64,000 nt of DNA from Microbacteriaceae bacterium (GCA_014378715.1 JACMNE010000056.1:1-64000), one strand, 5' to 3'. Shown: positions 1 to 64,000, numbered from the stretch's first letter. The notes: generated by a model not told the origin, from the letters alone. Made by a program: numbers and translations.

Positions 1-141
1 CCAGACTCCCTCGAGGCGCCAGGGATCACCCTCGACCCCGAGAACCCGATCTTCGGCACCTACGGCGAGAACGTGCTCAAAAGCCGCCTGCGCGCGCACC
101 CCGACGTCGCCGCGATCCACCACCCCGACCTGCTCCGCTAG
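1..141 (+). CDS. C-terminal fragment of an unidentified protein (5' truncated by window edge)
   Basis: Frame 1 is open from base 1: PDSLEAPGITLDPENPIFGTYGENVLKSRLRAHPDVAAIHHPDLLR, TAG at 139-141. Confidence 0.5.
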   Translation, partial: PDSLEAPGITLDPENPIFGTYGENVLKSRLRAHPDVAAIHHPDLLR

Positions 142-185
142 TCGCCCGGAGGGGTCGGTGGTGGTGTCCGTCTACTGTGGCGCGA

Positions 186-1193
186 TCAGCCGATGGCGAG
201 GTCACCCTGGTGCAGGACACGGGGGTTGTAGTACGTGTCCTTGATGGCCTGGTGGGAGTTGTTGCCCTCGAGCTGCTCCGACCAGTGCATGAAATAGGTC
301 CAGTCCGGCTGGCTTGAGAGCTGCCACTCGGCCGGCATCCGCCCGATCTCGCCGAGCGCGATGGGCTTCCCGGCCGCGATGCTCCGGAGGGAGTTGTACT
401 CGCCCTGACTCGGGAAGTCCTTGTACCAGGCATCGAGAGTGACGACATCGGTGTATCCGGCTCCCGGGTAGTAGCCCGCGAGATCACCGTTCGGGTTGTC
501 CTGCACGTTCCAGGCCCAGACGAGGTTGCCGAAACCCTTGCTGTGCACGAGGTAGTCGTAGGTGATCTGGTACAGGCGCGACGAGCCATCGGAGCCGGAG
601 CGTCCGCCCCACCACGGCCAGTCCTCGTTCATCTCGTGCAGAGGACGGAAGATCGCCGGCACCCCGGCGTTCTCGAGCTGCTGGAGGAAGGGCGCGATCT
701 CGTCGAGCCGCGACTTCCAGGCGTTGTTGAGGAAGGTGCCATCGGTAGTGAGCTGCGACCACTGCCAGTCGTCGAGGTCACCGTTGATCTGCTCCCAGGT
801 GCAGGAGGAGCCGCCGGTCGGCGGGCAGACGTGCCAGCTGAGCACGACCAGGGAGCCGTTCTGCCACTCCGTCCTCGCCTGGTTGATCACACTCTGCCGG
901 TTCCCGACGTCGTTCGCCCCAAAGAGGAAGTCACCGCCCCACAGTCCGGGGTAGACGCCCGTGATGTCGTGCACCCGCTGCGTGTACTGCCCCGGCAGGG
1001 CGGCCGGCTCCTTGTTGTGCTGCCCGCTCACCACCTTCGACCCGGTGATGGAGTGCAGGTAGTTCACCACCGTGCTCTTGTCAGCCGGCGAGAATGCCTC
1101 AGCCGCTGGGGTGGTAGTGGCGCCGACGGCGAACAGGCCGATCACCGCCACCGCCCCGACGATGGCGCGTGTGCGTGGAATTTTCAACCTCAT
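186..1193 (-). CDS. Secreted glycoside hydrolase family 26 beta-mannanase-like protein
   Basis: Signal peptide, then GSKVVSGQHNKE..., LWGGDFLFG, VVLSWHVCPP, IFRPLHEMNEDWPWWGG, IALGEIGRMP: GH26-type motifs. Confidence 0.85.
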   Translation of the reverse strand: MRLKIPRTRAIVGAVAVIGLFAVGATTTPAAEAFSPADKSTVVNYLHSITGSKVVSGQHNKEPAALPGQYTQRVHDITGVYPGLWGGDFLFGANDVGNRQSVINQARTEWQNGSLVVLSWHVCPPTGGSSCTWEQINGDLDDWQWSQLTTDGTFLNNAWKSRLDEIAPFLQQLENAGVPAIFRPLHEMNEDWPWWGGRSGSDGSSRLYQITYDYLVHSKGFGNLVWAWNVQDNPNGDLAGYYPGAGYTDVVTLDAWYKDFPSQGEYNSLRSIAAGKPIALGEIGRMPAEWQLSSQPDWTYFMHWSEQLEGNNSHQAIKDTYYNPRVLHQGDLAIG

Positions 1194-2164
1194 TGTTGTT
1201 CCTGCTTTCCCATGGGTGTTACCGGATGCCGCGTCCCGAGGGTTCGGGGGGGCGGAAACGCGGTCGCATCGAGCAGCCAGGACCGGTGGACGAGGGCGGC
1301 GGCCCCGAGGAGCGGCCCGCGGCCGTTCAGCGCCGACGGCACCACGTCGACCCTGGCGTAGTCGAAAACAACACTGTCGGAGATCGCGGCGCGAACCAGG
1401 TCGAGGTAGTGGTCGGCGACGTTGACGAAACCGCCGCCCACAGCAACGACCTCGAGGTCGAGCAGGGTCGCGACACTCGCGATCGCCTCCCCGACGGCGG
1501 TCGCCGAACGGCGCACGGCCGCGACCGCGATGCGGTTCCCCTGGGCGTAGTCCGCGGCGAGGTCCTCGCCGGTGGCGCCTGGCCAGCCCTGGCGCCTGGC
1601 CCAGGCAACCGTGGCCGGACCGGAGGCGATGGCCTCGAGCGTCGAGGCATCGCGGGCGTCGCCCGCCACCCGTGATGCGATCTGGATCTGCCCGACATGC
1701 CCGGCGTTGCCGGTGGCGCCGGCGATGAGGGAGTCGTGCAGGATGATGCCGCCCCCGACCCCGGTCGAGACGACCATGCTCATCGAGTTCGATCGACCCC
1801 GGGTCGCGCCGAGCCAGTGCTCCGCGAGCGCGATGCAGGTGCCGTCGAGCCGCAGGGTCGCCCGCGCACCTGGCACCAGCGCCTCGAGGTGCTCCCGGAC
1901 CGGGAACCCCGCGAGCTGCGGCAGGTTCTTGGGACTGACCGTTCCGGCACCCAGGTCCACCGGCCCGGCCGACCCGATCCCGATCACCTCGACCGTCCCT
2001 GCGGCGCCCGAGCGCCGCACCACGTCGTCGATCGCCGCGATCAGCTCCGCCCGCGAGGCCGCCTGCCCCGTCAGCGCGCGATGGATCCCGCCGACGATCT
2101 CCCCATCCGGGCCCACCAGCGCCGCCTCGACCTTGGTTCCCCCGAGATCGAGGGCGAGAACCAT
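1190..2164 (-). CDS. ROK family sugar kinase
   Basis: MVLALDLGGTKVEAALVGPDGEIVGG N-terminal ATP-binding motif; GIGSAGPVD; ATG at 2164 preferred over the longer ORF. Confidence 0.8.
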   Translation of the reverse strand: MVLALDLGGTKVEAALVGPDGEIVGGIHRALTGQAASRAELIAAIDDVVRRSGAAGTVEVIGIGSAGPVDLGAGTVSPKNLPQLAGFPVREHLEALVPGARATLRLDGTCIALAEHWLGATRGRSNSMSMVVSTGVGGGIILHDSLIAGATGNAGHVGQIQIASRVAGDARDASTLEAIASGPATVAWARRQGWPGATGEDLAADYAQGNRIAVAAVRRSATAVGEAIASVATLLDLEVVAVGGGFVNVADHYLDLVRAAISDSVVFDYARVDVVPSALNGRGPLLGAAALVHRSWLLDATAFPPPRTLGTRHPVTPMGKQEQQ

Positions 2165-2192
2165 GCCACGAGCGGATGTCGGCGACCCCACC

Positions 2193-4682
2193 TCATCGCC
2201 CCCAGTCGGCGACAAGCTGGTTGGCGGTCCGCAATACGCGAGTCGAGACCAGCTTGTCCGCAGCCAGGGTGCGGGTCGTCGCAACGTCGAAGGTGACAGA
2301 TTCGCCGGGAAGCAGGGTCACGAGCATGTCGGAGACGACCGCCTTCCGGTCGACCTTGTCGACGAGCAGGGCGATGTCGCGGACGAGGTTGTGCGCGGTG
2401 ACCGTCACGGAGTATCCGGCCGCGGTCGTGCGCACCTCGGTGTCGAGCTGCGCCGGCGCCAGTTCGGAGTCGCGGTACTCGGAGTAGAACCAGTGCGTCG
2501 TCTCGGCCCCGAGCGAGGCCACCAGGACCTCTCCTGCGACGTTGGACGCCGCGGCGACGACATCCGCTATCGGAACGACGAGGGTTGAGCGTGCCGGAAC
2601 GTCGACCAAGACGGTCTCGGAGGCGAGCTCCCCGCCGTCGAAGCGGCGACGCGCCAGCACGAGGGGTGCCGCCCAGTCCTCAGGCGAGTCGTTGACCACG
2701 ACGGTGACGAGCGCGCCGGCGTGGGGCTGGATCGTGAGCAGGCGGTCGGCGTAGACGTGCTTGAGCGCGTAGAGCAGCGGCTTCGCGGTGCCGTCACCGT
2801 CGACGGCCGACCACGAGGTGACCGGCCAGCAATCGTTCAGCTGCCAGACGACAGTCCCCATGTTCTTGGGCGAAAGGGAGCGCCAGTAGGAGATGCCCAC
2901 CGCGACGGCCGTCGCCTGGGTCAGCGACATCGCCCAGTGCCAGTCCTCGGTGTCGTCGGGCAGCGGCAGGTGCGCGACGAGACCGTCGGTGAGCTTGTCG
3001 TTGCCGTCCGCGGCCTTCTGGTGCAGCAGCATCCCCGGGGATTCCGGGGTGAGCGGATGATCGGAGATCGCGCGGGTGATGGTCGACCAGCTCGCCGGTC
3101 CCTGCCAGCCGAACTCGGCAACGAACCGCGGATCGACGTCGCGGTAGCCGGGGTAGTCCTCCCGGTTCCAGTGCTCCCAGAGGTGCACGGAGCCGTGCTC
3201 GACCGAGTTCGCGAAGACGGCCGGGTCGCCGGACCAGGGGCTGCCAGGAGTGTACGCGCGGGACGGGTCGAGCTCGGTGACAAGGTCCGGGAGGAGGTCG
3301 AGGTAGTAGCCGAGGCCCCAGGACTTGCCCTGCAGTCGCTTCTCCCAGCCCCACTCCTCGTAGCCCCAGATGTTCTCATTGTTGCCGTTCCAGAGCACGA
3401 GGCTCGAGTGGGGCATCAGGCGCTCCACGTTGTCGCGCACCTCCGCCTCGATCTCGCCCCGGAGAGGCTCCTCCTCCGAGTAGGAGGCGCAGGCGAAGAG
3501 AAAGTCCTGCCAGGTGAGGATCCCGCGCTCGTCGCAGAGGTCGAAGAAGTCGTCGGACTCGAACAGCCCACCACCCCAGACCCTGAGCAGGTTGATGTTC
3601 GCGAACTCGGCCTGGTCGAGCCGGTGTGCGTAGCGGGCGCGGTCGACCCGGTGGAAGAAGGCGTCGTCGGGGATCCAGTTGGCTCCGCGCGCCCAGACCG
3701 GCTGGCCGTTGACCACGAAGCGGAATGACGTGCCGTCGGCGTCGGGTTCGAGCTCGACGGCGACCGTGCGGAACCCGAGCCGGGCGGACCGGGTGTCTGT
3801 GGCCTGCGGGCCGCCGGCCGTGACTTCGAGCGCGTAGAGCGGCTGCTCGCCGAAGCCGCGCGGCCACCAGAGCTCGACATGGGGCACCTCGACGGTGAGT
3901 GTCGCCGAGGACTCCCCTGCTGGGACGGTGGCCGATGCCGCGGACCCCGCGATCGCGGCATCGAGGGCAACGGCGCCCCCCGCGACATCCGCTCTCTCGA
4001 TCTCGACCTCGATGGTCACGAGGCCCGACGCTCCCCCGGGGAGGACGGTCGCGGTCGGTCGGACACCGGACAGCCTGGCACCGGACCAGGCGTGCAGCGA
4101 CACGGGCTTCCAGATGCCGGAGGTGGCGACGTCGAGTCCCCAGTCCCAGCCGAAGTTGCAGGCGGCCTTGCGGATGGCGTTGTAGGGGTGCGTGTTGACG
4201 TGGGGGCGATATCCGAGCGCGAGGCTCTGCTCGTCGGCGTACTTGACCGGGGACGCGAAGTGCACGGTGAGCTCGTTGGCGCCGTCTCGCAGGTGCGCGT
4301 CGACCGCGACCCGGTAGGTGCGGTGCTGGTTGCGGGTGCTCGCGATCCACACCCCGTTGAGATGCACGGTCGCGACGGTGTCGAGCCCCTCGAAGACGAG
4401 GTCGTGCCTGTCCTCACCGTCCGGCGTCCACTCGAATCCCAGCGAGTACTCCCAGTCGGCTTGGCCGATCCAGGTGAGGAGCCTCTCGTTCTCGTCGAGG
4501 TACGGATCGGGGATCAGGCCGGCCGCCATCAGGTCGGTGTGCACGGTGCCCGGCACTGTCGCCGGAATGATGCTCTGTCGGATCTGGTCGGGCACGGCAC
4601 CGGCCGTTGTGCGAAGGGTCCACCCGGTGGTCAGGGGGCGGATGCCGGGGGAGCGGCGGATGTCGGGGGCGGAGAGGGTCAT
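2193..4682 (-). CDS. Glycoside hydrolase family 2 beta-mannosidase
   Basis: MTLSAPDIRRSPGIRPLTTGWTLRTT..., NLLRVWGGGLFESDDFFDLCDERGILTWQDFLFACA, WNGNNENIWGYEEWGW, FVAEFGWQGPASW: beta-mannosidase signatures; ATGA overlap with the upstream permease. Confidence 0.9.
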   Translation of the reverse strand: MTLSAPDIRRSPGIRPLTTGWTLRTTAGAVPDQIRQSIIPATVPGTVHTDLMAAGLIPDPYLDENERLLTWIGQADWEYSLGFEWTPDGEDRHDLVFEGLDTVATVHLNGVWIASTRNQHRTYRVAVDAHLRDGANELTVHFASPVKYADEQSLALGYRPHVNTHPYNAIRKAACNFGWDWGLDVATSGIWKPVSLHAWSGARLSGVRPTATVLPGGASGLVTIEVEIERADVAGGAVALDAAIAGSAASATVPAGESSATLTVEVPHVELWWPRGFGEQPLYALEVTAGGPQATDTRSARLGFRTVAVELEPDADGTSFRFVVNGQPVWARGANWIPDDAFFHRVDRARYAHRLDQAEFANINLLRVWGGGLFESDDFFDLCDERGILTWQDFLFACASYSEEEPLRGEIEAEVRDNVERLMPHSSLVLWNGNNENIWGYEEWGWEKRLQGKSWGLGYYLDLLPDLVTELDPSRAYTPGSPWSGDPAVFANSVEHGSVHLWEHWNREDYPGYRDVDPRFVAEFGWQGPASWSTITRAISDHPLTPESPGMLLHQKAADGNDKLTDGLVAHLPLPDDTEDWHWAMSLTQATAVAVGISYWRSLSPKNMGTVVWQLNDCWPVTSWSAVDGDGTAKPLLYALKHVYADRLLTIQPHAGALVTVVVNDSPEDWAAPLVLARRRFDGGELASETVLVDVPARSTLVVPIADVVAAASNVAGEVLVASLGAETTHWFYSEYRDSELAPAQLDTEVRTTAAGYSVTVTAHNLVRDIALLVDKVDRKAVVSDMLVTLLPGESVTFDVATTRTLAADKLVSTRVLRTANQLVADWGR

Positions 4683-5572
4683 TTGGTAGCTCCAGAGGTG
4701 AGTCCGTTGTAGATGAAGCGCTGCAGGAACAGAAACGCGACGAGGGTCGGGATGATGACGAGGAGTGTTCCGGCCGCGATGACCTCCCACTGGGCACCGA
4801 AGGGGCCCGTGAACCGGAAGAGGGAGGTGGAGATGACCCCAAGGTCGCGGGAGGGCATGTAGAGGAACGGGATGTAGAACTCGTTGTAGACCGCGATCCC
4901 CTTGATGATGACCACGGTCGCGATCGCGGGCTTGAGCAACGGCAGGATGATGCGCCAATAGATGGTCCAGCGGCTGGCGCCGTCGAGCATGGCCGCCTCG
5001 TCGAGCGACACCGGGATCGACTGCATGAACTGCAGGAAGATGTAGATCGCGATGATGTCGGTGCCCATGAACAGCAGTATCGCCGCACCGCGGGTGTTGA
5101 AGAGGTCGAGGGCGCTGATGACCTGGAACGTCGCGACCTGGGTCGTGACGGCCGGAACCAGCGTGGCAAGCAGGAACAGCCCGAGCACGAGCACCCGCCC
5201 GCGGAACCGGAACCGGTCGAGCGCGTACGCGGCCATCGTGCCGATCAGGATCGTTCCGGTGACAGAGACCACCAGGATGATCCCCGTGTTGAGGAAGCCC
5301 GTGATCATGCCGCCCTGGGTGAAGGCCGTCGCGAAGTTCTCCAGGTTGAACCAGTTGCCCGGGGCGTCGAGCGGCCCGGTGTCGCGGTACTCCTCGTTGG
5401 TCTTGAAGGCGAGCATCACGATGCTCACGATCGGCACGATGGCACACAGGCTCGCGAAGACGAGTGCGGTGTATTTGAGCAGGGTCCCGAGCCGGCTGGC
5501 CGGGCTGCGGGGCGAGCGGATGCGGCGACGGGCAGTGGTCTGGTCCACGGCGCGCTTCGTGGTGAGGGTCAT
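4679..5572 (-). CDS. Carbohydrate ABC transporter permease (MalG-like)
   Basis: MTLTTKRAVDQ..., six TM pattern, EAAMLDGASRWTIYWRIILPLLKPA EAA loop. Confidence 0.88.
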   Translation of the reverse strand: MTLTTKRAVDQTTARRRIRSPRSPASRLGTLLKYTALVFASLCAIVPIVSIVMLAFKTNEEYRDTGPLDAPGNWFNLENFATAFTQGGMITGFLNTGIILVVSVTGTILIGTMAAYALDRFRFRGRVLVLGLFLLATLVPAVTTQVATFQVISALDLFNTRGAAILLFMGTDIIAIYIFLQFMQSIPVSLDEAAMLDGASRWTIYWRIILPLLKPAIATVVIIKGIAVYNEFYIPFLYMPSRDLGVISTSLFRFTGPFGAQWEVIAAGTLLVIIPTLVAFLFLQRFIYNGLTSGATK

Positions 5573-6501
5573 ACCGTTCCTGCCTTCTCGTCGGCCTTCT
5601 CGTCGGGGAAGATCATCCGCTGCACCGCCGTGATGATGAGCACGATCGCGAGCAGCACCACGGCCATCGCCGAGGCGAGGCCGACCTTGGCGAACCGGAA
5701 CGCGGTGTCGACGGTCTGGATGACGAAGGTCTCCGAGCCGTTCGCGCCGCCGGTCATGATGTAGGGCATCTCGAACGCCGACAGGGCGCCGGCGATCGCG
5801 AGAATGAACGACAGGCCGAGGATGCGGCGGATGCTGGGCAGGATGATGAAGCGGAACTTGTGCCAGGAGTTCGCGCCGTCGATGTCGGCCGCCTCGTACT
5901 GCTCCTCGGGGACCGACTGGATAGCCCCGAGGAAGAGCACGAAGTTCAGTCCCATGTAGCGCCACACCGAGGTCGCGGCGAGCGAGCTGTTGACCACGGA
6001 GGAGTCGCCGAGCCACTGCGGGGTGTCGGAGACCCCGAGCGATCCGAGGATGGCGTCGAGGGTGCCGTCCGGGCGGAAGAAGTAGAGGAACATCAGCCCG
6101 ATCGCGACCCCGTTGATGAGGTAGGGGAAGAAGATGATGCCCTTGAACAGGTTGCGGAACCGGGTCTTGAAGCTCAGCAGCGTCGCGAAGAAGAGCGCGA
6201 GCACGAGCTGGGCGATCGCCCCGACCAGGTAGTAGAGGCTCACGAAGAAGACCTGGAAGATCTCGGGCCGGGTGATGATCTCGACGTAGTTGCCCAGTCC
6301 CACGAACTCCTTGTCGGGGTCGAGCCCGTCCCACGACGTGACGCTGTACCAGAACATGTTCGCGACGGGGATGTAGGTGAGCACGATGAGGAATGCGAGC
6401 GGCACGACCAGGAAGAGCCACGGCGTCATCCGCCCGCCGAAGATCCCTGCTCGCCTGCTGCCGCGGGCCGGGAGCTTCGGCGAGCGGATGACGGTGGTCA
6501 C
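5569..6501 (-). CDS. Carbohydrate ABC transporter permease (MalF-like)
   Basis: MTTVIRSPKLPARGSRRAG..., EQYEAADIDGANSWHKFRFIILPSIRR EAA loop; GTG start near 6501. Confidence 0.85.
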   Translation of the reverse strand: MTTVIRSPKLPARGSRRAGIFGGRMTPWLFLVVPLAFLIVLTYIPVANMFWYSVTSWDGLDPDKEFVGLGNYVEIITRPEIFQVFFVSLYYLVGAIAQLVLALFFATLLSFKTRFRNLFKGIIFFPYLINGVAIGLMFLYFFRPDGTLDAILGSLGVSDTPQWLGDSSVVNSSLAATSVWRYMGLNFVLFLGAIQSVPEEQYEAADIDGANSWHKFRFIILPSIRRILGLSFILAIAGALSAFEMPYIMTGGANGSETFVIQTVDTAFRFAKVGLASAMAVVLLAIVLIITAVQRMIFPDEKADEKAGTV

Positions 6502-6509
6502 AGTGATTC

Positions 6510-7811
6510 CTACTCGGCCAGGGTCACGCGGGCTGCTGCCCAGCGCTCGTTGAGGTCGGCGAAGAACGACTCCTTGGTGCCCGGCTGGGCTCCGCGGGCG
6601 ACGTCGATGATCTCCTGGCGATACTCCGCCCCGAGGGTGATCTCGCTCTCGTTGGCGATGTCCTGGAAGAGGCTCTCCTCGCCGGCCAGGTCGGCGTCGA
6701 GTTCGACGTAGTTCACGCCGAGTTCGGCGAAGTCCGACAGGGTGTCTGGAGATGGGTCGCTGATCACCGGGCTGATCGCACCCTGGCTCGCGGCGAATCC
6801 GGACTCGTCGACGAACCAGGTGACCCAGGCGTTGGCGGCGTTCTTGTTGTCGGAGTTGCGGCTCACGGCGAGGAACTTGTCCGAGGCGGTGACCGAGGTG
6901 AACTCTCCGTCCGTCTGCCAGGGCATCGGCCAGAAGCCGATGGTGTCGCGCGGCTTGCCGGCCTTCTCCGCGGCGTCCTGCATCTGGGCGATCGCCCAGG
7001 AGCCGAGGATCATCGAGCCCACCTCGCCGCTGGCGAGGAGGTTCTTCGACTCCTCCCAATTGCTCGTGACCGGGTCGGCCTCGACGAGCCCCGCGGCCAC
7101 CGTGTCGTAGAGCAGACCGTCGATCTTGTAGATGTCGTTGCCCTCCGTCCAGGGTGCGTCGTCCTGCGTCATGTCGATGCGGGCGGTCGGCCCGTCGGCA
7201 GTGCCGAGATTGCCGAGTAGCGAGGAGAGCGGCCAGCCGTCCTGGTAGTTCGTGTAGTTCGGGATGGCACCCGTGACGTCCTTGATCGCCTGGAGCGCGT
7301 CGAGGTACTCGGCCTCAGTGGTGGGCGGGGTGGTGACACCCGCCTCGGTCCAGACGTCGCGGTTGACGACGTAGCCCATGGCCGATCCGAACGTGGAGAG
7401 GCCGTATGCGGTGCCCTCGTAGCTGGCCTCGTTCATGAACCGGTAGGTCTCGCTCAGTTCGGCCGTGTCGCCGAGAGGCTCGAAGAACTGCGCGTACTGG
7501 TCCTTGCCGAGGTTGGTGCTCGGGATGAGGAGCACATCGCCGTAGTCGGTCGAGTTGAGCCGGATTCGGGTGTCTCCCTCGTAGTCGGTGAGGGCCTCGA
7601 ATTTGACGCTCACGTCGGGGTAGGTCTTCTGGAACTCGATGACGTAGTCCTGGAAGACCGTGTCGACGATATCGGTGCGATTGGTCAGTACCGTGATCTC
7701 TCCCGACGGCTCACCAGTCTGGTTGCCGCCTGACCCTGCGGAGCAGCCGGTCAGGACGAGGGTGGATGCCGCGGCGATGGCGACGAGGACGGACAGCTTG
7801 GGTGATGCCAC
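6510..7811 (-). CDS. Sugar ABC transporter substrate-binding lipoprotein
   Basis: Lipobox LVLTGCSAG; family 1 extracellular solute-binding architecture; immediately upstream of two permeases. Confidence 0.87.
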   Translation of the reverse strand: MASPKLSVLVAIAAASTLVLTGCSAGSGGNQTGEPSGEITVLTNRTDIVDTVFQDYVIEFQKTYPDVSVKFEALTDYEGDTRIRLNSTDYGDVLLIPSTNLGKDQYAQFFEPLGDTAELSETYRFMNEASYEGTAYGLSTFGSAMGYVVNRDVWTEAGVTTPPTTEAEYLDALQAIKDVTGAIPNYTNYQDGWPLSSLLGNLGTADGPTARIDMTQDDAPWTEGNDIYKIDGLLYDTVAAGLVEADPVTSNWEESKNLLASGEVGSMILGSWAIAQMQDAAEKAGKPRDTIGFWPMPWQTDGEFTSVTASDKFLAVSRNSDNKNAANAWVTWFVDESGFAASQGAISPVISDPSPDTLSDFAELGVNYVELDADLAGEESLFQDIANESEITLGAEYRQEIIDVARGAQPGTKESFFADLNERWAAARVTLAE

Positions 7812-7880
7812 GGGTGAACTCCTGTGTTCGGTGCACGGGATGTGCGGTCGGTGCGGTGCGGTGCGGATGGGGGTTCTGGC

Positions 7881-10676
7881 TCAGCTGGCGGTGCCGGTCA
7901 CCCGCCTCGGACGGGGGTGGCGCGTGCGGAGGCCTGCGCACACGGCGAGCAGGCCGAGCAGCATCAGGAGAACGGAGGCGGTGAGAGCTCCGCCGGCACC
8001 GGTGGTTCCGGTCGCCGCGAGGGAGTCGGCGCCGGACCCGGAAGGGGCCAGGGGGACGGCAGGTTCGAGCGGGGCGGGGTCTGTCGGGGCGGGGTCTGTC
8101 GGGGCGGGGACGGCCGCGAGCACTGTCTGGAGGTCGTCGACCACAAGGGTGCCAGAGCCGGCGCCGCCGAGGTAGAACGCGTGCTCGGTCACCGAGGAGA
8201 GGTTGAGGATCGCCTGCCCGGCCCACGGAGGGGTGGCGAAGTCGGCGAAGTCGAGCTCGACCTGCTGCCAGCCGCTCGTGGGCAGCACGGCGTTCGCCTC
8301 CCAGAATGCCCCGCTCGCCGCGAACTGCACGGAGAGGGTGTGCCCGGCGTCAGCGTCGACCCAGAACGTGAGTCCGGTGTAGCCCCACCAGTCCTGCGAC
8401 TGGGCAAGGGTGCGCACGATCCCCGCATAGCCCTCTCCGCCGAGGTCGTAGTCGAAGCGGGCGGCCGTTCCATCTGCTGCGCCAGACGACTCGACCAGTG
8501 TCGACACCACCGCGCCACCTCCGCTGTTGGGGACATAGGCGTCCGTGAGCCCCTGGTCGTCGGAATAGCCCTCGAAGTCGTCGATCACGAGGGGAGCGGT
8601 CGGCAGGTCAGCCGTTGAGAACTGGGCGGCCTGCGGCGTCGAGGCCATCGATCCCCCGCCATTGAGCGCCTCGACGCTCCAGTGGTGGACGGTGCCGGGA
8701 GCGAGGGTGAGGCCGGGGGCGAACTCGGTCGCGGTGATCCCTGTTCTCGTGATGAGCGGCTCGGAGAGGTCGGGGTGGAGCGACAGCGTGAAGCGGTAGA
8801 ACGCGGTCGCGTCGGCCGCCGTCCAGCTGAAGACGGGGGTGGAGCGCACACCGGTGGTACCGTCGGCTGGCAGTGCCAGGGCGAATGCGCCTGGCACGGC
8901 CACCGTGCCGCCCGCCGTGCCGCTCGAGATCGTGGCGCGGGAGACGGTGGTTCCGGTTGCCCACTCGAGGCGGAGGTGGTCGCCGGAGAGGCCCTCGGCG
9001 AGGAGCACGTGGCGTCCGTCACGGGTGGTGGTCGTTGTGCTGGATTCGACCCAGGTCAGTCCGTCCGCGCTGCTCGCGACCGACATTCCGTCGGCGTCTG
9101 CGACGAGGAACTCCGCGCGGGTGATCCCGCTGCGCTGCCAGCTGAGCCGGGAGGTCTGCCCGGCGACACCAGTGGCGAGAGCGCCAGAGGGGTCGGCCTC
9201 CAGGGTCACGTTCGAGTGGCCGGTGGTGAGAAGGAGGCTCTGCAGCGGGTCGACGAGAACACTCGACCGGCCAGTGGCCGTGACCGGGTCGGAGACCGAC
9301 TCTGTTGCGCCGCCGACCGCGAGGACCCGGTAGGTCGTTCCCGGCGCCGACACGAAGTCCGTCACGGGTGACGCGCCGGCCGACACGGGGCCAGCCACGT
9401 CGGTCCAGCCCGCGCCACCGGAACTCTGGACCGTGTAGCTGTCCGCTCCGGCCGTGCCGCGCCAGGAGATGCGGTTGATACCGTTCTCGCGGTCGACCAC
9501 GGTGACGAGGGGCGCCCCGAGGGCGGGGGAAGGCACGGCGTTCGAGCCGGCGATCGCATCGCCGTAGCCCACGATCGCGTCGACCTCGGCCCGGGACTGC
9601 GTGGTCTCGCCCGGGTAGTGCACGGTGAACCCGTCGTCGTGGGGCACGAAGCCGCCCCGGTCGTTGTTCGGGAACAGCGACCAGAAGAACATCCCGGAGA
9701 CGTCGGTGTTCGCTGCGAGAGGCTCGAGTAGGGCGGTCGTGGCCGCGGGCGAGCCGTACTCGCCCGCGAGGTAGACCTTGCGAGCTGCGACGACCAGGGC
9801 CGCGTCGGCGGAGACGCGGTCGATCGTCGGTGGGTAGTAGTGGGCGTCGACGATGTCGAGGCCTGGAGCGAGGAGTGCCGGCTGGCTGACCCCGAAACGG
9901 CCGCCAGCCGCGACGAGCTGGTCGGGCGCGAGGGAGCCGATCAGCGCGACCCGCGCGTTGATCCAGTCGAGGGTCATCCCCTCGAGCTCGTTACCGAGCT
10001 CCCACGCCAGGATCGTGGGGTCGTCGACGTAGCGCACCCCCGTGATCGCATTGGTGCGGCCGACGACGTACTCGATGTACTCGTCGAAGGCGGCGATCGC
10101 GGTGGGGTCGGTGTAGAAGTCGGCCGATGCGAGCCCGAGCGGGGTCGTGAAGTCGCGGTGGCCCCCGTGGTAGTACTGCCACTCGTCGGTCAGCGGGAGC
10201 AGGAGCCGGATGCCGACCGAGCCGGCGTAGGCGATCGCGAAGTCGATCGTGGCGAACGCCTCCTCGTTGTACTCACCGAGGCTCGGCATGATCGCCAGCG
10301 GATTCTCGTTGTCCTGTCCTGTCGAGGTCATCATGTGGGAACGCACGACCGTGACTCCCAGGTGCGATGCGGTGTCGAGGGCGTCCTTGATCCGGAAGAG
10401 GGTCGGGTAGTCGACGCCGCCGACGTTCTCGTCCAGGCCGAGCCAGTAGGCGTTGGCGCCGCTCATGCGGAAGTCCGTCCCGCCGAGGGTGAGCGACGAG
10501 CCGTCGCGTGCGACGAACTCCGTGTTGAGGGTGCTCCAGTCCTGGGGGGCGGCGACGGCGGATGCCGGCGCTGAGGCCGCGACCAGCATTGTCGCGGCAA
10601 GGGCGGTGGTGACCGCTGCCCCCGTCATCCGCTTCGATCGGGAGAAACGGGGTGCTGCCGAGAGCGAGTGGTTCAC
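7881..10676 (-). CDS. Secreted, cell-wall-anchored GH5-like endo-beta-mannanase, multidomain (FnIII-like, CBM11/CIA30-like, LAATG sorting signal)
   Basis: Signal peptide; ILAWELGNELEG and VYLAGEYGSP catalytic-type motifs; C-terminal PAPTDPAPTDPAP linker, LAATG, hydrophobic stretch, Arg tail; GTG start preceded by AGGAG. Confidence 0.82.
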   Translation of the reverse strand: MNHSLSAAPRFSRSKRMTGAAVTTALAATMLVAASAPASAVAAPQDWSTLNTEFVARDGSSLTLGGTDFRMSGANAYWLGLDENVGGVDYPTLFRIKDALDTASHLGVTVVRSHMMTSTGQDNENPLAIMPSLGEYNEEAFATIDFAIAYAGSVGIRLLLPLTDEWQYYHGGHRDFTTPLGLASADFYTDPTAIAAFDEYIEYVVGRTNAITGVRYVDDPTILAWELGNELEGMTLDWINARVALIGSLAPDQLVAAGGRFGVSQPALLAPGLDIVDAHYYPPTIDRVSADAALVVAARKVYLAGEYGSPAATTALLEPLAANTDVSGMFFWSLFPNNDRGGFVPHDDGFTVHYPGETTQSRAEVDAIVGYGDAIAGSNAVPSPALGAPLVTVVDRENGINRISWRGTAGADSYTVQSSGGAGWTDVAGPVSAGASPVTDFVSAPGTTYRVLAVGGATESVSDPVTATGRSSVLVDPLQSLLLTTGHSNVTLEADPSGALATGVAGQTSRLSWQRSGITRAEFLVADADGMSVASSADGLTWVESSTTTTTRDGRHVLLAEGLSGDHLRLEWATGTTVSRATISSGTAGGTVAVPGAFALALPADGTTGVRSTPVFSWTAADATAFYRFTLSLHPDLSEPLITRTGITATEFAPGLTLAPGTVHHWSVEALNGGGSMASTPQAAQFSTADLPTAPLVIDDFEGYSDDQGLTDAYVPNSGGGAVVSTLVESSGAADGTAARFDYDLGGEGYAGIVRTLAQSQDWWGYTGLTFWVDADAGHTLSVQFAASGAFWEANAVLPTSGWQQVELDFADFATPPWAGQAILNLSSVTEHAFYLGGAGSGTLVVDDLQTVLAAVPAPTDPAPTDPAPLEPAVPLAPSGSGADSLAATGTTGAGGALTASVLLMLLGLLAVCAGLRTRHPRPRRVTGTAS

Positions 10677-10777
10677 GAGGTGTGGCTCCTTTGCCGACCT
10701 TCTGGCAGGGACTGACACCGCGGTTCCGGATGCTGCTGACTCCAGCCTGCGGGCAGAGAAGACACAAAGTCAAGAAC

Positions 10778-11641
10778 TTAGATAAATAATTTATGATTTG
10801 AAGTCGTGCCACGCGACACGATCGAGACACGGGGGGCCTCGACCGCCTTGAGCGCCGAGCCGTCGAACACCGCGAGGAGGGTGTCCCCGGTAAGGCGACC
10901 GATCGCCTGCACATCATGGCTCACCGCAGACAGGGGCGGGGTGGACAACTGGCACTGTGCCGAGTCGTCCCAGGCGAGAAGCGACAGGTGCGCGGGGACC
11001 GCGACGTCCGCGACATCCGCTGCCTCGAGTCCCCCGAGGGCCATCAGGTCGTTGTCGAAGATGATGGCGGTAGGGCGATCCGTACGCGAGAGGAGGTCGG
11101 CCGTCGCGCGGGATCCGGAGCCCTGCGAGTAGTCGCCGGCGAGTGTGGAGGACGCCGCGCCCGCCGCAGCGCACTCGGCCGCGAAGGCGTGCGCGCGGCT
11201 GAGGGTGTGGGCCATCCGGAGTGGGCCGGAGACGTGCGCGAGGCGCCGGTGGCCGAGGGAGAGGAGGAAGGCGACCGCATCTCGCATCGCGCCGTCGTCA
11301 TTGGTCCAGACGGCGGGGAACTCGGCGGCGATCGCGGGGTTGCCGACCACCACCACCGGCAGCTCGAGCTCGCGCAGCACGGGGAGGCGGGGGTCGTCGT
11401 GGGAAAGGTCGACGAGAACGATCGCTCCGACATCGCCCCCGGCCTTCCAACGCCGGAAGGTCGCGATCTCCTCCTCCACCGTCGGCAGGACCCGGGTGAG
11501 GACCGCGAAGCCGTGGGGCCGCAGGACGGACTCGAGCCCGGCGGAGAAGTCGTGGAAGTAGGGTTCGGCCCCCATGATCTCGGTCGCTCGCACCAGACTC
11601 ATCCCGACCATCCTGGCGGTCGGCGCGGTGCTCGCGCTCAC
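10778..11641 (-). CDS. LacI/GalR-type ligand-binding protein lacking the N-terminal HTH
   Basis: Begins MSASTAPTARMVGMSLVRATEIMGAEPYFHDFSAGLESVL, i.e. at the sugar-binding core; ends VSIVSRGTTSNHKLFI; no HTH-like peptide upstream. Confidence 0.75.
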   Translation of the reverse strand: MSASTAPTARMVGMSLVRATEIMGAEPYFHDFSAGLESVLRPHGFAVLTRVLPTVEEEIATFRRWKAGGDVGAIVLVDLSHDDPRLPVLRELELPVVVVGNPAIAAEFPAVWTNDDGAMRDAVAFLLSLGHRRLAHVSGPLRMAHTLSRAHAFAAECAAAGAASSTLAGDYSQGSGSRATADLLSRTDRPTAIIFDNDLMALGGLEAADVADVAVPAHLSLLAWDDSAQCQLSTPPLSAVSHDVQAIGRLTGDTLLAVFDGSALKAVEAPRVSIVSRGTTSNHKLFI

Positions 11642-11749
11642 GATCCTCCTCGGTGGGGTGGTGCGCCTGGCCAGTCGCCCGCGCGGCCTCGACGATACCG
11701 GTCTTGCGGGCCGGGGTAGCCTTCGAACGTAGATCCGCGAAAGGACACC

Positions 11750-12967
11750 ATGGCACGGCGCGAGTCGACACCGACGACCCCGGGCAGCCGCGCGGTCGTC
11801 GTCGACCTGATCCGGTCGCCAGGGCCGATCAGCCGGGTCGAGCTGACGGCGGCCACCGGGCTGACCCAGCCCTCCATCTCGCTGATCGTTCGCAAACTGC
11901 TCTCAGACGGGATCGTGCGGGAGACCGGGCTGACCGCCTCGACCGGCGGCAAGCCCCGGGTACTCCTGGAGATCAACGGGCGGGCCCTCTACGGGGTCGG
12001 GGTGCAGCTCGGCTTCGAATCGATCACCCTGGTCGCGACGGATGTCACGGGCGGGGTCATCGGCCGCGAACAGATCGACGGCGCCGGACTCGACAAGCCG
12101 GAGGTCGTCACCCAGCGGATCATCACCGCCTACCACGACTTCGTGCGTGTCCTGGGGATCGGGACAGGGACGATCGCGGGGGTCGCGGTCGTTGCACCGG
12201 GGCCAATCGACCAGCACGACGGAGTGGTCCTCGGGCCCCCGACGCTGCGCAGCTGGCTCGACTTCGGTCTCCGTGCCGCGCTGAGGGCCGGGATCGACGT
12301 TCCGGTGCTGGTCGACAACGACGCGGCGGCCGCCGCCGTCGGCGAGTTCTGGAGCCGGCGGATATCCCGCAGCTCGACCTTCGCCGGGATCTACCTAGGG
12401 TCGGGCATCGGCTCCGGGATCGTCATCGACGGGGCGCTCTACCGGGGGCACAGCTCCAATGCCGGCGAGATCGGGCACATCTCGATCGAGCAGGACGGTG
12501 TCCCCTGCTTCTGCGGCAACGTCGGGTGCCTCGAGCGATATGCGTCCCCCGGCGCTGTCGTCGAGTCGGCCAGGGCATCTGCCCCTGACTTCGCCGAACT
12601 CGGTCTTGCCTTCGAGCCGACATCCGTGATGCGTGACTTCGACCTGCTCTGCCGTGCCGCGGTGCGGGAAGTCGAGCCGGCCCGCGCGCTCATCGAGACC
12701 TCTGCGGCGCAGCTGGCCTCCGCCGCCGTGACCCTGAGCAACCTGTTCGATCTCGATCACATCGTGCTCGCGGGACCGGGGATGGCCTTCGCCGGCTCGA
12801 TCTACGCGCGGGCTATGCGCGACCGTCTCGCGCGGTCGGCATTCTCCCGCCGCGCGCACCCAATCGTTGTGGAACTCTCCTCCAATCCGCGGGACTCGGC
12901 GGCGGTCGGCGCGTCGGCCCTGATCCTGCAGAGCACCGTCGCCCCTGGCCACGGCCCGCTCCTGTAG
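11750..12967 (+). CDS. ROK family transcriptional regulator (NagC/XylR type)
   Basis: N-terminal wHTH SRVELTAATGLTQPSISLIVRKLLSDGIV plus ROK domain with CFCGNVGCLERYASPGAV zinc motif. Confidence 0.88.
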   Translation: MARRESTPTTPGSRAVVVDLIRSPGPISRVELTAATGLTQPSISLIVRKLLSDGIVRETGLTASTGGKPRVLLEINGRALYGVGVQLGFESITLVATDVTGGVIGREQIDGAGLDKPEVVTQRIITAYHDFVRVLGIGTGTIAGVAVVAPGPIDQHDGVVLGPPTLRSWLDFGLRAALRAGIDVPVLVDNDAAAAAVGEFWSRRISRSSTFAGIYLGSGIGSGIVIDGALYRGHSSNAGEIGHISIEQDGVPCFCGNVGCLERYASPGAVVESARASAPDFAELGLAFEPTSVMRDFDLLCRAAVREVEPARALIETSAAQLASAAVTLSNLFDLDHIVLAGPGMAFAGSIYARAMRDRLARSAFSRRAHPIVVELSSNPRDSAAVGASALILQSTVAPGHGPLL

Positions 12968-12990
12968 GCACCGTTCCTGTGCCGACCAAT

Positions 12991-15900
12991 TTAGAGGCGG
13001 AGGGCCCGGGTCGCGGGGTCCGGGGTGCCGAAGCGGTGCGCAGTGATGCTGACGGCCTGCTCGCGCAGGTACGGCAGCAGCTCGACCCGGCCCTCGGCGG
13101 TCGGCGGCGCCGCGTAGATCGCGACATCGGGGCTGCCTCCGACTGCTGACGCCACCGCGAGCGGCGACCCGCCGATCAGGCGGATGCGCGTCACGCTTCC
13201 CGCGTCCACTCGCGGCTCCGGCACGATGCCGTCGACGCCCAGGTCCGCCGCCTCCGACGGCTGCGCGATTCCGTTGGCCAGGCGTGCGATGAACGCGGCG
13301 TCCGTCTCGACCATCGCCTCGTCGACGACCAGCGCGCTGTTGTCACTGCGGAACAGCCGCACCAGGCCGGCCGGCACCGGCACCGGCACGCTGATCGACA
13401 CGACCGAGCCGGCGAGCGTCGCCGCGGCGAGCGCCCGCACGAGGTGCTCGATCGGCTGGCCCTCCGAGACGCGGATGAGCACGGGCACCGGCAGGTACCG
13501 GAACACGTTGCGCTCGGCATCGAGGCCTGACACGTCGCGGGCGACCCCGAACTCCGCTTTCCAGGCGACCTCGTCGCTCATCGCTGCGGTGCGCACCCGG
13601 TCGAAGCCGTCGAACTCGAGGCCACCCTGAGCCGCCTCGATCAGGCGCGTCACGCGGCCGCCGATCCCCTTCAGGGTGACGGATGACCGCTGCTCGCCGG
13701 TGATGGGCTCGATGCCGCCGAGGCCGAAGAGGTAGTTCGGGCCGCCGGCCTTCGTGCCGGTGCCGACGCTCGATCGCTTCCAGCCGCCGAAGGGCTGGCG
13801 CCGCACCACGGCCCCGGTGATGCCCCGGTTGACGTAGAGGTTGCCGGCCTGCACCGCTTCGATCCACTGGCCGATCTCGTCCGCGTCGAGCGAGTGCAGG
13901 CCGGCCGTCAGCCCGTAGGCCGGCGCGTTCTGGAGCTCGATCGCTTCTGCGAGAGTGTCGGCGTGCATGATCCCGAGGATCGGGCCGAAGTACTCGGTCA
14001 GGTGGAACTCGCTCCCCGCGTTCACACCGTCGCGCACTCCGGGCGACCAGAGCCGTTCGGTCGCATCCAGCGGCTCCGGCTTGACCAGCCAGGTCTCGCC
14101 GTCGCCGAGCTCGCTGAGGCCGCGGCGGAGCTTGCCGATCGCGGGCTCCACGATCGGGCCCATCTGCGTGGTCGGGTCGTACGCCCAGCCGACCCGCAGC
14201 GAGCGCACGGAGTCCTCGAGCTGGCGCAGGAAGCGCGGCGAGCGGGCCACCGATCCGACGAGGATCACGAGCGAGGCGGCTGAGCACTTCTGGCCCGCGT
14301 GCCCGAACGCGCTGCGCACAACATCCGCTACCGCAAGGTCGAGGTCGGCACTCGGGGTCACGATGACGGCGTTCTTGCCGCTCGTCTCGGCGAGCAGCGG
14401 CAGGTCGGGCCGCCAGCTGCGGAAGAGCGCCGCGGTGTCCCAGGCACCGGTGAGGATGACCCGCCCGACGCTGGGGTGGGAAACGAGCGTGCGCCCGAGC
14501 TCGCCCTCGTCGATGTCGACGAGAGAGAGCACGTCGCGGGGAACCCCGCCGTCCCAGAGCGCCTGCACCATGACGGCGGCACTGCGACGGGCCTGCGGCG
14601 CCGGCTTGATGATGACGGCGGCCCCGGTGGCCAGGGCGGCGAGCACACCGCCGGCCGGGATCGCGACCGGGAAGTTCCACGGAGGGGTGACCAGGATGAG
14701 CTTGCAGGGCACGAAGCGCGCGCCCGTGAGCGAGGCGAGCTCGCCAGCCCGCTCGGCGTAGTAGTGGGCGAAGTCGATCGCCTCACTGACCTCCACGTCG
14801 CCCTCGGCGAGCGTCTTGCCCGCCTCGCTCGCCATGACCTCAATGAGGTCGGCGCGCGCGGCCTCGAGCGCATCGCCCGCCCGGTGCAGCACCTCGGTGC
14901 GCGATGCGAGAGAGCGCCCGGCCCAGGCGGACCCGGCCGCGGCCGTCGAGCGGATGATGACCTCGAGCCCCGCCGCGTCGGCGACGCGGGCGGCCTCGAT
15001 CGGGGCGAGCCCGAGCCGCGACGTCGCCGCCCGCTGCAGGATCGCGCGCCCCCAGGCGCGGTTGCCGACGATCGCGGGGTCGGTGTCGGCAGTGTTGGTG
15101 AAGTGCGCGGGAGTCGGCACGGGAACGGCCCGGTCCTGCACTCGATTCGAGGCCGGAACCACAGCGTCGAGCTGGGCGAGGGAGGCCGTGAACCGGGCGG
15201 ACTCCCGATCGAAGACCTCTGGCGAGCTCGCGAGCTCGAAGACGCCGGACATGAAGTTCTCCGGGCTCGCATTCTCCTCGAGCCGGCGGATCAGGTACGA
15301 GATGGCGGAGTCGAATTCGGCCGGACGCACGACCGGCGTGTACAGCAGCAGCCCGCCGACGTCGCGGCGCACCGCATCTGCCTGACCCGTCGCCATGCCG
15401 AGCAGCATCTCGAAGTCGATCCGCTCCTCGACCCCGCGGCTCTGCGCGAGCAGCCAGGCGTAGGCGACATCGAAGAGGTTGTGTCCGGCGACACCGATGC
15501 GCACCGCGTCAGTGTGCTCCGGCGTGAGCGCCCAGTCAAGCACCCGCTTGTAGTTCGTGTCGGTCTCGAGCTTGGTCGAGTAGGTCGCGAGCGGCCAGTG
15601 GTGCAGTTCGGCGTCGACCCGCTCCATGGCAAGGTTCGCGCCCTTCACGACGCGCACCTTGATCGCGGCCCCGCCCGCCGCGCGCCGGGCGGTCGCCCAC
15701 GCCGTCAGCCCCTGCAGCGCCGCGAGCGCGTCGGGCAGGTAGGCCTGCAGCACGATCCCGGCCTCGAGCCCAGCCAACTGCGGGTTCTCGAGGATCGCCT
15801 CGAAGACGGCGACCGTCAGGTCGAGGTCGCGGAATTCCTCCATGTCGAGGTTGATGAACTTGGTGTCAGCGGATGACGCGGCGAGCTCGTACAGCGGAGT

Positions 15901-16527
15901 GAGCCGCTCGACGACCCGTGCCACTGTCTCGTCGAACGCCCACATCGAGAGCTGGCTGGCCACGGACGACACCTTGATCGACACGTAATCGACATCGTCG
16001 CGCTCCAGCAGCTCGCGGGTGCCGGCCAGGCGCCGGTCGGCCTCGGCGTCGCCGAGCACCGCCTCGCCGAGCAGATTGAGGTTCAGCCGCACCCCTTGGC
16101 TGCGCAGGGCGGCGATCGAGGAGTCGAGCTTCGCGGGCGTGGCGTCGATGATCAGGTGCCCGACCATCCGCCGCAGCGCCGTCCGCGCGATCGGCACGAT
16201 CGGCCAAGGCAGGATCGGCGCGAACCCTCCGCCGAGCTGGATCGCGATGCGCATCCACCACGGCAGGAACGCGGGGATCGCCCTGGACAGCTCCTCCAGG
16301 TTGCGCCCGGCGACCCGCAGGTCCTCCGGCCGCACCACGCGGTCGACGAAACCGATCGTGAAGTCGAGGCCGACCGGATCCTTGAGCACCCCGGCGAGGC
16401 GCTGCGCCGAGGCGTCGGGCACCACATCCGCGCTCTCGGCGAGCCATCTCCGCACCGTCGCGATCGTCGCCTCGGCGATGTCGTCGGGGCGAACCGGGGG
16501 CGCTGCGAGCTCGTTAGGCATGGTCAC
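12991..16527 (-). CDS. putA: Bifunctional proline dehydrogenase / L-glutamate gamma-semialdehyde dehydrogenase
   Basis: PRODH domain (LNLLGEAVLGDAEADRR, AYLPDALAAL) fused to aldehyde dehydrogenase (ETSGKNAVIVTPSADLDLAVADVVRSAFGHAGQKCSAAS). Confidence 0.9.
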   Translation of the reverse strand: MTMPNELAAPPVRPDDIAEATIATVRRWLAESADVVPDASAQRLAGVLKDPVGLDFTIGFVDRVVRPEDLRVAGRNLEELSRAIPAFLPWWMRIAIQLGGGFAPILPWPIVPIARTALRRMVGHLIIDATPAKLDSSIAALRSQGVRLNLNLLGEAVLGDAEADRRLAGTRELLERDDVDYVSIKVSSVASQLSMWAFDETVARVVERLTPLYELAASSADTKFINLDMEEFRDLDLTVAVFEAILENPQLAGLEAGIVLQAYLPDALAALQGLTAWATARRAAGGAAIKVRVVKGANLAMERVDAELHHWPLATYSTKLETDTNYKRVLDWALTPEHTDAVRIGVAGHNLFDVAYAWLLAQSRGVEERIDFEMLLGMATGQADAVRRDVGGLLLYTPVVRPAEFDSAISYLIRRLEENASPENFMSGVFELASSPEVFDRESARFTASLAQLDAVVPASNRVQDRAVPVPTPAHFTNTADTDPAIVGNRAWGRAILQRAATSRLGLAPIEAARVADAAGLEVIIRSTAAAGSAWAGRSLASRTEVLHRAGDALEAARADLIEVMASEAGKTLAEGDVEVSEAIDFAHYYAERAGELASLTGARFVPCKLILVTPPWNFPVAIPAGGVLAALATGAAVIIKPAPQARRSAAVMVQALWDGGVPRDVLSLVDIDEGELGRTLVSHPSVGRVILTGAWDTAALFRSWRPDLPLLAETSGKNAVIVTPSADLDLAVADVVRSAFGHAGQKCSAASLVILVGSVARSPRFLRQLEDSVRSLRVGWAYDPTTQMGPIVEPAIGKLRRGLSELGDGETWLVKPEPLDATERLWSPGVRDGVNAGSEFHLTEYFGPILGIMHADTLAEAIELQNAPAYGLTAGLHSLDADEIGQWIEAVQAGNLYVNRGITGAVVRRQPFGGWKRSSVGTGTKAGGPNYLFGLGGIEPITGEQRSSVTLKGIGGRVTRLIEAAQGGLEFDGFDRVRTAAMSDEVAWKAEFGVARDVSGLDAERNVFRYLPVPVLIRVSEGQPIEHLVRALAAATLAGSVVSISVPVPVPAGLVRLFRSDNSALVVDEAMVETDAAFIARLANGIAQPSEAADLGVDGIVPEPRVDAGSVTRIRLIGGSPLAVASAVGGSPDVAIYAAPPTAEGRVELLPYLREQAVSITAHRFGTPDPATRALRL

Positions 16528-16647
16528 GAGGATAATCCTTCCGGCTGTGGCGACTGGGTCCTCCTAGTGTGTCGCCGCGGAAGAATAAGATGAAGCGAGC
16601 ATTATCGACGCGTATACATCACATCAGCTTCATGATCGGGGCAGCGG

Positions 16648-17553
16648 ATGTTGGACCTGCACCGTCTGCGCCTCCTGCGCGAGCTCAGCCTGCGCGGCAC
16701 GATCGCTGCCGTCGCCGAGGCGCTGTCATACTCCCCCTCCGCGGTGTCCCAGCAGCTCGCGCTCCTCGAGACCGAGGCCGGCGTTCCCCTGACCACCCGG
16801 GTCGGCCGGCGACTGCAGCTCACCCCGCAAGGCCGGGTGCTCGTCGGGCACACAGCGCTGCTGCTCGAGCGCCTCGAGATCGCCGAGTCCGATCTGACCT
16901 CCTCGCTGTCATCGATCGGCGGCACGGTGCGCATCGCGGTCTTCCAGTCGGCCGCGCTCGCGATCGTCCCCTCCGCCCTCACGATGCTGGCCGAGGCGCA
17001 CCCGGCACTGCGGATCGAGGTCGTGCAGCGCGAGCCGGAGGCTGCGCTCTCCGCCGTGTGGGCCCGCGACTTCGACCTCGTGATCGCCGAGCAGTACCCC
17101 GGTCATGCCGCCCCGATCATCGGCGACCTCGACCGGGTGGCGCTGTGCACGGACGCGCTGCGACTCGCGGTGCCGGCAAGGCGCGACATCCGCTCTCTGC
17201 AGGACTCCCGGGACACGGCCTGGGTGATGGAGCCGCGCGGCACGGCCTCGCGGCACTTCGCCGAGCAGGCCTGCCGTGCGGCCGGGTTCGAGCCCGACGT
17301 GCGGTTCGAGACGGCCGACCTGATGGCGCACATCCGGCTCGTGGAGTCTGGCAACGCGGTCGCGATCCTGCCCGACCTGGTCTGGGCCGGTGCCGCGCCG
17401 TCGGTCGAGGTCGTGGGGCTGGCCGATCATCCGCTGCGGACGATCTTCACGTCGGCGCGGTCGGCGAGCGCCGAGCGTCCGGCGATCGTCGCGGTGCGGG
17501 GGGTTCTCGAGAGGGTCGTCGCCTTCGCCGCCCCGGCTAGGCTCGCGCCATGA
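16648..17553 (+). CDS. LysR family transcriptional regulator
   Basis: MLDLHRLRLLRELSLRGTIAAVAEALSYSPSAVSQQLALLETEAGVPL HTH; divergent from putA. Confidence 0.88.
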   Translation: MLDLHRLRLLRELSLRGTIAAVAEALSYSPSAVSQQLALLETEAGVPLTTRVGRRLQLTPQGRVLVGHTALLLERLEIAESDLTSSLSSIGGTVRIAVFQSAALAIVPSALTMLAEAHPALRIEVVQREPEAALSAVWARDFDLVIAEQYPGHAAPIIGDLDRVALCTDALRLAVPARRDIRSLQDSRDTAWVMEPRGTASRHFAEQACRAAGFEPDVRFETADLMAHIRLVESGNAVAILPDLVWAGAAPSVEVVGLADHPLRTIFTSARSASAERPAIVAVRGVLERVVAFAAPARLAP

Positions 17554-19100
17554 GCCATACGCCGCATGTCGTCATCGTCGGCGGCGGGCACAACGCGCTC
17601 GTCGCCGCCGCCTACCTCGCGCAGGCCGGCCGATCGGTCACCGTGCTCGAGCGGCTGGGCTCGGTCGGCGGCGCCGCCGTCTCCGCGCAGGCCTTCGACG
17701 GCCTCGACGCCCGCCTCTCCCGCTACTCGTACCTCGTCAGCCTGCTGCCCGAGCGCATCATCCGCGAACTGCGCCTCGACATCCGCCTCGCCTCGCGCCG
17801 CTACTCCTCCTACACACCCGACCCCGGCACCGCGCGCGGGCTCCTCGTCGACCACGGGGACCGGGCTGCGACCGAGGCCTCCTTCGCTTCGATCGGGGCG
17901 GCAGCGGATGTCGCGGCCTGGGACGAGTTCTACGCCGGCACGTCCCGGCTCGCGGCCTCCCTGTTCCCCACGGTCTGCGAACCGTTGCCGACCCGCTCTG
18001 AGGCGAGACGCGCGCTCGGCGACGACGATCTCTGGGCGGCGCTCATCGACGATGCGATCGGCCGGCACATCGAGGCGAGCTTCGGCAACGACCTCGTGCG
18101 CGGGGTCGCGCTCACCGACGGGCTGATCGGCACCTTCGCCGGCGCCCATGACCTCGCCGCCAACCGCTGCTTCCTCTATCACGTGATCGGAGGCGGCACC
18201 GGGGACTGGAAAGTGCCGGTCGGTGGCATGGGCGCCGTCACCCGGTCGCTCGAGAACGCCGCCCGCGGCGCGGGGGCGCGCTTCGTGACGGGAGCCGAGG
18301 TCGTCGCGGTCACTCCGGACGGCGAGGTCACCTGGCGGGATGCCGATGGCACGGAGCACCGCATCGCCGCCGGGGTGGTGCTCAGCTGCGTCGCCCCGCA
18401 CATGCTCGCCCGCCTGCTCGGCGACACCCCGCCCGAGCGTCCGGAGGGTGCCCAGGTCAAGGTCAACCTGCTCGTCTCCCGGCTGCCCCACCTGCTCGAC
18501 GCGACGATCGACCCCGCGGCGGCCTTCGGCGGGACCTTCCACATCAACGAGACCTACAGCCAGCTGCAATCGGCGTTCGACGCGGCATCCGCTTTCCAGA
18601 TCCCCGACCGGCTTCCGGCCGAGATCTACTGCCACTCCCTGACCGACCCGAGCATCCTGTCGCCGGAGCTCGCCGCGAGCGGCGCCCACACGCTCACGAT
18701 CTTCGGCTTGCACACCCCCGACCGCCTGGTCACGGCCGGCACCAACGACGCCGTGCGCGCCGAGCTGCAGGCGGCGGCGCTCGCCTCGCTCGACAGCGTG
18801 CTCGCCGAGCCCATCGAGGACCTCCTGTTAGCGGATGTCGCCGGTCGCCCCGCCATCGAAACCAAGACGACCCTCGACCTCGAGTTCGCCCTCGGCATGC
18901 CGGGCGGCAACATCTTCCACGGCGAGTTGGCCTGGCCGTTCGTGGAGGACGACGCGGACCTGTCGACCGCGGCGCGGCGCTGGGGTGTGGCGACGCGGCA
19001 TCCGCGGATCCTGCTCTGCGGGTCGGGCGCCCAGCGCGGAGGGGCCGTCAGCGGGATCGGCGGGCACAACGCTGCGATGGCGGTGCTCGAGGGGGCGTAG
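17550..19100 (+). CDS. Phytoene desaturase-like FAD-dependent oxidoreductase
   Basis: HVVIVGGGHNALVAAAYLAQAGRSVTVLERLGSVGGAA dinucleotide-binding motif; C-terminal GAQRGGAVSGIGGHNAA. Confidence 0.85.
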   Translation: MSHTPHVVIVGGGHNALVAAAYLAQAGRSVTVLERLGSVGGAAVSAQAFDGLDARLSRYSYLVSLLPERIIRELRLDIRLASRRYSSYTPDPGTARGLLVDHGDRAATEASFASIGAAADVAAWDEFYAGTSRLAASLFPTVCEPLPTRSEARRALGDDDLWAALIDDAIGRHIEASFGNDLVRGVALTDGLIGTFAGAHDLAANRCFLYHVIGGGTGDWKVPVGGMGAVTRSLENAARGAGARFVTGAEVVAVTPDGEVTWRDADGTEHRIAAGVVLSCVAPHMLARLLGDTPPERPEGAQVKVNLLVSRLPHLLDATIDPAAAFGGTFHINETYSQLQSAFDAASAFQIPDRLPAEIYCHSLTDPSILSPELAASGAHTLTIFGLHTPDRLVTAGTNDAVRAELQAAALASLDSVLAEPIEDLLLADVAGRPAIETKTTLDLEFALGMPGGNIFHGELAWPFVEDDADLSTAARRWGVATRHPRILLCGSGAQRGGAVSGIGGHNAAMAVLEGA

Positions 19101-19108
19101 CGGCCGAC

Positions 19109-19402
19109 TCAGCCGAGCAGGCGGTCGAGGGCGAGGGCGATGCCGAGGAGGGCGGCGACTCCGACGATCGTGACGATGGCCGTGAGCCGGGACCAGGCGC
19201 CACTGGATGGCACCCGGCGGTAGCCGAGCATCGCAATGACGATCGTGATGATCGCCAGTCCCGCGGAGGGGATCGCCACGACGAAGGAGCCGGTGCGGAT
19301 CGCCGTGACCGCGATGAGCAGACTCACGCCCGCGGTCGCGAGTCCGGTGCGCTGCCAGGACAGCACGGTGCGCTCCGGCTGGAGTCCGGGGTCGCGGGTC
19401 AT
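19109..19402 (-). CDS. DUF202-type small membrane protein
   Basis: MTRDPGLQPERTVLSWQRTGLATAGVSLLIAV...; three predicted TM segments. Confidence 0.75.
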   Translation of the reverse strand: MTRDPGLQPERTVLSWQRTGLATAGVSLLIAVTAIRTGSFVVAIPSAGLAIITIVIAMLGYRRVPSSGAWSRLTAIVTIVGVAALLGIALALDRLLG

Positions 19403-19422
19403 GGCTGTATCGGCGACATGCG

Positions 19423-19863
19423 CTAGACGAGCGCGGCGTAGAGCGCGTAGCCGGCGAGCACCAGCGCGACGAGGAAGATACCGCCGGCGAGCCACGGGAG
19501 CACCGACGGGGCGGGGAGTGGGCGGTCGAGGCGGAGGGCGCGTTCGACCCGGCGCCAGGAGAACAGTGCGGAGAGGGCGAGAACGCCCCCGGCGAGGCAG
19601 GCGATCATGGCAACGATGTCGATGAGCACGGGGAGGTCAGCGAAGGTCGCCAGGGTGATGAGGGCGACACCGCCAACGACCAGACCGAGCCCGGTGCGCA
19701 CCCAGGCTAGTGCGGTGCGCTCGTTCGCGAGGGAAAAGCGCACGTCGGGCTCCGAGCCGTCGCGGTAGACGCTCGCCGGACGTCGCACTCGGGGCGCCGG
19801 AACGTCATGCGAGTCGTCGGGCTCTGGGCTGTCGGGCTCTGGGCTGTCGGGAAGGTGCGGCAC
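19423..19863 (-). CDS. YidH/DUF202 family membrane protein
   Basis: VRFSLANERTALAWVRTGLGLVVGGVALITL motif; GTG start at 19863. Confidence 0.78.
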   Translation of the reverse strand: MPHLPDSPEPDSPEPDDSHDVPAPRVRRPASVYRDGSEPDVRFSLANERTALAWVRTGLGLVVGGVALITLATFADLPVLIDIVAMIACLAGGVLALSALFSWRRVERALRLDRPLPAPSVLPWLAGGIFLVALVLAGYALYAALV

Positions 19864-19879
19864 GGTTGCGAGCCTAACC

Positions 19880-20100
19880 CGGACGCACATCGCCGGCGCA
19901 TCAGTCTCGCGGACTGGGTCGACCCCTGGACGGGCGACCCCGCGAGGGGAACCCTGCAGATGACCTGGACCGCCGAGGAGGGGAGCCCGGTCGAGACGGC
20001 GCAGATCATCGCGTGCGACCGCCCGGCTCACGCAGGGTGAGAAGCCGTCGACGATCGGCCCGGGGTGGGAGTTCTCCCTGACCCGGGTCGAGCGAGCAGT
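19880..20100 (+). pseudogene. Possible remnant of an SRPBCC/AHSA1-like gene
   Basis: LADWVDPWTGDPARGTLQMTWTAEEGSPVETAQIIACDRP in one frame, then GEKPSTIGPGWEFSLTRVERA in another; both ends look truncated. Confidence 0.4.
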
Positions 20101-20271
20101 CGTTTCTCCCGCGAGCTCGTGCGCAATGCCCCCTCCCGCGCCACGCCCCTCCCGCGCAGACCCTCCGGTCTGTCGACAGGTCTTGGTGTGTCGACCGACG
20201 GATGGCTAGTCTCGGATTGAGCCGTCGGAGGACGGCGACCACGATCGATTCGGGGATGACGGGGAGTGGAA

Positions 20272-20667
20272 ATGGCTCAGTTCGACCAGTTCGCCAATCA
20301 GGGTGGGGCGGCGGCCTGGGATCCCGCCGAGACAGCCGAAGCTCAGCGCGTCGCCGAGGAACAGCTGCAGAACGCCGACTATTCGGGGGGCCTGCCCGAA
20401 CCGCTCGGCACGGGAGCGAAGGCGCGGGTCATCGACGACGACTACCTCGAGGATGACGACGTGAGCGACTTCAGCGACGACGAACTCGGCGACGCGGAGG
20501 TCGAGGAGCTCGACGATGACAGCAACGACAGCAACAGCAACAGCGACGACTTCGACGACGAGTACACGGATGTCGACGACGACAGCAACGACGACGACAG
20601 CAACGACGACGACAGCAACGACGACGACAGCAACGACGCCGACGTCCCGCGGTCCTCGGACTACTGA
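20272..20667 (+). CDS. Small acidic low-complexity protein with DDDSN repeats
   Basis: MAQFDQFANQGGAAAWDPAETAEAQRVAEEQLQNADYSGGLPEPLG... followed by a D/N/S-rich tail. Confidence 0.65.
   Translation: MAQFDQFANQGGAAAWDPAETAEAQRVAEEQLQNADYSGGLPEPLGTGAKARVIDDDYLEDDDVSDFSDDELGDAEVEELDDDSNDSNSNSDDFDDEYTDVDDDSNDDDSNDDDSNDDDSNDADVPRSSDY
20575..20634 (+). repeat. 15-bp tandem repeat, 4 perfect copies (GACGACGACAGCAAC)
   Basis: Read directly; in-frame inside the acidic ORF. Confidence 0.95.
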
Positions 20668-21425
20668 GACCGCCTCGCGAACACCCCCACGACGATGGTG
20701 GCGTCGAGCGCGGCATCCGCGTCGATCGTCGCCGACAGGCCGGCCCGCTCGAACAGGTCGCGGAGCAGTTCGGACTGGGCGCGGCTCGTCTCGATGAGCA
20801 GGTGCCCGCCGGGTGCGAGCCACGCGCTCACCTCGGCGATCACGCGGCGTTGCACATCGAGCCCGTCGGTGCCGCCGTCGAGGGCGACGCGCGCTTCGTG
20901 CAGGCGCGCCTCCGGCGGCATCATGCCGATCGAATCGGTCGGCACGTAGGGCGCATTCGCGGCGATCACGTCGATGCGGCCGCGCAGTGCGGGAAGCAGC
21001 GGCGCGAACAGGTCGCCCTCGAGCACCTCTCCGCGGATGTTCCGTCGCGCGCACCTCGCCGCTGCCGGGTCGATGTCCGTCGCGACGACCCGGGCGCCGG
21101 GCAGGGCCGCCTCGACCGCGGCGCCGACCGCGCCCGATCCGCAGCAGAGATCGAGCACGACCGGGGCAGCGGATGTCGCGCCATCACGGGCGAGCGCGAT
21201 AGCGGTGCGGGCCAGGAACTCCGTGCGCCGCCGCGGCACGAACACCCCGGGATCGACCGCGACGTGCAATCCGCAGAACTCCGCCCAACCGAGGATGTGC
21301 TCGAGAGGCAGGCCGGACACACGGCGGGCGACCATCGCGTGCAGTTCCGCGGCGGTCGCGGCGGCCTCAATCAGCAGCTGCGCCTCCTCCTCGGCGAAGA
21401 CGCAGCCCGCCGCGCGGAGAGCCAC
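20661..21425 (-). CDS. PrmC/HemK-like N5-glutamine methyltransferase
   Basis: VVLDLCCGSGAVGAAV SAM motif I and VIAANAPYVPTDSI (NPPY-like, here NAPY). Confidence 0.78.
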   Translation of the reverse strand: MALRAAGCVFAEEEAQLLIEAAATAAELHAMVARRVSGLPLEHILGWAEFCGLHVAVDPGVFVPRRRTEFLARTAIALARDGATSAAPVVLDLCCGSGAVGAAVEAALPGARVVATDIDPAAARCARRNIRGEVLEGDLFAPLLPALRGRIDVIAANAPYVPTDSIGMMPPEARLHEARVALDGGTDGLDVQRRVIAEVSAWLAPGGHLLIETSRAQSELLRDLFERAGLSATIDADAALDATIVVGVFARRSQ

Positions 21426-21461
21426 GACGACGACGGGACGGGCGGGATGGGGGATGAGGGC

Positions 21462-22010
21462 TCAGCTCCAGATGCTCGGGGCGTCGGCGCGTGACGGGGG
21501 GACGGCGACATCCGCTGCCCAGGTGGAGAGCCAGCCCGGCAGCTCGACCTCGCTCGGGTCGGCGCCGGTGATGGCGGCGAGCTCGGGGATCGTCACGGTG
21601 CCGCCGGTGCGACGCAGGAACCGGGCGCGGATGAAGCCCCGCGCGAAGAGCTCGCCGGCGACCACGAAGCGCTGCTCGACGTAGAGCGCGCGGTCGTCGT
21701 AGCCGACGATGCGGGTCTCGAGGGTGAACCGCTGCCAGGGCTGGAGGGACTTGCGAAAGCTGATCGTCTCGCTCGCGGCGACCGGATACACGCCCGCCCT
21801 CGCGATCGCCTGCCAGGAGCCGGAGCGCTGCATGAGGTCCATGCGGCCGAGGTCCATGATCGAGAGGTAGACGCCGTTGTTCATGTGTCCGAGCACGTCG
21901 AGGTCGGTCGGCAGCACCCTGAGGTCGAGCCGGCCGACGTCGTGCACGTGGAGCTTCGGGCCGCGGTTGCGGCGCAGCCAAATGAGGAACGTTCGGAGGA
22001 TCATGTGCAC
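21462..22010 (-). CDS. Acyl-CoA thioesterase family protein (hotdog fold)
   Basis: LDVLGHMNNGVYLSIMDLGRMDLM motif. Confidence 0.83.
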   Translation of the reverse strand: MHMILRTFLIWLRRNRGPKLHVHDVGRLDLRVLPTDLDVLGHMNNGVYLSIMDLGRMDLMQRSGSWQAIARAGVYPVAASETISFRKSLQPWQRFTLETRIVGYDDRALYVEQRFVVAGELFARGFIRARFLRRTGGTVTIPELAAITGADPSEVELPGWLSTWAADVAVPPSRADAPSIWS

Positions 22011-22031
22011 CCCGACAGGCTACCCGCGCGG

Positions 22032-22967
22032 TCAGTGAGCGCGGTGGTCCTGGATCGTGATGCGCGGGCCGAAGCGGGGCTTGGCGAACCCGCTGCCCTC
22101 GATGAGACGCATGACCCTCTGGCGGTGGCCGCGCCACGGCTCGAGCAGCTCGAGCATGCCGTCGTCGTCGACCGGCTTGCCGATGAGCGCCCAGCCCACC
22201 GTCGCGGGCAGGTGGTAGTCGCCGACGCTCACCGAGTCGGGGTCGCCGTGCGAGCGCTGGCTGGTCTCGGCGGCGGTCCAGACGCCGACCCCCGGCACAG
22301 AGCGCAGCTTGCGGCTGATCTCCTCGCCGCCGCGGCCCAGTGCGAGAGTGCGTTCGAGTCCCGCGGCGACCGTGGCCGCGGCGAGCGCCGTGCGCGAGCG
22401 CTGCGGGTCGACGCCGGCCCGGTGCCACTCCCACGAGGGGATCCGGCGCCAGGCGACGGCGGTGGGGAACACCCGCATCCCCTCGGGAGCGGGGCCGGGG
22501 GCGGGCTCGCCGTGGGCCAGCACCAGGGCGCGGAACGCCCTCCGCGCCTCGAGGCCGGTGACCTTCTGCTCGAGGATGGCCGCGAGCATCGCCTCGAAGA
22601 CGAGGTTCGTGCGCAGCAGCCGCAGTCCGCGGAGCCGCCGCCGCGCATCGCTCAGGAACGCGTTCGCGCTCACGTCGAAGTCGCCCTCCTCATCGCCGTC
22701 GCCGAGGAGCTCCGGCACATGCGCGATCGCCCACTCGGCGCCGTCGCCCCAGGCATCCGCTTCGATGTGCGCGCCGGTCTGCCGCAGGTGCAGGGTCGCC
22801 GTGCCGAGCGGGGTGCGCAGAGTCTTCCAGACGGATGTCGCGTGGGACCGCATCGTCGGATCCCCCGCGCCCCTCGACAGCGGCCGGAGCGTCTTGGCGA
22901 GGTCGACGGGGATCGCAGGCGCCCACACGCTGCTGCGGGGTGCCGCATTCTCGCCGAGATCCGTCAT
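22032..22967 (-). CDS. DNA-3-methyladenine glycosylase 2 family protein (AlkA-like)
   Basis: HhH region [34 protein letters not shown]. Confidence 0.83.
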
Positions 22968-23031
22968 GCTCCCATTGTCACCCCGGCCACCGACAGGTGA
23001 CCCGTGTACCCCTGCCGCGTACCCTAGTCGG

Positions 23032-23910
23032 GTGGCCATTCCGAAGATCCTCCTGTTCTACGTGTTCACCCAGCTTGCCGACCCGGAGGCGATCCGCCTG
23101 TGGCAGCGCGAGCTCTGCGAGTCGGCGGGGGTGCGCGGGCGCATCGTGATCTCGAAGGACGGGATGAACGGCACGGTCGGCGGTGACCTGCCGGCCGTGA
23201 AGCGGTACCTGCGCCGCACCCGCGAGTACGCACCGTTCGCGAACCTCGATGCGAAGTGGAGCGAGGGCACCGGGGACGACTTCCCGCGGGTCAACGTGAA
23301 GGTGCGCGAGGAGCTCGTGAGCTTCGGCGCTCCCGGCGAGCTGGTGGTCGGTCGCGACGGCGTCGTCGGGGGCGGCACGAGGCTCAGCCCGACCGAGCTG
23401 CACACGCTCACGGCGGAGAAGGACGTGACCTTCTTCGACGGGCGCAACCGCATCGAGGCGGCGATCGGCCACTTCCCGAACGCGGTGATCCCGGATGTCG
23501 ACACCACTCGTGAATTCGTCGCCGAGCTCGACAGTGGACGATACGACCACCTCAAGGACTCCCCCGTCGTGACGTACTGCACGGGCGGCATCCGCTGTGA
23601 AGTGCTGAGCGCCCTGATGGTCGGCCGCGGGTTCACCGAGGTCTACCAGCTCGACGGCGGCATCGCCAGGTATGGCGAGGAGTTCGGCGACAGCGGCCTG
23701 TGGTCGGGATCGCTCTACGTGTTCGACGACAGGCTCTCGGTCGACTTCTCCCCCGACGCCGTCACCGTCGGCCGGTGCGAGCGGTGCGATGCGCCCACCA
23801 ACCGCACGGCGAACTGCGTCGACCCCTCGTGCCGCGCCCAGTTCGTGGTCTGCGACCGGCACGCCGCCGGGGTGACCTGTGCGGAGCACGCCGCGACCGC
23901 ACCCGCGTAA
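23032..23910 (+). CDS. trhO: Rhodanese-like tRNA uridine hydroxylase family protein
   Basis: [62 protein letters not shown] rhodanese loop; GTG start. Confidence 0.85.
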
Positions 23911-23944
23911 CCGGGCTGTCGCGGGCCGGGTCTACGATGTGCCC

Positions 23945-26395
23945 ATGACCGCCCCGTCGCAAGAGAGCCACCGCACCTATCTCGACGTCGTCGACGGGTG
24001 GTGGCGGGCCGCGAACTACCTGTCGGTCGGCCAGATCTACCTGCTGGCCAATCCGCTGCTGCACCGGCCTCTCACGGTGGCCGACACCAAGCCCCGGCTG
24101 CTCGGGCACTGGGGCACCACCCCGGCCCTCAACTTCATCTGGGCGCACCTCAACAGGGTGATCATCAAGCGCGACCTCGACGTGGTCTACATCGCCGGAC
24201 CCGGCCACGGCGGCCCCGGGATCATCGCGAACGCCTGGCTCGACGGCACCTATTCCGAGCTCTACGCGGGGATCACCGACGACGAGGAGGGCATGCGCAA
24301 GCTGTTCCGCCAGTTCTCCTTCCCCGGCGGGATCCCCTCGCACGCCTCCCCGGAGACCCCCGGGTCGATCCACGAGGGCGGGGAGCTCGGCTACTCGGTC
24401 GTGCACGCCTACGGCGCGGCCCTCGACAACCCCGACCTCGTGCTGGCCTGCGTCGTCGGCGACGGGGAGGCCGAGACGGCGACCCTCGCCGCGAGCTGGC
24501 ACCTGAACAAGTTCCTCAACCCCGCCACCGACGGGGTGGTGCTGCCGATCCTCAACCTCAACGGCTACAAGATCGCGAACCCCTCCGTGCTCGCGCGCAT
24601 CCCCGAGGAGGAGCTCCTCGCGCTCTTCCACGGGTACGGCTACTCCCCGCGGATCGTCTCGGGCGGCTTCGACGGCGAGGACCACGCCGCCGTGCACGAG
24701 CGGTTCGCCGCGGTGCTCGACGGGGTGCTCGACGAGATCGCGGCAATCCGGGCGGCCGCCCGTAACGGCGGGAGCGACATCCGCCCTCTCTGGCCCATGA
24801 TCATCCTCAGGACCCCCAAGGGCTGGACCGGCCCGCGCTTCGTCGACGGCCTTCCGGTCGAGAACACCTGGCGCTCGCACCAGGTCCCGCTCGCGAGCGT
24901 GCGGGACACCCCGGAGCACCTCGCCCAGCTCGAGGAGTGGATGCTCAGCTACCGGCCGCGGGAGCTCTTCGACCGCGAGGGGCGGCCTGCGCAGGCCCCC
25001 GCCGCGAATCGCCCGGGCGGCGAGCGGCGGATGAGCGCCAATCCCCACGCCAACGGCGGGGTGCTGCTGCGCGACCTGGCCCTGCCGCCGCTGGGCGACC
25101 ATGCGGTCGACCTCGCTGACGGCCGTGGCGCCCTCGCCGAGCCCACCCGGGTGCTCGGGGGCTGGTTGCGCGACGTGATCTCGGCCAATCCCCTCAACTT
25201 CCGCATCTTCGGTCCCGACGAGACCGCGTCCAACCGGCTCTCCGACGTCTACGAGGTCACGGCGAAGGCCTGGCAGGGGCAGGTGCTGCCGACCGATGAG
25301 CACCTCGCGCACGAGGGGCGAGTCATCGAGATCCTGAGCGAGAACCTCACCCAGGGACTGCTCGAGGGCTACCTGCTCACCGGGCGGCATGGTCTGTTCA
25401 CCTCCTATGAGGCGTTCATCCACGTCGTCGACTCCATGTTCAACCAGTACGCGAAATGGCTGGAGTCGAGCGCGGAGGTGGACTGGCGACATCCACTCGC
25501 CTCATTCACCTACCTGCTGTCGTCGCATGTCTGGCGGCAGGACCACAACGGGTTCTCGCACCAGGACCCCGGGTTCCTCGACCACGTGGTGAACAAGCGG
25601 GCGAACATCGTGCGCGTCTACCTGCCGTTCGACGCGAACTCGCTGCTCGTGACCGGCGAGCACTGCCTCGCCTCGCGCGGCTACATCAACGTGATCGTGG
25701 CCGGCAAGCAGCCCACCGCGAGCCTGCTGTCGCTCGAGGAGGCGCGCTCGCATGGGCAGCGCGGCGTCGGCATCTGGGAGTGGGCCGGCACCGAGGTCGC
25801 CGGCCGCGAGCCCGACGTCGTCGTCGCCTGCGCAGGCGACGTGCCGACGGTCGAGGCGATGGCGGCCGTGCAGATCCTCCGCGCCGAGATCCCCACTCTG
25901 CGGGTGCGGTTCATCAACGTCGTCGACCTCATGCGGCTCCAGGACAGCACGGAGCACCCGCACGGGCTCACCGACGACGCCTTCGACGAGTTGTTCACCC
26001 GCGACAAGCCGGTGATCTTCGCCTTCCACGGCTACCCGTCGCTGGTGCATCAGCTGACCTACCGGCGCAGGAACCACGCCAACCTGCACGTGCGCGGCTA
26101 CAAGGAGCGCGGCACCACCACGACCCCGTTCGACATGCTGATGCTCAACGACCTCGACCGGTTCCGCCTGGTGATGGACGTCATCCGCCGTGTCCCTGCG
26201 CTCGGCGTGAGCTACGCGGCCCTGTCGCAGCGGATGGACGACGAGCGGATCGCGCACCGCGCGTACACCCGCGAGCACGGGGAGGACATGGCGGATGTCG
26301 CGGGCGTGCAGGGCCTGCCCTTCACCGCGCACGGCGGCGACGGGGCCGAGGCCGAGAGCCGGGACGCCGACAGCACCGGGGGCGACAATGTCTGA
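23945..26395 (+). CDS. Phosphoketolase family protein
   Basis: [85 protein letters not shown]. Confidence 0.93.
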
Positions 26396-26431
26396 CCCGC
26401 CGCCGGGAAGCGGCCCTCCGGGCGCACGACA

Positions 26432-26460
26432 GCCCCGCCCCCGGGGGACGGGAGCGGGGC
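26432..26460. terminator. Candidate hairpin terminator between convergent genes
   Basis: GCCCCGC ... GCGGGGC stem with a GC-rich loop; no strong T tract. Confidence 0.4.
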
Positions 26461-26500
26461 CGAGGTAGGGGGTGGGCGGAGCTACTGGTGCTCCGTCTTT

Positions 26501-28123
26501 TTAGTGCTCCGTCGCCTTCTCGGCGCCGTGACCCGTGAGGGACCGAACCTTCATCTCGGCGGCGATACGCGGGTCCTCCTTGCGGGTCGAGGTGACCGAT
26601 CCGAGCCAGCCGAGGAAGAACCCGAACGGGATCGAGACGATGCCGGGGTTGTTCAGCGGGAACCAGGAGAAGTCCACTCCCTCGCCGAACACCGAGGTCG
26701 GTGTGCCGGAGAAGACCGGGGAGAACACGATCAGCAGGATCGTCAGGCCGAGTCCGCCGTACATGCTCCAGACGGCTCCGCGGGTGGTGAAGCCCTTCCA
26801 GAACAGGGAGTACAGGATCGTCGGCAGGTTCGAGCTGGCGGCGACCGCGAAGGCCAGGGCCACGAGGAACGCGATGTTCTGCCCCTGCACTCCGATGCCA
26901 CCGGCGATCGCGAGCAGCCCGATGACGACGACCGTGCGACGGGCGACCCTGACCTCGCCGTCGGCGTCGACCTCGCCCTTCTTGATCACGTTCGCGTAGA
27001 TGTCGTGCGCGAACGAGGCAGCGGCGGTGATCGTGAGTCCCGCGACGACCGCGAGAATCGTAGCGAACGCGACCGCGGAGATGATGCCCATGAGCACCGG
27101 TCCCCCGAGCGCGAGCGCCAGGAGGGGGGCCGCCGAGTTGACCCCGCCCGGGGCGGCGCGGATGATCTCCGGTCCGACGAGAGCGGCGGCGCCGTAACCG
27201 AGGATGAGCGTAAACAGGTAGAACACGCCGATCAGCCAGATGGCCCAGACCACTGAGCGACGCGCCTCACGCGCGGTCGGCACCGTGTAGAAGCGCATCA
27301 GCACGTGGGGCAGGCCGGCGGTCCCGAGCACGAGGGCGATCGCCAGGGAGATGAAGTCGAGCGGATTACCGCCGTACTGCAACCCCGGCGTGAGGATCGC
27401 GGAGGCCGGCACCGAGGTGGACGCCTCCACGGCGCGGTCGAGGATGGCCGAGAAGTTGAAGCCATTGATTGCGAGCACCCAGACCGACATGACTGCGGCG
27501 CCGGTGATGAGCAGCACCGCCTTGACGATCTGAACCCAGGTGGTGCCTTTCATTCCTCCGACCAGAACGTAGACGATCATCAGGATGCCCACGACCGCCA
27601 CCACGATCGACTGGCCGAAGCGATCGGTGATGCCGAGTAGCAGGGCGACGAGTCCGCCGGCGCCCGCCATCTGGGCGAGCAGGTAGAAGAGACAGACCGC
27701 CAGGGTCGTCGTTGCCGCGGCCATGCGTACCGGGCGCTGCTTGAGGCGGAAGGACAGCACGTCGGCCATCGTGAACTTGCCGGTGTTGCGCATGAGCTCG
27801 GCCACGAGGAGCAGGGCGACGAGCCAGGCGACGAGGAATCCGATGGAGTAGAGGAAGCCGTCGTAGCCGTTCACGGCGATGGCGCCGACGATCCCGAGGA
27901 AGGAGGCGGCGGAGAGGTAGTCCCCGGCGATGGCGAAGCCGTTCTGTGGTCCGGTGAAGGAGCGTCCGCCTGCGTAGTAGTCATTGGCGGTCTTGTTGTT
28001 CCTGCCGGAGCGGATGACGATGATCATCGTCAGGACCACGAAGGCGAGGAAGATCGACATGTTGAGGAGGGGGTTGTTCCCCTCGAGGGCCGCGGGAGCG
28101 GCCTTGATGAATCCAGCGATCAC
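26501..28123 (-). CDS. actP: Cation/acetate symporter-like sodium:solute symporter
   Basis: ANDYYAGGRSFTGPQNGFAIAGDYLSAASFLGI; SSS family; followed by a DUF485 partner. Confidence 0.88.
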   Translation of the reverse strand: MIAGFIKAAPAALEGNNPLLNMSIFLAFVVLTMIIVIRSGRNNKTANDYYAGGRSFTGPQNGFAIAGDYLSAASFLGIVGAIAVNGYDGFLYSIGFLVAWLVALLLVAELMRNTGKFTMADVLSFRLKQRPVRMAAATTTLAVCLFYLLAQMAGAGGLVALLLGITDRFGQSIVVAVVGILMIVYVLVGGMKGTTWVQIVKAVLLITGAAVMSVWVLAINGFNFSAILDRAVEASTSVPASAILTPGLQYGGNPLDFISLAIALVLGTAGLPHVLMRFYTVPTAREARRSVVWAIWLIGVFYLFTLILGYGAAALVGPEIIRAAPGGVNSAAPLLALALGGPVLMGIISAVAFATILAVVAGLTITAAASFAHDIYANVIKKGEVDADGEVRVARRTVVVIGLLAIAGGIGVQGQNIAFLVALAFAVAASSNLPTILYSLFWKGFTTRGAVWSMYGGLGLTILLIVFSPVFSGTPTSVFGEGVDFSWFPLNNPGIVSIPFGFFLGWLGSVTSTRKEDPRIAAEMKVRSLTGHGAEKATEH

Positions 28124-28467
28124 TGGGCGTCCTGCCCTTCGAGGTGGCTGCGCAGATCGGCGCCGAGCGGGTCGAGGCGGCGGTTCGCGAACGACACGTA
28201 CCACATGGTGATTCCGAAGGTCGTGACGAATTGGCCGAGGCCCAGGACGATGCCGAGGTTGATGTTGCCGAGCACCTTGATCGCCATGAAATCGGGGGCG
28301 TAGGCGGCGGTGAGGACGAAGGCGAAGTACCAGATCAGGAATCCGGCCGCGATCGGCATCACGAAGTTGTGATGACTGCGTTTGAGCTGTTGGAACTCGG
28401 GGGACTTCTCGACGGCCTCGTAGTCGATCTTCGAGGCGGCGGGTGGATCGGGGACGTGAACACTCAT
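28120..28467 (-). CDS. DUF485 (YjcH-like) membrane protein
   Basis: FQQLKRSHHNFVMPIAAGFLIWYFAFVLTAAYAPDFM; overlaps actP start. Confidence 0.85.
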   Translation of the reverse strand: MSVHVPDPPAASKIDYEAVEKSPEFQQLKRSHHNFVMPIAAGFLIWYFAFVLTAAYAPDFMAIKVLGNINLGIVLGLGQFVTTFGITMWYVSFANRRLDPLGADLRSHLEGQDAQ

Positions 28468-28723
28468 GAGGCTTCCTTGTCTCTGGTGGTACGTGACCGC
28501 ACAGCTCGGCGGGACCGGTCGCCTGTGTATGCAGAAATCGGAATTATCCTGTCACGCCCTCGGCGGATTCGCAATACGGACCGTTCTATGTATACAGGGG
28601 TCCCTGCGTTGGCCGGGTCGCGGCAGCCCCACATCCGCTGCCCTGCGGGGGATCGGGTGGCACCGCCGACGCAGGGGGGCGCGGGGATTAGCGCGGGGCG
28701 CGCGCGACCACGATGATGGTGAC

Positions 28724-29749
28724 ATGAGCATCGGAATCCTCACCAGCGGCGGCGACTGCCCCGGCCTCAATGCGGTCATCCGCGGCGCCGTTCTCAAGGG
28801 GACGCAGATCTACAACCAGGAGTTCGTGGGCTTCCGCGGCGGCTGGCGCGGGGTCGTCGAGGGCGACATCATGCCGCTCGAGCGCAAGGACATCCAGGGC
28901 ATCTCGAAGCAGGGCGGCACCATTCTCGGCACGTCGCGCACGAACCCCTTCGAGGGAGACGGCGGCGCGGACCGGGTGCGCGACAACATGGCGCGGCTCG
29001 GGGTCGACTCGCTGATCGCGATCGGCGGGGAGGGCACGCTGGCAGCGGCCAAGCGGCTGACGGACGCCGGCATCAAGATCGTGGGGGTGCCGAAGACGGT
29101 CGACAACGACCTCTCGGCCACCGACTACACCTTCGGGTTCGACACGGCCGTGCAGATCGCGACCGATGCCATGGACCGACTGCGCACCACGGGCGATTCG
29201 CACGGGCGCTGCATGGTCGCCGAGGTCATGGGTCGGCACGTCGGCTGGATCGCTCTGCACTCCGGCATGGCGGCCGGCGCGCACGTGATCCTGATCCCCG
29301 AGCAGAAGACCACCCTCGACCAGATCTGCGCGTGGGTGCAGTCGGTCAAGGACCGCGGGCGCGCGCCGCTCGTCGTCGTCGCGGAGGGCTTCCACCTCGA
29401 CTCGATGGACGACGCGCACTCCGAGCGTGGCCTCGACGCCTTCGGGCGCCCCCGCCTCGGGGGCATCGGCGAGCTGCTCGCGCCGATCATCGAGGAGCGC
29501 ACTGGGCTCGAGACGAGGGCGACAACGCTCGGCCACATCCAGCGCGGCGGCACCCCCAGCTCGTTCGACCGGGTGCTCGCGACTCGCTACGGCATGGCCG
29601 CCGTCGACTCGGTCATCCACGGACGCTGGGGCCGGATGGTGTCGCTCAGCGGCACATCCATCACCCACGTCGCCTTCGAGGATGCCCTCGGCAAGCTCAA
29701 CACGGTGCCGCAGGCCCGCTACGACGAGGCCGCGATCCTCTTCGGCTAG
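28724..29749 (+). CDS. pfkA: 6-phosphofructokinase
   Basis: MSIGILTSGGDCPGLNAVIRGAV; GVPKTVDNDLSATDYTFGFDTAV; EVMGRHVGWIAL. Confidence 0.92.
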   Translation: MSIGILTSGGDCPGLNAVIRGAVLKGTQIYNQEFVGFRGGWRGVVEGDIMPLERKDIQGISKQGGTILGTSRTNPFEGDGGADRVRDNMARLGVDSLIAIGGEGTLAAAKRLTDAGIKIVGVPKTVDNDLSATDYTFGFDTAVQIATDAMDRLRTTGDSHGRCMVAEVMGRHVGWIALHSGMAAGAHVILIPEQKTTLDQICAWVQSVKDRGRAPLVVVAEGFHLDSMDDAHSERGLDAFGRPRLGGIGELLAPIIEERTGLETRATTLGHIQRGGTPSSFDRVLATRYGMAAVDSVIHGRWGRMVSLSGTSITHVAFEDALGKLNTVPQARYDEAAILFG

Positions 29750-29773
29750 CCCGGGGGCTGAGGCGATGGCAGG

Positions 29774-30187
29774 ATGGCGGCCATGGATCAGCTGCTACTC
29801 GTCGCCGGATGTGCGCTCGCGACGCTCGCCGGCGCCATCCACATCTACATCTTCGTGCTCGAGACCGTGCTCTGGCGGCGGCCGGCGACCTGGCGGGTGT
29901 TCGGGCTGCGCAGCCAGGCCGACGCCGACACGACCAGCGACCTCGCGTTCAACCAGGGCTTCTACAACCTGTTCCTCGCGGCGGGCGCCTTCGTCGGGGT
30001 GGCCATCGTCGGCGTGATCGAGCCGGCCGGGGTGGCCCTGGTGCTCGCGTCGATGGCGAGCATGCTCCTCGCCTCCGTCGTGCTGATCTCGACCTCGAAG
30101 CGGATGCTGCGGGCCGCCGCCATCCAGGGGGCGCTCCCCCTCGTGGCCATCGCGCTGGTCCTCTCCGCGCTGGCCACGAGGTCCTGA
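29774..30187 (+). CDS. DUF1304 family membrane protein
   Basis: AGAIHIYIFVLETVLWRRPATWRVFGL...NQGFYNLFLAAGAFVG. Confidence 0.82.
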   Translation: MAAMDQLLLVAGCALATLAGAIHIYIFVLETVLWRRPATWRVFGLRSQADADTTSDLAFNQGFYNLFLAAGAFVGVAIVGVIEPAGVALVLASMASMLLASVVLISTSKRMLRAAAIQGALPLVAIALVLSALATRS

Positions 30188-30188
30188 G

Positions 30189-31523
30189 TCAGGGGCGGAT
30201 CGCGGCGGCAGCGGCCGCCGCCGCAGCGGGGAGCGCGGCGAGGATGTGGGAGACGGCCGCGTCGTCGTGCGCCGCGGTGACGAACCACGACTCGAAGACC
30301 GACGGCGGAAGCGAGACACCCGCCGAGAGCATCGCGTGGAAGAACGGCGGGTAGCGGAACGACTCCTGCGCCTTCACCTGCACGTAGTCGCGGGGAGACT
30401 CGGCCGTGAAGGAGAACGAGAACAGGTTGCCGGCGCGCTGCACGCTGTGCACCACCCCCTCCTTCGAGAGAGCGGATGACACGGCGGCAGAGATCTCGGA
30501 CGCGACGGCATCGAGCCGCGCATAGACCGCCGCGTCGGCGAGCCGCAGCGTCGCGATACCGGCGGCCACGGCCACCGGATTGCCGCTGAGGGTGCCGGCC
30601 TGGTACACGGGTCCGAGGGGAGCGAGATAGTTCATGACGTCGGCGCGGCCGCCGAGCCCGGCGAGCGGCATGCCGCCGCCGATGACCTTGCCGAACGCGA
30701 TGAGGTCGGGCGTCCAGCCCTCGCCGTCCGGGACGACGCCGGCGGCCTCGAGCCCCCACCAGCCGGCCGGGCCGACCCGGAAGCCGGTGAGCACCTCGTC
30801 GAGGATGAGCAGCGCGCCCGCGGCCACGGCGATGCGGGACAGCTCCCGGTTGAACCCGGGATCGGGCACGACGACGCCCATGTTCGCCGGCGCCGCCTCG
30901 ACGATGATCGCCGCGATGTTCGCGCCGTGCTCGTCGAAGACCGCCCGCACGGCGTCGAGATCGTTGTACGGCAGCACGAGCGTCTGGGCGGCGGTCGCCG
31001 CGGTGACCCCGGCCGATCCTGGCAGCGACAGCGTCGCAAGCCCTGACCCGGCCTCGGCGAGGAGCGCGTCGGAGTGCCCGTGATAGTGCCCGGCGAACTT
31101 GACGAGCAGCTCCCGCCCGGTGAATCCGCGGGCCAGCCGGATCGCCGTCATGGTCGCCTCGGTGCCGGTGGAGACGAGCCTCAGCCGCTCGACGGGGGCA
31201 GCCGCTCCGACCGAGATCCGCCCGCGCACTAGCTCGGCGAGCTCGGTCTCGGCCGGCGTCGACGCCCCGAACGACAGCCCCCTGGCGGCCGCCTCCTGCA
31301 CTGCCTCAACGACGAGCGGATGTGCGTGGCCGAGGATCGCCGGACCCCACGAGCACACGAGGTCCACGTACTCGCGCCCCTCCGCGTCTGTGATGTGGGG
31401 GCCCGTCGCCGACACCATGAACCGCGGGGTGCCGCCGACCGACCCGAAGGCGCGCACCGGCGAGTTCACCCCGCCGGGGATCGAGTTCTTGGCCTGGGTG
31501 AAGTACTGCTCGTTGGTGCGCAT
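30189..31523 (-). CDS. hemL: Glutamate-1-semialdehyde 2,1-aminomutase
   Basis: [49 protein letters not shown]. Confidence 0.95.
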
Positions 31524-31542
31524 GGAATCCGTTTCGGTGCGG

Positions 31543-31569
31543 GTGGTGCTGGAGGTGCTGGAGGTGCTG
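31543..31569. repeat. 9-bp tandem repeat GGTGCTGGA x ~3 upstream of hemL
   Basis: Read directly: ggtgctggaggtgctggaggtgctggg. Confidence 0.85.
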
Positions 31570-31603
31570 GGCGTCAGGTGACGCAGGTAGGAGGATGCCG
31601 GGA

Positions 31604-32587
31604 TCAGCGCAGCCAGTGCGCGAGCTCGACGGCCCAGTAGGTCAGCACGGCGTCCGCGCCGGCCCGCCGGATCGAGACGACGGACTCCTCGATGGCGCGA
31701 CGGCGGTCGATCCAGCCGTTCGCCGCGGCGGCCTCGATCATGGCGTACTCGCCGGAGACCTGATATGCCCAGACGGGAATATGGCTGCTGGCCGCGACAT
31801 CCGCCAGCACATCGAGGTAGCTCATGGCGGGCTTCACCATCACGATGTCGGCACCCTCTGCGGCGTCGAGGATCGCCTCGCGACGCCCCTCGCGCGCATT
31901 GGCCGGGTCGAGCTGGTAGCTGCGTCGGTCGCCGGTGAGGGTCGACTGCACCGCCTCGCGGAAGGGACCATAGAAGGCGGAGGCGTACTTGGCCGAGTAG
32001 GCGAGCACAGCGGTGTCGGTGTATCCGGAGCTGTCGAGCACGTCGCGCACGGCGGCGACCTGGCCGTCCATCATGCCGCTCAGTCCGAGCAACTGCGAGC
32101 CGGCCTCGGCCTGGGCGATGGCCATGTCACGGTAGCGGAGGAGCGTGGCGTCGTTGTCGACCGCGCCGTGCGCGTCGAGCACGCCGCAGTGGCCGTGGTC
32201 GGTGAACTCGTCGAGGCACAGGTCGGTCTGCACGACGAGCGCGTCGCCGACCTCCCGGGCCGCGAGCCGGGTGGCGACGTTGAGGATGCCGTCGGGGTCG
32301 GTGGCGCCCGTGCCGGTGGCGTCGCGCAGCTCGGGAACGCCGAAGAGCATCACCCCGCCGACACCGGCCTCCGCCGCACCGTTCAGCGCGCGCCGGAAGG
32401 AGTCGAGGGAGTGCTGCACGACCCCGGGCATCGAGCCAATCGGCACCGGCTCGGCCGACCCGTCGCGCACGAACATCGGCAGCACCAGCTGGGCGGGGGG
32501 CACCCGCGTCTCGGAGACGAGCCGGCGCATGGCCGGTCCCGTGCGCAGACGACGGGGGCGGATGTCGGGAGCCAGCGCACCGCTCAT
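31604..32587 (-). CDS. hemB: Porphobilinogen synthase
   Basis: [59 protein letters not shown]. Confidence 0.95.
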
Positions 32588-33474
32588 GGGGTCTCCTCAG
32601 TCCGGGGTGCCCCGGGGGCCGTTGGCACGGCGGACTGCGCCGCCGCTACCCGCCTGGATGGCAGCGGAACGTGGTCGAGCAGTGCTCCGCCGTCGTGGCG
32701 GTCCGCGTCGCGGAGCTCCATGGCGTAGTCGACGAGTCCCTCGATGAGCGACTCGGCCGAGCGGCTCTCGGCGATGATGTGCACGGCGAGGCCGGCGGCC
32801 CTCGCGTCGAAGGCGGTGCGCGGTCCGATGCAGACGACGATGGTCTCCGGAGGCAGGGGCGCGAGCTGCGCGGCCACCTGGCGGGCGATGCTGCCCGAGG
32901 TGACCAGGATCGCGCGGATGCGGCCCGACGCGACTTCCGCTGCCGTCGTCTCGGCGACGCGCACGCCGATGGTGCGGTAGGCGACGACGAAGTCCACGTC
33001 GAAGCCGAGCGAGGTGAGGCCGGCGACGAGTGTCGGCTCGGCGATCTCGGACTGCGGGACGAGCACCCGGCCGCCGGCAACGACCCGGGGCCATTCGCGC
33101 ACGAGCCCGCGCGCGGAGTTGTCCCCCTCCGGTACGAAGTCCACCGTGTAGCCGGCGAGGAGCAGGGCGGCAGCGGTGGTCTCGCCGACCGCGGCGATCT
33201 TCGTGCCGGAGGGCACCTTCGTGCGGTGGCTCACGAGAACGTCGACGGTGGTGGCACTCGTGACGACGAGCCATTCGAACTCACCGGTCTCGAGCTCGTG
33301 CAGCGAGTCGGCGAGGGTCGACGGGTCCTCGGTGCTGGCGAAGTTGATCAGCGGCGCGATGACCGGGATCGCCGAGTGCGCGCGCAGGGCGGCGGCGACG
33401 CCGTCCCCCCACTTCCCGCCGCGCGGGACGAGGACCCGCCAGCCTTCGAGTGCCTTGCGTCTACGGGGACTCAT
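32584..33474 (-). CDS. hemD: Uroporphyrinogen-III synthase
   Basis: [35 protein letters not shown]; position between hemB and hemC. Confidence 0.9.
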
Positions 33475-34439
33475 CCGATCGATCCGGTGGGTACGAGGTC
33501 GGCCGCTCCCAGTGAGAGCAGTTCGCGGGCGACGTTCGCTGCGACCGTCTCGGCCGGGGTGGGATCGTCGGCGACGTAGAGCGCGTGCGACGACGTGATC
33601 TGGTGGGTGCCGTCCGGCCGGTAGACCCGGGCCGAGAGGAAGATGAGCCCGTCGTCGACGAGCGCGTGCGCGCCGATCGGGGCGGCGCAGCCGGCCTCGA
33701 GGAGGCGCAGCACTTCGCGCTCGGCGGTCACGTTGAGCTTCGTGGGGCGGTGGTCGATCGAGGCGACCGCGCGCACGATGACGGGGTCGGAGGCAGCGCG
33801 GATCTCCACGGCCAGGGAGCCCTGGCCCGGGGCGGTCGGCCAGCCGTCGAGCCCGCAGTACTCGGTGACGACCTCGAGGCGGCCGAGCCGTTCAAGGCCG
33901 GCCGCGGCAAGCACCACGGCGTCGAGCTCGCCCGATGTGACCTTGCCGAGGCGGGTGTCGACGTTGCCGCGGATGTCGACGACCTCGATATCGGGCCGAC
34001 GCGCGCGCAGCTGGGCGGCGCGCCGCGGCGATCCGGTGCCCACGCGAGCGCCCTCCGGCAGGGTGTCGAGGGTCATCCCGTCGCGGGCGCACAGGGCGTC
34101 CCTGGCGTCCGCCCTCTTCGGGGTCGCGGCGATGACGAGGCCGTCGGCCGGTGCGGTGGGCAGATCCTTGAGGGAGTGCACAACCACGTCGCAGCGCCCG
34201 TCGAGCAGGGCCTCGCGCAGGCCGATCGCGAACACGCCGGTGCCGCCGAGGGAGGAGAGCGGCTTCGTGGACCGATCTCCCTCCGTCGTCACCGGCACAA
34301 GCTCGACCGGCAGGCCGGACGATTTGGCGAGGGCGTCGGCCACGGTCTGGCTCTGCGCCATCGCCAGCGAGCTCGCGCGCGTGCCCACCCTGATGACCGA
34401 GAGGACCCCGGTCGCGCCGGTCGCCGCGACCGTCGTCAC
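33471..34439 (-). CDS. hemC: Hydroxymethylbilane synthase
   Basis: IRVGTRASSLAMAQSQTVADAL; VVHSLKDLPT; LEAGCAAPIGAHA; GTG start at 34439. Confidence 0.95.
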   Translation of the reverse strand: MTTVAATGATGVLSVIRVGTRASSLAMAQSQTVADALAKSSGLPVELVPVTTEGDRSTKPLSSLGGTGVFAIGLREALLDGRCDVVVHSLKDLPTAPADGLVIAATPKRADARDALCARDGMTLDTLPEGARVGTGSPRRAAQLRARRPDIEVVDIRGNVDTRLGKVTSGELDAVVLAAAGLERLGRLEVVTEYCGLDGWPTAPGQGSLAVEIRAASDPVIVRAVASIDHRPTKLNVTAEREVLRLLEAGCAAPIGAHALVDDGLIFLSARVYRPDGTHQITSSHALYVADDPTPAETVAANVARELLSLGAADLVPTGSIG

Positions 34440-35683
34440 GGCTGCAGACCCGCGACGGTTGGCTTGAAGCCGAGCCGCACGTTCTCGCAGCAGCCGGGGC
34501 GGCAGACGTCGTACCAGGGCCCGAGCTCGGTGAGGGACGGCCGGTCGGCGACCGGCACCGCGTCGCGGCGTTCGAGCACGAGGTCGATGAGCCCCGTCAC
34601 GTAGGCCGCGTGCACGCCGGGCGTCGGCACTCGCACGGCGAGGATGCCGTGCTTCGCCGAAGTCTCCATGGCCTCGGTGTCGAGGTCCCACTTGACCTCC
34701 ATGTGGTCGCTCACGAACCCGAGCGGAACAATCACGACGGCGCGGATGCCCGCGGCGGCGAGGTCGTCGATCGCGTCGTTGATGTCGGGCTCGAGCCACG
34801 GGGTCGTCGGCGGACCGGACCGGGACTGGTACACCAGGGACCAGGCGAGGGGGGCGGATGTCGCAGCGTCCGTCTCCTGCTGCTGTTCCGTCTCCTGGGC
34901 GGCGATGACGACCTCGGCGACCGCGAGGTGCTGCGCCGCATAGGCACCACCCTCACCGAAGCCGCGGGTGGGCGGCCCCGAACGGTTCGCGTCGGAGGTG
35001 GGGATGGAGTGGGTCGTGAACAGCACGTGCGTCTGCTCGACCGGGATTCCCGCCGCCGCGGTCTGCGCGAGTCCGTCGCGGAGTCCTTCGACGAAGGGGG
35101 TCACGAAGCCGGGGTGGTCGAAGAACTGGCGCACCTTGTCGATCTGGATGACACCGTCAAGCCCGGTCTCGGCCAGGGCGGAGGCGTAGTCCTCGCGGTA
35201 CTGGCGACAGCTGGAGTAGGAGCTGTAGGCGCTGGTGCCGATCGCGATCAGCTTGGTGAACCCGCGCTCGTTCGCCTCGACGAGTGCCCCCTTGATGTAG
35301 GGCTCCCAGTTGCGGTTGCCCCAGAGCACCGGCAGGTCGATGCCGCGGCGGGCGAGTTCGGCCTCGAGGGCAGCCTTGAGCTCGCGGTTCTGCTCGTTGA
35401 TGGGGCTGATGCCCCCGAACGCGCGGTAGTGATGGGCCACGGTCTCGAGGCGTTCCTCGGGGATGCCGCGGCCGCGGGTGACGTTGCGCAGGAACGGGAT
35501 GACGTCGTCCTGGCCCTCCGGACCGCCGAAGCTGGCGAGGAGGATGGCGTCGTAGACGGTGGGCTCGGTGACGTGCTCCGGACCCGCGGCGGCGGCGGCG
35601 GTCGCGGCGCGGACGAACTGCTCGGAGTCGGGGACGACGGTGGAGGCGGCGACAGGAGGCGCGGCGTCGGGGGCGATGGTCAT
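34436..35683 (-). CDS. hemH: Ferrochelatase (coproporphyrin ferrochelatase type)
   Basis: YDAILLASFGGPEGQDDVIPFLRNVTRGRGIP; FTTHSIPTSDA; C-terminal CRPGCCENVRLG. Confidence 0.93.
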   Translation of the reverse strand: MTIAPDAAPPVAASTVVPDSEQFVRAATAAAAAGPEHVTEPTVYDAILLASFGGPEGQDDVIPFLRNVTRGRGIPEERLETVAHHYRAFGGISPINEQNRELKAALEAELARRGIDLPVLWGNRNWEPYIKGALVEANERGFTKLIAIGTSAYSSYSSCRQYREDYASALAETGLDGVIQIDKVRQFFDHPGFVTPFVEGLRDGLAQTAAAGIPVEQTHVLFTTHSIPTSDANRSGPPTRGFGEGGAYAAQHLAVAEVVIAAQETEQQQETDAATSAPLAWSLVYQSRSGPPTTPWLEPDINDAIDDLAAAGIRAVVIVPLGFVSDHMEVKWDLDTEAMETSAKHGILAVRVPTPGVHAAYVTGLIDLVLERRDAVPVADRPSLTELGPWYDVCRPGCCENVRLGFKPTVAGLQP

Positions 35684-36384
35684 GCGAGCACCTCGGGTAT
35701 CTCGGTGGTTGCGATACGGCGGCCCGTGTAGAACGGGACCTCCTCGCGCACGTGGCGGCGTGCCTCCGTCTGGCGCAGGTGGCGCATCAGGTCGACGAGG
35801 TCGACGAGCTCCGGAGCCTCGAGGGCGAGGATCCACTCGTAGTCCCCGAGGGCGAAGGACGCGACGGTGTTGGCGAGCACCTGGGGGTAGTGCGAGCCCT
35901 TGCGGCCGTGGTCACCGAGCATCGCCTTGCGCTCGTCGTCGGGCAGGAGGTACCACTCGTAGGAGCGGACGAAGGGATAGACGGTGAGCCAGGCCTCCGG
36001 CTCCTTGTCCCGCATGAATGCGGGCAGATGATTGTTGGTGAACTCGGCATCGCGGTGCACACCCATCGCGTTCCAGGTGGGGAGCAGGTGGAAGAGCATG
36101 CTCGTGCGGCGGAGGGAGCGGAGAGCCCACTGGATGTCCTCCGGGGTCGGACCGTGCAGCCAGATCATCAGGTCGGCGTCGGACCGCAGCGACGAGACGT
36201 CGTAGAAGCCTCGCACGGTGACCCCGCGGGCCTCCACCTCGCCGATTGCTGTGTCGAGTTTGTCCACGAGGACGGCCTCGTCGGATTCCGGAATGCGGGT
36301 TGCGTCGGGTCCGCGACGGAAGACCGCCCAGAGTGTGTAGCCAAGAACGGATTCGGAAGGGTGCGCGACTGCGCTGGTTGTCAT
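35680..36384 (-). CDS. hemQ: Coproheme decarboxylase (HemQ/ChdC, chlorite dismutase-like)
   Basis: LGYTLWAVFRRGP...; YPFVRSYEWYLLPDDERKAMLGDHGRKG. Confidence 0.93.
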   Translation of the reverse strand: MTTSAVAHPSESVLGYTLWAVFRRGPDATRIPESDEAVLVDKLDTAIGEVEARGVTVRGFYDVSSLRSDADLMIWLHGPTPEDIQWALRSLRRTSMLFHLLPTWNAMGVHRDAEFTNNHLPAFMRDKEPEAWLTVYPFVRSYEWYLLPDDERKAMLGDHGRKGSHYPQVLANTVASFALGDYEWILALEAPELVDLVDLMRHLRQTEARRHVREEVPFYTGRRIATTEIPEVLA

Positions 36385-36441
36385 GAGTTCCATTGTCCCT
36401 CGTGAACCCGGCTGCTCAAAAACCTGAGCGGAATGCTGGGC

Positions 36442-36681
36442 TTAGTCTCGGGAAACTACTGCCAGCGCGATGGCCCCGCCGACGACCGCGACCGCCGCGG
36501 CGACACCGATCATCCAGGGGGCGGGATTGGCCTCGTAGCTCTCGCGCGCCCTCCGGAGGAGGATCCCGGCCTGCTTGGGAACGTTGAGCTTGTCCTCGAT
36601 CTGGTCGAGGGTGCTCTCGAGTTGGGCGCGGGTCTGGGCGACCCGGTCCTGGATCTCCGAAGTCTTGCTTGAATCGCTCAT
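36442..36681 (-). CDS. DUF3618 family protein
   Basis: IQDRVAQTRAQLESTLDQIEDKLNVPKQAGILLRRARESYEANPAPWMIGVAAAVAVVGG. Confidence 0.78.
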   Translation of the reverse strand: MSDSSKTSEIQDRVAQTRAQLESTLDQIEDKLNVPKQAGILLRRARESYEANPAPWMIGVAAAVAVVGGAIALAVVSRD

Positions 36682-37076
36682 TTGCCCATCCCCTTGATCG
36701 TGTTGACGTCGCTTTTGAGGCTGTCGATGGTCTGGGTCGGAATCGGGGGGATTCCGCCCTTGAGCTTGCGGTAGCCGATGAACGCCATCGCCGCGGCCGC
36801 AATGAGAAGCACGAAGGCGACGACGAGCGCGGCGAGCCAGTCCGGCATCACAGAGGACAGGCCCATGATGGCCGCCGTGAGGAGCACCCCGAGCATGTAG
36901 AGCAGGATGACGGCGGCCACGGCGATGAACGCCCCGCCGATGCCGAGCGCCTTGAGCTTGCCGATCATCTCGGACTTGAGCTGGGCGATCTCGTTCGTGA
37001 CCAGCTCCCTGACCAGGGTCGGAACGTCGGCGATCAGCTGGAACAGCGACCGCTTCGCCTTGGGTAGATCTGTCAT
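36678..37076 (-). CDS. Phage holin family / DUF1469-type membrane protein
   Basis: SLFQLIADVPTLVRELVTNEIAQLKSEM plus two TM helices; often a chromosomal envelope protein rather than phage. Confidence 0.75.
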   Translation of the reverse strand: MTDLPKAKRSLFQLIADVPTLVRELVTNEIAQLKSEMIGKLKALGIGGAFIAVAAVILLYMLGVLLTAAIMGLSSVMPDWLAALVVAFVLLIAAAAMAFIGYRKLKGGIPPIPTQTIDSLKSDVNTIKGMGK

Positions 37077-37113
37077 GTTCTGCTCCTCATCGCAATGGGG
37101 CTGGGCTCTCAGG

Positions 37114-37404
37114 CTAGTTGGAGGGCGACGGCGTCGCGCTGTCCCGCGCCCGGCTCCGCGCGGCGGATTTCTTGGCCGAGGAGGTGCGCACGGCCTTGGT
37201 GACCTTGCCGGTGACGAAGTCGACGACGTCGGGCGCCTTGTCCTTGGCGAAGTCCTCGGCGGCGTGCACCTGGCGCTGCACAGATCCGCTGTGCCAGAAC
37301 GTGTCGGCGGCCCTGGCGATCTGGTCGTAGCGGCCGCGGCCAGCGCGGCTTCCGAGCACATAGCCGACGGCAAGTCCGGCAACGAGTATCAGTTTTCCAC
37401 GCAT
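37114..37404 (-). CDS. Small YtxH-like membrane-anchored protein
   Basis: [37 protein letters not shown]. Confidence 0.7.
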
Positions 37405-37447
37405 GTCCACTCCAATTCGGGGGTTCCAGTCCGGGCACGATGTTAGT

Positions 37448-38923
37448 TCACTCGATTGCCAACCCTAGCGGGGGATCCGCGAGCAGGTCGTGGGCTAGAT
37501 TCGCGGCCGAGACTCGTGCATACCCGATGATCGACGCGAGCCCTGCACCTGAGATTGTCTCGCCGATGACGAGGGGGGTGGCGGTCTCCGCGACATCCGC
37601 TGCGGGGGTGCGGCGGGTCGGCGCCCCGCGCCACTGCACCCGGGCGAAGTCGAGCACGTCGGCCACCGGGATCGCCACACCGAGCAGGCGGGCGGCCTCG
37701 GTGCGGGCGAGTTCGCGCAGGTCGGCGTCGGCGTCGGGGGCCGCCGCGAACGACAGCCGCAGCACGTGCACCCCCGGCTCGACCCTCCGGACGGCGCTCG
37801 CTGCGGTGCCGGCTTCGGAACCGGCTTCGGTGCCCGCGAGCCAGGCCCACTTGGCGGTCGAGTGTGTCAGGGCCTTGGCCCGGAACTCGATGCGAGCGGA
37901 TGTCGCGGGTGCCCCGTTGCCTGGCACAGCGCCGGCCGCCCTGCCCGCCGCCTTCGACGCCGCCCTGCCTGCCGCTTTCACCGCGCGCGAGTCGCCAGAC
38001 AGGGGCCCGGCGACGAGGACGCCGGAGCCGCGGGGCGCCGCGTCGAGGGCAGGAGAGCGCACCACGAGGGTGGCGAGGGTGATCGGCACCCCGGTCGGGT
38101 CGCCGAGCTCGGTCGCGAGGATGACGGCGTCGGCGGTGAGGCGGATGTCGTCCGTGAGGGTGGTGCCCGCGACATCCGCTGCGTGCACCCGGGTGCCGAG
38201 GAGGATCTCCGCGCGCCCGTCGAGGTCGGCGGCGAGCGCGTCGACGAGGCGGAAGATGCCGCCGACCAGGCCCTGGACCGCCGAGCCGGCCGGCGCCTTC
38301 TCGCGCACGGTGAGCACGGCCTTCGCCAGAGACCCCTCGGCGAGGAGGATGGTGCGCAGGCGCGGCGCGACGATGTCGACGTCGAGGCTGTCAGGGTGGG
38401 CAGAGTGGATGCCGCCGGCGACCGGGGCGACGAGGCGGTCGAGCACGGCACGGCCCATGCGCTTGCGAACCAGGGCGCCGAGGTTGCGCTCGCGGGAGCC
38501 GACGAAGCCGGAGAGCAGGGCGTCGAGCTGGGCGCGGAGGGCGCCGGGCAGGCCGACGACGCGGATGACGTCGCGGGCGAGCGGCACGGAGGGGATGCCG
38601 AGCAGGCTGGCCTGGGGCAGGGGCACGGCGGGGCCGGTGAGCGGCTGGAGCCAAGCGCCGCCGGCCACGGGCTGCACGATGTCGCCGGAAAGTCCGAGTT
38701 CGGTGAGAAGGGTGCTCACGGTGCCGAGGCGCGTGGCGAAGCTTTCCGCCCCCGAGTCGAGGCGGATGCCGCCGACGGTGTGCGAGGCGACCTTGCCTCC
38801 GAGCCGGGAGCCGGCCTCGACGAGCGTGACGCGCAGGCCGGCGCGGACGAGCTCGCGGGCGGCCACGAGCCCGGCGATGCCGCCACCGACGACGATGACG
38901 TGCGGGGCGCTGGACTCGTTCAC
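37448..38923 (-). CDS. hemY: Protoporphyrinogen/coproporphyrinogen oxidase
   Basis: [41 protein letters not shown] start at 38923 with upstream AAGGA; adjacent to hemE. Confidence 0.88.
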
Positions 38924-38932
38924 GCCCTTATC

Positions 38933-38986
38933 CTTCAGCATCGGGCTGTCCGTGAGCATCGGGCCGTCAGAGAGCATCGGGCCGTC
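38933..38986 (-). repeat. 18-bp tandem repeat (3 units) at the hemE-hemY junction
   Basis: Minus strand: GACGGCCCGATGCTCTCT / GACGGCCCGATGCTCACG / GACAGCCCGATGCTGAAG. Confidence 0.9.
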
Positions 38987-40049
38987 AGGCGGAGTGGACC
39001 AGGGCGACGATGCGGGAGAGCACGTCGGGGTCGGTCTCCGGGGGAACGCCATGGCCGAGGTTGACGACGTGGGCCGGGGCCGCCCGGCCGCGCTCGACGA
39101 CGTCGAGTACGTGCGCCTCGAGCACCTCCCACGGGGCGGCCAGCAGCGCCGGGTTGATGTTGCCCTGCACCGGCACGTTGCCGCCGAGGCGGCGGATTCC
39201 CTCGTCGAGCGGGATGCGGTCGTCGATGCCGACGGCATCGGCACCGACGTCGCGCATCGCGCCGAGCAGCTCCCCGGTGCCGACTCCGAAGTGCACGATC
39301 GGCATACCCAGGTCTGTCACGTGCGAGATCGCAAGCTTCGAGTACGGCGCGACGTGGGCGGTGTAGTCGGCGAGCGACAGCGATCCAGCCCAGGAGTCGA
39401 ACAGCTGGGCCGCACTCGCCCCGGCGAGGATCTGCGCGCGGAGGAAGGCCCCGGTAACGTCGGCCGCCCAGGTCATCAGGGCGTGCCAGGTGGCCGGGTC
39501 CGCGTGCATCAGGGTGCGGGCGCGAAGGTGGTCCTTCGAGGGACCGCCCTCGACGAGGTACGCGGCCAGGGTGAACGGTGCCCCGGCGAACCCGATGAGC
39601 GGCGTCGAACCCAGCTGCGCGACGGTACGGGCGACGCCGGCACCGATCGGCGCGAGGGCGTCCGGGTGCAGCGGACGCAGCGCCGCGACATCCGCTGCGC
39701 TGCGGATCGGGGCGCCGAGAACAGGGCCGCGACCGGCGACGATGTCGACGTCGACCCCGGCGAGCTTGAGCGGCACCACGATGTCGCTGAAGAAGATCGC
39801 GGCATCGACCGCGTGCCGCCGCCACGGCTGCAGTGTGATCTCACTCGAGAGCTCCGGGTCGAGGCAGGCGTCGAGCATCGCCGTGCCGACCCGCAGGGCA
39901 CGGTACTCGGGCAGGGAACGGCCAGCCTGGCGCATGAACCAGACGGGGGTCACGGGCGGCCGATCGCCCCGATAGGCGCGGATAACGGGGGATGCGGCGG
40001 TGCGGCCGTCGACAAGCGGGTGTTCAGCTGGCAGGTTCACGTGGTTCAT
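38985..40049 (-). CDS. hemE: Uroporphyrinogen decarboxylase
   Basis: [51 protein letters not shown]. Confidence 0.95.
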
Positions 40050-40136
40050 TCTCGCATCAGCGCCTCCCATCGGCCCGCGAGCGGCCCCCTGTCGCCGCTC
40101 GTACTCCGCTCCCAGACGCGAGAGTTATCATGGATT

Positions 40137-41423
40137 GTGCTTCTTTGTCTGACCGCCAACCACCGGAACGCGAGCTTCGACATCCTCGAGAAGCTCTCCG
40201 TTGGCGCACCCCAGGCCGCGGGCGCCCTCGTCTCCGGCACCCCCTTCGTGAGCGGTGCCGTGGTGCTCGCCACCTGCAACCGCTTCGAGGCGTACCTCGA
40301 CATCGACGAGAGCTCCGGCCGCCGCAGCGTCGACGCCACCGTCGCGGCGATGAGCGGCGCCAGCGGCATCAGCGCCGATGAGCTGCGCTCCTCCGTCACG
40401 GTGCTGAGCGGCGACGACGTCGTCGAGCACCTCTTCGCCGTCTCCTCCGGCCTCGAGTCCGTCGTCATCGGCGAGGACGAGATCTCCGGCCAGGTGCGCC
40501 GCGCCCTCGAGCAGGCGCGTATGGCAGGCACCACATCCTCCGCCCTCGAACTCCTGTTCCAGCGCGCCTCGACCACCTCCCGCGTCGTCAAGTCCTCCAC
40601 CGCCGTGGGCACCGCCGGCCGCTCACTTGTGCGCCTCGCCCTCGAGCTCGCCTCGAGCCGGGTCACCGACTGGGCGCACGCGCGGGTGCTGATGATCGGC
40701 ACCGGCTCCTACGCCGGCGCGTCACTCGCGGCCCTCCGCGACCGCGGCGCCGTCGATGTCACCGTCTACTCCCCCTCGGGCCGCGGCGAGAAGTTCGCGC
40801 ACGGCCACGACATCCGCTTCACGACCGACCTCGCTGCCGCGGCCACCGCGAGCGACGTCATCGTCAGCTGCACGATCGTCGACGGGCACATCGTCACTCC
40901 CGAACTGCTCGCCGACTCCGAGCGCACCCTCGTGATCGACCTCGGACTGCCCCGCAACGTCGATCCGGCCGTCGGAGCGATCGAGGGCATCGAGCTGCTC
41001 GACCTCGAAACCATCAGCCTGCACGCTCCGCTCGAGGAGCTCAACGCCACCAGCCAGGCCCGCGAGGTCGTGGGCAACGCCGCGGCCGAGTTCACCGCGG
41101 CCAAGGCGGAGCAGCAGCTCACCTCCTCCGTCGTCGCCCTCCGCGGCCACCTCTTCGACCTGCTCGACGCCGAGATCGAGCGCGCCAGGACCCGCGGCGA
41201 TTCGAGCCAGCAGACCGAGCAGGCCCTCCGCCACCTCACTAGCGTGCTGCTGCACGCCCCGTCGGTGCGCGCCCGCGAGCTCGCCCGCGCCGGCCGCGGC
41301 GACGAGTTCACCGCCGGCCTCGAGGCCATCTTCGGGGTCGTCCCCGCCGTCATCGTGCCGATGATCCCCGGAGCGGATGTCGCGTCCCCCGCTTCTCTGC
41401 TCCTCGACGCCGACGCATCCTGA
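40137..41423 (+). CDS. hemA: Glutamyl-tRNA reductase
   Basis: [58 protein letters not shown] start. Confidence 0.93.
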
Positions 41424-41469
41424 GCACCAGCTCCCCACCCCCCGCCCTAACCCGCCCTAACATGGGGGC

Positions 41470-41870
41470 GTGCCCCTCGAGATCACCGCGCCCATCGAGA
41501 TCACCGCGCCCACCGAGACCACACGGCTCGTTCTGCGCTCGCTCCGCCCCAGTGACCTGACCGATGTCGCCGCATACCAGTCCCGCGAGGACGTGGTGCG
41601 CCACCTTCCCTGGAACGTGCGCACCCGCGAGGAGTCCGCGGAGCACCTGGCGAAGCGCATCGTGGCGACCCTCCTCGAGAACGACGGCGACCACCTGGTG
41701 GCCGCCGTCGAACGTCCCGGTGCCGCCCGGAGCGCGTCATCGGCGAGGCGAACCTCGTGCTGACCAGCGTTGAGCACCGCCAGGTGTTCACGGGCGAGTT
41801 CGCTGACACCGACATCTACGCGATGCTCGACGTGGAGTGGACGACCCGCGACGCGATCGACGGCCGATGA
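41470..41870 (+). pseudogene. GNAT-family acetyltransferase remnant with frameshift and internal deletion
   Basis: TTRLVLRSLRPSDLTDVAAYQSREDVVRHLPW... ends at TGA 41763; the +1 frame continues VIGEANLVLTSVEHRQ directly into VFTGEFADTDIYAMLDVEW (C-terminal end), so the acetyl-CoA-binding centre is missing. Confidence 0.75.
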
Positions 41871-42241
41871 CGCTGCTTCCGGCCCAACTGGCCCATTTCG
41901 AGGAGCTCCTGCTGCACGAGCTCGCGGAGCGCGGGCAGGAAGCGAATGTCCTCGCCGACGGCCTCCGTGTCGTGCGCCTCGCGAAGGGCGACGGCACGGC
42001 CGACGACGAGCACGACCCTGATGGCCCGACCCTGTCGGCCGAGTGGTCGCGGATGTCCGGCCTGGAGTCCGAGCTGGTGGCCAAGACCGCGGCCACCCGG
42101 AGTGCGCTTGCCCGCATCGCGGCCGGCACCTACGGCCGCTGCGTGCGCCGGGGCGAACCGATCGGGCTCGACCGACTCGAGGCGCGGCCCGCCGCCGAGC
42201 TCTGCATCGAGTGCGCGAGGGAGGTCGAACCGCGGCACTGA
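41867..42241 (+). CDS. DksA/TraR-type zinc-finger family protein
   Basis: SALARIAAGTYGRCVRRGEPIGLDRLEARPAAELCIECAREVE. Confidence 0.8.
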   Translation: MTLLPAQLAHFEELLLHELAERGQEANVLADGLRVVRLAKGDGTADDEHDPDGPTLSAEWSRMSGLESELVAKTAATRSALARIAAGTYGRCVRRGEPIGLDRLEARPAAELCIECAREVEPRH

Positions 42242-42385
42242 GGATCGTTGCCAATCCGTCACCCGGCTGACCGCAGAAGTGCGCTAATTTGCACGGGGGA
42301 CCGCTGACTAGGGTGGTGACGAACCCCGAACGCCGTCCTCGGGCGAACGCCCCGGTCGCGAGCACCACAGTCAAAGGAGACAGAA

Positions 42386-44641
42386 GTGACCTCCACGATC
42401 GATGCGAAGTCGGACGACCGGCAGCCGAAGCCGGGCGAGACGATCGAGCTGTACACCGACCCGGCCAAGCCGCCCGTCGGACTCCGCCATCGGGCAAGGT
42501 GGACACCCCTCAAGATCGTCCTGTGGGTCGCCATCGCCCTGATCGGCGGCTTCGGCTGGTTCATGATCGCGATCGTCCGCGGCGACGAGGTCAACTCGGT
42601 CTGGTTCGTAGCTGCCTCCGTCGGCACCTTCCTCATCGGCTACCGCTTCTACTCGAAGTTCATCGAGCGCAAGCTGCTGAAGCCCGACGATCGGCGCGCC
42701 ACGCCCGCCGAGATCCTCAACAACGGCAGGGACTTCGAGCCCACCGACCGTCGGGTGCTCTTCGGCCACCACTTCGCCGCGATCGCCGGCGCCGGCCCGC
42801 TCATCGGTCCGGTGCTCGCCGCCCAGATGGGGTACCTGCCCGGCACGATGTGGATCATCTTCGGTGTCATCATCGCCGGCGCCGTTCAGGACTACCTGGT
42901 GCTCTTCTTCTCGATGCGCCGGCGCGGCCGCTCGCTCGGGCAGATGGCAAAGGACGAGCTGGGCCGGTTCGGCGGGGTCGCCGCGCTCGTCGCCACCCTC
43001 CTGATCATGTCGATCATCCTCGCGGTGCTCGCCCTCATCGTCGTCAACGCCCTCGCCGAAAGCCCCTGGGGCGTCTTCTCGATCGCGATGACGATCCCGA
43101 TCGCTCTGTTCATGGGGGTGTACCTGAGGTATCTGCGCCCGGGCCGCATCTCAGAGGTGTCGGTCATCGGAGTCGCGCTGCTCCTCCTCGCGATCATCGC
43201 GGGAGGATGGGTCGCCGAGACGAGCTGGGGCGTTGAGATCTTCACCCTCGACAAGGTCGCGCTCGCCTGGGCCCTGATCATCTACGGCTTCGTCGCCTCG
43301 GTGCTCCCGGTCTGGCTCCTGCTCGCCCCGCGCGACTACCTCTCCACCTTCATGAAGATCGGCACGATCATCCTGCTCGCGATCGGCATCATCATCGTGC
43401 AGCCCGTTGTGCAGATGCCGGCCATCACCGAGTTCGCCCTGAACGGCCAGGGACCGGTGTTCGCCGGGTCGCTCTTCCCCTTCCTCTTCATCACGATCGC
43501 CTGCGGGGCACTGAGCGGGTTCCACTCGTTGATCGCCTCTGGCACCACCCCGAAACTGATCGAGAAGGAGTCCCAGACGCGGGCCATCGGCTACGGCGGG
43601 ATGCTCATCGAGTCCTTTGTCGCGATCATGGCGCTGGTCGCCGCGATCACCCTCGACCGTGGGCTGTACTTCGCCATGAACGCCTCGGCCGCCCTCACCG
43701 GCGGGACCCCGGAGGGCGCAGCGGAGTTCATCAGCGGACTCGGGCCGCTCGGGGGCACCGGCATGACCGCCGCCGAGATCGCCCAGGCTGCGCGGGACGT
43801 GGGGGAGGCGTCGCTCGTCTCCCGCACCGGGGGTGCCCCGACCCTGGCCGTCGGCATCGCGAACATCCTCGGCGAGGTTTGGCAGGGGTCGGACCTCCGG
43901 GCGTTCTGGTACCACTTCGGCATCATGTTCGAGGCACTGTTCATCCTGACGACCGTGGACGCGGGAACCCGCGTCGCGCGATTCATGCTGAGCGACACCC
44001 TCGGCAATGTCAGCCAGAAGTTCCGCGACCCGTCGTGGCGCATCGGCGCGTGGATCTCCTCGATCATCGTCGTCGCCGCGTGGGGCAGCATCCTGCTCAT
44101 GGGCGTCACCGACCCCCTCGGTGGCATCAACACGCTGTTCCCGCTCTTCGGAATCGCGAACCAGCTCCTCGCCGCCATCGCCCTCGCCATCTGCGTGGCG
44201 ATCGTCTGCAAGAAGGGGCTGGTGAAGTGGGCCTGGATCCCCGGCATCCCTCTGGCGCTCGACGCGGTCGTGACTCTCACCGCCTCGTTCCAGAAGATCT
44301 TCTCGCCGATCCCCGGGCTGGGTTTCTGGGCCCAGAACGCCACCTACCGCGCCGCGCTCGATAACGGCGAGACCTCGCTCGGACCGGCCCAGACCGTCGA
44401 GGCGATGAACGCCGTGGTGCGCAACACCGCGATCCAGGGAACACTGTCGATCATTTTCGCCGTGCTCGTGGTCATCGTGATCGTCGTCGCGATCAGGGTG
44501 AGCATCAGGGCGGTGCGCGCTGGCGGGGAGGTCAGCACCGAGACCGATATTGTGCCCAGCGGCCTCTACGCACCCTCCAGCCTGCTCGCGACGAGGGAGG
44601 AGAAGGCCGTGCAGAAGCGCTGGGAGGCGGAGGTCACATGA
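42386..44641 (+). CDS. cstA: Carbon starvation protein A (pyruvate/peptide transporter family)
   Basis: HHFAAIAGAGPLIGPVLAAQMGYLPGTMWI; GAVQDYLVLFFSMRRRGRSLGQM. Confidence 0.92.
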   Translation: MTSTIDAKSDDRQPKPGETIELYTDPAKPPVGLRHRARWTPLKIVLWVAIALIGGFGWFMIAIVRGDEVNSVWFVAASVGTFLIGYRFYSKFIERKLLKPDDRRATPAEILNNGRDFEPTDRRVLFGHHFAAIAGAGPLIGPVLAAQMGYLPGTMWIIFGVIIAGAVQDYLVLFFSMRRRGRSLGQMAKDELGRFGGVAALVATLLIMSIILAVLALIVVNALAESPWGVFSIAMTIPIALFMGVYLRYLRPGRISEVSVIGVALLLLAIIAGGWVAETSWGVEIFTLDKVALAWALIIYGFVASVLPVWLLLAPRDYLSTFMKIGTIILLAIGIIIVQPVVQMPAITEFALNGQGPVFAGSLFPFLFITIACGALSGFHSLIASGTTPKLIEKESQTRAIGYGGMLIESFVAIMALVAAITLDRGLYFAMNASAALTGGTPEGAAEFISGLGPLGGTGMTAAEIAQAARDVGEASLVSRTGGAPTLAVGIANILGEVWQGSDLRAFWYHFGIMFEALFILTTVDAGTRVARFMLSDTLGNVSQKFRDPSWRIGAWISSIIVVAAWGSILLMGVTDPLGGINTLFPLFGIANQLLAAIALAICVAIVCKKGLVKWAWIPGIPLALDAVVTLTASFQKIFSPIPGLGFWAQNATYRAALDNGETSLGPAQTVEAMNAVVRNTAIQGTLSIIFAVLVVIVIVVAIRVSIRAVRAGGEVSTETDIVPSGLYAPSSLLATREEKAVQKRWEAEVT

Positions 44642-44832
44642 CCGCTCTGATCCTGAGGGCCGCGAAGGGGGTGCGCTGGTACGTGCGTGAACTGATGGGC
44701 GACTCGCGCTACGAACGGTATGTCGCCCACCTCTCCGCGACCCACCCCGGGGCCACCGTGCCTACGGAGCGGGAGTTCTGGCGGGAGCGCCACGCGATCG
44801 AGGAGCGCAACCCGACCTCGCGCTGCTGCTGA
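44638..44832 (+). CDS. YbdD/YjiX family small protein
   Basis: VRWYVRELMGDSRYERYVAHLSATHPGATVPTEREFWRERH; follows cstA. Confidence 0.88.
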   Translation: MTALILRAAKGVRWYVRELMGDSRYERYVAHLSATHPGATVPTEREFWRERHAIEERNPTSRCC

Positions 44833-44854
44833 TCGCCTGAACCCCGAGCCGGGC

Positions 44855-45748
44855 TCAGGCGACGAACTCCAGCAGGTCGAGACCAAAGACGCGCATCGCC
44901 CCGTGCACGGCGAGCCGCGTGGCGAGCGAGGTGTCGGCGAACTGCACGGTGAGGGCGTAGGCGACCGCGGCGCGGGGACCGACCAGGATGCCCACCTCGC
45001 AGCGCACCCCCTGGTCGGAGCCGGTGATGTTGGTCAGGTGCAGCCCGTGGTCGGCCGTGCGGTGGGCGAGCGGGTCGAGACCGAAGCCGCTCGCGACGAG
45101 TGACAGGTCCGCTCCGCCGCCGAGCCAGTCGAGCACCCGGTCGCTCGTGGGGTGGTCGACGATCTGGCCGCGGCGCAGGGCCGTGATCAGCCAGGTGAGC
45201 TCGGCGGCCGACCCGACCGACAGCTGCGGGGCGTCGTCGGGCCCGCGGGTATCACGCACGCGGTCGAGCAGCGCGGTGCGGGCGAGCCCAAGCGCCTCGG
45301 CCCTGGCACGCACGGCGTCGAGTCCGACCTGGCGGAGCAGGGCATTGGTGGCGAGGTGGTCGCCGGTCGCCCCGACGAGCACCGCCAGGTCGACGACCGG
45401 CAGCGCCGGCGCCTGCAGATGCCGCCAGATGCCGGGTCCGCCGATCGCGTCGGGCTTGTCGACGATGCCGAACCCGGCCGCATCCCGCGCGCTGATCCGC
45501 GCGGACACCTCGATCAGCAGCAGCAGGGAGCCCACTCCCGCCGTCGGCAGCACGATGCGGTCGTCGATCGACACGACGGTGAGCCCCGAGCGCAGGTCGA
45601 CCACGTTCGCCGAGACCTGCGCCCCCGCGTAGGCGATCTCTCCGAGGGAGGCGAAGCCCGCCGCGAAGCTCTCGCCCCCCGCCCGCCCGGTGTGGCGACC
45701 GACCCGCGGGGTGCGGGTGCGGTCGCGCCGGCCCCTCGCCGGCGTCAC
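44855..45748 (-). CDS. Class A beta-lactamase-fold serine hydrolase homologue with altered catalytic motifs
   Basis: VLPTAGVGSLLLLIEVSARI at the SxxK position; ATNALLRQVGLDAVRARAEALGL; LTNITGSDQGVRCEVGIL at the KTG position. Confidence 0.75.
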   Translation of the reverse strand: MTPARGRRDRTRTPRVGRHTGRAGGESFAAGFASLGEIAYAGAQVSANVVDLRSGLTVVSIDDRIVLPTAGVGSLLLLIEVSARISARDAAGFGIVDKPDAIGGPGIWRHLQAPALPVVDLAVLVGATGDHLATNALLRQVGLDAVRARAEALGLARTALLDRVRDTRGPDDAPQLSVGSAAELTWLITALRRGQIVDHPTSDRVLDWLGGGADLSLVASGFGLDPLAHRTADHGLHLTNITGSDQGVRCEVGILVGPRAAVAYALTVQFADTSLATRLAVHGAMRVFGLDLLEFVA

Positions 45749-47718
45749 CAGATCTGAACGCGCTGCTCGGGCGCCAGCCACAGGGCGTCCGATTCCGTCA
45801 CGCCGAAGGTGGTGTAGAACTCGTCGATGTTGCGCACGATCTGATTGCAGCGGAACTCGTTCGGGGAGTGCGGGTCGATCGTGAGCAGGCGGATGACCTC
45901 CTCGTCGCGTACCTTGATCTGCCAGGCCTGCGCCCAGGAGATGAAGAAGCGCTCGGCGCCGGTGAGTCCGTCGATCACGGGCGACTCGGCGCCATCGAGC
46001 GAGATGAGGTACGCCTTCCAGGCTATGCCGAGACCACCGAGGTCGCCGATGTTCTCGCCGATCGTGAGCGCCCCGTTGACGTGGTGGTCGGGCACCTGGG
46101 CCGGCGCGAGGGCGTTGTACTGCTCGATGAGTGAGGAGGTGAGCTTCTCGAACGCGGTGCGGTCGGACTCGGTCCACCAGTCGGTGAGCAGGCCGTCGCC
46201 GTCGAACTTGGCACCCTGGTCGTCGAAGCCGTGGCCGATCTCGTGCCCGATCACCGCGCCGATCGCGCCGTAGTTGGCCGCGTCGTCGCGCGCCTCGTCG
46301 AAGAAGGGGTACTGCAGGATCGCCGCGGGGAAGACGATCTCGTTGAAGCCGGGGTTGTAGTAGGCGTTGATCGTCTGCGGGGTCATGAACCACTCGTCGC
46401 GGTCGAGGGGAGCGCCGATCTTGCCCAGCTCGCGCTGGAACTCGAACTCGTTCGCGGACCGCACGTTGCCGAGCAGGTCTCCGGCGTCGACCTGCAGGGC
46501 CGAGTAGTCACGCCACTTCGCCGGGAAGCCGATCTTGGGCGTGAACTTGTCGAGTTTGTCGAGCGCGCGGAGCCGGGTGGCCTCGGTCATCCAGCCGAGC
46601 GAGGTGATGCTCGCCCGGTAGGCCTCGATGAGGTTGGCGACGAGCACGTCCATCTCACTCTTCGCGGTCGGCGAGAAGTGGCGGTCGACATAGGTGCGCC
46701 CGACGGCCTCGCCCAACGCGCCCTCGACGAGCGAGACGCCGCGCTTCCAGCGGACCCGCATCTCCGGGGTGCCGGTGAGGGTGCGGCCGTAGAAGTCGAA
46801 GTTGGCCTCGACGAAGTCGTCGGAGAGGTAGGCGGCGTTCGAGCGGATGACCTGCCACGCGAGCCAGTCCGTCCAGCTCTCGAGCCGGTCGGCCGTCAGT
46901 AGCCCGGCGACGTGTTCCACGAAGCTCGGCTCGCGCACCACGACCTCGGCGAGCGCGCCCTCCGGCACGTCCACCGCGTCGAGCCATACGTCGAGGTCGA
47001 TGCCTGCGGCGAGCGCCTGCGCTCCCGACCAGGGCAGCAGGTTGTAGGTGGCCTCGCTGTCGCGGGTGCGCACGTTGTCCCAATGGCCGGCCGCGATGTC
47101 GGTCTCGAGCGCGACGACCCGCGCGGCACGCTCGGCCGCATCGGGGCGCCCCGGCTCGGCGAGCGCGAACATCCGCTCGACGAAGGCGCCGTACTTGACC
47201 CGCACCTCGGCGAAGGAATCCTCGCGATAGTAGGACTCGTCAGGCAGGCCGAGGCCGCCCTGCTCGACGAAGACAAGGTAGCGGTCGGGCTGGCCCGGGT
47301 CGTTGTCGACGAAGAGGTGCAGGAAACCCGAGATGCCCTTGCGTTCGAGGCGCCCGAGCCTCTCCAGCAGCGAGCGGATGTCGGTGGCACCGGCCACCTC
47401 GGCCAGGAGCGGCGCGAGCGGCGCGGCGCCGAGCGCGTTGACGCGGTCGTTGTCCATGAAGCTCGCATAGAGGTCGCCGTACTTGCGCTCCTCGCTGCCG
47501 GGCTCGGCGGACTGCGACTCGATGATGATGTCCTGCACGGCCTTCTCGGCCGCCTCGGCGAGCAGGTAGAAGGAGCCGTAGCGGGCCTTGTCCGAGGGGA
47601 TCTCTGTGCGCGCGGCCCATTTGCCGTTCACATGGCGGAAGAGGTCGTCTCCCGGACGGGTCGCGGCATCGAGCTCCGCGAGGTCGATTCCGGACGTGGG
47701 CTGGTTGTCGGCGCTCAT
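45745..47718 (-). CDS. M13 family zinc metallopeptidase (neprilysin-like)
   Basis: GAVIGHEIGHGFDDQGAKFDGDG; NAYYNPGFNEIVFPAAILQYPFF. Confidence 0.93.
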   Translation of the reverse strand: MSADNQPTSGIDLAELDAATRPGDDLFRHVNGKWAARTEIPSDKARYGSFYLLAEAAEKAVQDIIIESQSAEPGSEERKYGDLYASFMDNDRVNALGAAPLAPLLAEVAGATDIRSLLERLGRLERKGISGFLHLFVDNDPGQPDRYLVFVEQGGLGLPDESYYREDSFAEVRVKYGAFVERMFALAEPGRPDAAERAARVVALETDIAAGHWDNVRTRDSEATYNLLPWSGAQALAAGIDLDVWLDAVDVPEGALAEVVVREPSFVEHVAGLLTADRLESWTDWLAWQVIRSNAAYLSDDFVEANFDFYGRTLTGTPEMRVRWKRGVSLVEGALGEAVGRTYVDRHFSPTAKSEMDVLVANLIEAYRASITSLGWMTEATRLRALDKLDKFTPKIGFPAKWRDYSALQVDAGDLLGNVRSANEFEFQRELGKIGAPLDRDEWFMTPQTINAYYNPGFNEIVFPAAILQYPFFDEARDDAANYGAIGAVIGHEIGHGFDDQGAKFDGDGLLTDWWTESDRTAFEKLTSSLIEQYNALAPAQVPDHHVNGALTIGENIGDLGGLGIAWKAYLISLDGAESPVIDGLTGAERFFISWAQAWQIKVRDEEVIRLLTIDPHSPNEFRCNQIVRNIDEFYTTFGVTESDALWLAPEQRVQIW

Positions 47719-47778
47719 GGTCCCCCAGCCTAGGCCTCACCCCCGACACGGGGCCGGGAAGCGCACTACCGTAGGCGG

Positions 47779-49107
47779 ATGGGGAGATTCGCGGTCCGGC
47801 CGCTCGATCGGGAGATCTTCCGCCTGGCCATCCCAGCGCTCGGCGCCCTTGTGGCCGAGCCGCTGTTCCTGCTCACCGACACCGCGCTCGTCGGCCACCT
47901 CGGGGCCGTGCCGCTCGCGGCCCTCGGCATCGCCGGGGTGATCCTGCAGACGGCCGTCGGCCTGCTCGTGTTCCTCGCCTACGCGACGACGCCCGCCGTG
48001 GCCAGGCGCCTCGGCTCCGGCGACCTGCCCGGCGCGATCAGGGCCGGCATCGACGGCCTCTGGCTCGCGATCGCCGTCGGCGTCGTGCTCGTCGGCGGCG
48101 GGCTGGCCGGCGGCGGGGCGCTCGTCCGGTTGTTCGGTGCCCCGGCGGATGTCGCGGAGGCCGCCACGACCTACCTGCTCATCTCGGTCTGGGGGCTGCC
48201 AGCGATGCTAGTGGTGCTCGCCGCAACGGGCCTCCTGCGCGGGCTGCAGGACACCCGCACCCCGCTTGTGGTCGCCGTGCTCGGCTTCGTCGCGAACGCC
48301 CTGCTCAACACCCTGTTCATCTACGGCTTCGGCTGGGGCATCGCCGGCTCGGCCGTGGGCACCGTGGTCGCCCAGTGGGGCATGGCAACGGTGTACCTCG
48401 TGATCGCGGTACGCGCGGCGCGGGCGAACGGCACCACTCTGCGACCGGGGCTCTCCGGCGTCGCCGGGGCAGCGTCGTCCGGCCTGTGGCTGCTGCTGCG
48501 CACGGCGTCGCTGCGCGTCGCGCTGCTCGGCACCGTGGTGGTCGCGACCGGGCTCGGCGTGACGGAGCTCGCCACCCTGCAGATCGCGCTCACCCTGTTC
48601 TCGGCGATCGCCTTCGCCCTCGACGCGCTCGCGATCGCCGGCCAGGCGATGATCGGCCACGCGCTGGGGGCGGCGGACGTTCCGAGGGTGGTCGCGGTCA
48701 CCCGCCGGCTCATCCTGTTCGGGGTGGTCGGTGGCGTGGGCCTCGGGGCCGTGCTGGCGCTCGTCGCCCCCCTGCTCGGCGGGGTGTTCACGGGGGACGC
48801 CGACATCCGCTCTGCCCTGACACCTGTCGTCATCGTGATGGCGCTGGGGATCCCGGTCGCGGGATACGTCTTTGTGCTCGACGGGGTGCTGATCGGCGCG
48901 GGCGACGCCAGGTACCTGGCGATCACCGGGATCGTGAACCTCGCGGTGTACGTGCCGCTGCTCGCGGTTGCCACCTCCGCAGGAGGCATCGTGGCCCTCT
49001 GGACGGCGTTCGGGTTCGGCTACATCGGCGCCAGGGCGGTCACGCTCGGGCTGCGGGCGCGGGGCACCGCATGGATCGTGACGGGCGCGGAACGTACCGC
49101 CCGGTAG
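47779..49107 (+). CDS. MATE family efflux transporter
   Basis: REIFRLAIPALGALVAEPLFLLTDTALVGHLG; 12 TM pattern. Confidence 0.92.
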   Translation: MGRFAVRPLDREIFRLAIPALGALVAEPLFLLTDTALVGHLGAVPLAALGIAGVILQTAVGLLVFLAYATTPAVARRLGSGDLPGAIRAGIDGLWLAIAVGVVLVGGGLAGGGALVRLFGAPADVAEAATTYLLISVWGLPAMLVVLAATGLLRGLQDTRTPLVVAVLGFVANALLNTLFIYGFGWGIAGSAVGTVVAQWGMATVYLVIAVRAARANGTTLRPGLSGVAGAASSGLWLLLRTASLRVALLGTVVVATGLGVTELATLQIALTLFSAIAFALDALAIAGQAMIGHALGAADVPRVVAVTRRLILFGVVGGVGLGAVLALVAPLLGGVFTGDADIRSALTPVVIVMALGIPVAGYVFVLDGVLIGAGDARYLAITGIVNLAVYVPLLAVATSAGGIVALWTAFGFGYIGARAVTLGLRARGTAWIVTGAERTAR

Positions 49108-49116
49108 CGTTGTCGC

Positions 49117-50334
49117 ATGACGAACTCCGTGCTGCACTCGCGCGCCCAGTTGAGCGCCTGGCGCAACTCCCTGTTCGTGGTCTTCGCCCTCTGCGGGGCG
49201 GGCCTGGCGAGCTGGGCGGCGCGGGTTCCCGCCGTCGCCGCCTCCCTCGACCTGACCTCCGCGGATGTCGGGCTCCTGCTGTTCGGCATCGCGGCCGGCT
49301 CGATCGTGGGGCTGCTCCTGTCGAGCCACCTCATCGCGATGTTCGGCGCCAGGAACGTCATCCGCTTCGCGCTGGTGATCGGCCCGGTGGGGCTCGTGGT
49401 CGCCGCGGTCGGGGCGAGTGTGGTGACGAGCTTCGGGGTCGCATTCACCGGGCTCGCGATCGTCGGTGCGGCGCTCGGCGCCTGCGACGTCTCAATGAAC
49501 GTCTCGGGGGCGGCCAACGAGCGCGCGATCGGCCGCAACATCATGCCGATCTACCACGCGTTCTTCAGCATCGGCACGATCGTGGGCGCGGGGCTCGCCG
49601 CGATCGCGGAGCACTTCGAGATCCCGCTCGAGTACCACCTCGGCGCGATCGGCGCCCTCACCGTGCTGGCTTCGATCGTGGTCGTGCGGTTCCTGCTGCC
49701 CGAGACCGTGATCGAGCCGGAGGAGGCGGAGCCAGGACCCGCGGACACCTGGCGCACCCGGCTGTCGATCTGGCGCGACCCGCGCACGATCTTCATCGGG
49801 CTCATCGTGCTCGGCATGGCGTTCACCGAGGGCTCGGCGAACGACTGGCTCGCCTACGCGATGGTCGAGGGGCACAACACCGATAAGCCGACCGGCGCGC
49901 TCGTCTTCGGGGTCTTCGTCACCGCCATGACCATCGGCCGACTCGGCGGCGTGAGGCTGCTCGACCGCTTCGGGCGTGTTCCCGTGCTGCGGGTCTCGGC
50001 CGCGCTCGCCTTCACCGGGCTCCTGGTGCTCATCTTCGTCCCCATCGTCTGGCTCGCCGTCGTGGGGGTCGTGCTCTGGGGCCTCGGAGCCGCTCTCGGC
50101 TTCCCGGTCGGGATGTCCGCCGCCGCGGACGACCCCCGCACCGCCGCCGCCCGGGTCAGCGCGGTCGCCACGATCGGCTATGTCGCGTTCCTCGTCGGCC
50201 CCCCGGTGATCGGATTCCTCGGCGAGCACGTCGGAATCCTCAACGCACTGCTGCTGGTGCTGGTGCTGGTCGCCCTCGCCGGCGCACTGTCGCAGTCCGC
50301 GCGGGAGCCCCGCGGCACGAAGGTAGGGTCGTAG
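49117..50334 (+). CDS. MFS transporter
   Basis: 12 TM pattern; [40 protein letters not shown]. Confidence 0.87.
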
Positions 50335-50336
50335 GA

Positions 50337-51032
50337 ATGCGTCTCGTCATTGCCCGGTGCTCCGTGGACTACGCCGGTCGGCTCAGCGCCCACCTGCCCC
50401 TCGCCACCCGCCTCCTCCTGCTCAAGGCCGACGGCAGCGTGCTCGTCCACAGCGACTCGCTGAGCTACAAACCGCTCAACTGGATGAGCCCGCCGTGCAC
50501 CATCACCTTCCCCGAGGTCGTGGCCGAGGCCCTCGAGGTCGGCGTCACCGAGACGTGGAAGGTCACCCAGGCGAAGACCTCCGACCTGCTCGTCATCTCG
50601 ATCCACGAGATCCTGCACGACTCGGCGCACGAGCTCGGCATCGACCCCGGCCTGCAGAAGGACGGCGTCGAGGCGCACCTGCAGAAGCTGCTCGCCGAGC
50701 AGATCGACGTGCTCGGCGACGGCTACCGGCTGGTGCGGCGCGAGTACATGACGGCGATCGGGCCGGTCGACATCCTCGCGACGGACGCGACCGGAGCCTC
50801 GGTGGCGATCGAGATCAAGCGCCGCGGCGACATCGACGGCGTGGAGCAGCTGACCCGTTACCTTGAGCTGATGAATCGCGATCCGCGCCTGGCGCCGGTC
50901 GCCGGGGTCTTCGCAGCCCAGGAGATCAAACCGCAGGCCCGCACGTTGGCGCTGGACCGCGGCATCCGCTGTGTCACGCTCGACTACGACGCGATGCGCG
51001 GCCTCGACGACAGCGACTCCCGCCTGTTCTGA
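50337..51032 (+). CDS. nucS: Endonuclease NucS
   Basis: [57 protein letters not shown] nuclease motif. Confidence 0.93.
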
Positions 51033-51104
51033 GGTTGGGTCCGCGTCCAGCGACCAACAGCGGCGTCGCGTCGCGTTCATTCGCGCCACCTAAGCTGGCC
51101 ACAA

Positions 51105-51764
51105 ATGACGAATCCCCCGTGGACCTGCATCCTCTTCGACCTTGACGGCACGATCACCGACTCGGCGCCCGGTATCACCTCGAGCCTCGCCTGGATGTTC
51201 GAGCGTCTGGGCCTGCCTGTCCCCGGCACGGCCGAGCTCCTCGCCTACGTCGGCCCGCCCCTGCTCGACTCGTTCCGCGACTTCGCTGGCTTCGACGAGA
51301 AGGAGTCCTGGGACGCCCTCAACCTCTACCGCACCCACTACCTCGACCGCGGCCTCTACGACAGCACCGTCTACCACGGCATCCCCGAGGTGCTCGCGGC
51401 TGTCGCGGCGAGCAGCCTGCCCATGAGCCTCGCCACGTCCAAGCCGGAGACCCCCGCGAACCTCATCCTCACCCACTTCGACCTCGCCAGGCACTTCGAC
51501 GTGATCGCTGGGGCCTCCGATGACGAGTCCCGGAGCGCGAAAGCGGATGTCGTCGCCGACGCCCTCCGACGTCTCGAGCACGCCGGAGCCGACATCTCCC
51601 GCCCGGTGCTGGTCGGCGACCGGGAGCACGACGTGGAGGGTGCCGCCGCGAACGGGGTTCCGACCATCTTCGTCGAGTGGGGCTACGGGGCCGAGCACGA
51701 GAAGGCCGGATCGCACTCGGTCGCGCGCACGGCCGGCGAGCTGCCAGGGCTGCTACTGGGCTGA
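51105..51764 (+). CDS. HAD family hydrolase (phosphoglycolate phosphatase-like)
   Basis: CILFDLDGTITDSAPGITSSL; VLVGDREHDVEGAAANGVPTIFVEWGYG. Confidence 0.88.
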   Translation: MTNPPWTCILFDLDGTITDSAPGITSSLAWMFERLGLPVPGTAELLAYVGPPLLDSFRDFAGFDEKESWDALNLYRTHYLDRGLYDSTVYHGIPEVLAAVAASSLPMSLATSKPETPANLILTHFDLARHFDVIAGASDDESRSAKADVVADALRRLEHAGADISRPVLVGDREHDVEGAAANGVPTIFVEWGYGAEHEKAGSHSVARTAGELPGLLLG

Positions 51765-51771
51765 ACCGCGC

Positions 51772-52794
51772 CTACCGCGCCAGCCGCTCCACCACGGCGC
51801 CGAACAGCCTCGGCGCCGCCACCGCGAGCGGCACGATCCTGTCGCGCAGCGGCGAGCGCGCCGCCGCCACGAGCGCTGTTGTCAGCGACCGGGATTCGCG
51901 GGTGCGCCGACGCCACTCGCCCTCGTAGTCGCCCGGCCGTGAGCCGACCACGCAGTCGACGGCCGCCTCGGCTTGGGCGAGACCGACCCGGATGCCCTCG
52001 CCGGTGATCGCGTCCACGTATCCGGCCGCGTCGCCCACGAGCATGATCCGACCGGCCGTGCGCCGCGTGACCCGCTGGTGGAAGGGGCCAGCCCCGCGCA
52101 GGGTGCTCGCCGTCGCCGCGCCAGCGACGCGCGCCGCCAGCTCGGGGATCCGCGCCAGCTGCGCCTCGAACGAGATGCCGCGCTCCCCGAGCATCGCGAC
52201 GCCGACGGTGTCGACCGAGACCGGGGTCACATACGCCTCGACCTCCGGAGTCCAGTGCACCTCGATCAGGTCGCTCCACGGGGCGATCGCGTAGTGCCTG
52301 CGCACCCCGTAGCGCCGCGTCCCCGTCGTCGGGGCCGGGTCGAGCCCGGTCAGCCGCCGCACCACTGAGTGCAGCCCGTCGGCCCCGAGCAGGTACCGCG
52401 CTGTCACACCCCCCGCCGTCACGGCGGAGTCGGTCTGCTCGACCGTGTCGACGCGCCCTGTCACCCGCTCCACCCCGAGCTCGAGCGCCCGCTCCGCGAG
52501 CACCGCGCTCAGCTCCGTGCGCCGTACCCCCATCCCGTTGCCGGCGCGAAAGCGGTGGTCGACGCTGCGGGAGCCGTTCGAGTACCTGACCCCCCGAAGC
52601 GGCTGCCCTGCCGGGAACACCCCGAGACGGGCCAGCGCCGGAACGGCCCCCGGCATGAGTCCCTCGCCGCAGGCCTTGTCGATCGCGTCGCCGCCCCGCG
52701 GCTCGATCACCGCGACCGTGAGGCCTCTCAGCCGCGCGTCGATCGCCGCCGCGAGCCCGACCGGACCACCCCCGACGACCAGCAGGTCGCGCAT
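51772..52794 (-). CDS. FAD-dependent monooxygenase/reductase (UbiH/geranylgeranyl-reductase-like)
   Basis: MRDLLVVGGGPVGLAAAIDARLRGLTVAVIE; IMLVGDAAGYVDAITGEGI. Confidence 0.85.
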   Translation of the reverse strand: MRDLLVVGGGPVGLAAAIDARLRGLTVAVIEPRGGDAIDKACGEGLMPGAVPALARLGVFPAGQPLRGVRYSNGSRSVDHRFRAGNGMGVRRTELSAVLAERALELGVERVTGRVDTVEQTDSAVTAGGVTARYLLGADGLHSVVRRLTGLDPAPTTGTRRYGVRRHYAIAPWSDLIEVHWTPEVEAYVTPVSVDTVGVAMLGERGISFEAQLARIPELAARVAGAATASTLRGAGPFHQRVTRRTAGRIMLVGDAAGYVDAITGEGIRVGLAQAEAAVDCVVGSRPGDYEGEWRRRTRESRSLTTALVAAARSPLRDRIVPLAVAAPRLFGAVVERLAR

Positions 52795-53330
52795 CAGGCC
52801 CGCGCGTCGAGGGCGGCGAGCGCCCGGTTCTCGGTGGGGATGCGGAAGCGCAAGAGCAGAATCAGGTTCAGCGCGGTGAACACGAGCGCCGTGATCCATG
52901 CCCCGTGCACGAGCGGGAGCGCGATGCCCTCGACCGCCACGACAATGTAGTTGGGGTGCCGCAGCCACGTGAAGCGGTACGGCCCGCGCGTGACCCTGCC
53001 GAGCCCTGGCACCACGATGACGCGTGTGTTCCACTGGTGTCCCAGCGAGGCGATGATCCAGTACCGGCCGGCCTGACAGGCGAGTACGACCACCAGCATC
53101 GGCCAGCCGATGGCGGGAGTGAACGGCCGGTCGAGGAGGACCACCTCGGCGATGCAGGCCAGCAGCAGCCCGGTGTGCAGGGCGACCATCGCTGGGAAGT
53201 GGCCCCGCCCGTGCTCGACGCCGCCGCGCTCGAACGCCCAGGCTGCGTTCCGCTGGGAGATCACGAGTTCGGCGATGCGCTCCGCCCCGGTGGCGAGCAC
53301 GAGCACGACGTAGACGATCACGACGGCCAC
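52794..53330 (-). CDS. Isoprenylcysteine carboxyl methyltransferase (ICMT)-family protein
   Basis: VTRGPYRFTWLRHPNYIVVAVEGIALPL; multi-TM. Confidence 0.85.
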   Translation of the reverse strand: MAVVIVYVVLVLATGAERIAELVISQRNAAWAFERGGVEHGRGHFPAMVALHTGLLLACIAEVVLLDRPFTPAIGWPMLVVVLACQAGRYWIIASLGHQWNTRVIVVPGLGRVTRGPYRFTWLRHPNYIVVAVEGIALPLVHGAWITALVFTALNLILLLRFRIPTENRALAALDARA

Positions 53331-54388
53331 CGCAGGAGCACGAGCTCGGCGGAGACACCGGGTCCGAGCGCGAAGAGGACCGTCAGATCATCCGCTTCAT
53401 GAACGGACTCGGTCATCGAATCGGCGAGGATGTGCAGAACGGATGCGGAGGACAGGTTGCCGACTGTGGCGAGGGAGCGCCAGCTGATGTCGAGGGCGCC
53501 GTCGGGCAGCTCGAGGCTCTCGGAGAACGCCTCGAGCACCCGGGGACCGCCCGGGTGGGCGACCCAGCGATCGATCTGGCCGATCTCGAGGTCGTTGTCG
53601 GCGAGGAACTGCTCGACATCGCCGCCGAAGTGACGCTCCACGACGTCGCCGACGCGGGCGGTGAGCACGATGCGGAATCCGGTCTCGCTGGCATTGAAGC
53701 CGATGACGTCCTCGGTGTCGGGGTAGAGCCTGCTGCGGGTGTCCACGACGTCGGGGCCGGTCACGATCATCCGCTTCGCCCGCTCGTCGCCGACCATGAT
53801 GACGGAGGCCGCGCCGTCGCCGAACAGGCCCGACGCGACGAGGTTCGCCATCGAGTCGTCGTCCCGCTGGAAGGTGAGGGAGCACAGCTCGACCGAGATG
53901 AGCGCCGCGACACCCTCGGGGTGCCCGGCGAGGTAGTCGGCAACCCTGGCGATGCCCGCGGCGCCGGCGACACAGCCCAGCCCGTACATCGGCACGCGTT
54001 TGACGTCGGAGCGGAGGCCGAGCCGGGCCACCAGGAGCGCGTCGATCGACGGGGCCGAGATGCCGGTCACCGAGGTGAACATGACGTAGTCGATGTCGCC
54101 GGGCTCGAGTCCCGAGCTGAGAAGTGCCGCCCGCAGCGACTCCTCGGCGAGGTCGGCGGCGACCTCAATGAACATGCCGTTCGACTGGGAGAAGGTCTGC
54201 GGGTCGAGGTACCCCTCGAGCGGCATCACGAGGTGGCGGGTGTCGACCCGGCTGGAGGCGTGCAGGCGGTCGAGGAGGGCGCGTTTGCCGGTGTTCGTCG
54301 TGATCAGCGGACCGATCGTCGCCGTGATCTCCGACTGCGGATACACGAAGGCCGGGAGCGCGGGGGCGACAGCGACGATTCGGGCCAT
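53318..54388 (-). CDS. Type III polyketide synthase (chalcone synthase family)
   Basis: Thiolase fold with Cys (YGLGCVAGAAG), His (WVAHPGGPRVLEAF) and Asn (TVGNLSSASV). Confidence 0.9.
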   Translation of the reverse strand: MARIVAVAPALPAFVYPQSEITATIGPLITTNTGKRALLDRLHASSRVDTRHLVMPLEGYLDPQTFSQSNGMFIEVAADLAEESLRAALLSSGLEPGDIDYVMFTSVTGISAPSIDALLVARLGLRSDVKRVPMYGLGCVAGAAGIARVADYLAGHPEGVAALISVELCSLTFQRDDDSMANLVASGLFGDGAASVIMVGDERAKRMIVTGPDVVDTRSRLYPDTEDVIGFNASETGFRIVLTARVGDVVERHFGGDVEQFLADNDLEIGQIDRWVAHPGGPRVLEAFSESLELPDGALDISWRSLATVGNLSSASVLHILADSMTESVHEADDLTVLFALGPGVSAELVLLRWPS

Positions 54389-54515
54389 GAGGGACGCTAA
54401 CACGCCCGATCGGGCTCGGACACAACATCCGCTCTCCCTGGGAGATGGTTGACTTGCCCGCCTGCCGGACCGAGCATATGCATCGGAGAACCCACCGCCA
54501 CGATCGGAGAACAGC

Positions 54516-54737
54516 ATGGGCGCCCTGGACGACATCACGAAGAAGGCCACCGATTTTTTGACGAGTGACAAGGGGCAGGAGGCGCTGAAGAGCCAGAAGG
54601 CAGAGGACATCAGCGACCGGCTGCTCGAGAGCGCCGCCGGGGCGGCGAACCGGGTGACCGGGGGCAGCCAGGCCGGCAGGATCGACGAGGCACGCGACGC
54701 GGCCGACCGCCGGATCGGCACCGACGACCCAGCCTGA
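54516..54737 (+). CDS. Rv0909/MT0933-type putative antitoxin-like protein
   Basis: MGALDDITKKATDFLTSDKGQEALKSQKAEDISDRLLESAAGAANRVTGGSQAGRIDEARDAADRRIG. Confidence 0.6.
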   Translation: MGALDDITKKATDFLTSDKGQEALKSQKAEDISDRLLESAAGAANRVTGGSQAGRIDEARDAADRRIGTDDPA

Positions 54738-54832
54738 GAGTTACCCGGCAACGGAATAGGCCGGGCCGGGGTGGGGTTGGCGGAAGGGTGCGCCGACTGC
54801 GCACCCCCATCGTCTCCCACGAAAGAAGCCCC

Positions 54833-55897
54833 GTGCAGCTCTTCACTCCCCTCCACCTCGGCGCCCTCCCCCTCCGCAACCGCGTGGTGATGGCCCCGCT
54901 CACCCGGGTGCGCTCCGGCGCTGACGGGGTGCCGAACGACCTGGTCGTCGAGTACTACGGCCAGCGCGCGAGCACCGGCATGATCACCTCCGAGGGCGCG
55001 TACACGAGCGCCGGGAGCCAGGCCTACCCCGGCCAGCCCGGGATCGTCACCGAGGAGCAGATCGCCGGCTGGCGCCGCGTCACTGACGCGGTCCACGCGC
55101 GCGGCGGACTCATCGTCATGCAGCTGATGCACGGCGGACGCGTCACCCACCCGTCGGTCAACGGCGGCAATCCCGTGATCGCGCCGAGCGCCATCGCGAT
55201 CGAGGGAGAGGTGCGCACCGCCGACGGCAAGGCGCCCTACCCCGTGCCGGTCGCCGCCGACGCCGCCTCGATCATCGCCGAGCACGTCACCGCCGCCCGC
55301 AACGCGATCGCCGCCGGCATGGACGGCGTCGAGATCCACTCGGCCAACGGCTACCTGCTGCACGAGTTCCTCGCGCCCAGCTCGAACCTCCGCGACGACG
55401 AGTTCGGCGGCACCCCACAGAAGCGCGCCCGCCTCGGCATCGAGGTCGCCACGGCCGTCGCGGCCGCGATCGGAGCCGACCGTGTCGGCATCCGCATCTC
55501 CCCGTCGCACAACATCCAGGACGTGCTCGAAATTGACGCCGCGGACACCCGCCTCACCTACGAGACCCTCCTCTCGGGGCTCGCCCCCCTCGGCCTCGCC
55601 TACCTCAGCGTGCTGCACAGCGACCCGGCCGGCGAGTTCGTCCAAGACCTGCGCGCCCACTTCGGCGGTCCGCTCGTCGCGAACAGCGGATTCGGTGTGA
55701 TCACCTCCCGCGAGGACGCCGCGGCCCTCATCGAGCACGGCAAGGCTGATGCCGTGGCCGTCGGCCGCATGCTCATCGCCAACCCCGACCTCGTGCGCCG
55801 CTGGGCCGAGGAGCGCGAGCTCAACGAGCCCGACGCGAGCACCTTCTACGGTCCCGACGCGCACGGCTACACCGACTACCCCGCGCTCGCCAGCTAG
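54833..55897 (+). CDS. Old-yellow-enzyme family alkene reductase (N-ethylmaleimide reductase-like)
   Basis: LFTPLHLGALPLRNRVVMAPLTRVRS; MDGVEIHSANGYLLHEFLAPSSNLRDDEFGG. Confidence 0.92.
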   Translation: MQLFTPLHLGALPLRNRVVMAPLTRVRSGADGVPNDLVVEYYGQRASTGMITSEGAYTSAGSQAYPGQPGIVTEEQIAGWRRVTDAVHARGGLIVMQLMHGGRVTHPSVNGGNPVIAPSAIAIEGEVRTADGKAPYPVPVAADAASIIAEHVTAARNAIAAGMDGVEIHSANGYLLHEFLAPSSNLRDDEFGGTPQKRARLGIEVATAVAAAIGADRVGIRISPSHNIQDVLEIDAADTRLTYETLLSGLAPLGLAYLSVLHSDPAGEFVQDLRAHFGGPLVANSGFGVITSREDAAALIEHGKADAVAVGRMLIANPDLVRRWAEERELNEPDASTFYGPDAHGYTDYPALAS

Positions 55898-55908
55898 CCC
55901 GCTTTTGG

Positions 55909-56146
55909 TCATTATTCAGGGGTTCGGCGTGCCCGGCCGTCTGCGGTCCCGCCATCATTCAGGAGTGAGCGACGCCGCTAAACGATATTGTGCGTCAGAT
56001 GAGTGGATATGACCGATTCTGTCGTCATATCACCGACGAACGCACGATTTCGGCGTGAGACTGCACCGCCACATCCGCTGGTCCTGAATGATGAACGGGG
56101 GCAACGGGCCGAACTCCTGAATGATGACGTGACCAGCGGATGTCGC
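55909..56146. repeat. Nested inverted-repeat region with four copies of a CATCATTCAGGA-like word and an inverted pair of the abundant AGCGGATGT word
   Basis: TCATTATTCAGGGGTTCGGC (55909) vs minus-strand TCATCATTCAGGAGTTCGGC (~56109-56128); CCGCCACATCCGCTGGTC vs GACCAGCGGATGTCGCGG (one mismatch). Confidence 0.8.
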
Positions 56147-56597
56147 GGCTGGGATTGAGCGGATGAACTCCACTTGCAGGGCGTTGAACTCGTCGGGCCG
56201 GTCGCAGTTCAGGGTGTGGCCGGCCCCCTCGACGATGGCGCTGCGTCCGAGCGGGTTGGCCGCTGCCGGACGCCGCGTGCTCGCACGACCAGAGCTGGCT
56301 CTCCCGCCCGGCGACGAACAGGTCGGGCACCTCGACCCGGTCGATCACGTCGCGCCAGTCCTGAACGGCGTGGCCGTGCAGCAGGTGGATCGTCTCCGAC
56401 GCCGCGGGTCGCGCGTGCGGCCGATCCGCTCGACGAGCCGGAGTATTCCGGGCATCGACCCCTCCTGCGGGAGGCCGCGGCCGGTCGGCGGGATGCCCGC
56501 GGCCAAGAAGGCGTGCTCCCCCGACGCGTCGTAGCCGGAGAAGCCGAACCGCCAGTCGTCGGAGCAGTGGAGGGTGACACCGTCATTCGTGCTGTGG
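56147..56597 (-). pseudogene. Degraded alpha/beta-hydrolase-like gene (at least two frameshifts, N-terminus missing)
   Basis: Minus-strand peptides in three successive frames: VTLHCSDDWRFGFSGYDASGEHAFLAAGIP...MPGILRLVERIGRTRDP | ETIHLLHGHAVQDWRDVIDRVEVPDLFVAGRESQLWSCEHAA | ANPLGRSAIVEGAGHTLNCDRPDEFNALQVEFIRSIP. Confidence 0.8.
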
Positions 56598-56614
56598 CTG
56601 GGCTTGGGGACCCC

Positions 56615-58069
56615 CTAGGTGCGGGTGAGCGGGGCGGCCGGGAAGGCCTTGCCGGGATTGAGGGTGCCCGCGGGGTCGAGCGCCGCCTTGATCGAGCGAT
56701 GCAGGTCGACGACGCGCGGGCCGAGCTCGGTCGCAGCGCCCGGCAGCTTGAGCAGTCCGACGCCGTGCTCCCCTGAGACCGTGCCGCCGAGGGCCAGGCA
56801 GTTCGCGATGATCTCCTCGAAGGCGATCCTCGCCCGCTCCTTGGCCGCCGGGTCGTCCTCGGGCGCGATGATGAGCGGATGCAGGTTGCCGTCGCCCGCG
56901 TGGGCGATGTTGGCGATCACGACGTCGTGGGAAGCCGCGGACGCCTGGATCCGCGCCAGCATTTCGGGCACCTGCCCGCGGGGCACACAGATGTCCTCGG
57001 TGAGCACGGGCCCGAGCCGTTCAAGTGCGGGGTAGGCGAGGCGGCGGGTGAGGAACAACCGGTCCACATCGGCCTTCTCGGTGGCGCGCTCCACGCGCGA
57101 GCCGCCGGCCGCGGCGAAGATCGCGGCGATCTCGTCAGCCGACTCGTCGCCGGCCTCCCCACGCTCGTCGACCTTCGCGAGGAGGAGGGTGTTCACCTGC
57201 GCCGGGTCGACGCCGTCGGGCAGGCCGAGCCCCTGCCAGGCCTCCACCGCGGCGATACAGGTGCTGTCGATGAGCTCGAGCGCGGCCGGAACGATGCCCG
57301 CACGGGACACGGCCGCGACCGCGTCGCCCGCGGCCACAAGCGAGGGGAAGTAGCCGATGACGGCGCGCTCCTCCCGCCCGGCGAGCGGGAGCAGACGAAC
57401 AGTGACCTCGGTGATGATGCCGAGGGTGCCCTCCGAGCCGACCATGAGGCCGGTGAGGTCGTATCCGGTGACGCCTTTGGCTGTGCGGTGACCGAGCCGC
57501 ACCACGCTCGCGTCGGCGAGCACCACTGTCAGGCCCAGCACGTAGTCGCGTGTCACTCCGTACTTCACACAGCAGATGCCGCCTGCGTTGGTCGCCGCGT
57601 TGCCGCCGATGCTCGAGATGGCCGAGCTCGCGGGGTCGGGCGGGTACCAGAGCCCGCTCTTCGCGACCTCGGCCCGGAGGGTGTCGTTGATCACGCCGGC
57701 CTGGGCCACCGCAAGCCGCTCGTCCGTATCGACCTCGAGGATCGCCGACATCCGCTCGAGGGAGACGACGATGCAGTTCGCCACGCTGTTCGCTCCCCCC
57801 GAGAGGCCGGTGCCGGCTCCCCTCGGCACCACGCGGATGCCGCGGTCGGCGGCGAAGCGCACGGCCGTGACGACATCCCCGGTCGACTCGGCGAACACCA
57901 CGGCGATCGGCGGCTCGTACGCGGCCCACTCCGCGTCGTCGTGGCTGTGCGTGGCGAGGGTCGGCGCATCGGTGGCGGCCTGGCCCGCCGCGAAGAGGCG
58001 GGTCAGCGCGGACACGAGGTCGGTCGCGGACGGGTCGGTCGATCGCTCGGTCGAGACGGACGTTGTCAT
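56615..58069 (-). CDS. FAD-binding oxidase (glycolate oxidase GlcD / D-lactate dehydrogenase-like)
   Basis: VVPRGAGTGLSGGANSVANCIVVSLERM; SGEHGVGLLKLPG; C-terminal AALDPAGTLNPGKAF. Confidence 0.9.
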   Translation of the reverse strand: MTTSVSTERSTDPSATDLVSALTRLFAAGQAATDAPTLATHSHDDAEWAAYEPPIAVVFAESTGDVVTAVRFAADRGIRVVPRGAGTGLSGGANSVANCIVVSLERMSAILEVDTDERLAVAQAGVINDTLRAEVAKSGLWYPPDPASSAISSIGGNAATNAGGICCVKYGVTRDYVLGLTVVLADASVVRLGHRTAKGVTGYDLTGLMVGSEGTLGIITEVTVRLLPLAGREERAVIGYFPSLVAAGDAVAAVSRAGIVPAALELIDSTCIAAVEAWQGLGLPDGVDPAQVNTLLLAKVDERGEAGDESADEIAAIFAAAGGSRVERATEKADVDRLFLTRRLAYPALERLGPVLTEDICVPRGQVPEMLARIQASAASHDVVIANIAHAGDGNLHPLIIAPEDDPAAKERARIAFEEIIANCLALGGTVSGEHGVGLLKLPGAATELGPRVVDLHRSIKAALDPAGTLNPGKAFPAAPLTRT

Positions 58070-58162
58070 CGGATTCCTTCGCTGGAGACGGGCGACCGGC
58101 AGCAACCCGGTGTTCGACGGTACCCCGCTGGGAGGTCCTGACCAAGGCGACGCACAGGCTCG

Positions 58163-58203
58163 ATGTACCCCGTTGTGTGGCCCTTTTCGATGGCGGGGTA
58201 CAT
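58163..58203. promoter_or_regulatory. Perfect 10-bp inverted repeat ATGTACCCCG-N21-CGGGGTACAT between divergent genes
   Basis: Read directly between the glcD-like start and the osmoprotectant operon. Confidence 0.6.
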
Positions 58204-58322
58204 ACAATGTCCATTAGCACAAATTGGCCATTCGGAGTGACCACTGTTTAGGCTTCTTGGCGGAGTTCTCTGCACCGGAAGCTTCTCCGGACCTGAGATT
58301 CAACCGAAAAGGGACATCACCA

Positions 58323-58964
58323 ATGTGGGAATTTCTCGTCAGCAGGTTCGACCAGATCTGGGTCGCCTCGCTGCAGCACTTCAGCCTGGTCGTCCAGTGC
58401 CTGGTCGTCGCCACGGTTCTCGCCGTGGCCATCGCCGCATTGGTCTACCGTAACCGGACCCTCACCTCGCTCGCCAGCGGCGTCTCGGCGATCGGGCTCA
58501 CCATCCCGTCCTTCGCCCTCGTCGGTCTGCTCATCGCGCCGGTCGGCTTCGGCGTGGCACCGGCCGTTGTGGTCGTCACCTTCTTCGCCCTCCTGCCCGT
58601 GCTGCGCAACGCGATCGTGGGTCTCGCCGGCATCGACCGGAACATCGTGGAGTCGGCGCCCGGAATCGGCATGAGCCGCTCCCGCACCTTTCTCCAGATC
58701 GAGCTGCCGCTGGCCTGGCCCGTCATCCTCGGCGGCGTGCGCATCTCGGCCCAGATGGTCATGGGCATCGCCGCCGTCGCCGCCTACGTGCTCGGCCCGG
58801 GCCTGGGTGGCTTCATCTTCTCCGGGCTCGCCAGACTCGGCGGGGCCAACTCGCTCGAATCCGTTCTCACCGGGGTCGTCGGCGTGATCATCCTCGCCCT
58901 CATCCTCGATCTCCTGCTCGTCGGCCTCGGCCGGCTCACCACACCGAGAGGCATCCGTGTCTGA
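58323..58964 (+). CDS. Osmoprotectant (glycine betaine/choline) ABC transporter permease
   Basis: MWEFLVSRFDQIWVASLQHFSLVVQC; GIGMSRSRTFLQIELPLAWPVILGGVRI. Confidence 0.88.
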   Translation: MWEFLVSRFDQIWVASLQHFSLVVQCLVVATVLAVAIAALVYRNRTLTSLASGVSAIGLTIPSFALVGLLIAPVGFGVAPAVVVVTFFALLPVLRNAIVGLAGIDRNIVESAPGIGMSRSRTFLQIELPLAWPVILGGVRISAQMVMGIAAVAAYVLGPGLGGFIFSGLARLGGANSLESVLTGVVGVIILALILDLLLVGLGRLTTPRGIRV

Positions 58965-60429
58965 ATCAACCATCGCCCCCACCGTCCCCGTCGCCGAGGG
59001 CGGCAAGTCGATCCTCCTCGACCAGGTGACCAAGCGTTTCCCCGGCCAGAAGTCCCCGGCCGTCGACGGACTCACGCTCGAGATCCCGGCCGGCAAGATC
59101 GTGATGCTCGTCGGCCCGTCCGGCTGTGGAAAGACCACCACCCTCAAGATGATCAACCGCCTGATCGAGCCGACGACCGGACGCATCGTGCTCGGCGACG
59201 AGGACGTCACCGACATCGACGGCGACGACCTGCGCCGTCGCATCGGCTACGTCATCCAGGCTGGCGGGCTGTTCCCGCACCTCACGGTCGCCGCGAACAT
59301 CTCTATCGTGCCCAAGATGCTCGGCTGGGCGAAGGACCGCATCACCGCCCGCGTCGACGAACTCCTCGAACTGGTCTCCCTCGACCCGGCCATCTACCGC
59401 GACCGCTACCCGCGCGAGCTCTCCGGCGGCCAGCAGCAGCGCATCGGGGTCGCCCGCGCGCTCGCGGCCGACCCGCCCGTGCTGCTCATGGACGAGCCGT
59501 TCGGCGCCGTCGACCCGATCACCCGCCAGCGCCTGCAGGACGAGCTCATCCGCATCCAGGAGGAGGTACAGAAGACGATGGTTATCGTCACGCACGACTT
59601 CGACGAGGCCGTCAAGCTCGGCGACTGGATCGTCGTCTTCGACGAGGGCGCCCGCATCGTGCAGTACGACACCCCGGACCGCATCCTCGCCGAGCCCGCC
59701 AACGAGTTCGTCGAGAACTTCATCGGCGCGGGAGCCGGGCTCAAGCAGCTCACACTCCGCCGCGTCGGCGACGTAGACCTGGCCGAGGCCATCATCGCCC
59801 GCCCGGGGGACGCCGCGAAGGACGTGCTCACCCGGATCGACGCGGCCGGTCACGGACACGCGGTCATCCTCGACGAGCGCGACCGTCCGCTGCAGTGGCC
59901 TTCGCGCCTGCAGCTGACCCGGCTCGAGACGATCGGCTCCACCCCGACCGAGAATCTGCCGGTCATCGGCCGCCGTGCGACCCTCAACGACGCCCTCGAC
60001 ACGATGCTCGTCTCGAGCGCCGGCGCCGCCCTCGTCACCGGCAAGCGCGACGCCTTCCTCGGGGTCATCAACATCGAGACCATCATGGACGCGATCACCG
60101 CCGTGCGCACCGAGGCGGCGGCCGCCGGCACGAACACCCCGGTGGGCACGAACACCGAGTCGATCAGCATCATCGATCCCACGGCCACCGACGGCGCCGC
60201 GGCATGGGCACCTCAACGAAGAAGCGTCGCGACGCTGTCTCCGAGGCGCCGGAGCAGAAGACCTCCGGAGCGAGCGGTTGGCGCGGACTCGTCATCCAGC
60301 CTGCCGGGATCCTCCTCGTGCTGGCGGCATTCCTCATCTGGCTCAACACCGCCGTCCTCACCGACACCGAGCGCACCACGCTGTCGCCCGACGCGCTCTG
60401 GCGCGGAATGCAGCAGCACCTCTCGCTGA
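58957..60429 (+). CDS. Osmoprotectant ABC transporter ATP-binding protein with CBS domains; 3' ~75 codons probably artefactual or frameshifted
   Basis: VGPSGCGKTTTLKMINRL, LSGGQQQRIGVARALAADPPVLLMDEPFGAVDP; ORF runs out of frame into the next permease. Confidence 0.87.
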   Translation: MSESTIAPTVPVAEGGKSILLDQVTKRFPGQKSPAVDGLTLEIPAGKIVMLVGPSGCGKTTTLKMINRLIEPTTGRIVLGDEDVTDIDGDDLRRRIGYVIQAGGLFPHLTVAANISIVPKMLGWAKDRITARVDELLELVSLDPAIYRDRYPRELSGGQQQRIGVARALAADPPVLLMDEPFGAVDPITRQRLQDELIRIQEEVQKTMVIVTHDFDEAVKLGDWIVVFDEGARIVQYDTPDRILAEPANEFVENFIGAGAGLKQLTLRRVGDVDLAEAIIARPGDAAKDVLTRIDAAGHGHAVILDERDRPLQWPSRLQLTRLETIGSTPTENLPVIGRRATLNDALDTMLVSSAGAALVTGKRDAFLGVINIETIMDAITAVRTEAAAAGTNTPVGTNTESISIIDPTATDGAAAWAPQRRSVATLSPRRRSRRPPERAVGADSSSSLPGSSSCWRHSSSGSTPPSSPTPSAPRCRPTRSGAECSSTSR

Positions 60430-60992
60430 CCTTCGTGGCCGCCGCGATCGTACTCATCATCGCGATCCCGCTCGGGATCCTGCTCACCCGCACCGCGTTC
60501 CGACGCATCGCGGGACCCGTGCTGGCCATCGCCAACTTCGGCCAGGCCGCCCCGGCCGTGGGACTCGTGGTGCTGATCGCCATCTTCATCCCCTCCGGCT
60601 ACTGGGCCTCCATAGTGGCGCTCGTGCTCTACGCGGCCCTCCCGGTGCTACGGAACACCATGATCGGCATCCAAGGGGTCGACGCCCGCCTCGTCGAGGC
60701 CGGGCGCGGAATGGGGATGAGCAACCTCGCCGTGCTCCTGAAGGTCGAGCTGCCGTTGGCCGTGCCCGTGATGCTCTCTGGCATCCGCACCGCCCTCGTG
60801 CTGGTCGTCGGAACCGCCGCCCTGGCCGCGTTCATCAACGGAGGAGGCCTCGGACTGCTCATCGTCACCGGCGTGAACCTGTACCTCTATAACGTGCTCA
60901 TCGCCGGGGCGCTGCTCATCGCACTCCTTGCACTGTTCATCGACTGGCTGGGCCTCGTGGTCGAACACGTCGCCCGCCCGAAGGGACTCTGA
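60204..60992 (+). CDS. Osmoprotectant ABC transporter permease
   Basis: MGTSTKKRRDAVSEAPEQ...; GRGMGMSNLAVLLKVELPLAVPVMLSGIRTALV. Confidence 0.88.
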   Translation: MGTSTKKRRDAVSEAPEQKTSGASGWRGLVIQPAGILLVLAAFLIWLNTAVLTDTERTTLSPDALWRGMQQHLSLTFVAAAIVLIIAIPLGILLTRTAFRRIAGPVLAIANFGQAAPAVGLVVLIAIFIPSGYWASIVALVLYAALPVLRNTMIGIQGVDARLVEAGRGMGMSNLAVLLKVELPLAVPVMLSGIRTALVLVVGTAALAAFINGGGLGLLIVTGVNLYLYNVLIAGALLIALLALFIDWLGLVVEHVARPKGL

Positions 60993-60994
60993 TC

Positions 60995-61990
60995 GTGTCA
61001 AAATCCGCTTTTCGCAGGATTCTCTCGACCACCGCGGTCATCGCCGCTGGAATGGTCGCCCTGACCGGCTGCGGCCTCCAGCCGGCAACGGCCTATGTAC
61101 CCGAGGTGGCGCCCGGGTCGATCGAGCCGCTCGACCTGCCCGACGGCGCGAGCATCACGATCACGTCGAAGAACTTCACCGAGCAGCTCATCCTCGGCAA
61201 GATCGCGGTCATCGCCGCGAAGGCCGCCGGCTTCGACGTGACCGACATGACGAACATCCCGGGCAGCCAGCCCGCCCGCGAACTCATGCTCTCCGGCACG
61301 GCCGACATGACCTGGGAGTACACGGGGACGGCCTGGCTCACCTACCTGGGCCAGACCGAGGGGATCCCGGATCCCACCGACCAGTACGAGGCGGTGCGCG
61401 ATCTCGACGCGACCAACAACCTCAGCTGGCTGGAGCCCGCCCCCCTGAACAACACCTACGCGATGGCCGTGCGGTCGGAGGCCGTCGAGGGTCTGGGCGG
61501 CATCTCGAAGATGTCCGAGTTCCTCGCGCTGCCCGCCGCCGACCTCACGTTCTGCGTCGAGCCGGAGTTCAACTCCCGCGCGGACGGCATGACGCCGATG
61601 CTCGAGGCCTACGGTCTGGTCCGCGGCGACGGCGGGGTGCCGGAGTCAGCGATCAACATCTTCGACACGGGGGCCGTGTACACCGCGACCGCCCGCGGCA
61701 CCTGCAACTTCGGTGAGGTCTTCACGACCGACGGCCGGATCGACAGCCTCGGCCTCACGGTGCTCGAGGACGACCTGGCCTTCTTCCCCGCCTACAACGT
61801 CGCGGCCGTCATCGGCACCGAGACGCTCGACCTCTACCCGGGTCTCGCCGACGTTTTCGCCCAGATCTCTCCCGACATCACGGAGGAGAAGCTCCGCGAA
61901 CTCAACCTCCGCGTCGACGAGGGCGGAGAGGAGCCAGCCGACGTGGCCTTCGACTTCATGATCGAAGCCGGGTTCATCACCGCCCCGTGA
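60995..61990 (+). CDS. Osmoprotectant ABC transporter substrate-binding lipoprotein
   Basis: Lipobox MVALTGCG; ITITSKNFTEQLILGKIAVIAAKAAGFDV; TWEYTGTAWLTYLG. Confidence 0.9.
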   Translation: MSKSAFRRILSTTAVIAAGMVALTGCGLQPATAYVPEVAPGSIEPLDLPDGASITITSKNFTEQLILGKIAVIAAKAAGFDVTDMTNIPGSQPARELMLSGTADMTWEYTGTAWLTYLGQTEGIPDPTDQYEAVRDLDATNNLSWLEPAPLNNTYAMAVRSEAVEGLGGISKMSEFLALPAADLTFCVEPEFNSRADGMTPMLEAYGLVRGDGGVPESAINIFDTGAVYTATARGTCNFGEVFTTDGRIDSLGLTVLEDDLAFFPAYNVAAVIGTETLDLYPGLADVFAQISPDITEEKLRELNLRVDEGGEEPADVAFDFMIEAGFITAP

Positions 61991-62038
61991 TGACCACGGG
62001 TGCCCGTCACCCGCGTGATGCAGCGGGCGTTCCCCGAG

Positions 62039-62536
62039 CTACCGCAGCACCTTCTCGAAGCAGAGGGAGTTCGGGATCCCGCTCAGATACGGCTCGTATA
62101 CCGGGATCGGAGTGAAGCCGAGCCCGGTGTAGAGCGCGACGGCCTCCGGCTGGCGGTCGCCGCACTGGAGGATCAGGCGGGTGGCCCCCTGCGACCTGGC
62201 GATGCGCTCCAGCTCGGTCATGAGAGAGCGCCCGGCTCCGCGTCCGCGCGCCGCACCGCGGACGATGACCCGTTTGACCTCCCACTCGCCGCCGTGCCTG
62301 CGCAGGGCGGCGTGGGCGATGGCGTCCCCCGTTCCGTCGATCACCAGCACAGTCGCCGCGATGTGCGCGGTGTCCACGGCGAGCGCCCGGGCGACGGTGT
62401 CGGACATAGGCGGGTCACCGGGGAAGTGGTAGCGCTCCGTCATCTCCTCATCCATCACGGCACGCAGGGCGACCGCGCGGGGGTCGACGTAGTCGACGCG
62501 TACAAAGCGGAATGCGGGGTTCGGTGTCTCGACCAT
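62039..62536 (-). CDS. GNAT family N-acetyltransferase
   Basis: VKRVIVRGAARGRGAGRSLMTELERIARSQGATRLILQCGDRQPEAVALYTGLGF. Confidence 0.88.
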   Translation of the reverse strand: MVETPNPAFRFVRVDYVDPRAVALRAVMDEEMTERYHFPGDPPMSDTVARALAVDTAHIAATVLVIDGTGDAIAHAALRRHGGEWEVKRVIVRGAARGRGAGRSLMTELERIARSQGATRLILQCGDRQPEAVALYTGLGFTPIPVYEPYLSGIPNSLCFEKVLR

Positions 62537-62634
62537 CGGGGCCAGACTCTACCCCTCCCGGCTGACCTGTCCGTAGTCATCTTCGAACGGAGGATCACCG
62601 CGCAGGGAGCGCCCTCGAATTACAGACCTGTCAT

Positions 62635-62708
62635 TTGTCCACAGGCAACCACGGTCGAAGGCCCGGAATCCCGGGGAGTAATGCACAGATTCCACAGGGT
62701 TATCCACA
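62635..62708. promoter_or_regulatory. Two DnaA-box-like sequences (TTGTCCACA, TTATCCACA)
   Basis: Read directly at 62635-62643 and 62700-62708, same orientation, in an intergenic region. Confidence 0.5.
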
Positions 62709-62903
62709 GGTACGGAGTTTCGAGTCGTGGCCCTGAATCGTCAAGTAGGTAATTGCTCAACTATGTCCCCCTCTTCGACAGCCCGGCCTGGCCCGCCGTT
62801 CCGACACGGTGGCCCTTCCACGCCGCGCGCGTACCCTGTGCAGTACACACACCGGAGGCAGACGGCCTCGGGATAACTCCCCTCCGGTCGAGAAAGGGAT
62901 GCC

Positions 62904-63878
62904 ATGAGACGCGCCAGCCTTGTCCTCCTCGCCGGCCTGGGGGCAGTGGTCGCCGCCTGGCTCATCGCCCACAGCGCGTCGCCCCGGGTCACGCGCTGGG
63001 CTCCAGGCGCCGGCGAGCGTCTGATTCACGGGCAACTCAGTGCCCGGGTCTTCGGAGGCGGAGCCGAGGTGGTGGTGCTGCTCCCCGGGATCGCCGCGAG
63101 CGGCACTTTTTTCGGCACCGCGTGGGACCGCCTGGGCGTGGCCGCGACCGTCGTGGTCGTCGATCCGCTCGGTTTCGGCCACTCGATGACCGGAGCCACC
63201 GGCGGCAGCAGACCGGGTGACAGCGACGTCGACGCTGTCACCCGATCGGGCATCGCCGCCCACTGCGACGCCATCGAGGGCCTTCTCGCCCACCTCGGAC
63301 TGACCGACCGGCGCATCACCGCCGTCGGGCACTCCATGGGTGCCGCGCTCGCCCTCCATCTGGCCGACCGCCGCGACCGGCCGGGCGACCGCGTCGTCGC
63401 CTTCGACGCTCCCCTCTATGTCACCCGCCCCGAGGCCCTCGGCCGGGTTCACGGGATGGGCTGGTTCGAGGCGCTCCTGTCGAACGGCCTCCTCGCCGAA
63501 CGCGTCTGCGCCTGGATGTGCGCGCACCGCTCGCTCGCCGCCCTGCTCTCAGTCGCGGTCAATCCCACGATGCCGGTCGTCGTCGCCCGCGAGGGGGTGC
63601 TGCACACCTGGGAGTCCTACATCGGTAGCTTCGACGCGGTCGTCACCTCAGACGCCTGGGTCGCTGCGCTCGACCGACTCGACCGACGCAGAGTGCCGGT
63701 CCACCTGATCGACGGAGCGGATGACCCAGTGCCCGTCCCCGGTCGGGCGGCCGCCCTCGAGGCCGCGCACCCGAACGTCACCGCTCAGATCCACCCCGGT
63801 CGGCACGATCTTCCCCTGAGCGACCCGGCCTGGTGCGCGGAGCAGGTCGCGCTGATCGTGCGAAAATCCGCCCCCTAG
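62904..63878 (+). CDS. Alpha/beta hydrolase with N-terminal hydrophobic segment
   Basis: VVVLLPGIAASGTFFGTAWDRLG; AVGHSMGAALALHLA nucleophile elbow; DGADDPVPVPGRAAAL; GRHDLPLSDP. Confidence 0.87.
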   Translation: MRRASLVLLAGLGAVVAAWLIAHSASPRVTRWAPGAGERLIHGQLSARVFGGGAEVVVLLPGIAASGTFFGTAWDRLGVAATVVVVDPLGFGHSMTGATGGSRPGDSDVDAVTRSGIAAHCDAIEGLLAHLGLTDRRITAVGHSMGAALALHLADRRDRPGDRVVAFDAPLYVTRPEALGRVHGMGWFEALLSNGLLAERVCAWMCAHRSLAALLSVAVNPTMPVVVAREGVLHTWESYIGSFDAVVTSDAWVAALDRLDRRRVPVHLIDGADDPVPVPGRAAALEAAHPNVTAQIHPGRHDLPLSDPAWCAEQVALIVRKSAP

Positions 63879-63897
63879 TGCTCTGCCCCGGCCAGGA

Positions 63898-64000
63898 TCA
63901 GCGCGGTGGCTGGGTGCCGTATGTGTGCTCCGGCGCCGGGAAGATGCTCGCGGCGACATGGGCCATGCCCCGAGCGCGCGGCCGATGTGAGCCCCAGCCA
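63898..64000 (-). CDS. C-terminal fragment of an unidentified protein (truncated by window edge)
   Basis: Open minus frame ...MAHVAASIFPAPEHTYGTQPPR, TGA at 63898-63900. Confidence 0.35.
   Translation of the reverse strand, partial: GWGSHRPRARGMAHVAASIFPAPEHTYGTQPPR

Follow-up and report, generated by a model that had tools for sequence, protein, structure and literature searches.

An abundant, non-polar DNA word with species-level dialects in Microbacteriaceae: a candidate DNA uptake sequence

Sequence-biased DNA uptake is described, in the literature searched, for two Gram-negative families only, and the H. influenzae genome is quoted as holding 1,465 USS cores and that of N. meningitidis 1,892 DUS (PMC7811141). 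The USS is depleted from coding sequence and from recently acquired DNA (PMC7811141), and the DUS of Neisseriaceae occurs as dialects (Frye et al. 2013, PMC3630211). We analysed a 64,000-nucleotide stretch of DNA (the window), the 3.0 Mb genome to which it belongs and related genomes, and describe a word that resembles both systems. Like the DUS, it is a very abundant asymmetric 10-12-mer present in both orientations, with one- or two-position variants around an invariant core (CTG in the DUS; GGATG here, or ATGCC across families) and with some family members that carry no obvious word; unlike the DUS, it belongs to a Gram-positive actinobacterium, and the two sequences are unrelated. Like the USS of Pasteurellaceae (H. 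influenzae), it joins a rigid core to a softer flank, at ~1,500-2,200 copies per genome, and has evolved by point mutation, not insertion, whereas the USS itself is an unrelated, AT-flanked sequence of Gram-negative hosts with an outer-membrane uptake step. Given these hallmarks of USS and DUS, we take the word as a self-DNA uptake signal: judged from sequence, it is probably the species' DNA uptake sequence, by which an uncultivated host would recognise its own DNA during natural transformation. Among the four roles considered in the first-pass annotation of this DNA, an uptake-sequence-like signal, named first, is the best fit to the density, orientations, point-mutation origin and dialects detailed below.

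That annotation had counted about 31 perfect copies of GCGGATGTCG in the window, 17 on the (+) and 14 on the (-) strand; our recount returns exactly these numbers and the same coordinates, save for two copies that shift by one nucleotide (true positions 17777 and 38141). Dinucleotide shuffles of the window yield a mean of 0.75 copies and a maximum of 4. The full 12-mer, AGCGGATGTCGC, reported at about 13 copies with an expectation well below one, indeed occurs 13 times versus 0.10 expected under an order-4 Markov model, and 33 times with at most one mismatch versus 1.3 expected; many one-mismatch copies had been noted earlier. The over-representation extends genome-wide, with 907 copies of GCGGATGTCG (448 and 459 by strand) versus 11 (6 and 5) for the reversed word as control. 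While the enrichment of GCGGATGTCG stands, its exact extent as a motif does not: de novo k-mer analysis identifies AGCGGATG as the rigid core (274 copies in 362 kb versus 32 expected), followed by a softer tail, (T>C>A)CG(C>G)GG, to give the consensus AGCGGATGTCGCGG. Enrichment is ~8-fold for the core and ~100-fold for the 12-mer. The core totals 2,070 copies in 3.0 Mb, ~1 per 1.45 kb, which is comparable with the numbers of H. influenzae USS and N. meningitidis DUS; as expected of an uptake sequence, the word is asymmetric, falls in the 8-14 bp range, is present in ~1,000 copies or more and lies far above its composition-matched expectation. HIP1 of cyanobacteria, GCGATCGC, is likewise a very abundant, octamer-scale word found genome-wide; HIP1 is a palindrome, whereas AGCGGATG differs from its own reverse complement and comes in dialects. 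Literature searches found no mention of the words or their dialects in open-access papers.

Since the true motif is AGCGGATG with a degenerate tail, many real sites, such as AGCGGATGCC and AGCGGATGAT, lie outside the earlier list. Within the window, the full consensus is found in coding sequence (CDS) at 3980..3993 (-), 11008..11021 (-), 17903..17916 (+) and 39683..39696 (-), between genes at 56135..56148 (+), and also at 37588..37601 (-), 37895..37908 (+) and 38167..38180 (-). At the sites homologous to 17903..17916 and 39683..39696 the related genome G376 reads GGCGGATGTCGCGG, and at that homologous to 38167..38180 it reads GGCGGATGCCGGGG. The form GGCGGATGTCGCGG also occurs in the window itself, in CDSs at 26290..26303 (+), 31792..31805 (-) and, in a MATE efflux gene, 48144..48157 (+). 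Three further variants recur: AGCGGATGTCGGCG at an intergenic/gene-edge position (2171..2184, +) and in CDSs at 48798..48811 (-) and 57743..57756 (-), and, all in CDSs, AGCGGATGTCGTCG at 2555..2568 (-) and 51542..51555 (+), and AGCGGATGTCGCGC at 17181..17194 (-) and 21168..21181 (+); so does AGCGGATGTCGCCG, in CDSs at 18830..18843 (+) and 21503..21516 (-). Variants seen once within CDSs are, on the (+) strand, GGCGGATGTCGGGG (4655..4668), AGCGGATGACGCGG (15868..15881), CGCGGATGTCGACG (33968..33981), GGCGGATGTCGCAG (34853..34866), AGCGGATGTCGCGT (41372..41385), AGCGGATGTCGGTG (47373..47386) and CGCGGATGTCGGGC (49260..49273), and, on the (-) strand, GGCGGATGTCGAGG (17774..17787), AGCGGATGCCGCGT (18580..18593), AGCGGATGCCGCCC (23583..23596), GGCGGATGTCGCTC (24772..24785, in a phosphoketolase gene), AGCGGATGTCGTGG (40805..40818, for which the G376 homologous site is GCCGGATGCCGCGG) and AGCGGATGCCGCGG (50957..50970, where G376 has the identical 14-mer). 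GGCGGATGTCGGGA (32557..32570, +) and AGCGGATGTGGCGG (56066..56079, -) are intergenic, and GGCGGATGTCGTCC lies at 38140..38153 (+). The remaining sites carry the core AGCGGATG, in CDSs on the (+) strand at 3052..3065, 5515..5528, 6483..6496, 14949..14962, 26229..26242, 28009..28022, 30099..30112, 30471..30484, 31315..31328, 46842..46855 (a PepO-like peptidase), 56874..56887 and 63716..63729, and on the (-) strand at 5608..5621, 14316..14329 (PutA-like), 17422..17435, 22748..22761, 47164..47177, 49353..49366, 53383..53396 and 53762..53775; at gene edges at 10620..10633 (-) and 16643..16656 (+); and between genes at 28626..28639 (-), 54420..54433 (-) and 56158..56171 (+).

A word with GAT and GTC codons, in DNA that is 91% coding, could reflect codon or amino-acid bias, or else a dispersed repeat element. 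Synonymous-codon shuffling, which the first-pass annotation had put forward as a refuting test, was run on ~362 kb of the genome, and the excess persists: CDSs hold 234 copies of AGCGGATG versus 36.4 (maximum 45) after shuffling, 105 of GCGGATGTCG versus 14.4, and 46 of AGCGGATGTCGC versus 0.9. All six reading frames carry the word (114 sense, 120 antisense), consistent with the earlier view that it is not a protein motif, and intergenic DNA carries it at a higher density than genes (1.155 versus 0.708 per kb, p=0.009). Site flanks are slightly less conserved (0.775 versus 0.799). Both results agree with the lower frequency in coding or constrained sequence that is expected of an uptake sequence. 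The shuffling, frames and strands refute a codon or protein-motif origin, and a repeat or inserted element is refuted by flanks that share no common repeat and by homologous sites that differ by substitutions in gap-free alignments; the chance that bias or a repeat explains the word is practically negligible. The same alignments show core substitutions and no sign of insertions. Identity to G376 at the word's own A (position 0) is 38%, in a region of 80% identity, and between two Agromyces-like genomes, G021 and G054, the A and T of GGATG show 33% and 27% identity, against ~80% in the flanks. The word arose in place, through point substitutions at homologous sites.

Other bacteria use short, abundant, genome-wide words as KOPS or SRS, segregation signals read by FtsK or SpoIIIE, and these are strictly polar. 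No strand structure was found per contig (chi2 13.5 on 19 df; a value of ~83 would be expected at 75% co-orientation), nor any polarity around the complete relative G021, sampled at 19 places (114 versus 128, chi2 14.5 on 19 df). Use of both orientations free of replichore polarity is expected of an uptake sequence and not of KOPS/SRS; the doubt expressed earlier about a polar KOPS-type signal is borne out, and we regard such a role as extremely improbable, the strand tests ruling out both KOPS and a leading-strand Chi. More generally, the word might be a Chi-like hotspot, recognised by an AdnAB/AddAB-type helicase-nuclease during break repair to start recombination: it is short, asymmetric and spread genome-wide with a rigid 8-bp core, as is Chi (RecBCD/AddAB), and Chi words also vary between clades (Chi evolution in Proteobacteria is treated in PMC8022716). 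However, RecC (PF04257) occurs in 0 of 200 family genomes and was found in the E. coli control alone, the word favours neither the leading strand nor, locally, one strand over the other, whether in this genome or around G021, and its density of ~1 per 1.45 kb is higher than that of Chi. The missing RecC, together with the lack of polarity, argues against Chi and KOPS alike, and the missing RecC makes a Chi of the RecBCD type unlikely. AdnAB is not known to respond to Chi. We consider any Chi-like role unlikely.

Related genomes carry variants of the word. CGGATGYCKCGG is common to Microbacteriaceae; of the 200 family genomes sampled, many are enriched in it, and one holds 1,611 copies (reversed control, 7). 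The reversed-word control across genomes is not codon-matched, so modest ratios in other families (e.g. 60 versus 12) are not taken as enrichment. Words with a GGATGC core were found de novo in Agreia, Herbiconiux, Agromyces and several Microbacterium species, and in one Agromyces-like genus the words of species differ at a single letter, CGGATGCCGCGG versus CGGATGCCTCGG, with a T-dialect in G021 and G238 and a G-dialect in G054 and G193. In a second family, probably Dermatophilaceae, GTATGCCG occurs up to 3,277 times in both orientations and shares ATGCC with the GGATGCC of Microbacteriaceae. Dialects with a common core among related species are a feature of uptake sequences. Thousands of non-polar sites could also be bound by an abundant chromosomal protein that organises or condenses the nucleoid or plays some other non-polar architectural role, and evolution of its DNA-binding domain could shift the dialect. 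Yet congeners and sister genera, whose housekeeping needs are the same, lack the word or carry another in its place, such fast turnover is more typical of self-recognition systems, and architectural sites in such numbers are usually far more degenerate; we consider this reading rather improbable. A restriction-modification or other self/non-self mark, favoured since its modified form protects, would work in both orientations, and the GGATG of the core matches the recognition sequence of the type IIS enzyme FokI. Restriction, however, usually leads to site avoidance rather than enrichment of 8-fold to ~100-fold, a methylation mark alone would not account for the excess, and the motif reaches ~14 bp and varies by dialect, which leaves a mark of this kind very unlikely.

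As expected for an uptake sequence, competence machinery is present: this genome encodes ComEA (HHH_3, SLBB), ComEC and a pilus ATPase, and across the family ComEC occurs in 196 of 200 genomes and T2SSE-type pilus ATPases in 199. Being almost universal, ComEC does not distinguish genomes rich in the word from those poor in it and is uninformative as a predictor. For PilB-type type IV pilus ATPases, the median word count is 72.5 in genomes with PilB and 30 in those without (Mann-Whitney p 0.013), but phylogeny confounds the difference, and PilB is missing from the two richest Agromyces-like genomes. The DUS receptor, ComP, is a type IV minor pilin, and the absence of PilB from these word-rich relatives means that a ComP-like receptor cannot be general here. 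In another actinobacterium, M. luteus, the transformation machine consists of Tad/Flp pili with ComEA/EC (PMC4322843).

For a DNA uptake sequence in this host, we suggest that a putative surface DNA receptor of the competence or pilus machinery recognises and binds AGCGGATG(T)CGCGG whichever way it is oriented, so that word-bearing DNA is taken up preferentially. Repeated uptake and homologous recombination of such fragments would then let point mutations build up the word at positions where the encoded protein permits, with molecular drive as the probable cause, and drift in receptor specificity, followed by the genome's word, may generate dialects around a conserved core. Whether Gram-positive Actinobacteria have an uptake-sequence system, with a common ATGCC core and species-level dialects in two families of one order and a putative receptor in a Tad/Com uptake machine for which no sequence preference is known so far, we judge to be evenly balanced. 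If true, soil- and plant-dwelling Gram-positive bacteria would provide a third, independent case, and DNA-uptake passwords would have had more than one origin. The system would also offer a handle on the receptor of Tad-based competence and predict naturally transformable actinobacteria, and laboratory isolates might in practice be transformed with donor DNA to which the species' own word has been added. Dialects inside one cultivable genus make the uptake idea directly testable.

Two features of the word's distribution count against the uptake reading: spacing is no more regular than random (gap CV 1.16), and in the window word density shows no difference between sequence that can and cannot be aligned to a congener. 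Some Neisseria DUS occur as inverted pairs that act as terminators; no such pairing is seen here, where 8 pairs lie less than 50 bp apart versus 10.6 expected. An uptake sequence would be expected to be scarce in recently acquired DNA: the window shows no enrichment in core over accessory sequence, and two word-poor contigs, chosen post hoc, hold 2 and 1 copies versus 9.1 and 7.5 expected. One of them, L019, is a lower-GC, surface-polysaccharide-type island.

The tally of GCGGATGTCG in the first-pass annotation, 31 copies in the 64-kb window divided 17 to 14 between the strands, is exact; shuffled 64-kb windows hold a mean of 0.75. Across the whole genome (G000; 3.0 Mb in 187 contigs, 94% complete) the word occurs 907 times and its reverse reading 11 times. 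Among k-mers counted de novo in ~362 kb of G000, AGCGGATG leads the 8-mers, with 274 copies where an order-4 Markov model expects 32, and AGCGGATGTCGC leads the 12-mers (59 vs 0.56 expected). Within the 12-mer, mismatches seldom fall at positions 1-7 (14 substituted sites in total), while forms substituted in its 3' part, positions 8-11, are still 18- to 32-fold enriched; this makes the motif a rigid AGCGGATG core whose tail, (T>C>A)CG(C>G)GG, is soft. Genome-wide, this core is present 2,070 times, i.e. once per 1.45 kb. Two G000 loci are word-poor: L018 (contig C60; 2 cores vs 9.1 expected) carries two giant ORFs of 1,240 and 2,281 aa, the scanned stretches of which are without a Pfam match, and L019 (contig C100; 1 vs 7.5) has a lower GC (0.659) and encodes glycosyltransferase, asparagine synthase and MFS proteins.

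When synonymous codons are shuffled within each predicted gene, the core count falls from 234 to 36 and that of the 12-mer from 46 to 0.9. Codon usage as the source of the word is ruled out. The word is contained in all reading frames, with 114 copies sense and 120 antisense to the gene, and is denser in intergenic than in intragenic DNA (1.155 vs 0.708 per kb, p=0.009), where genes are those predicted by a simple purpose-written codon-statistics caller and not a curated annotation.

The two orientations were also noted to be about equally common, and per-contig strand counts bear this out (chi2 13.5 on 19 df); were 75% of the words on each contig in one orientation, these data would yield a chi2 of ~83 (5th percentile 60). 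In E. coli, 75% of Chi words, which mark recombination hotspots, lie in one orientation. On the complete 3.80-Mb chromosome of G021, another family member, 19 sampled places contain 114 forward and 128 reverse words (chi2 14.5 on 19 df); the sole skewed place among them is L045 (G021:C1:1300001-1320000), with 7 forward and 20 reverse words. Both this lack of polarity and RecC, found in none of the 200 family genomes searched, speak against a Chi of the RecBCD kind. Chi-like action by an enzyme other than RecBCD also seems unlikely to us.

G000 falls in Microbacteriaceae by its LepA loci. Five congeners hold just 210-437 copies of AGCGGATG each but show an excess of a related word, CGGATGYCKCGG, with 149 copies in G376 (reversed control 1), 170 in G436 (control 4) and 88 in G486 (control 2). 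CGGATGYCKCGG is also enriched across many other genera and is virtually missing from small, AT-richer Microbacteriaceae. Its highest counts, 1,611 in G054 (control 7) and 845 in G021 (control 5), belong to one genus, which is probably Agromyces, given 81% identity to Agromyces mediolanus vs ~75% to others. When the LepA loci of named species, 20 kb each, were counted de novo, GGATGC-core words emerged independently among the top 8-mers of Agreia, Herbiconiux, Agromyces mediolanus and several Microbacterium species; the GGATG word was not found in Arthrobacter, Cellulomonas and other Micrococcales outside Microbacteriaceae.

Spelling differs even within the Agromyces-like genus, where CGGATGCCTCGG is the word of G021 and G238 and CGGATGCCGCGG that of G054 and G193. 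T:G counts are 34:19 and 59:9 in the former pair and 8:59 and 9:25 in the latter (100 kb samples, except 62 kb for 9:25). At homologous sites in gap-free alignments, G021 words often face non-words in G054, and identity at the letters A and T within GGATG falls to 33% and 27%, with the surrounding DNA at ~80%. Between G000 and G376, position 0, where G000 has its dialect letter A, is conserved at just 38% of 34 homologous sites, and several G000 word sites read the family-type word in G376; at window position 39683, G000 has AGCGGATGTCGCGG and G376 GGCGGATGTCGCGG. Since such gap-free sites differ at word letters, these comparisons indicate that words originate in place via base substitution, with a spelling that varies with lineage.

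The uptake signal sequences of Pasteurellaceae (USS) and Neisseriaceae (DUS) are described as dense, present in both orientations, built of a rigid core and soft flank, arising by point mutation, relatively avoiding coding and constrained sequence, and forming species dialects round a fixed core (PMC7811141, PMC3630211). G000-type words share this whole feature set. Because of this match, we favor, with moderate confidence, the reading that the word is an uptake sequence recognized by the natural-transformation machinery, with uptake bias, receptor and competence all part of what we infer. Biased uptake of word-bearing DNA, followed by recombination, would then let the word accumulate; molecular drive alone can accumulate such words, according to Maughan et al. 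2010 as cited in PMC7811141. An architectural or other DNA-binding role for the word appears quite improbable. As preferential uptake defines the class, we liken the word to DUS and USS and do not class it as one. In the open-access papers searched, sequence-specific uptake is ascribed to Pasteurellaceae and Neisseriaceae alone (PMC7811141).

The competence genes are permissive for an uptake role, not discriminating. G000 has the gene order ComEA-ComEC-HolA, its ComEA bearing SLBB and helix-hairpin-helix domains; ComEC is present in 196 and T2SSE-type pilus ATPases in 199 of 200 family genomes. A PilB-like ATPase scores excellently in G000, and the weaker hits of G021 and G054 fit the Tad type, a split suggested by the scores. 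Transformation of Micrococcus luteus requires Tad/Flp pili, and the authors of that work anticipate the same elsewhere in Actinobacteria (PMC4322843). The relevant open-access papers make no mention of these words or dialects, and because the search covered open-access papers, we regard the novelty of the word as provisional.

A second family carries a word of its own. GTATGCCG is the top 8-mer at L131, L134, L140 and L142, loci of Tetrasphaera, Terrabacter and Arsenicicoccus. Among 297 genomes of the order, enriched members of family f18, most likely Dermatophilaceae/Intrasporangiaceae as judged from named loci, hold ~1,100 to 3,300 copies in both orientations (e.g., 3,277 in G277, control 276; 2,982 in G150, control 59); some f18 genera and every other family are at background. 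GTATGCCG is likely a sister uptake-like word, and the single letter that separates it from GGATGCCG suggests a common origin.

G401, a complete 3.33-Mb Microbacteriaceae genome without the GGATG word, has another non-polar word, AGGAGGCGCGG (loci L252-L255), and 80 kb of it contains 22 copies of AGGAGGCGCG where 1.4 would be expected; AGGAGGCGCGG is possibly another dialect, or else an unrelated repeat. Rathayibacter loci show CGGAGTCG, similar to the G401 case, and the palindrome GCACGTGC recurs among the top over-represented 8-mers of several Microbacteriaceae loci (L072, L076 and others), including those of Rathayibacter and Cryobacterium. In G376, loci L026-L030, L196-L199 and L205-L210 contain a further dispersed sequence, reading CTTTCATCATTCAGGAGT or, in reverse, ACTCCTGAATGATGAAAG, at ~20 copies in 320 kb; it is weaker in G000, e.g. 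near window position 56116, and resembles either a dispersed repeat or a regulatory element that has been conserved. Loci L240-L243 of G457 repeat GACAGGCTCA / TGAGCCTGTCGA, likely an extragenic repeat, 8-9 times in 80 kb vs ~0.1 expected.
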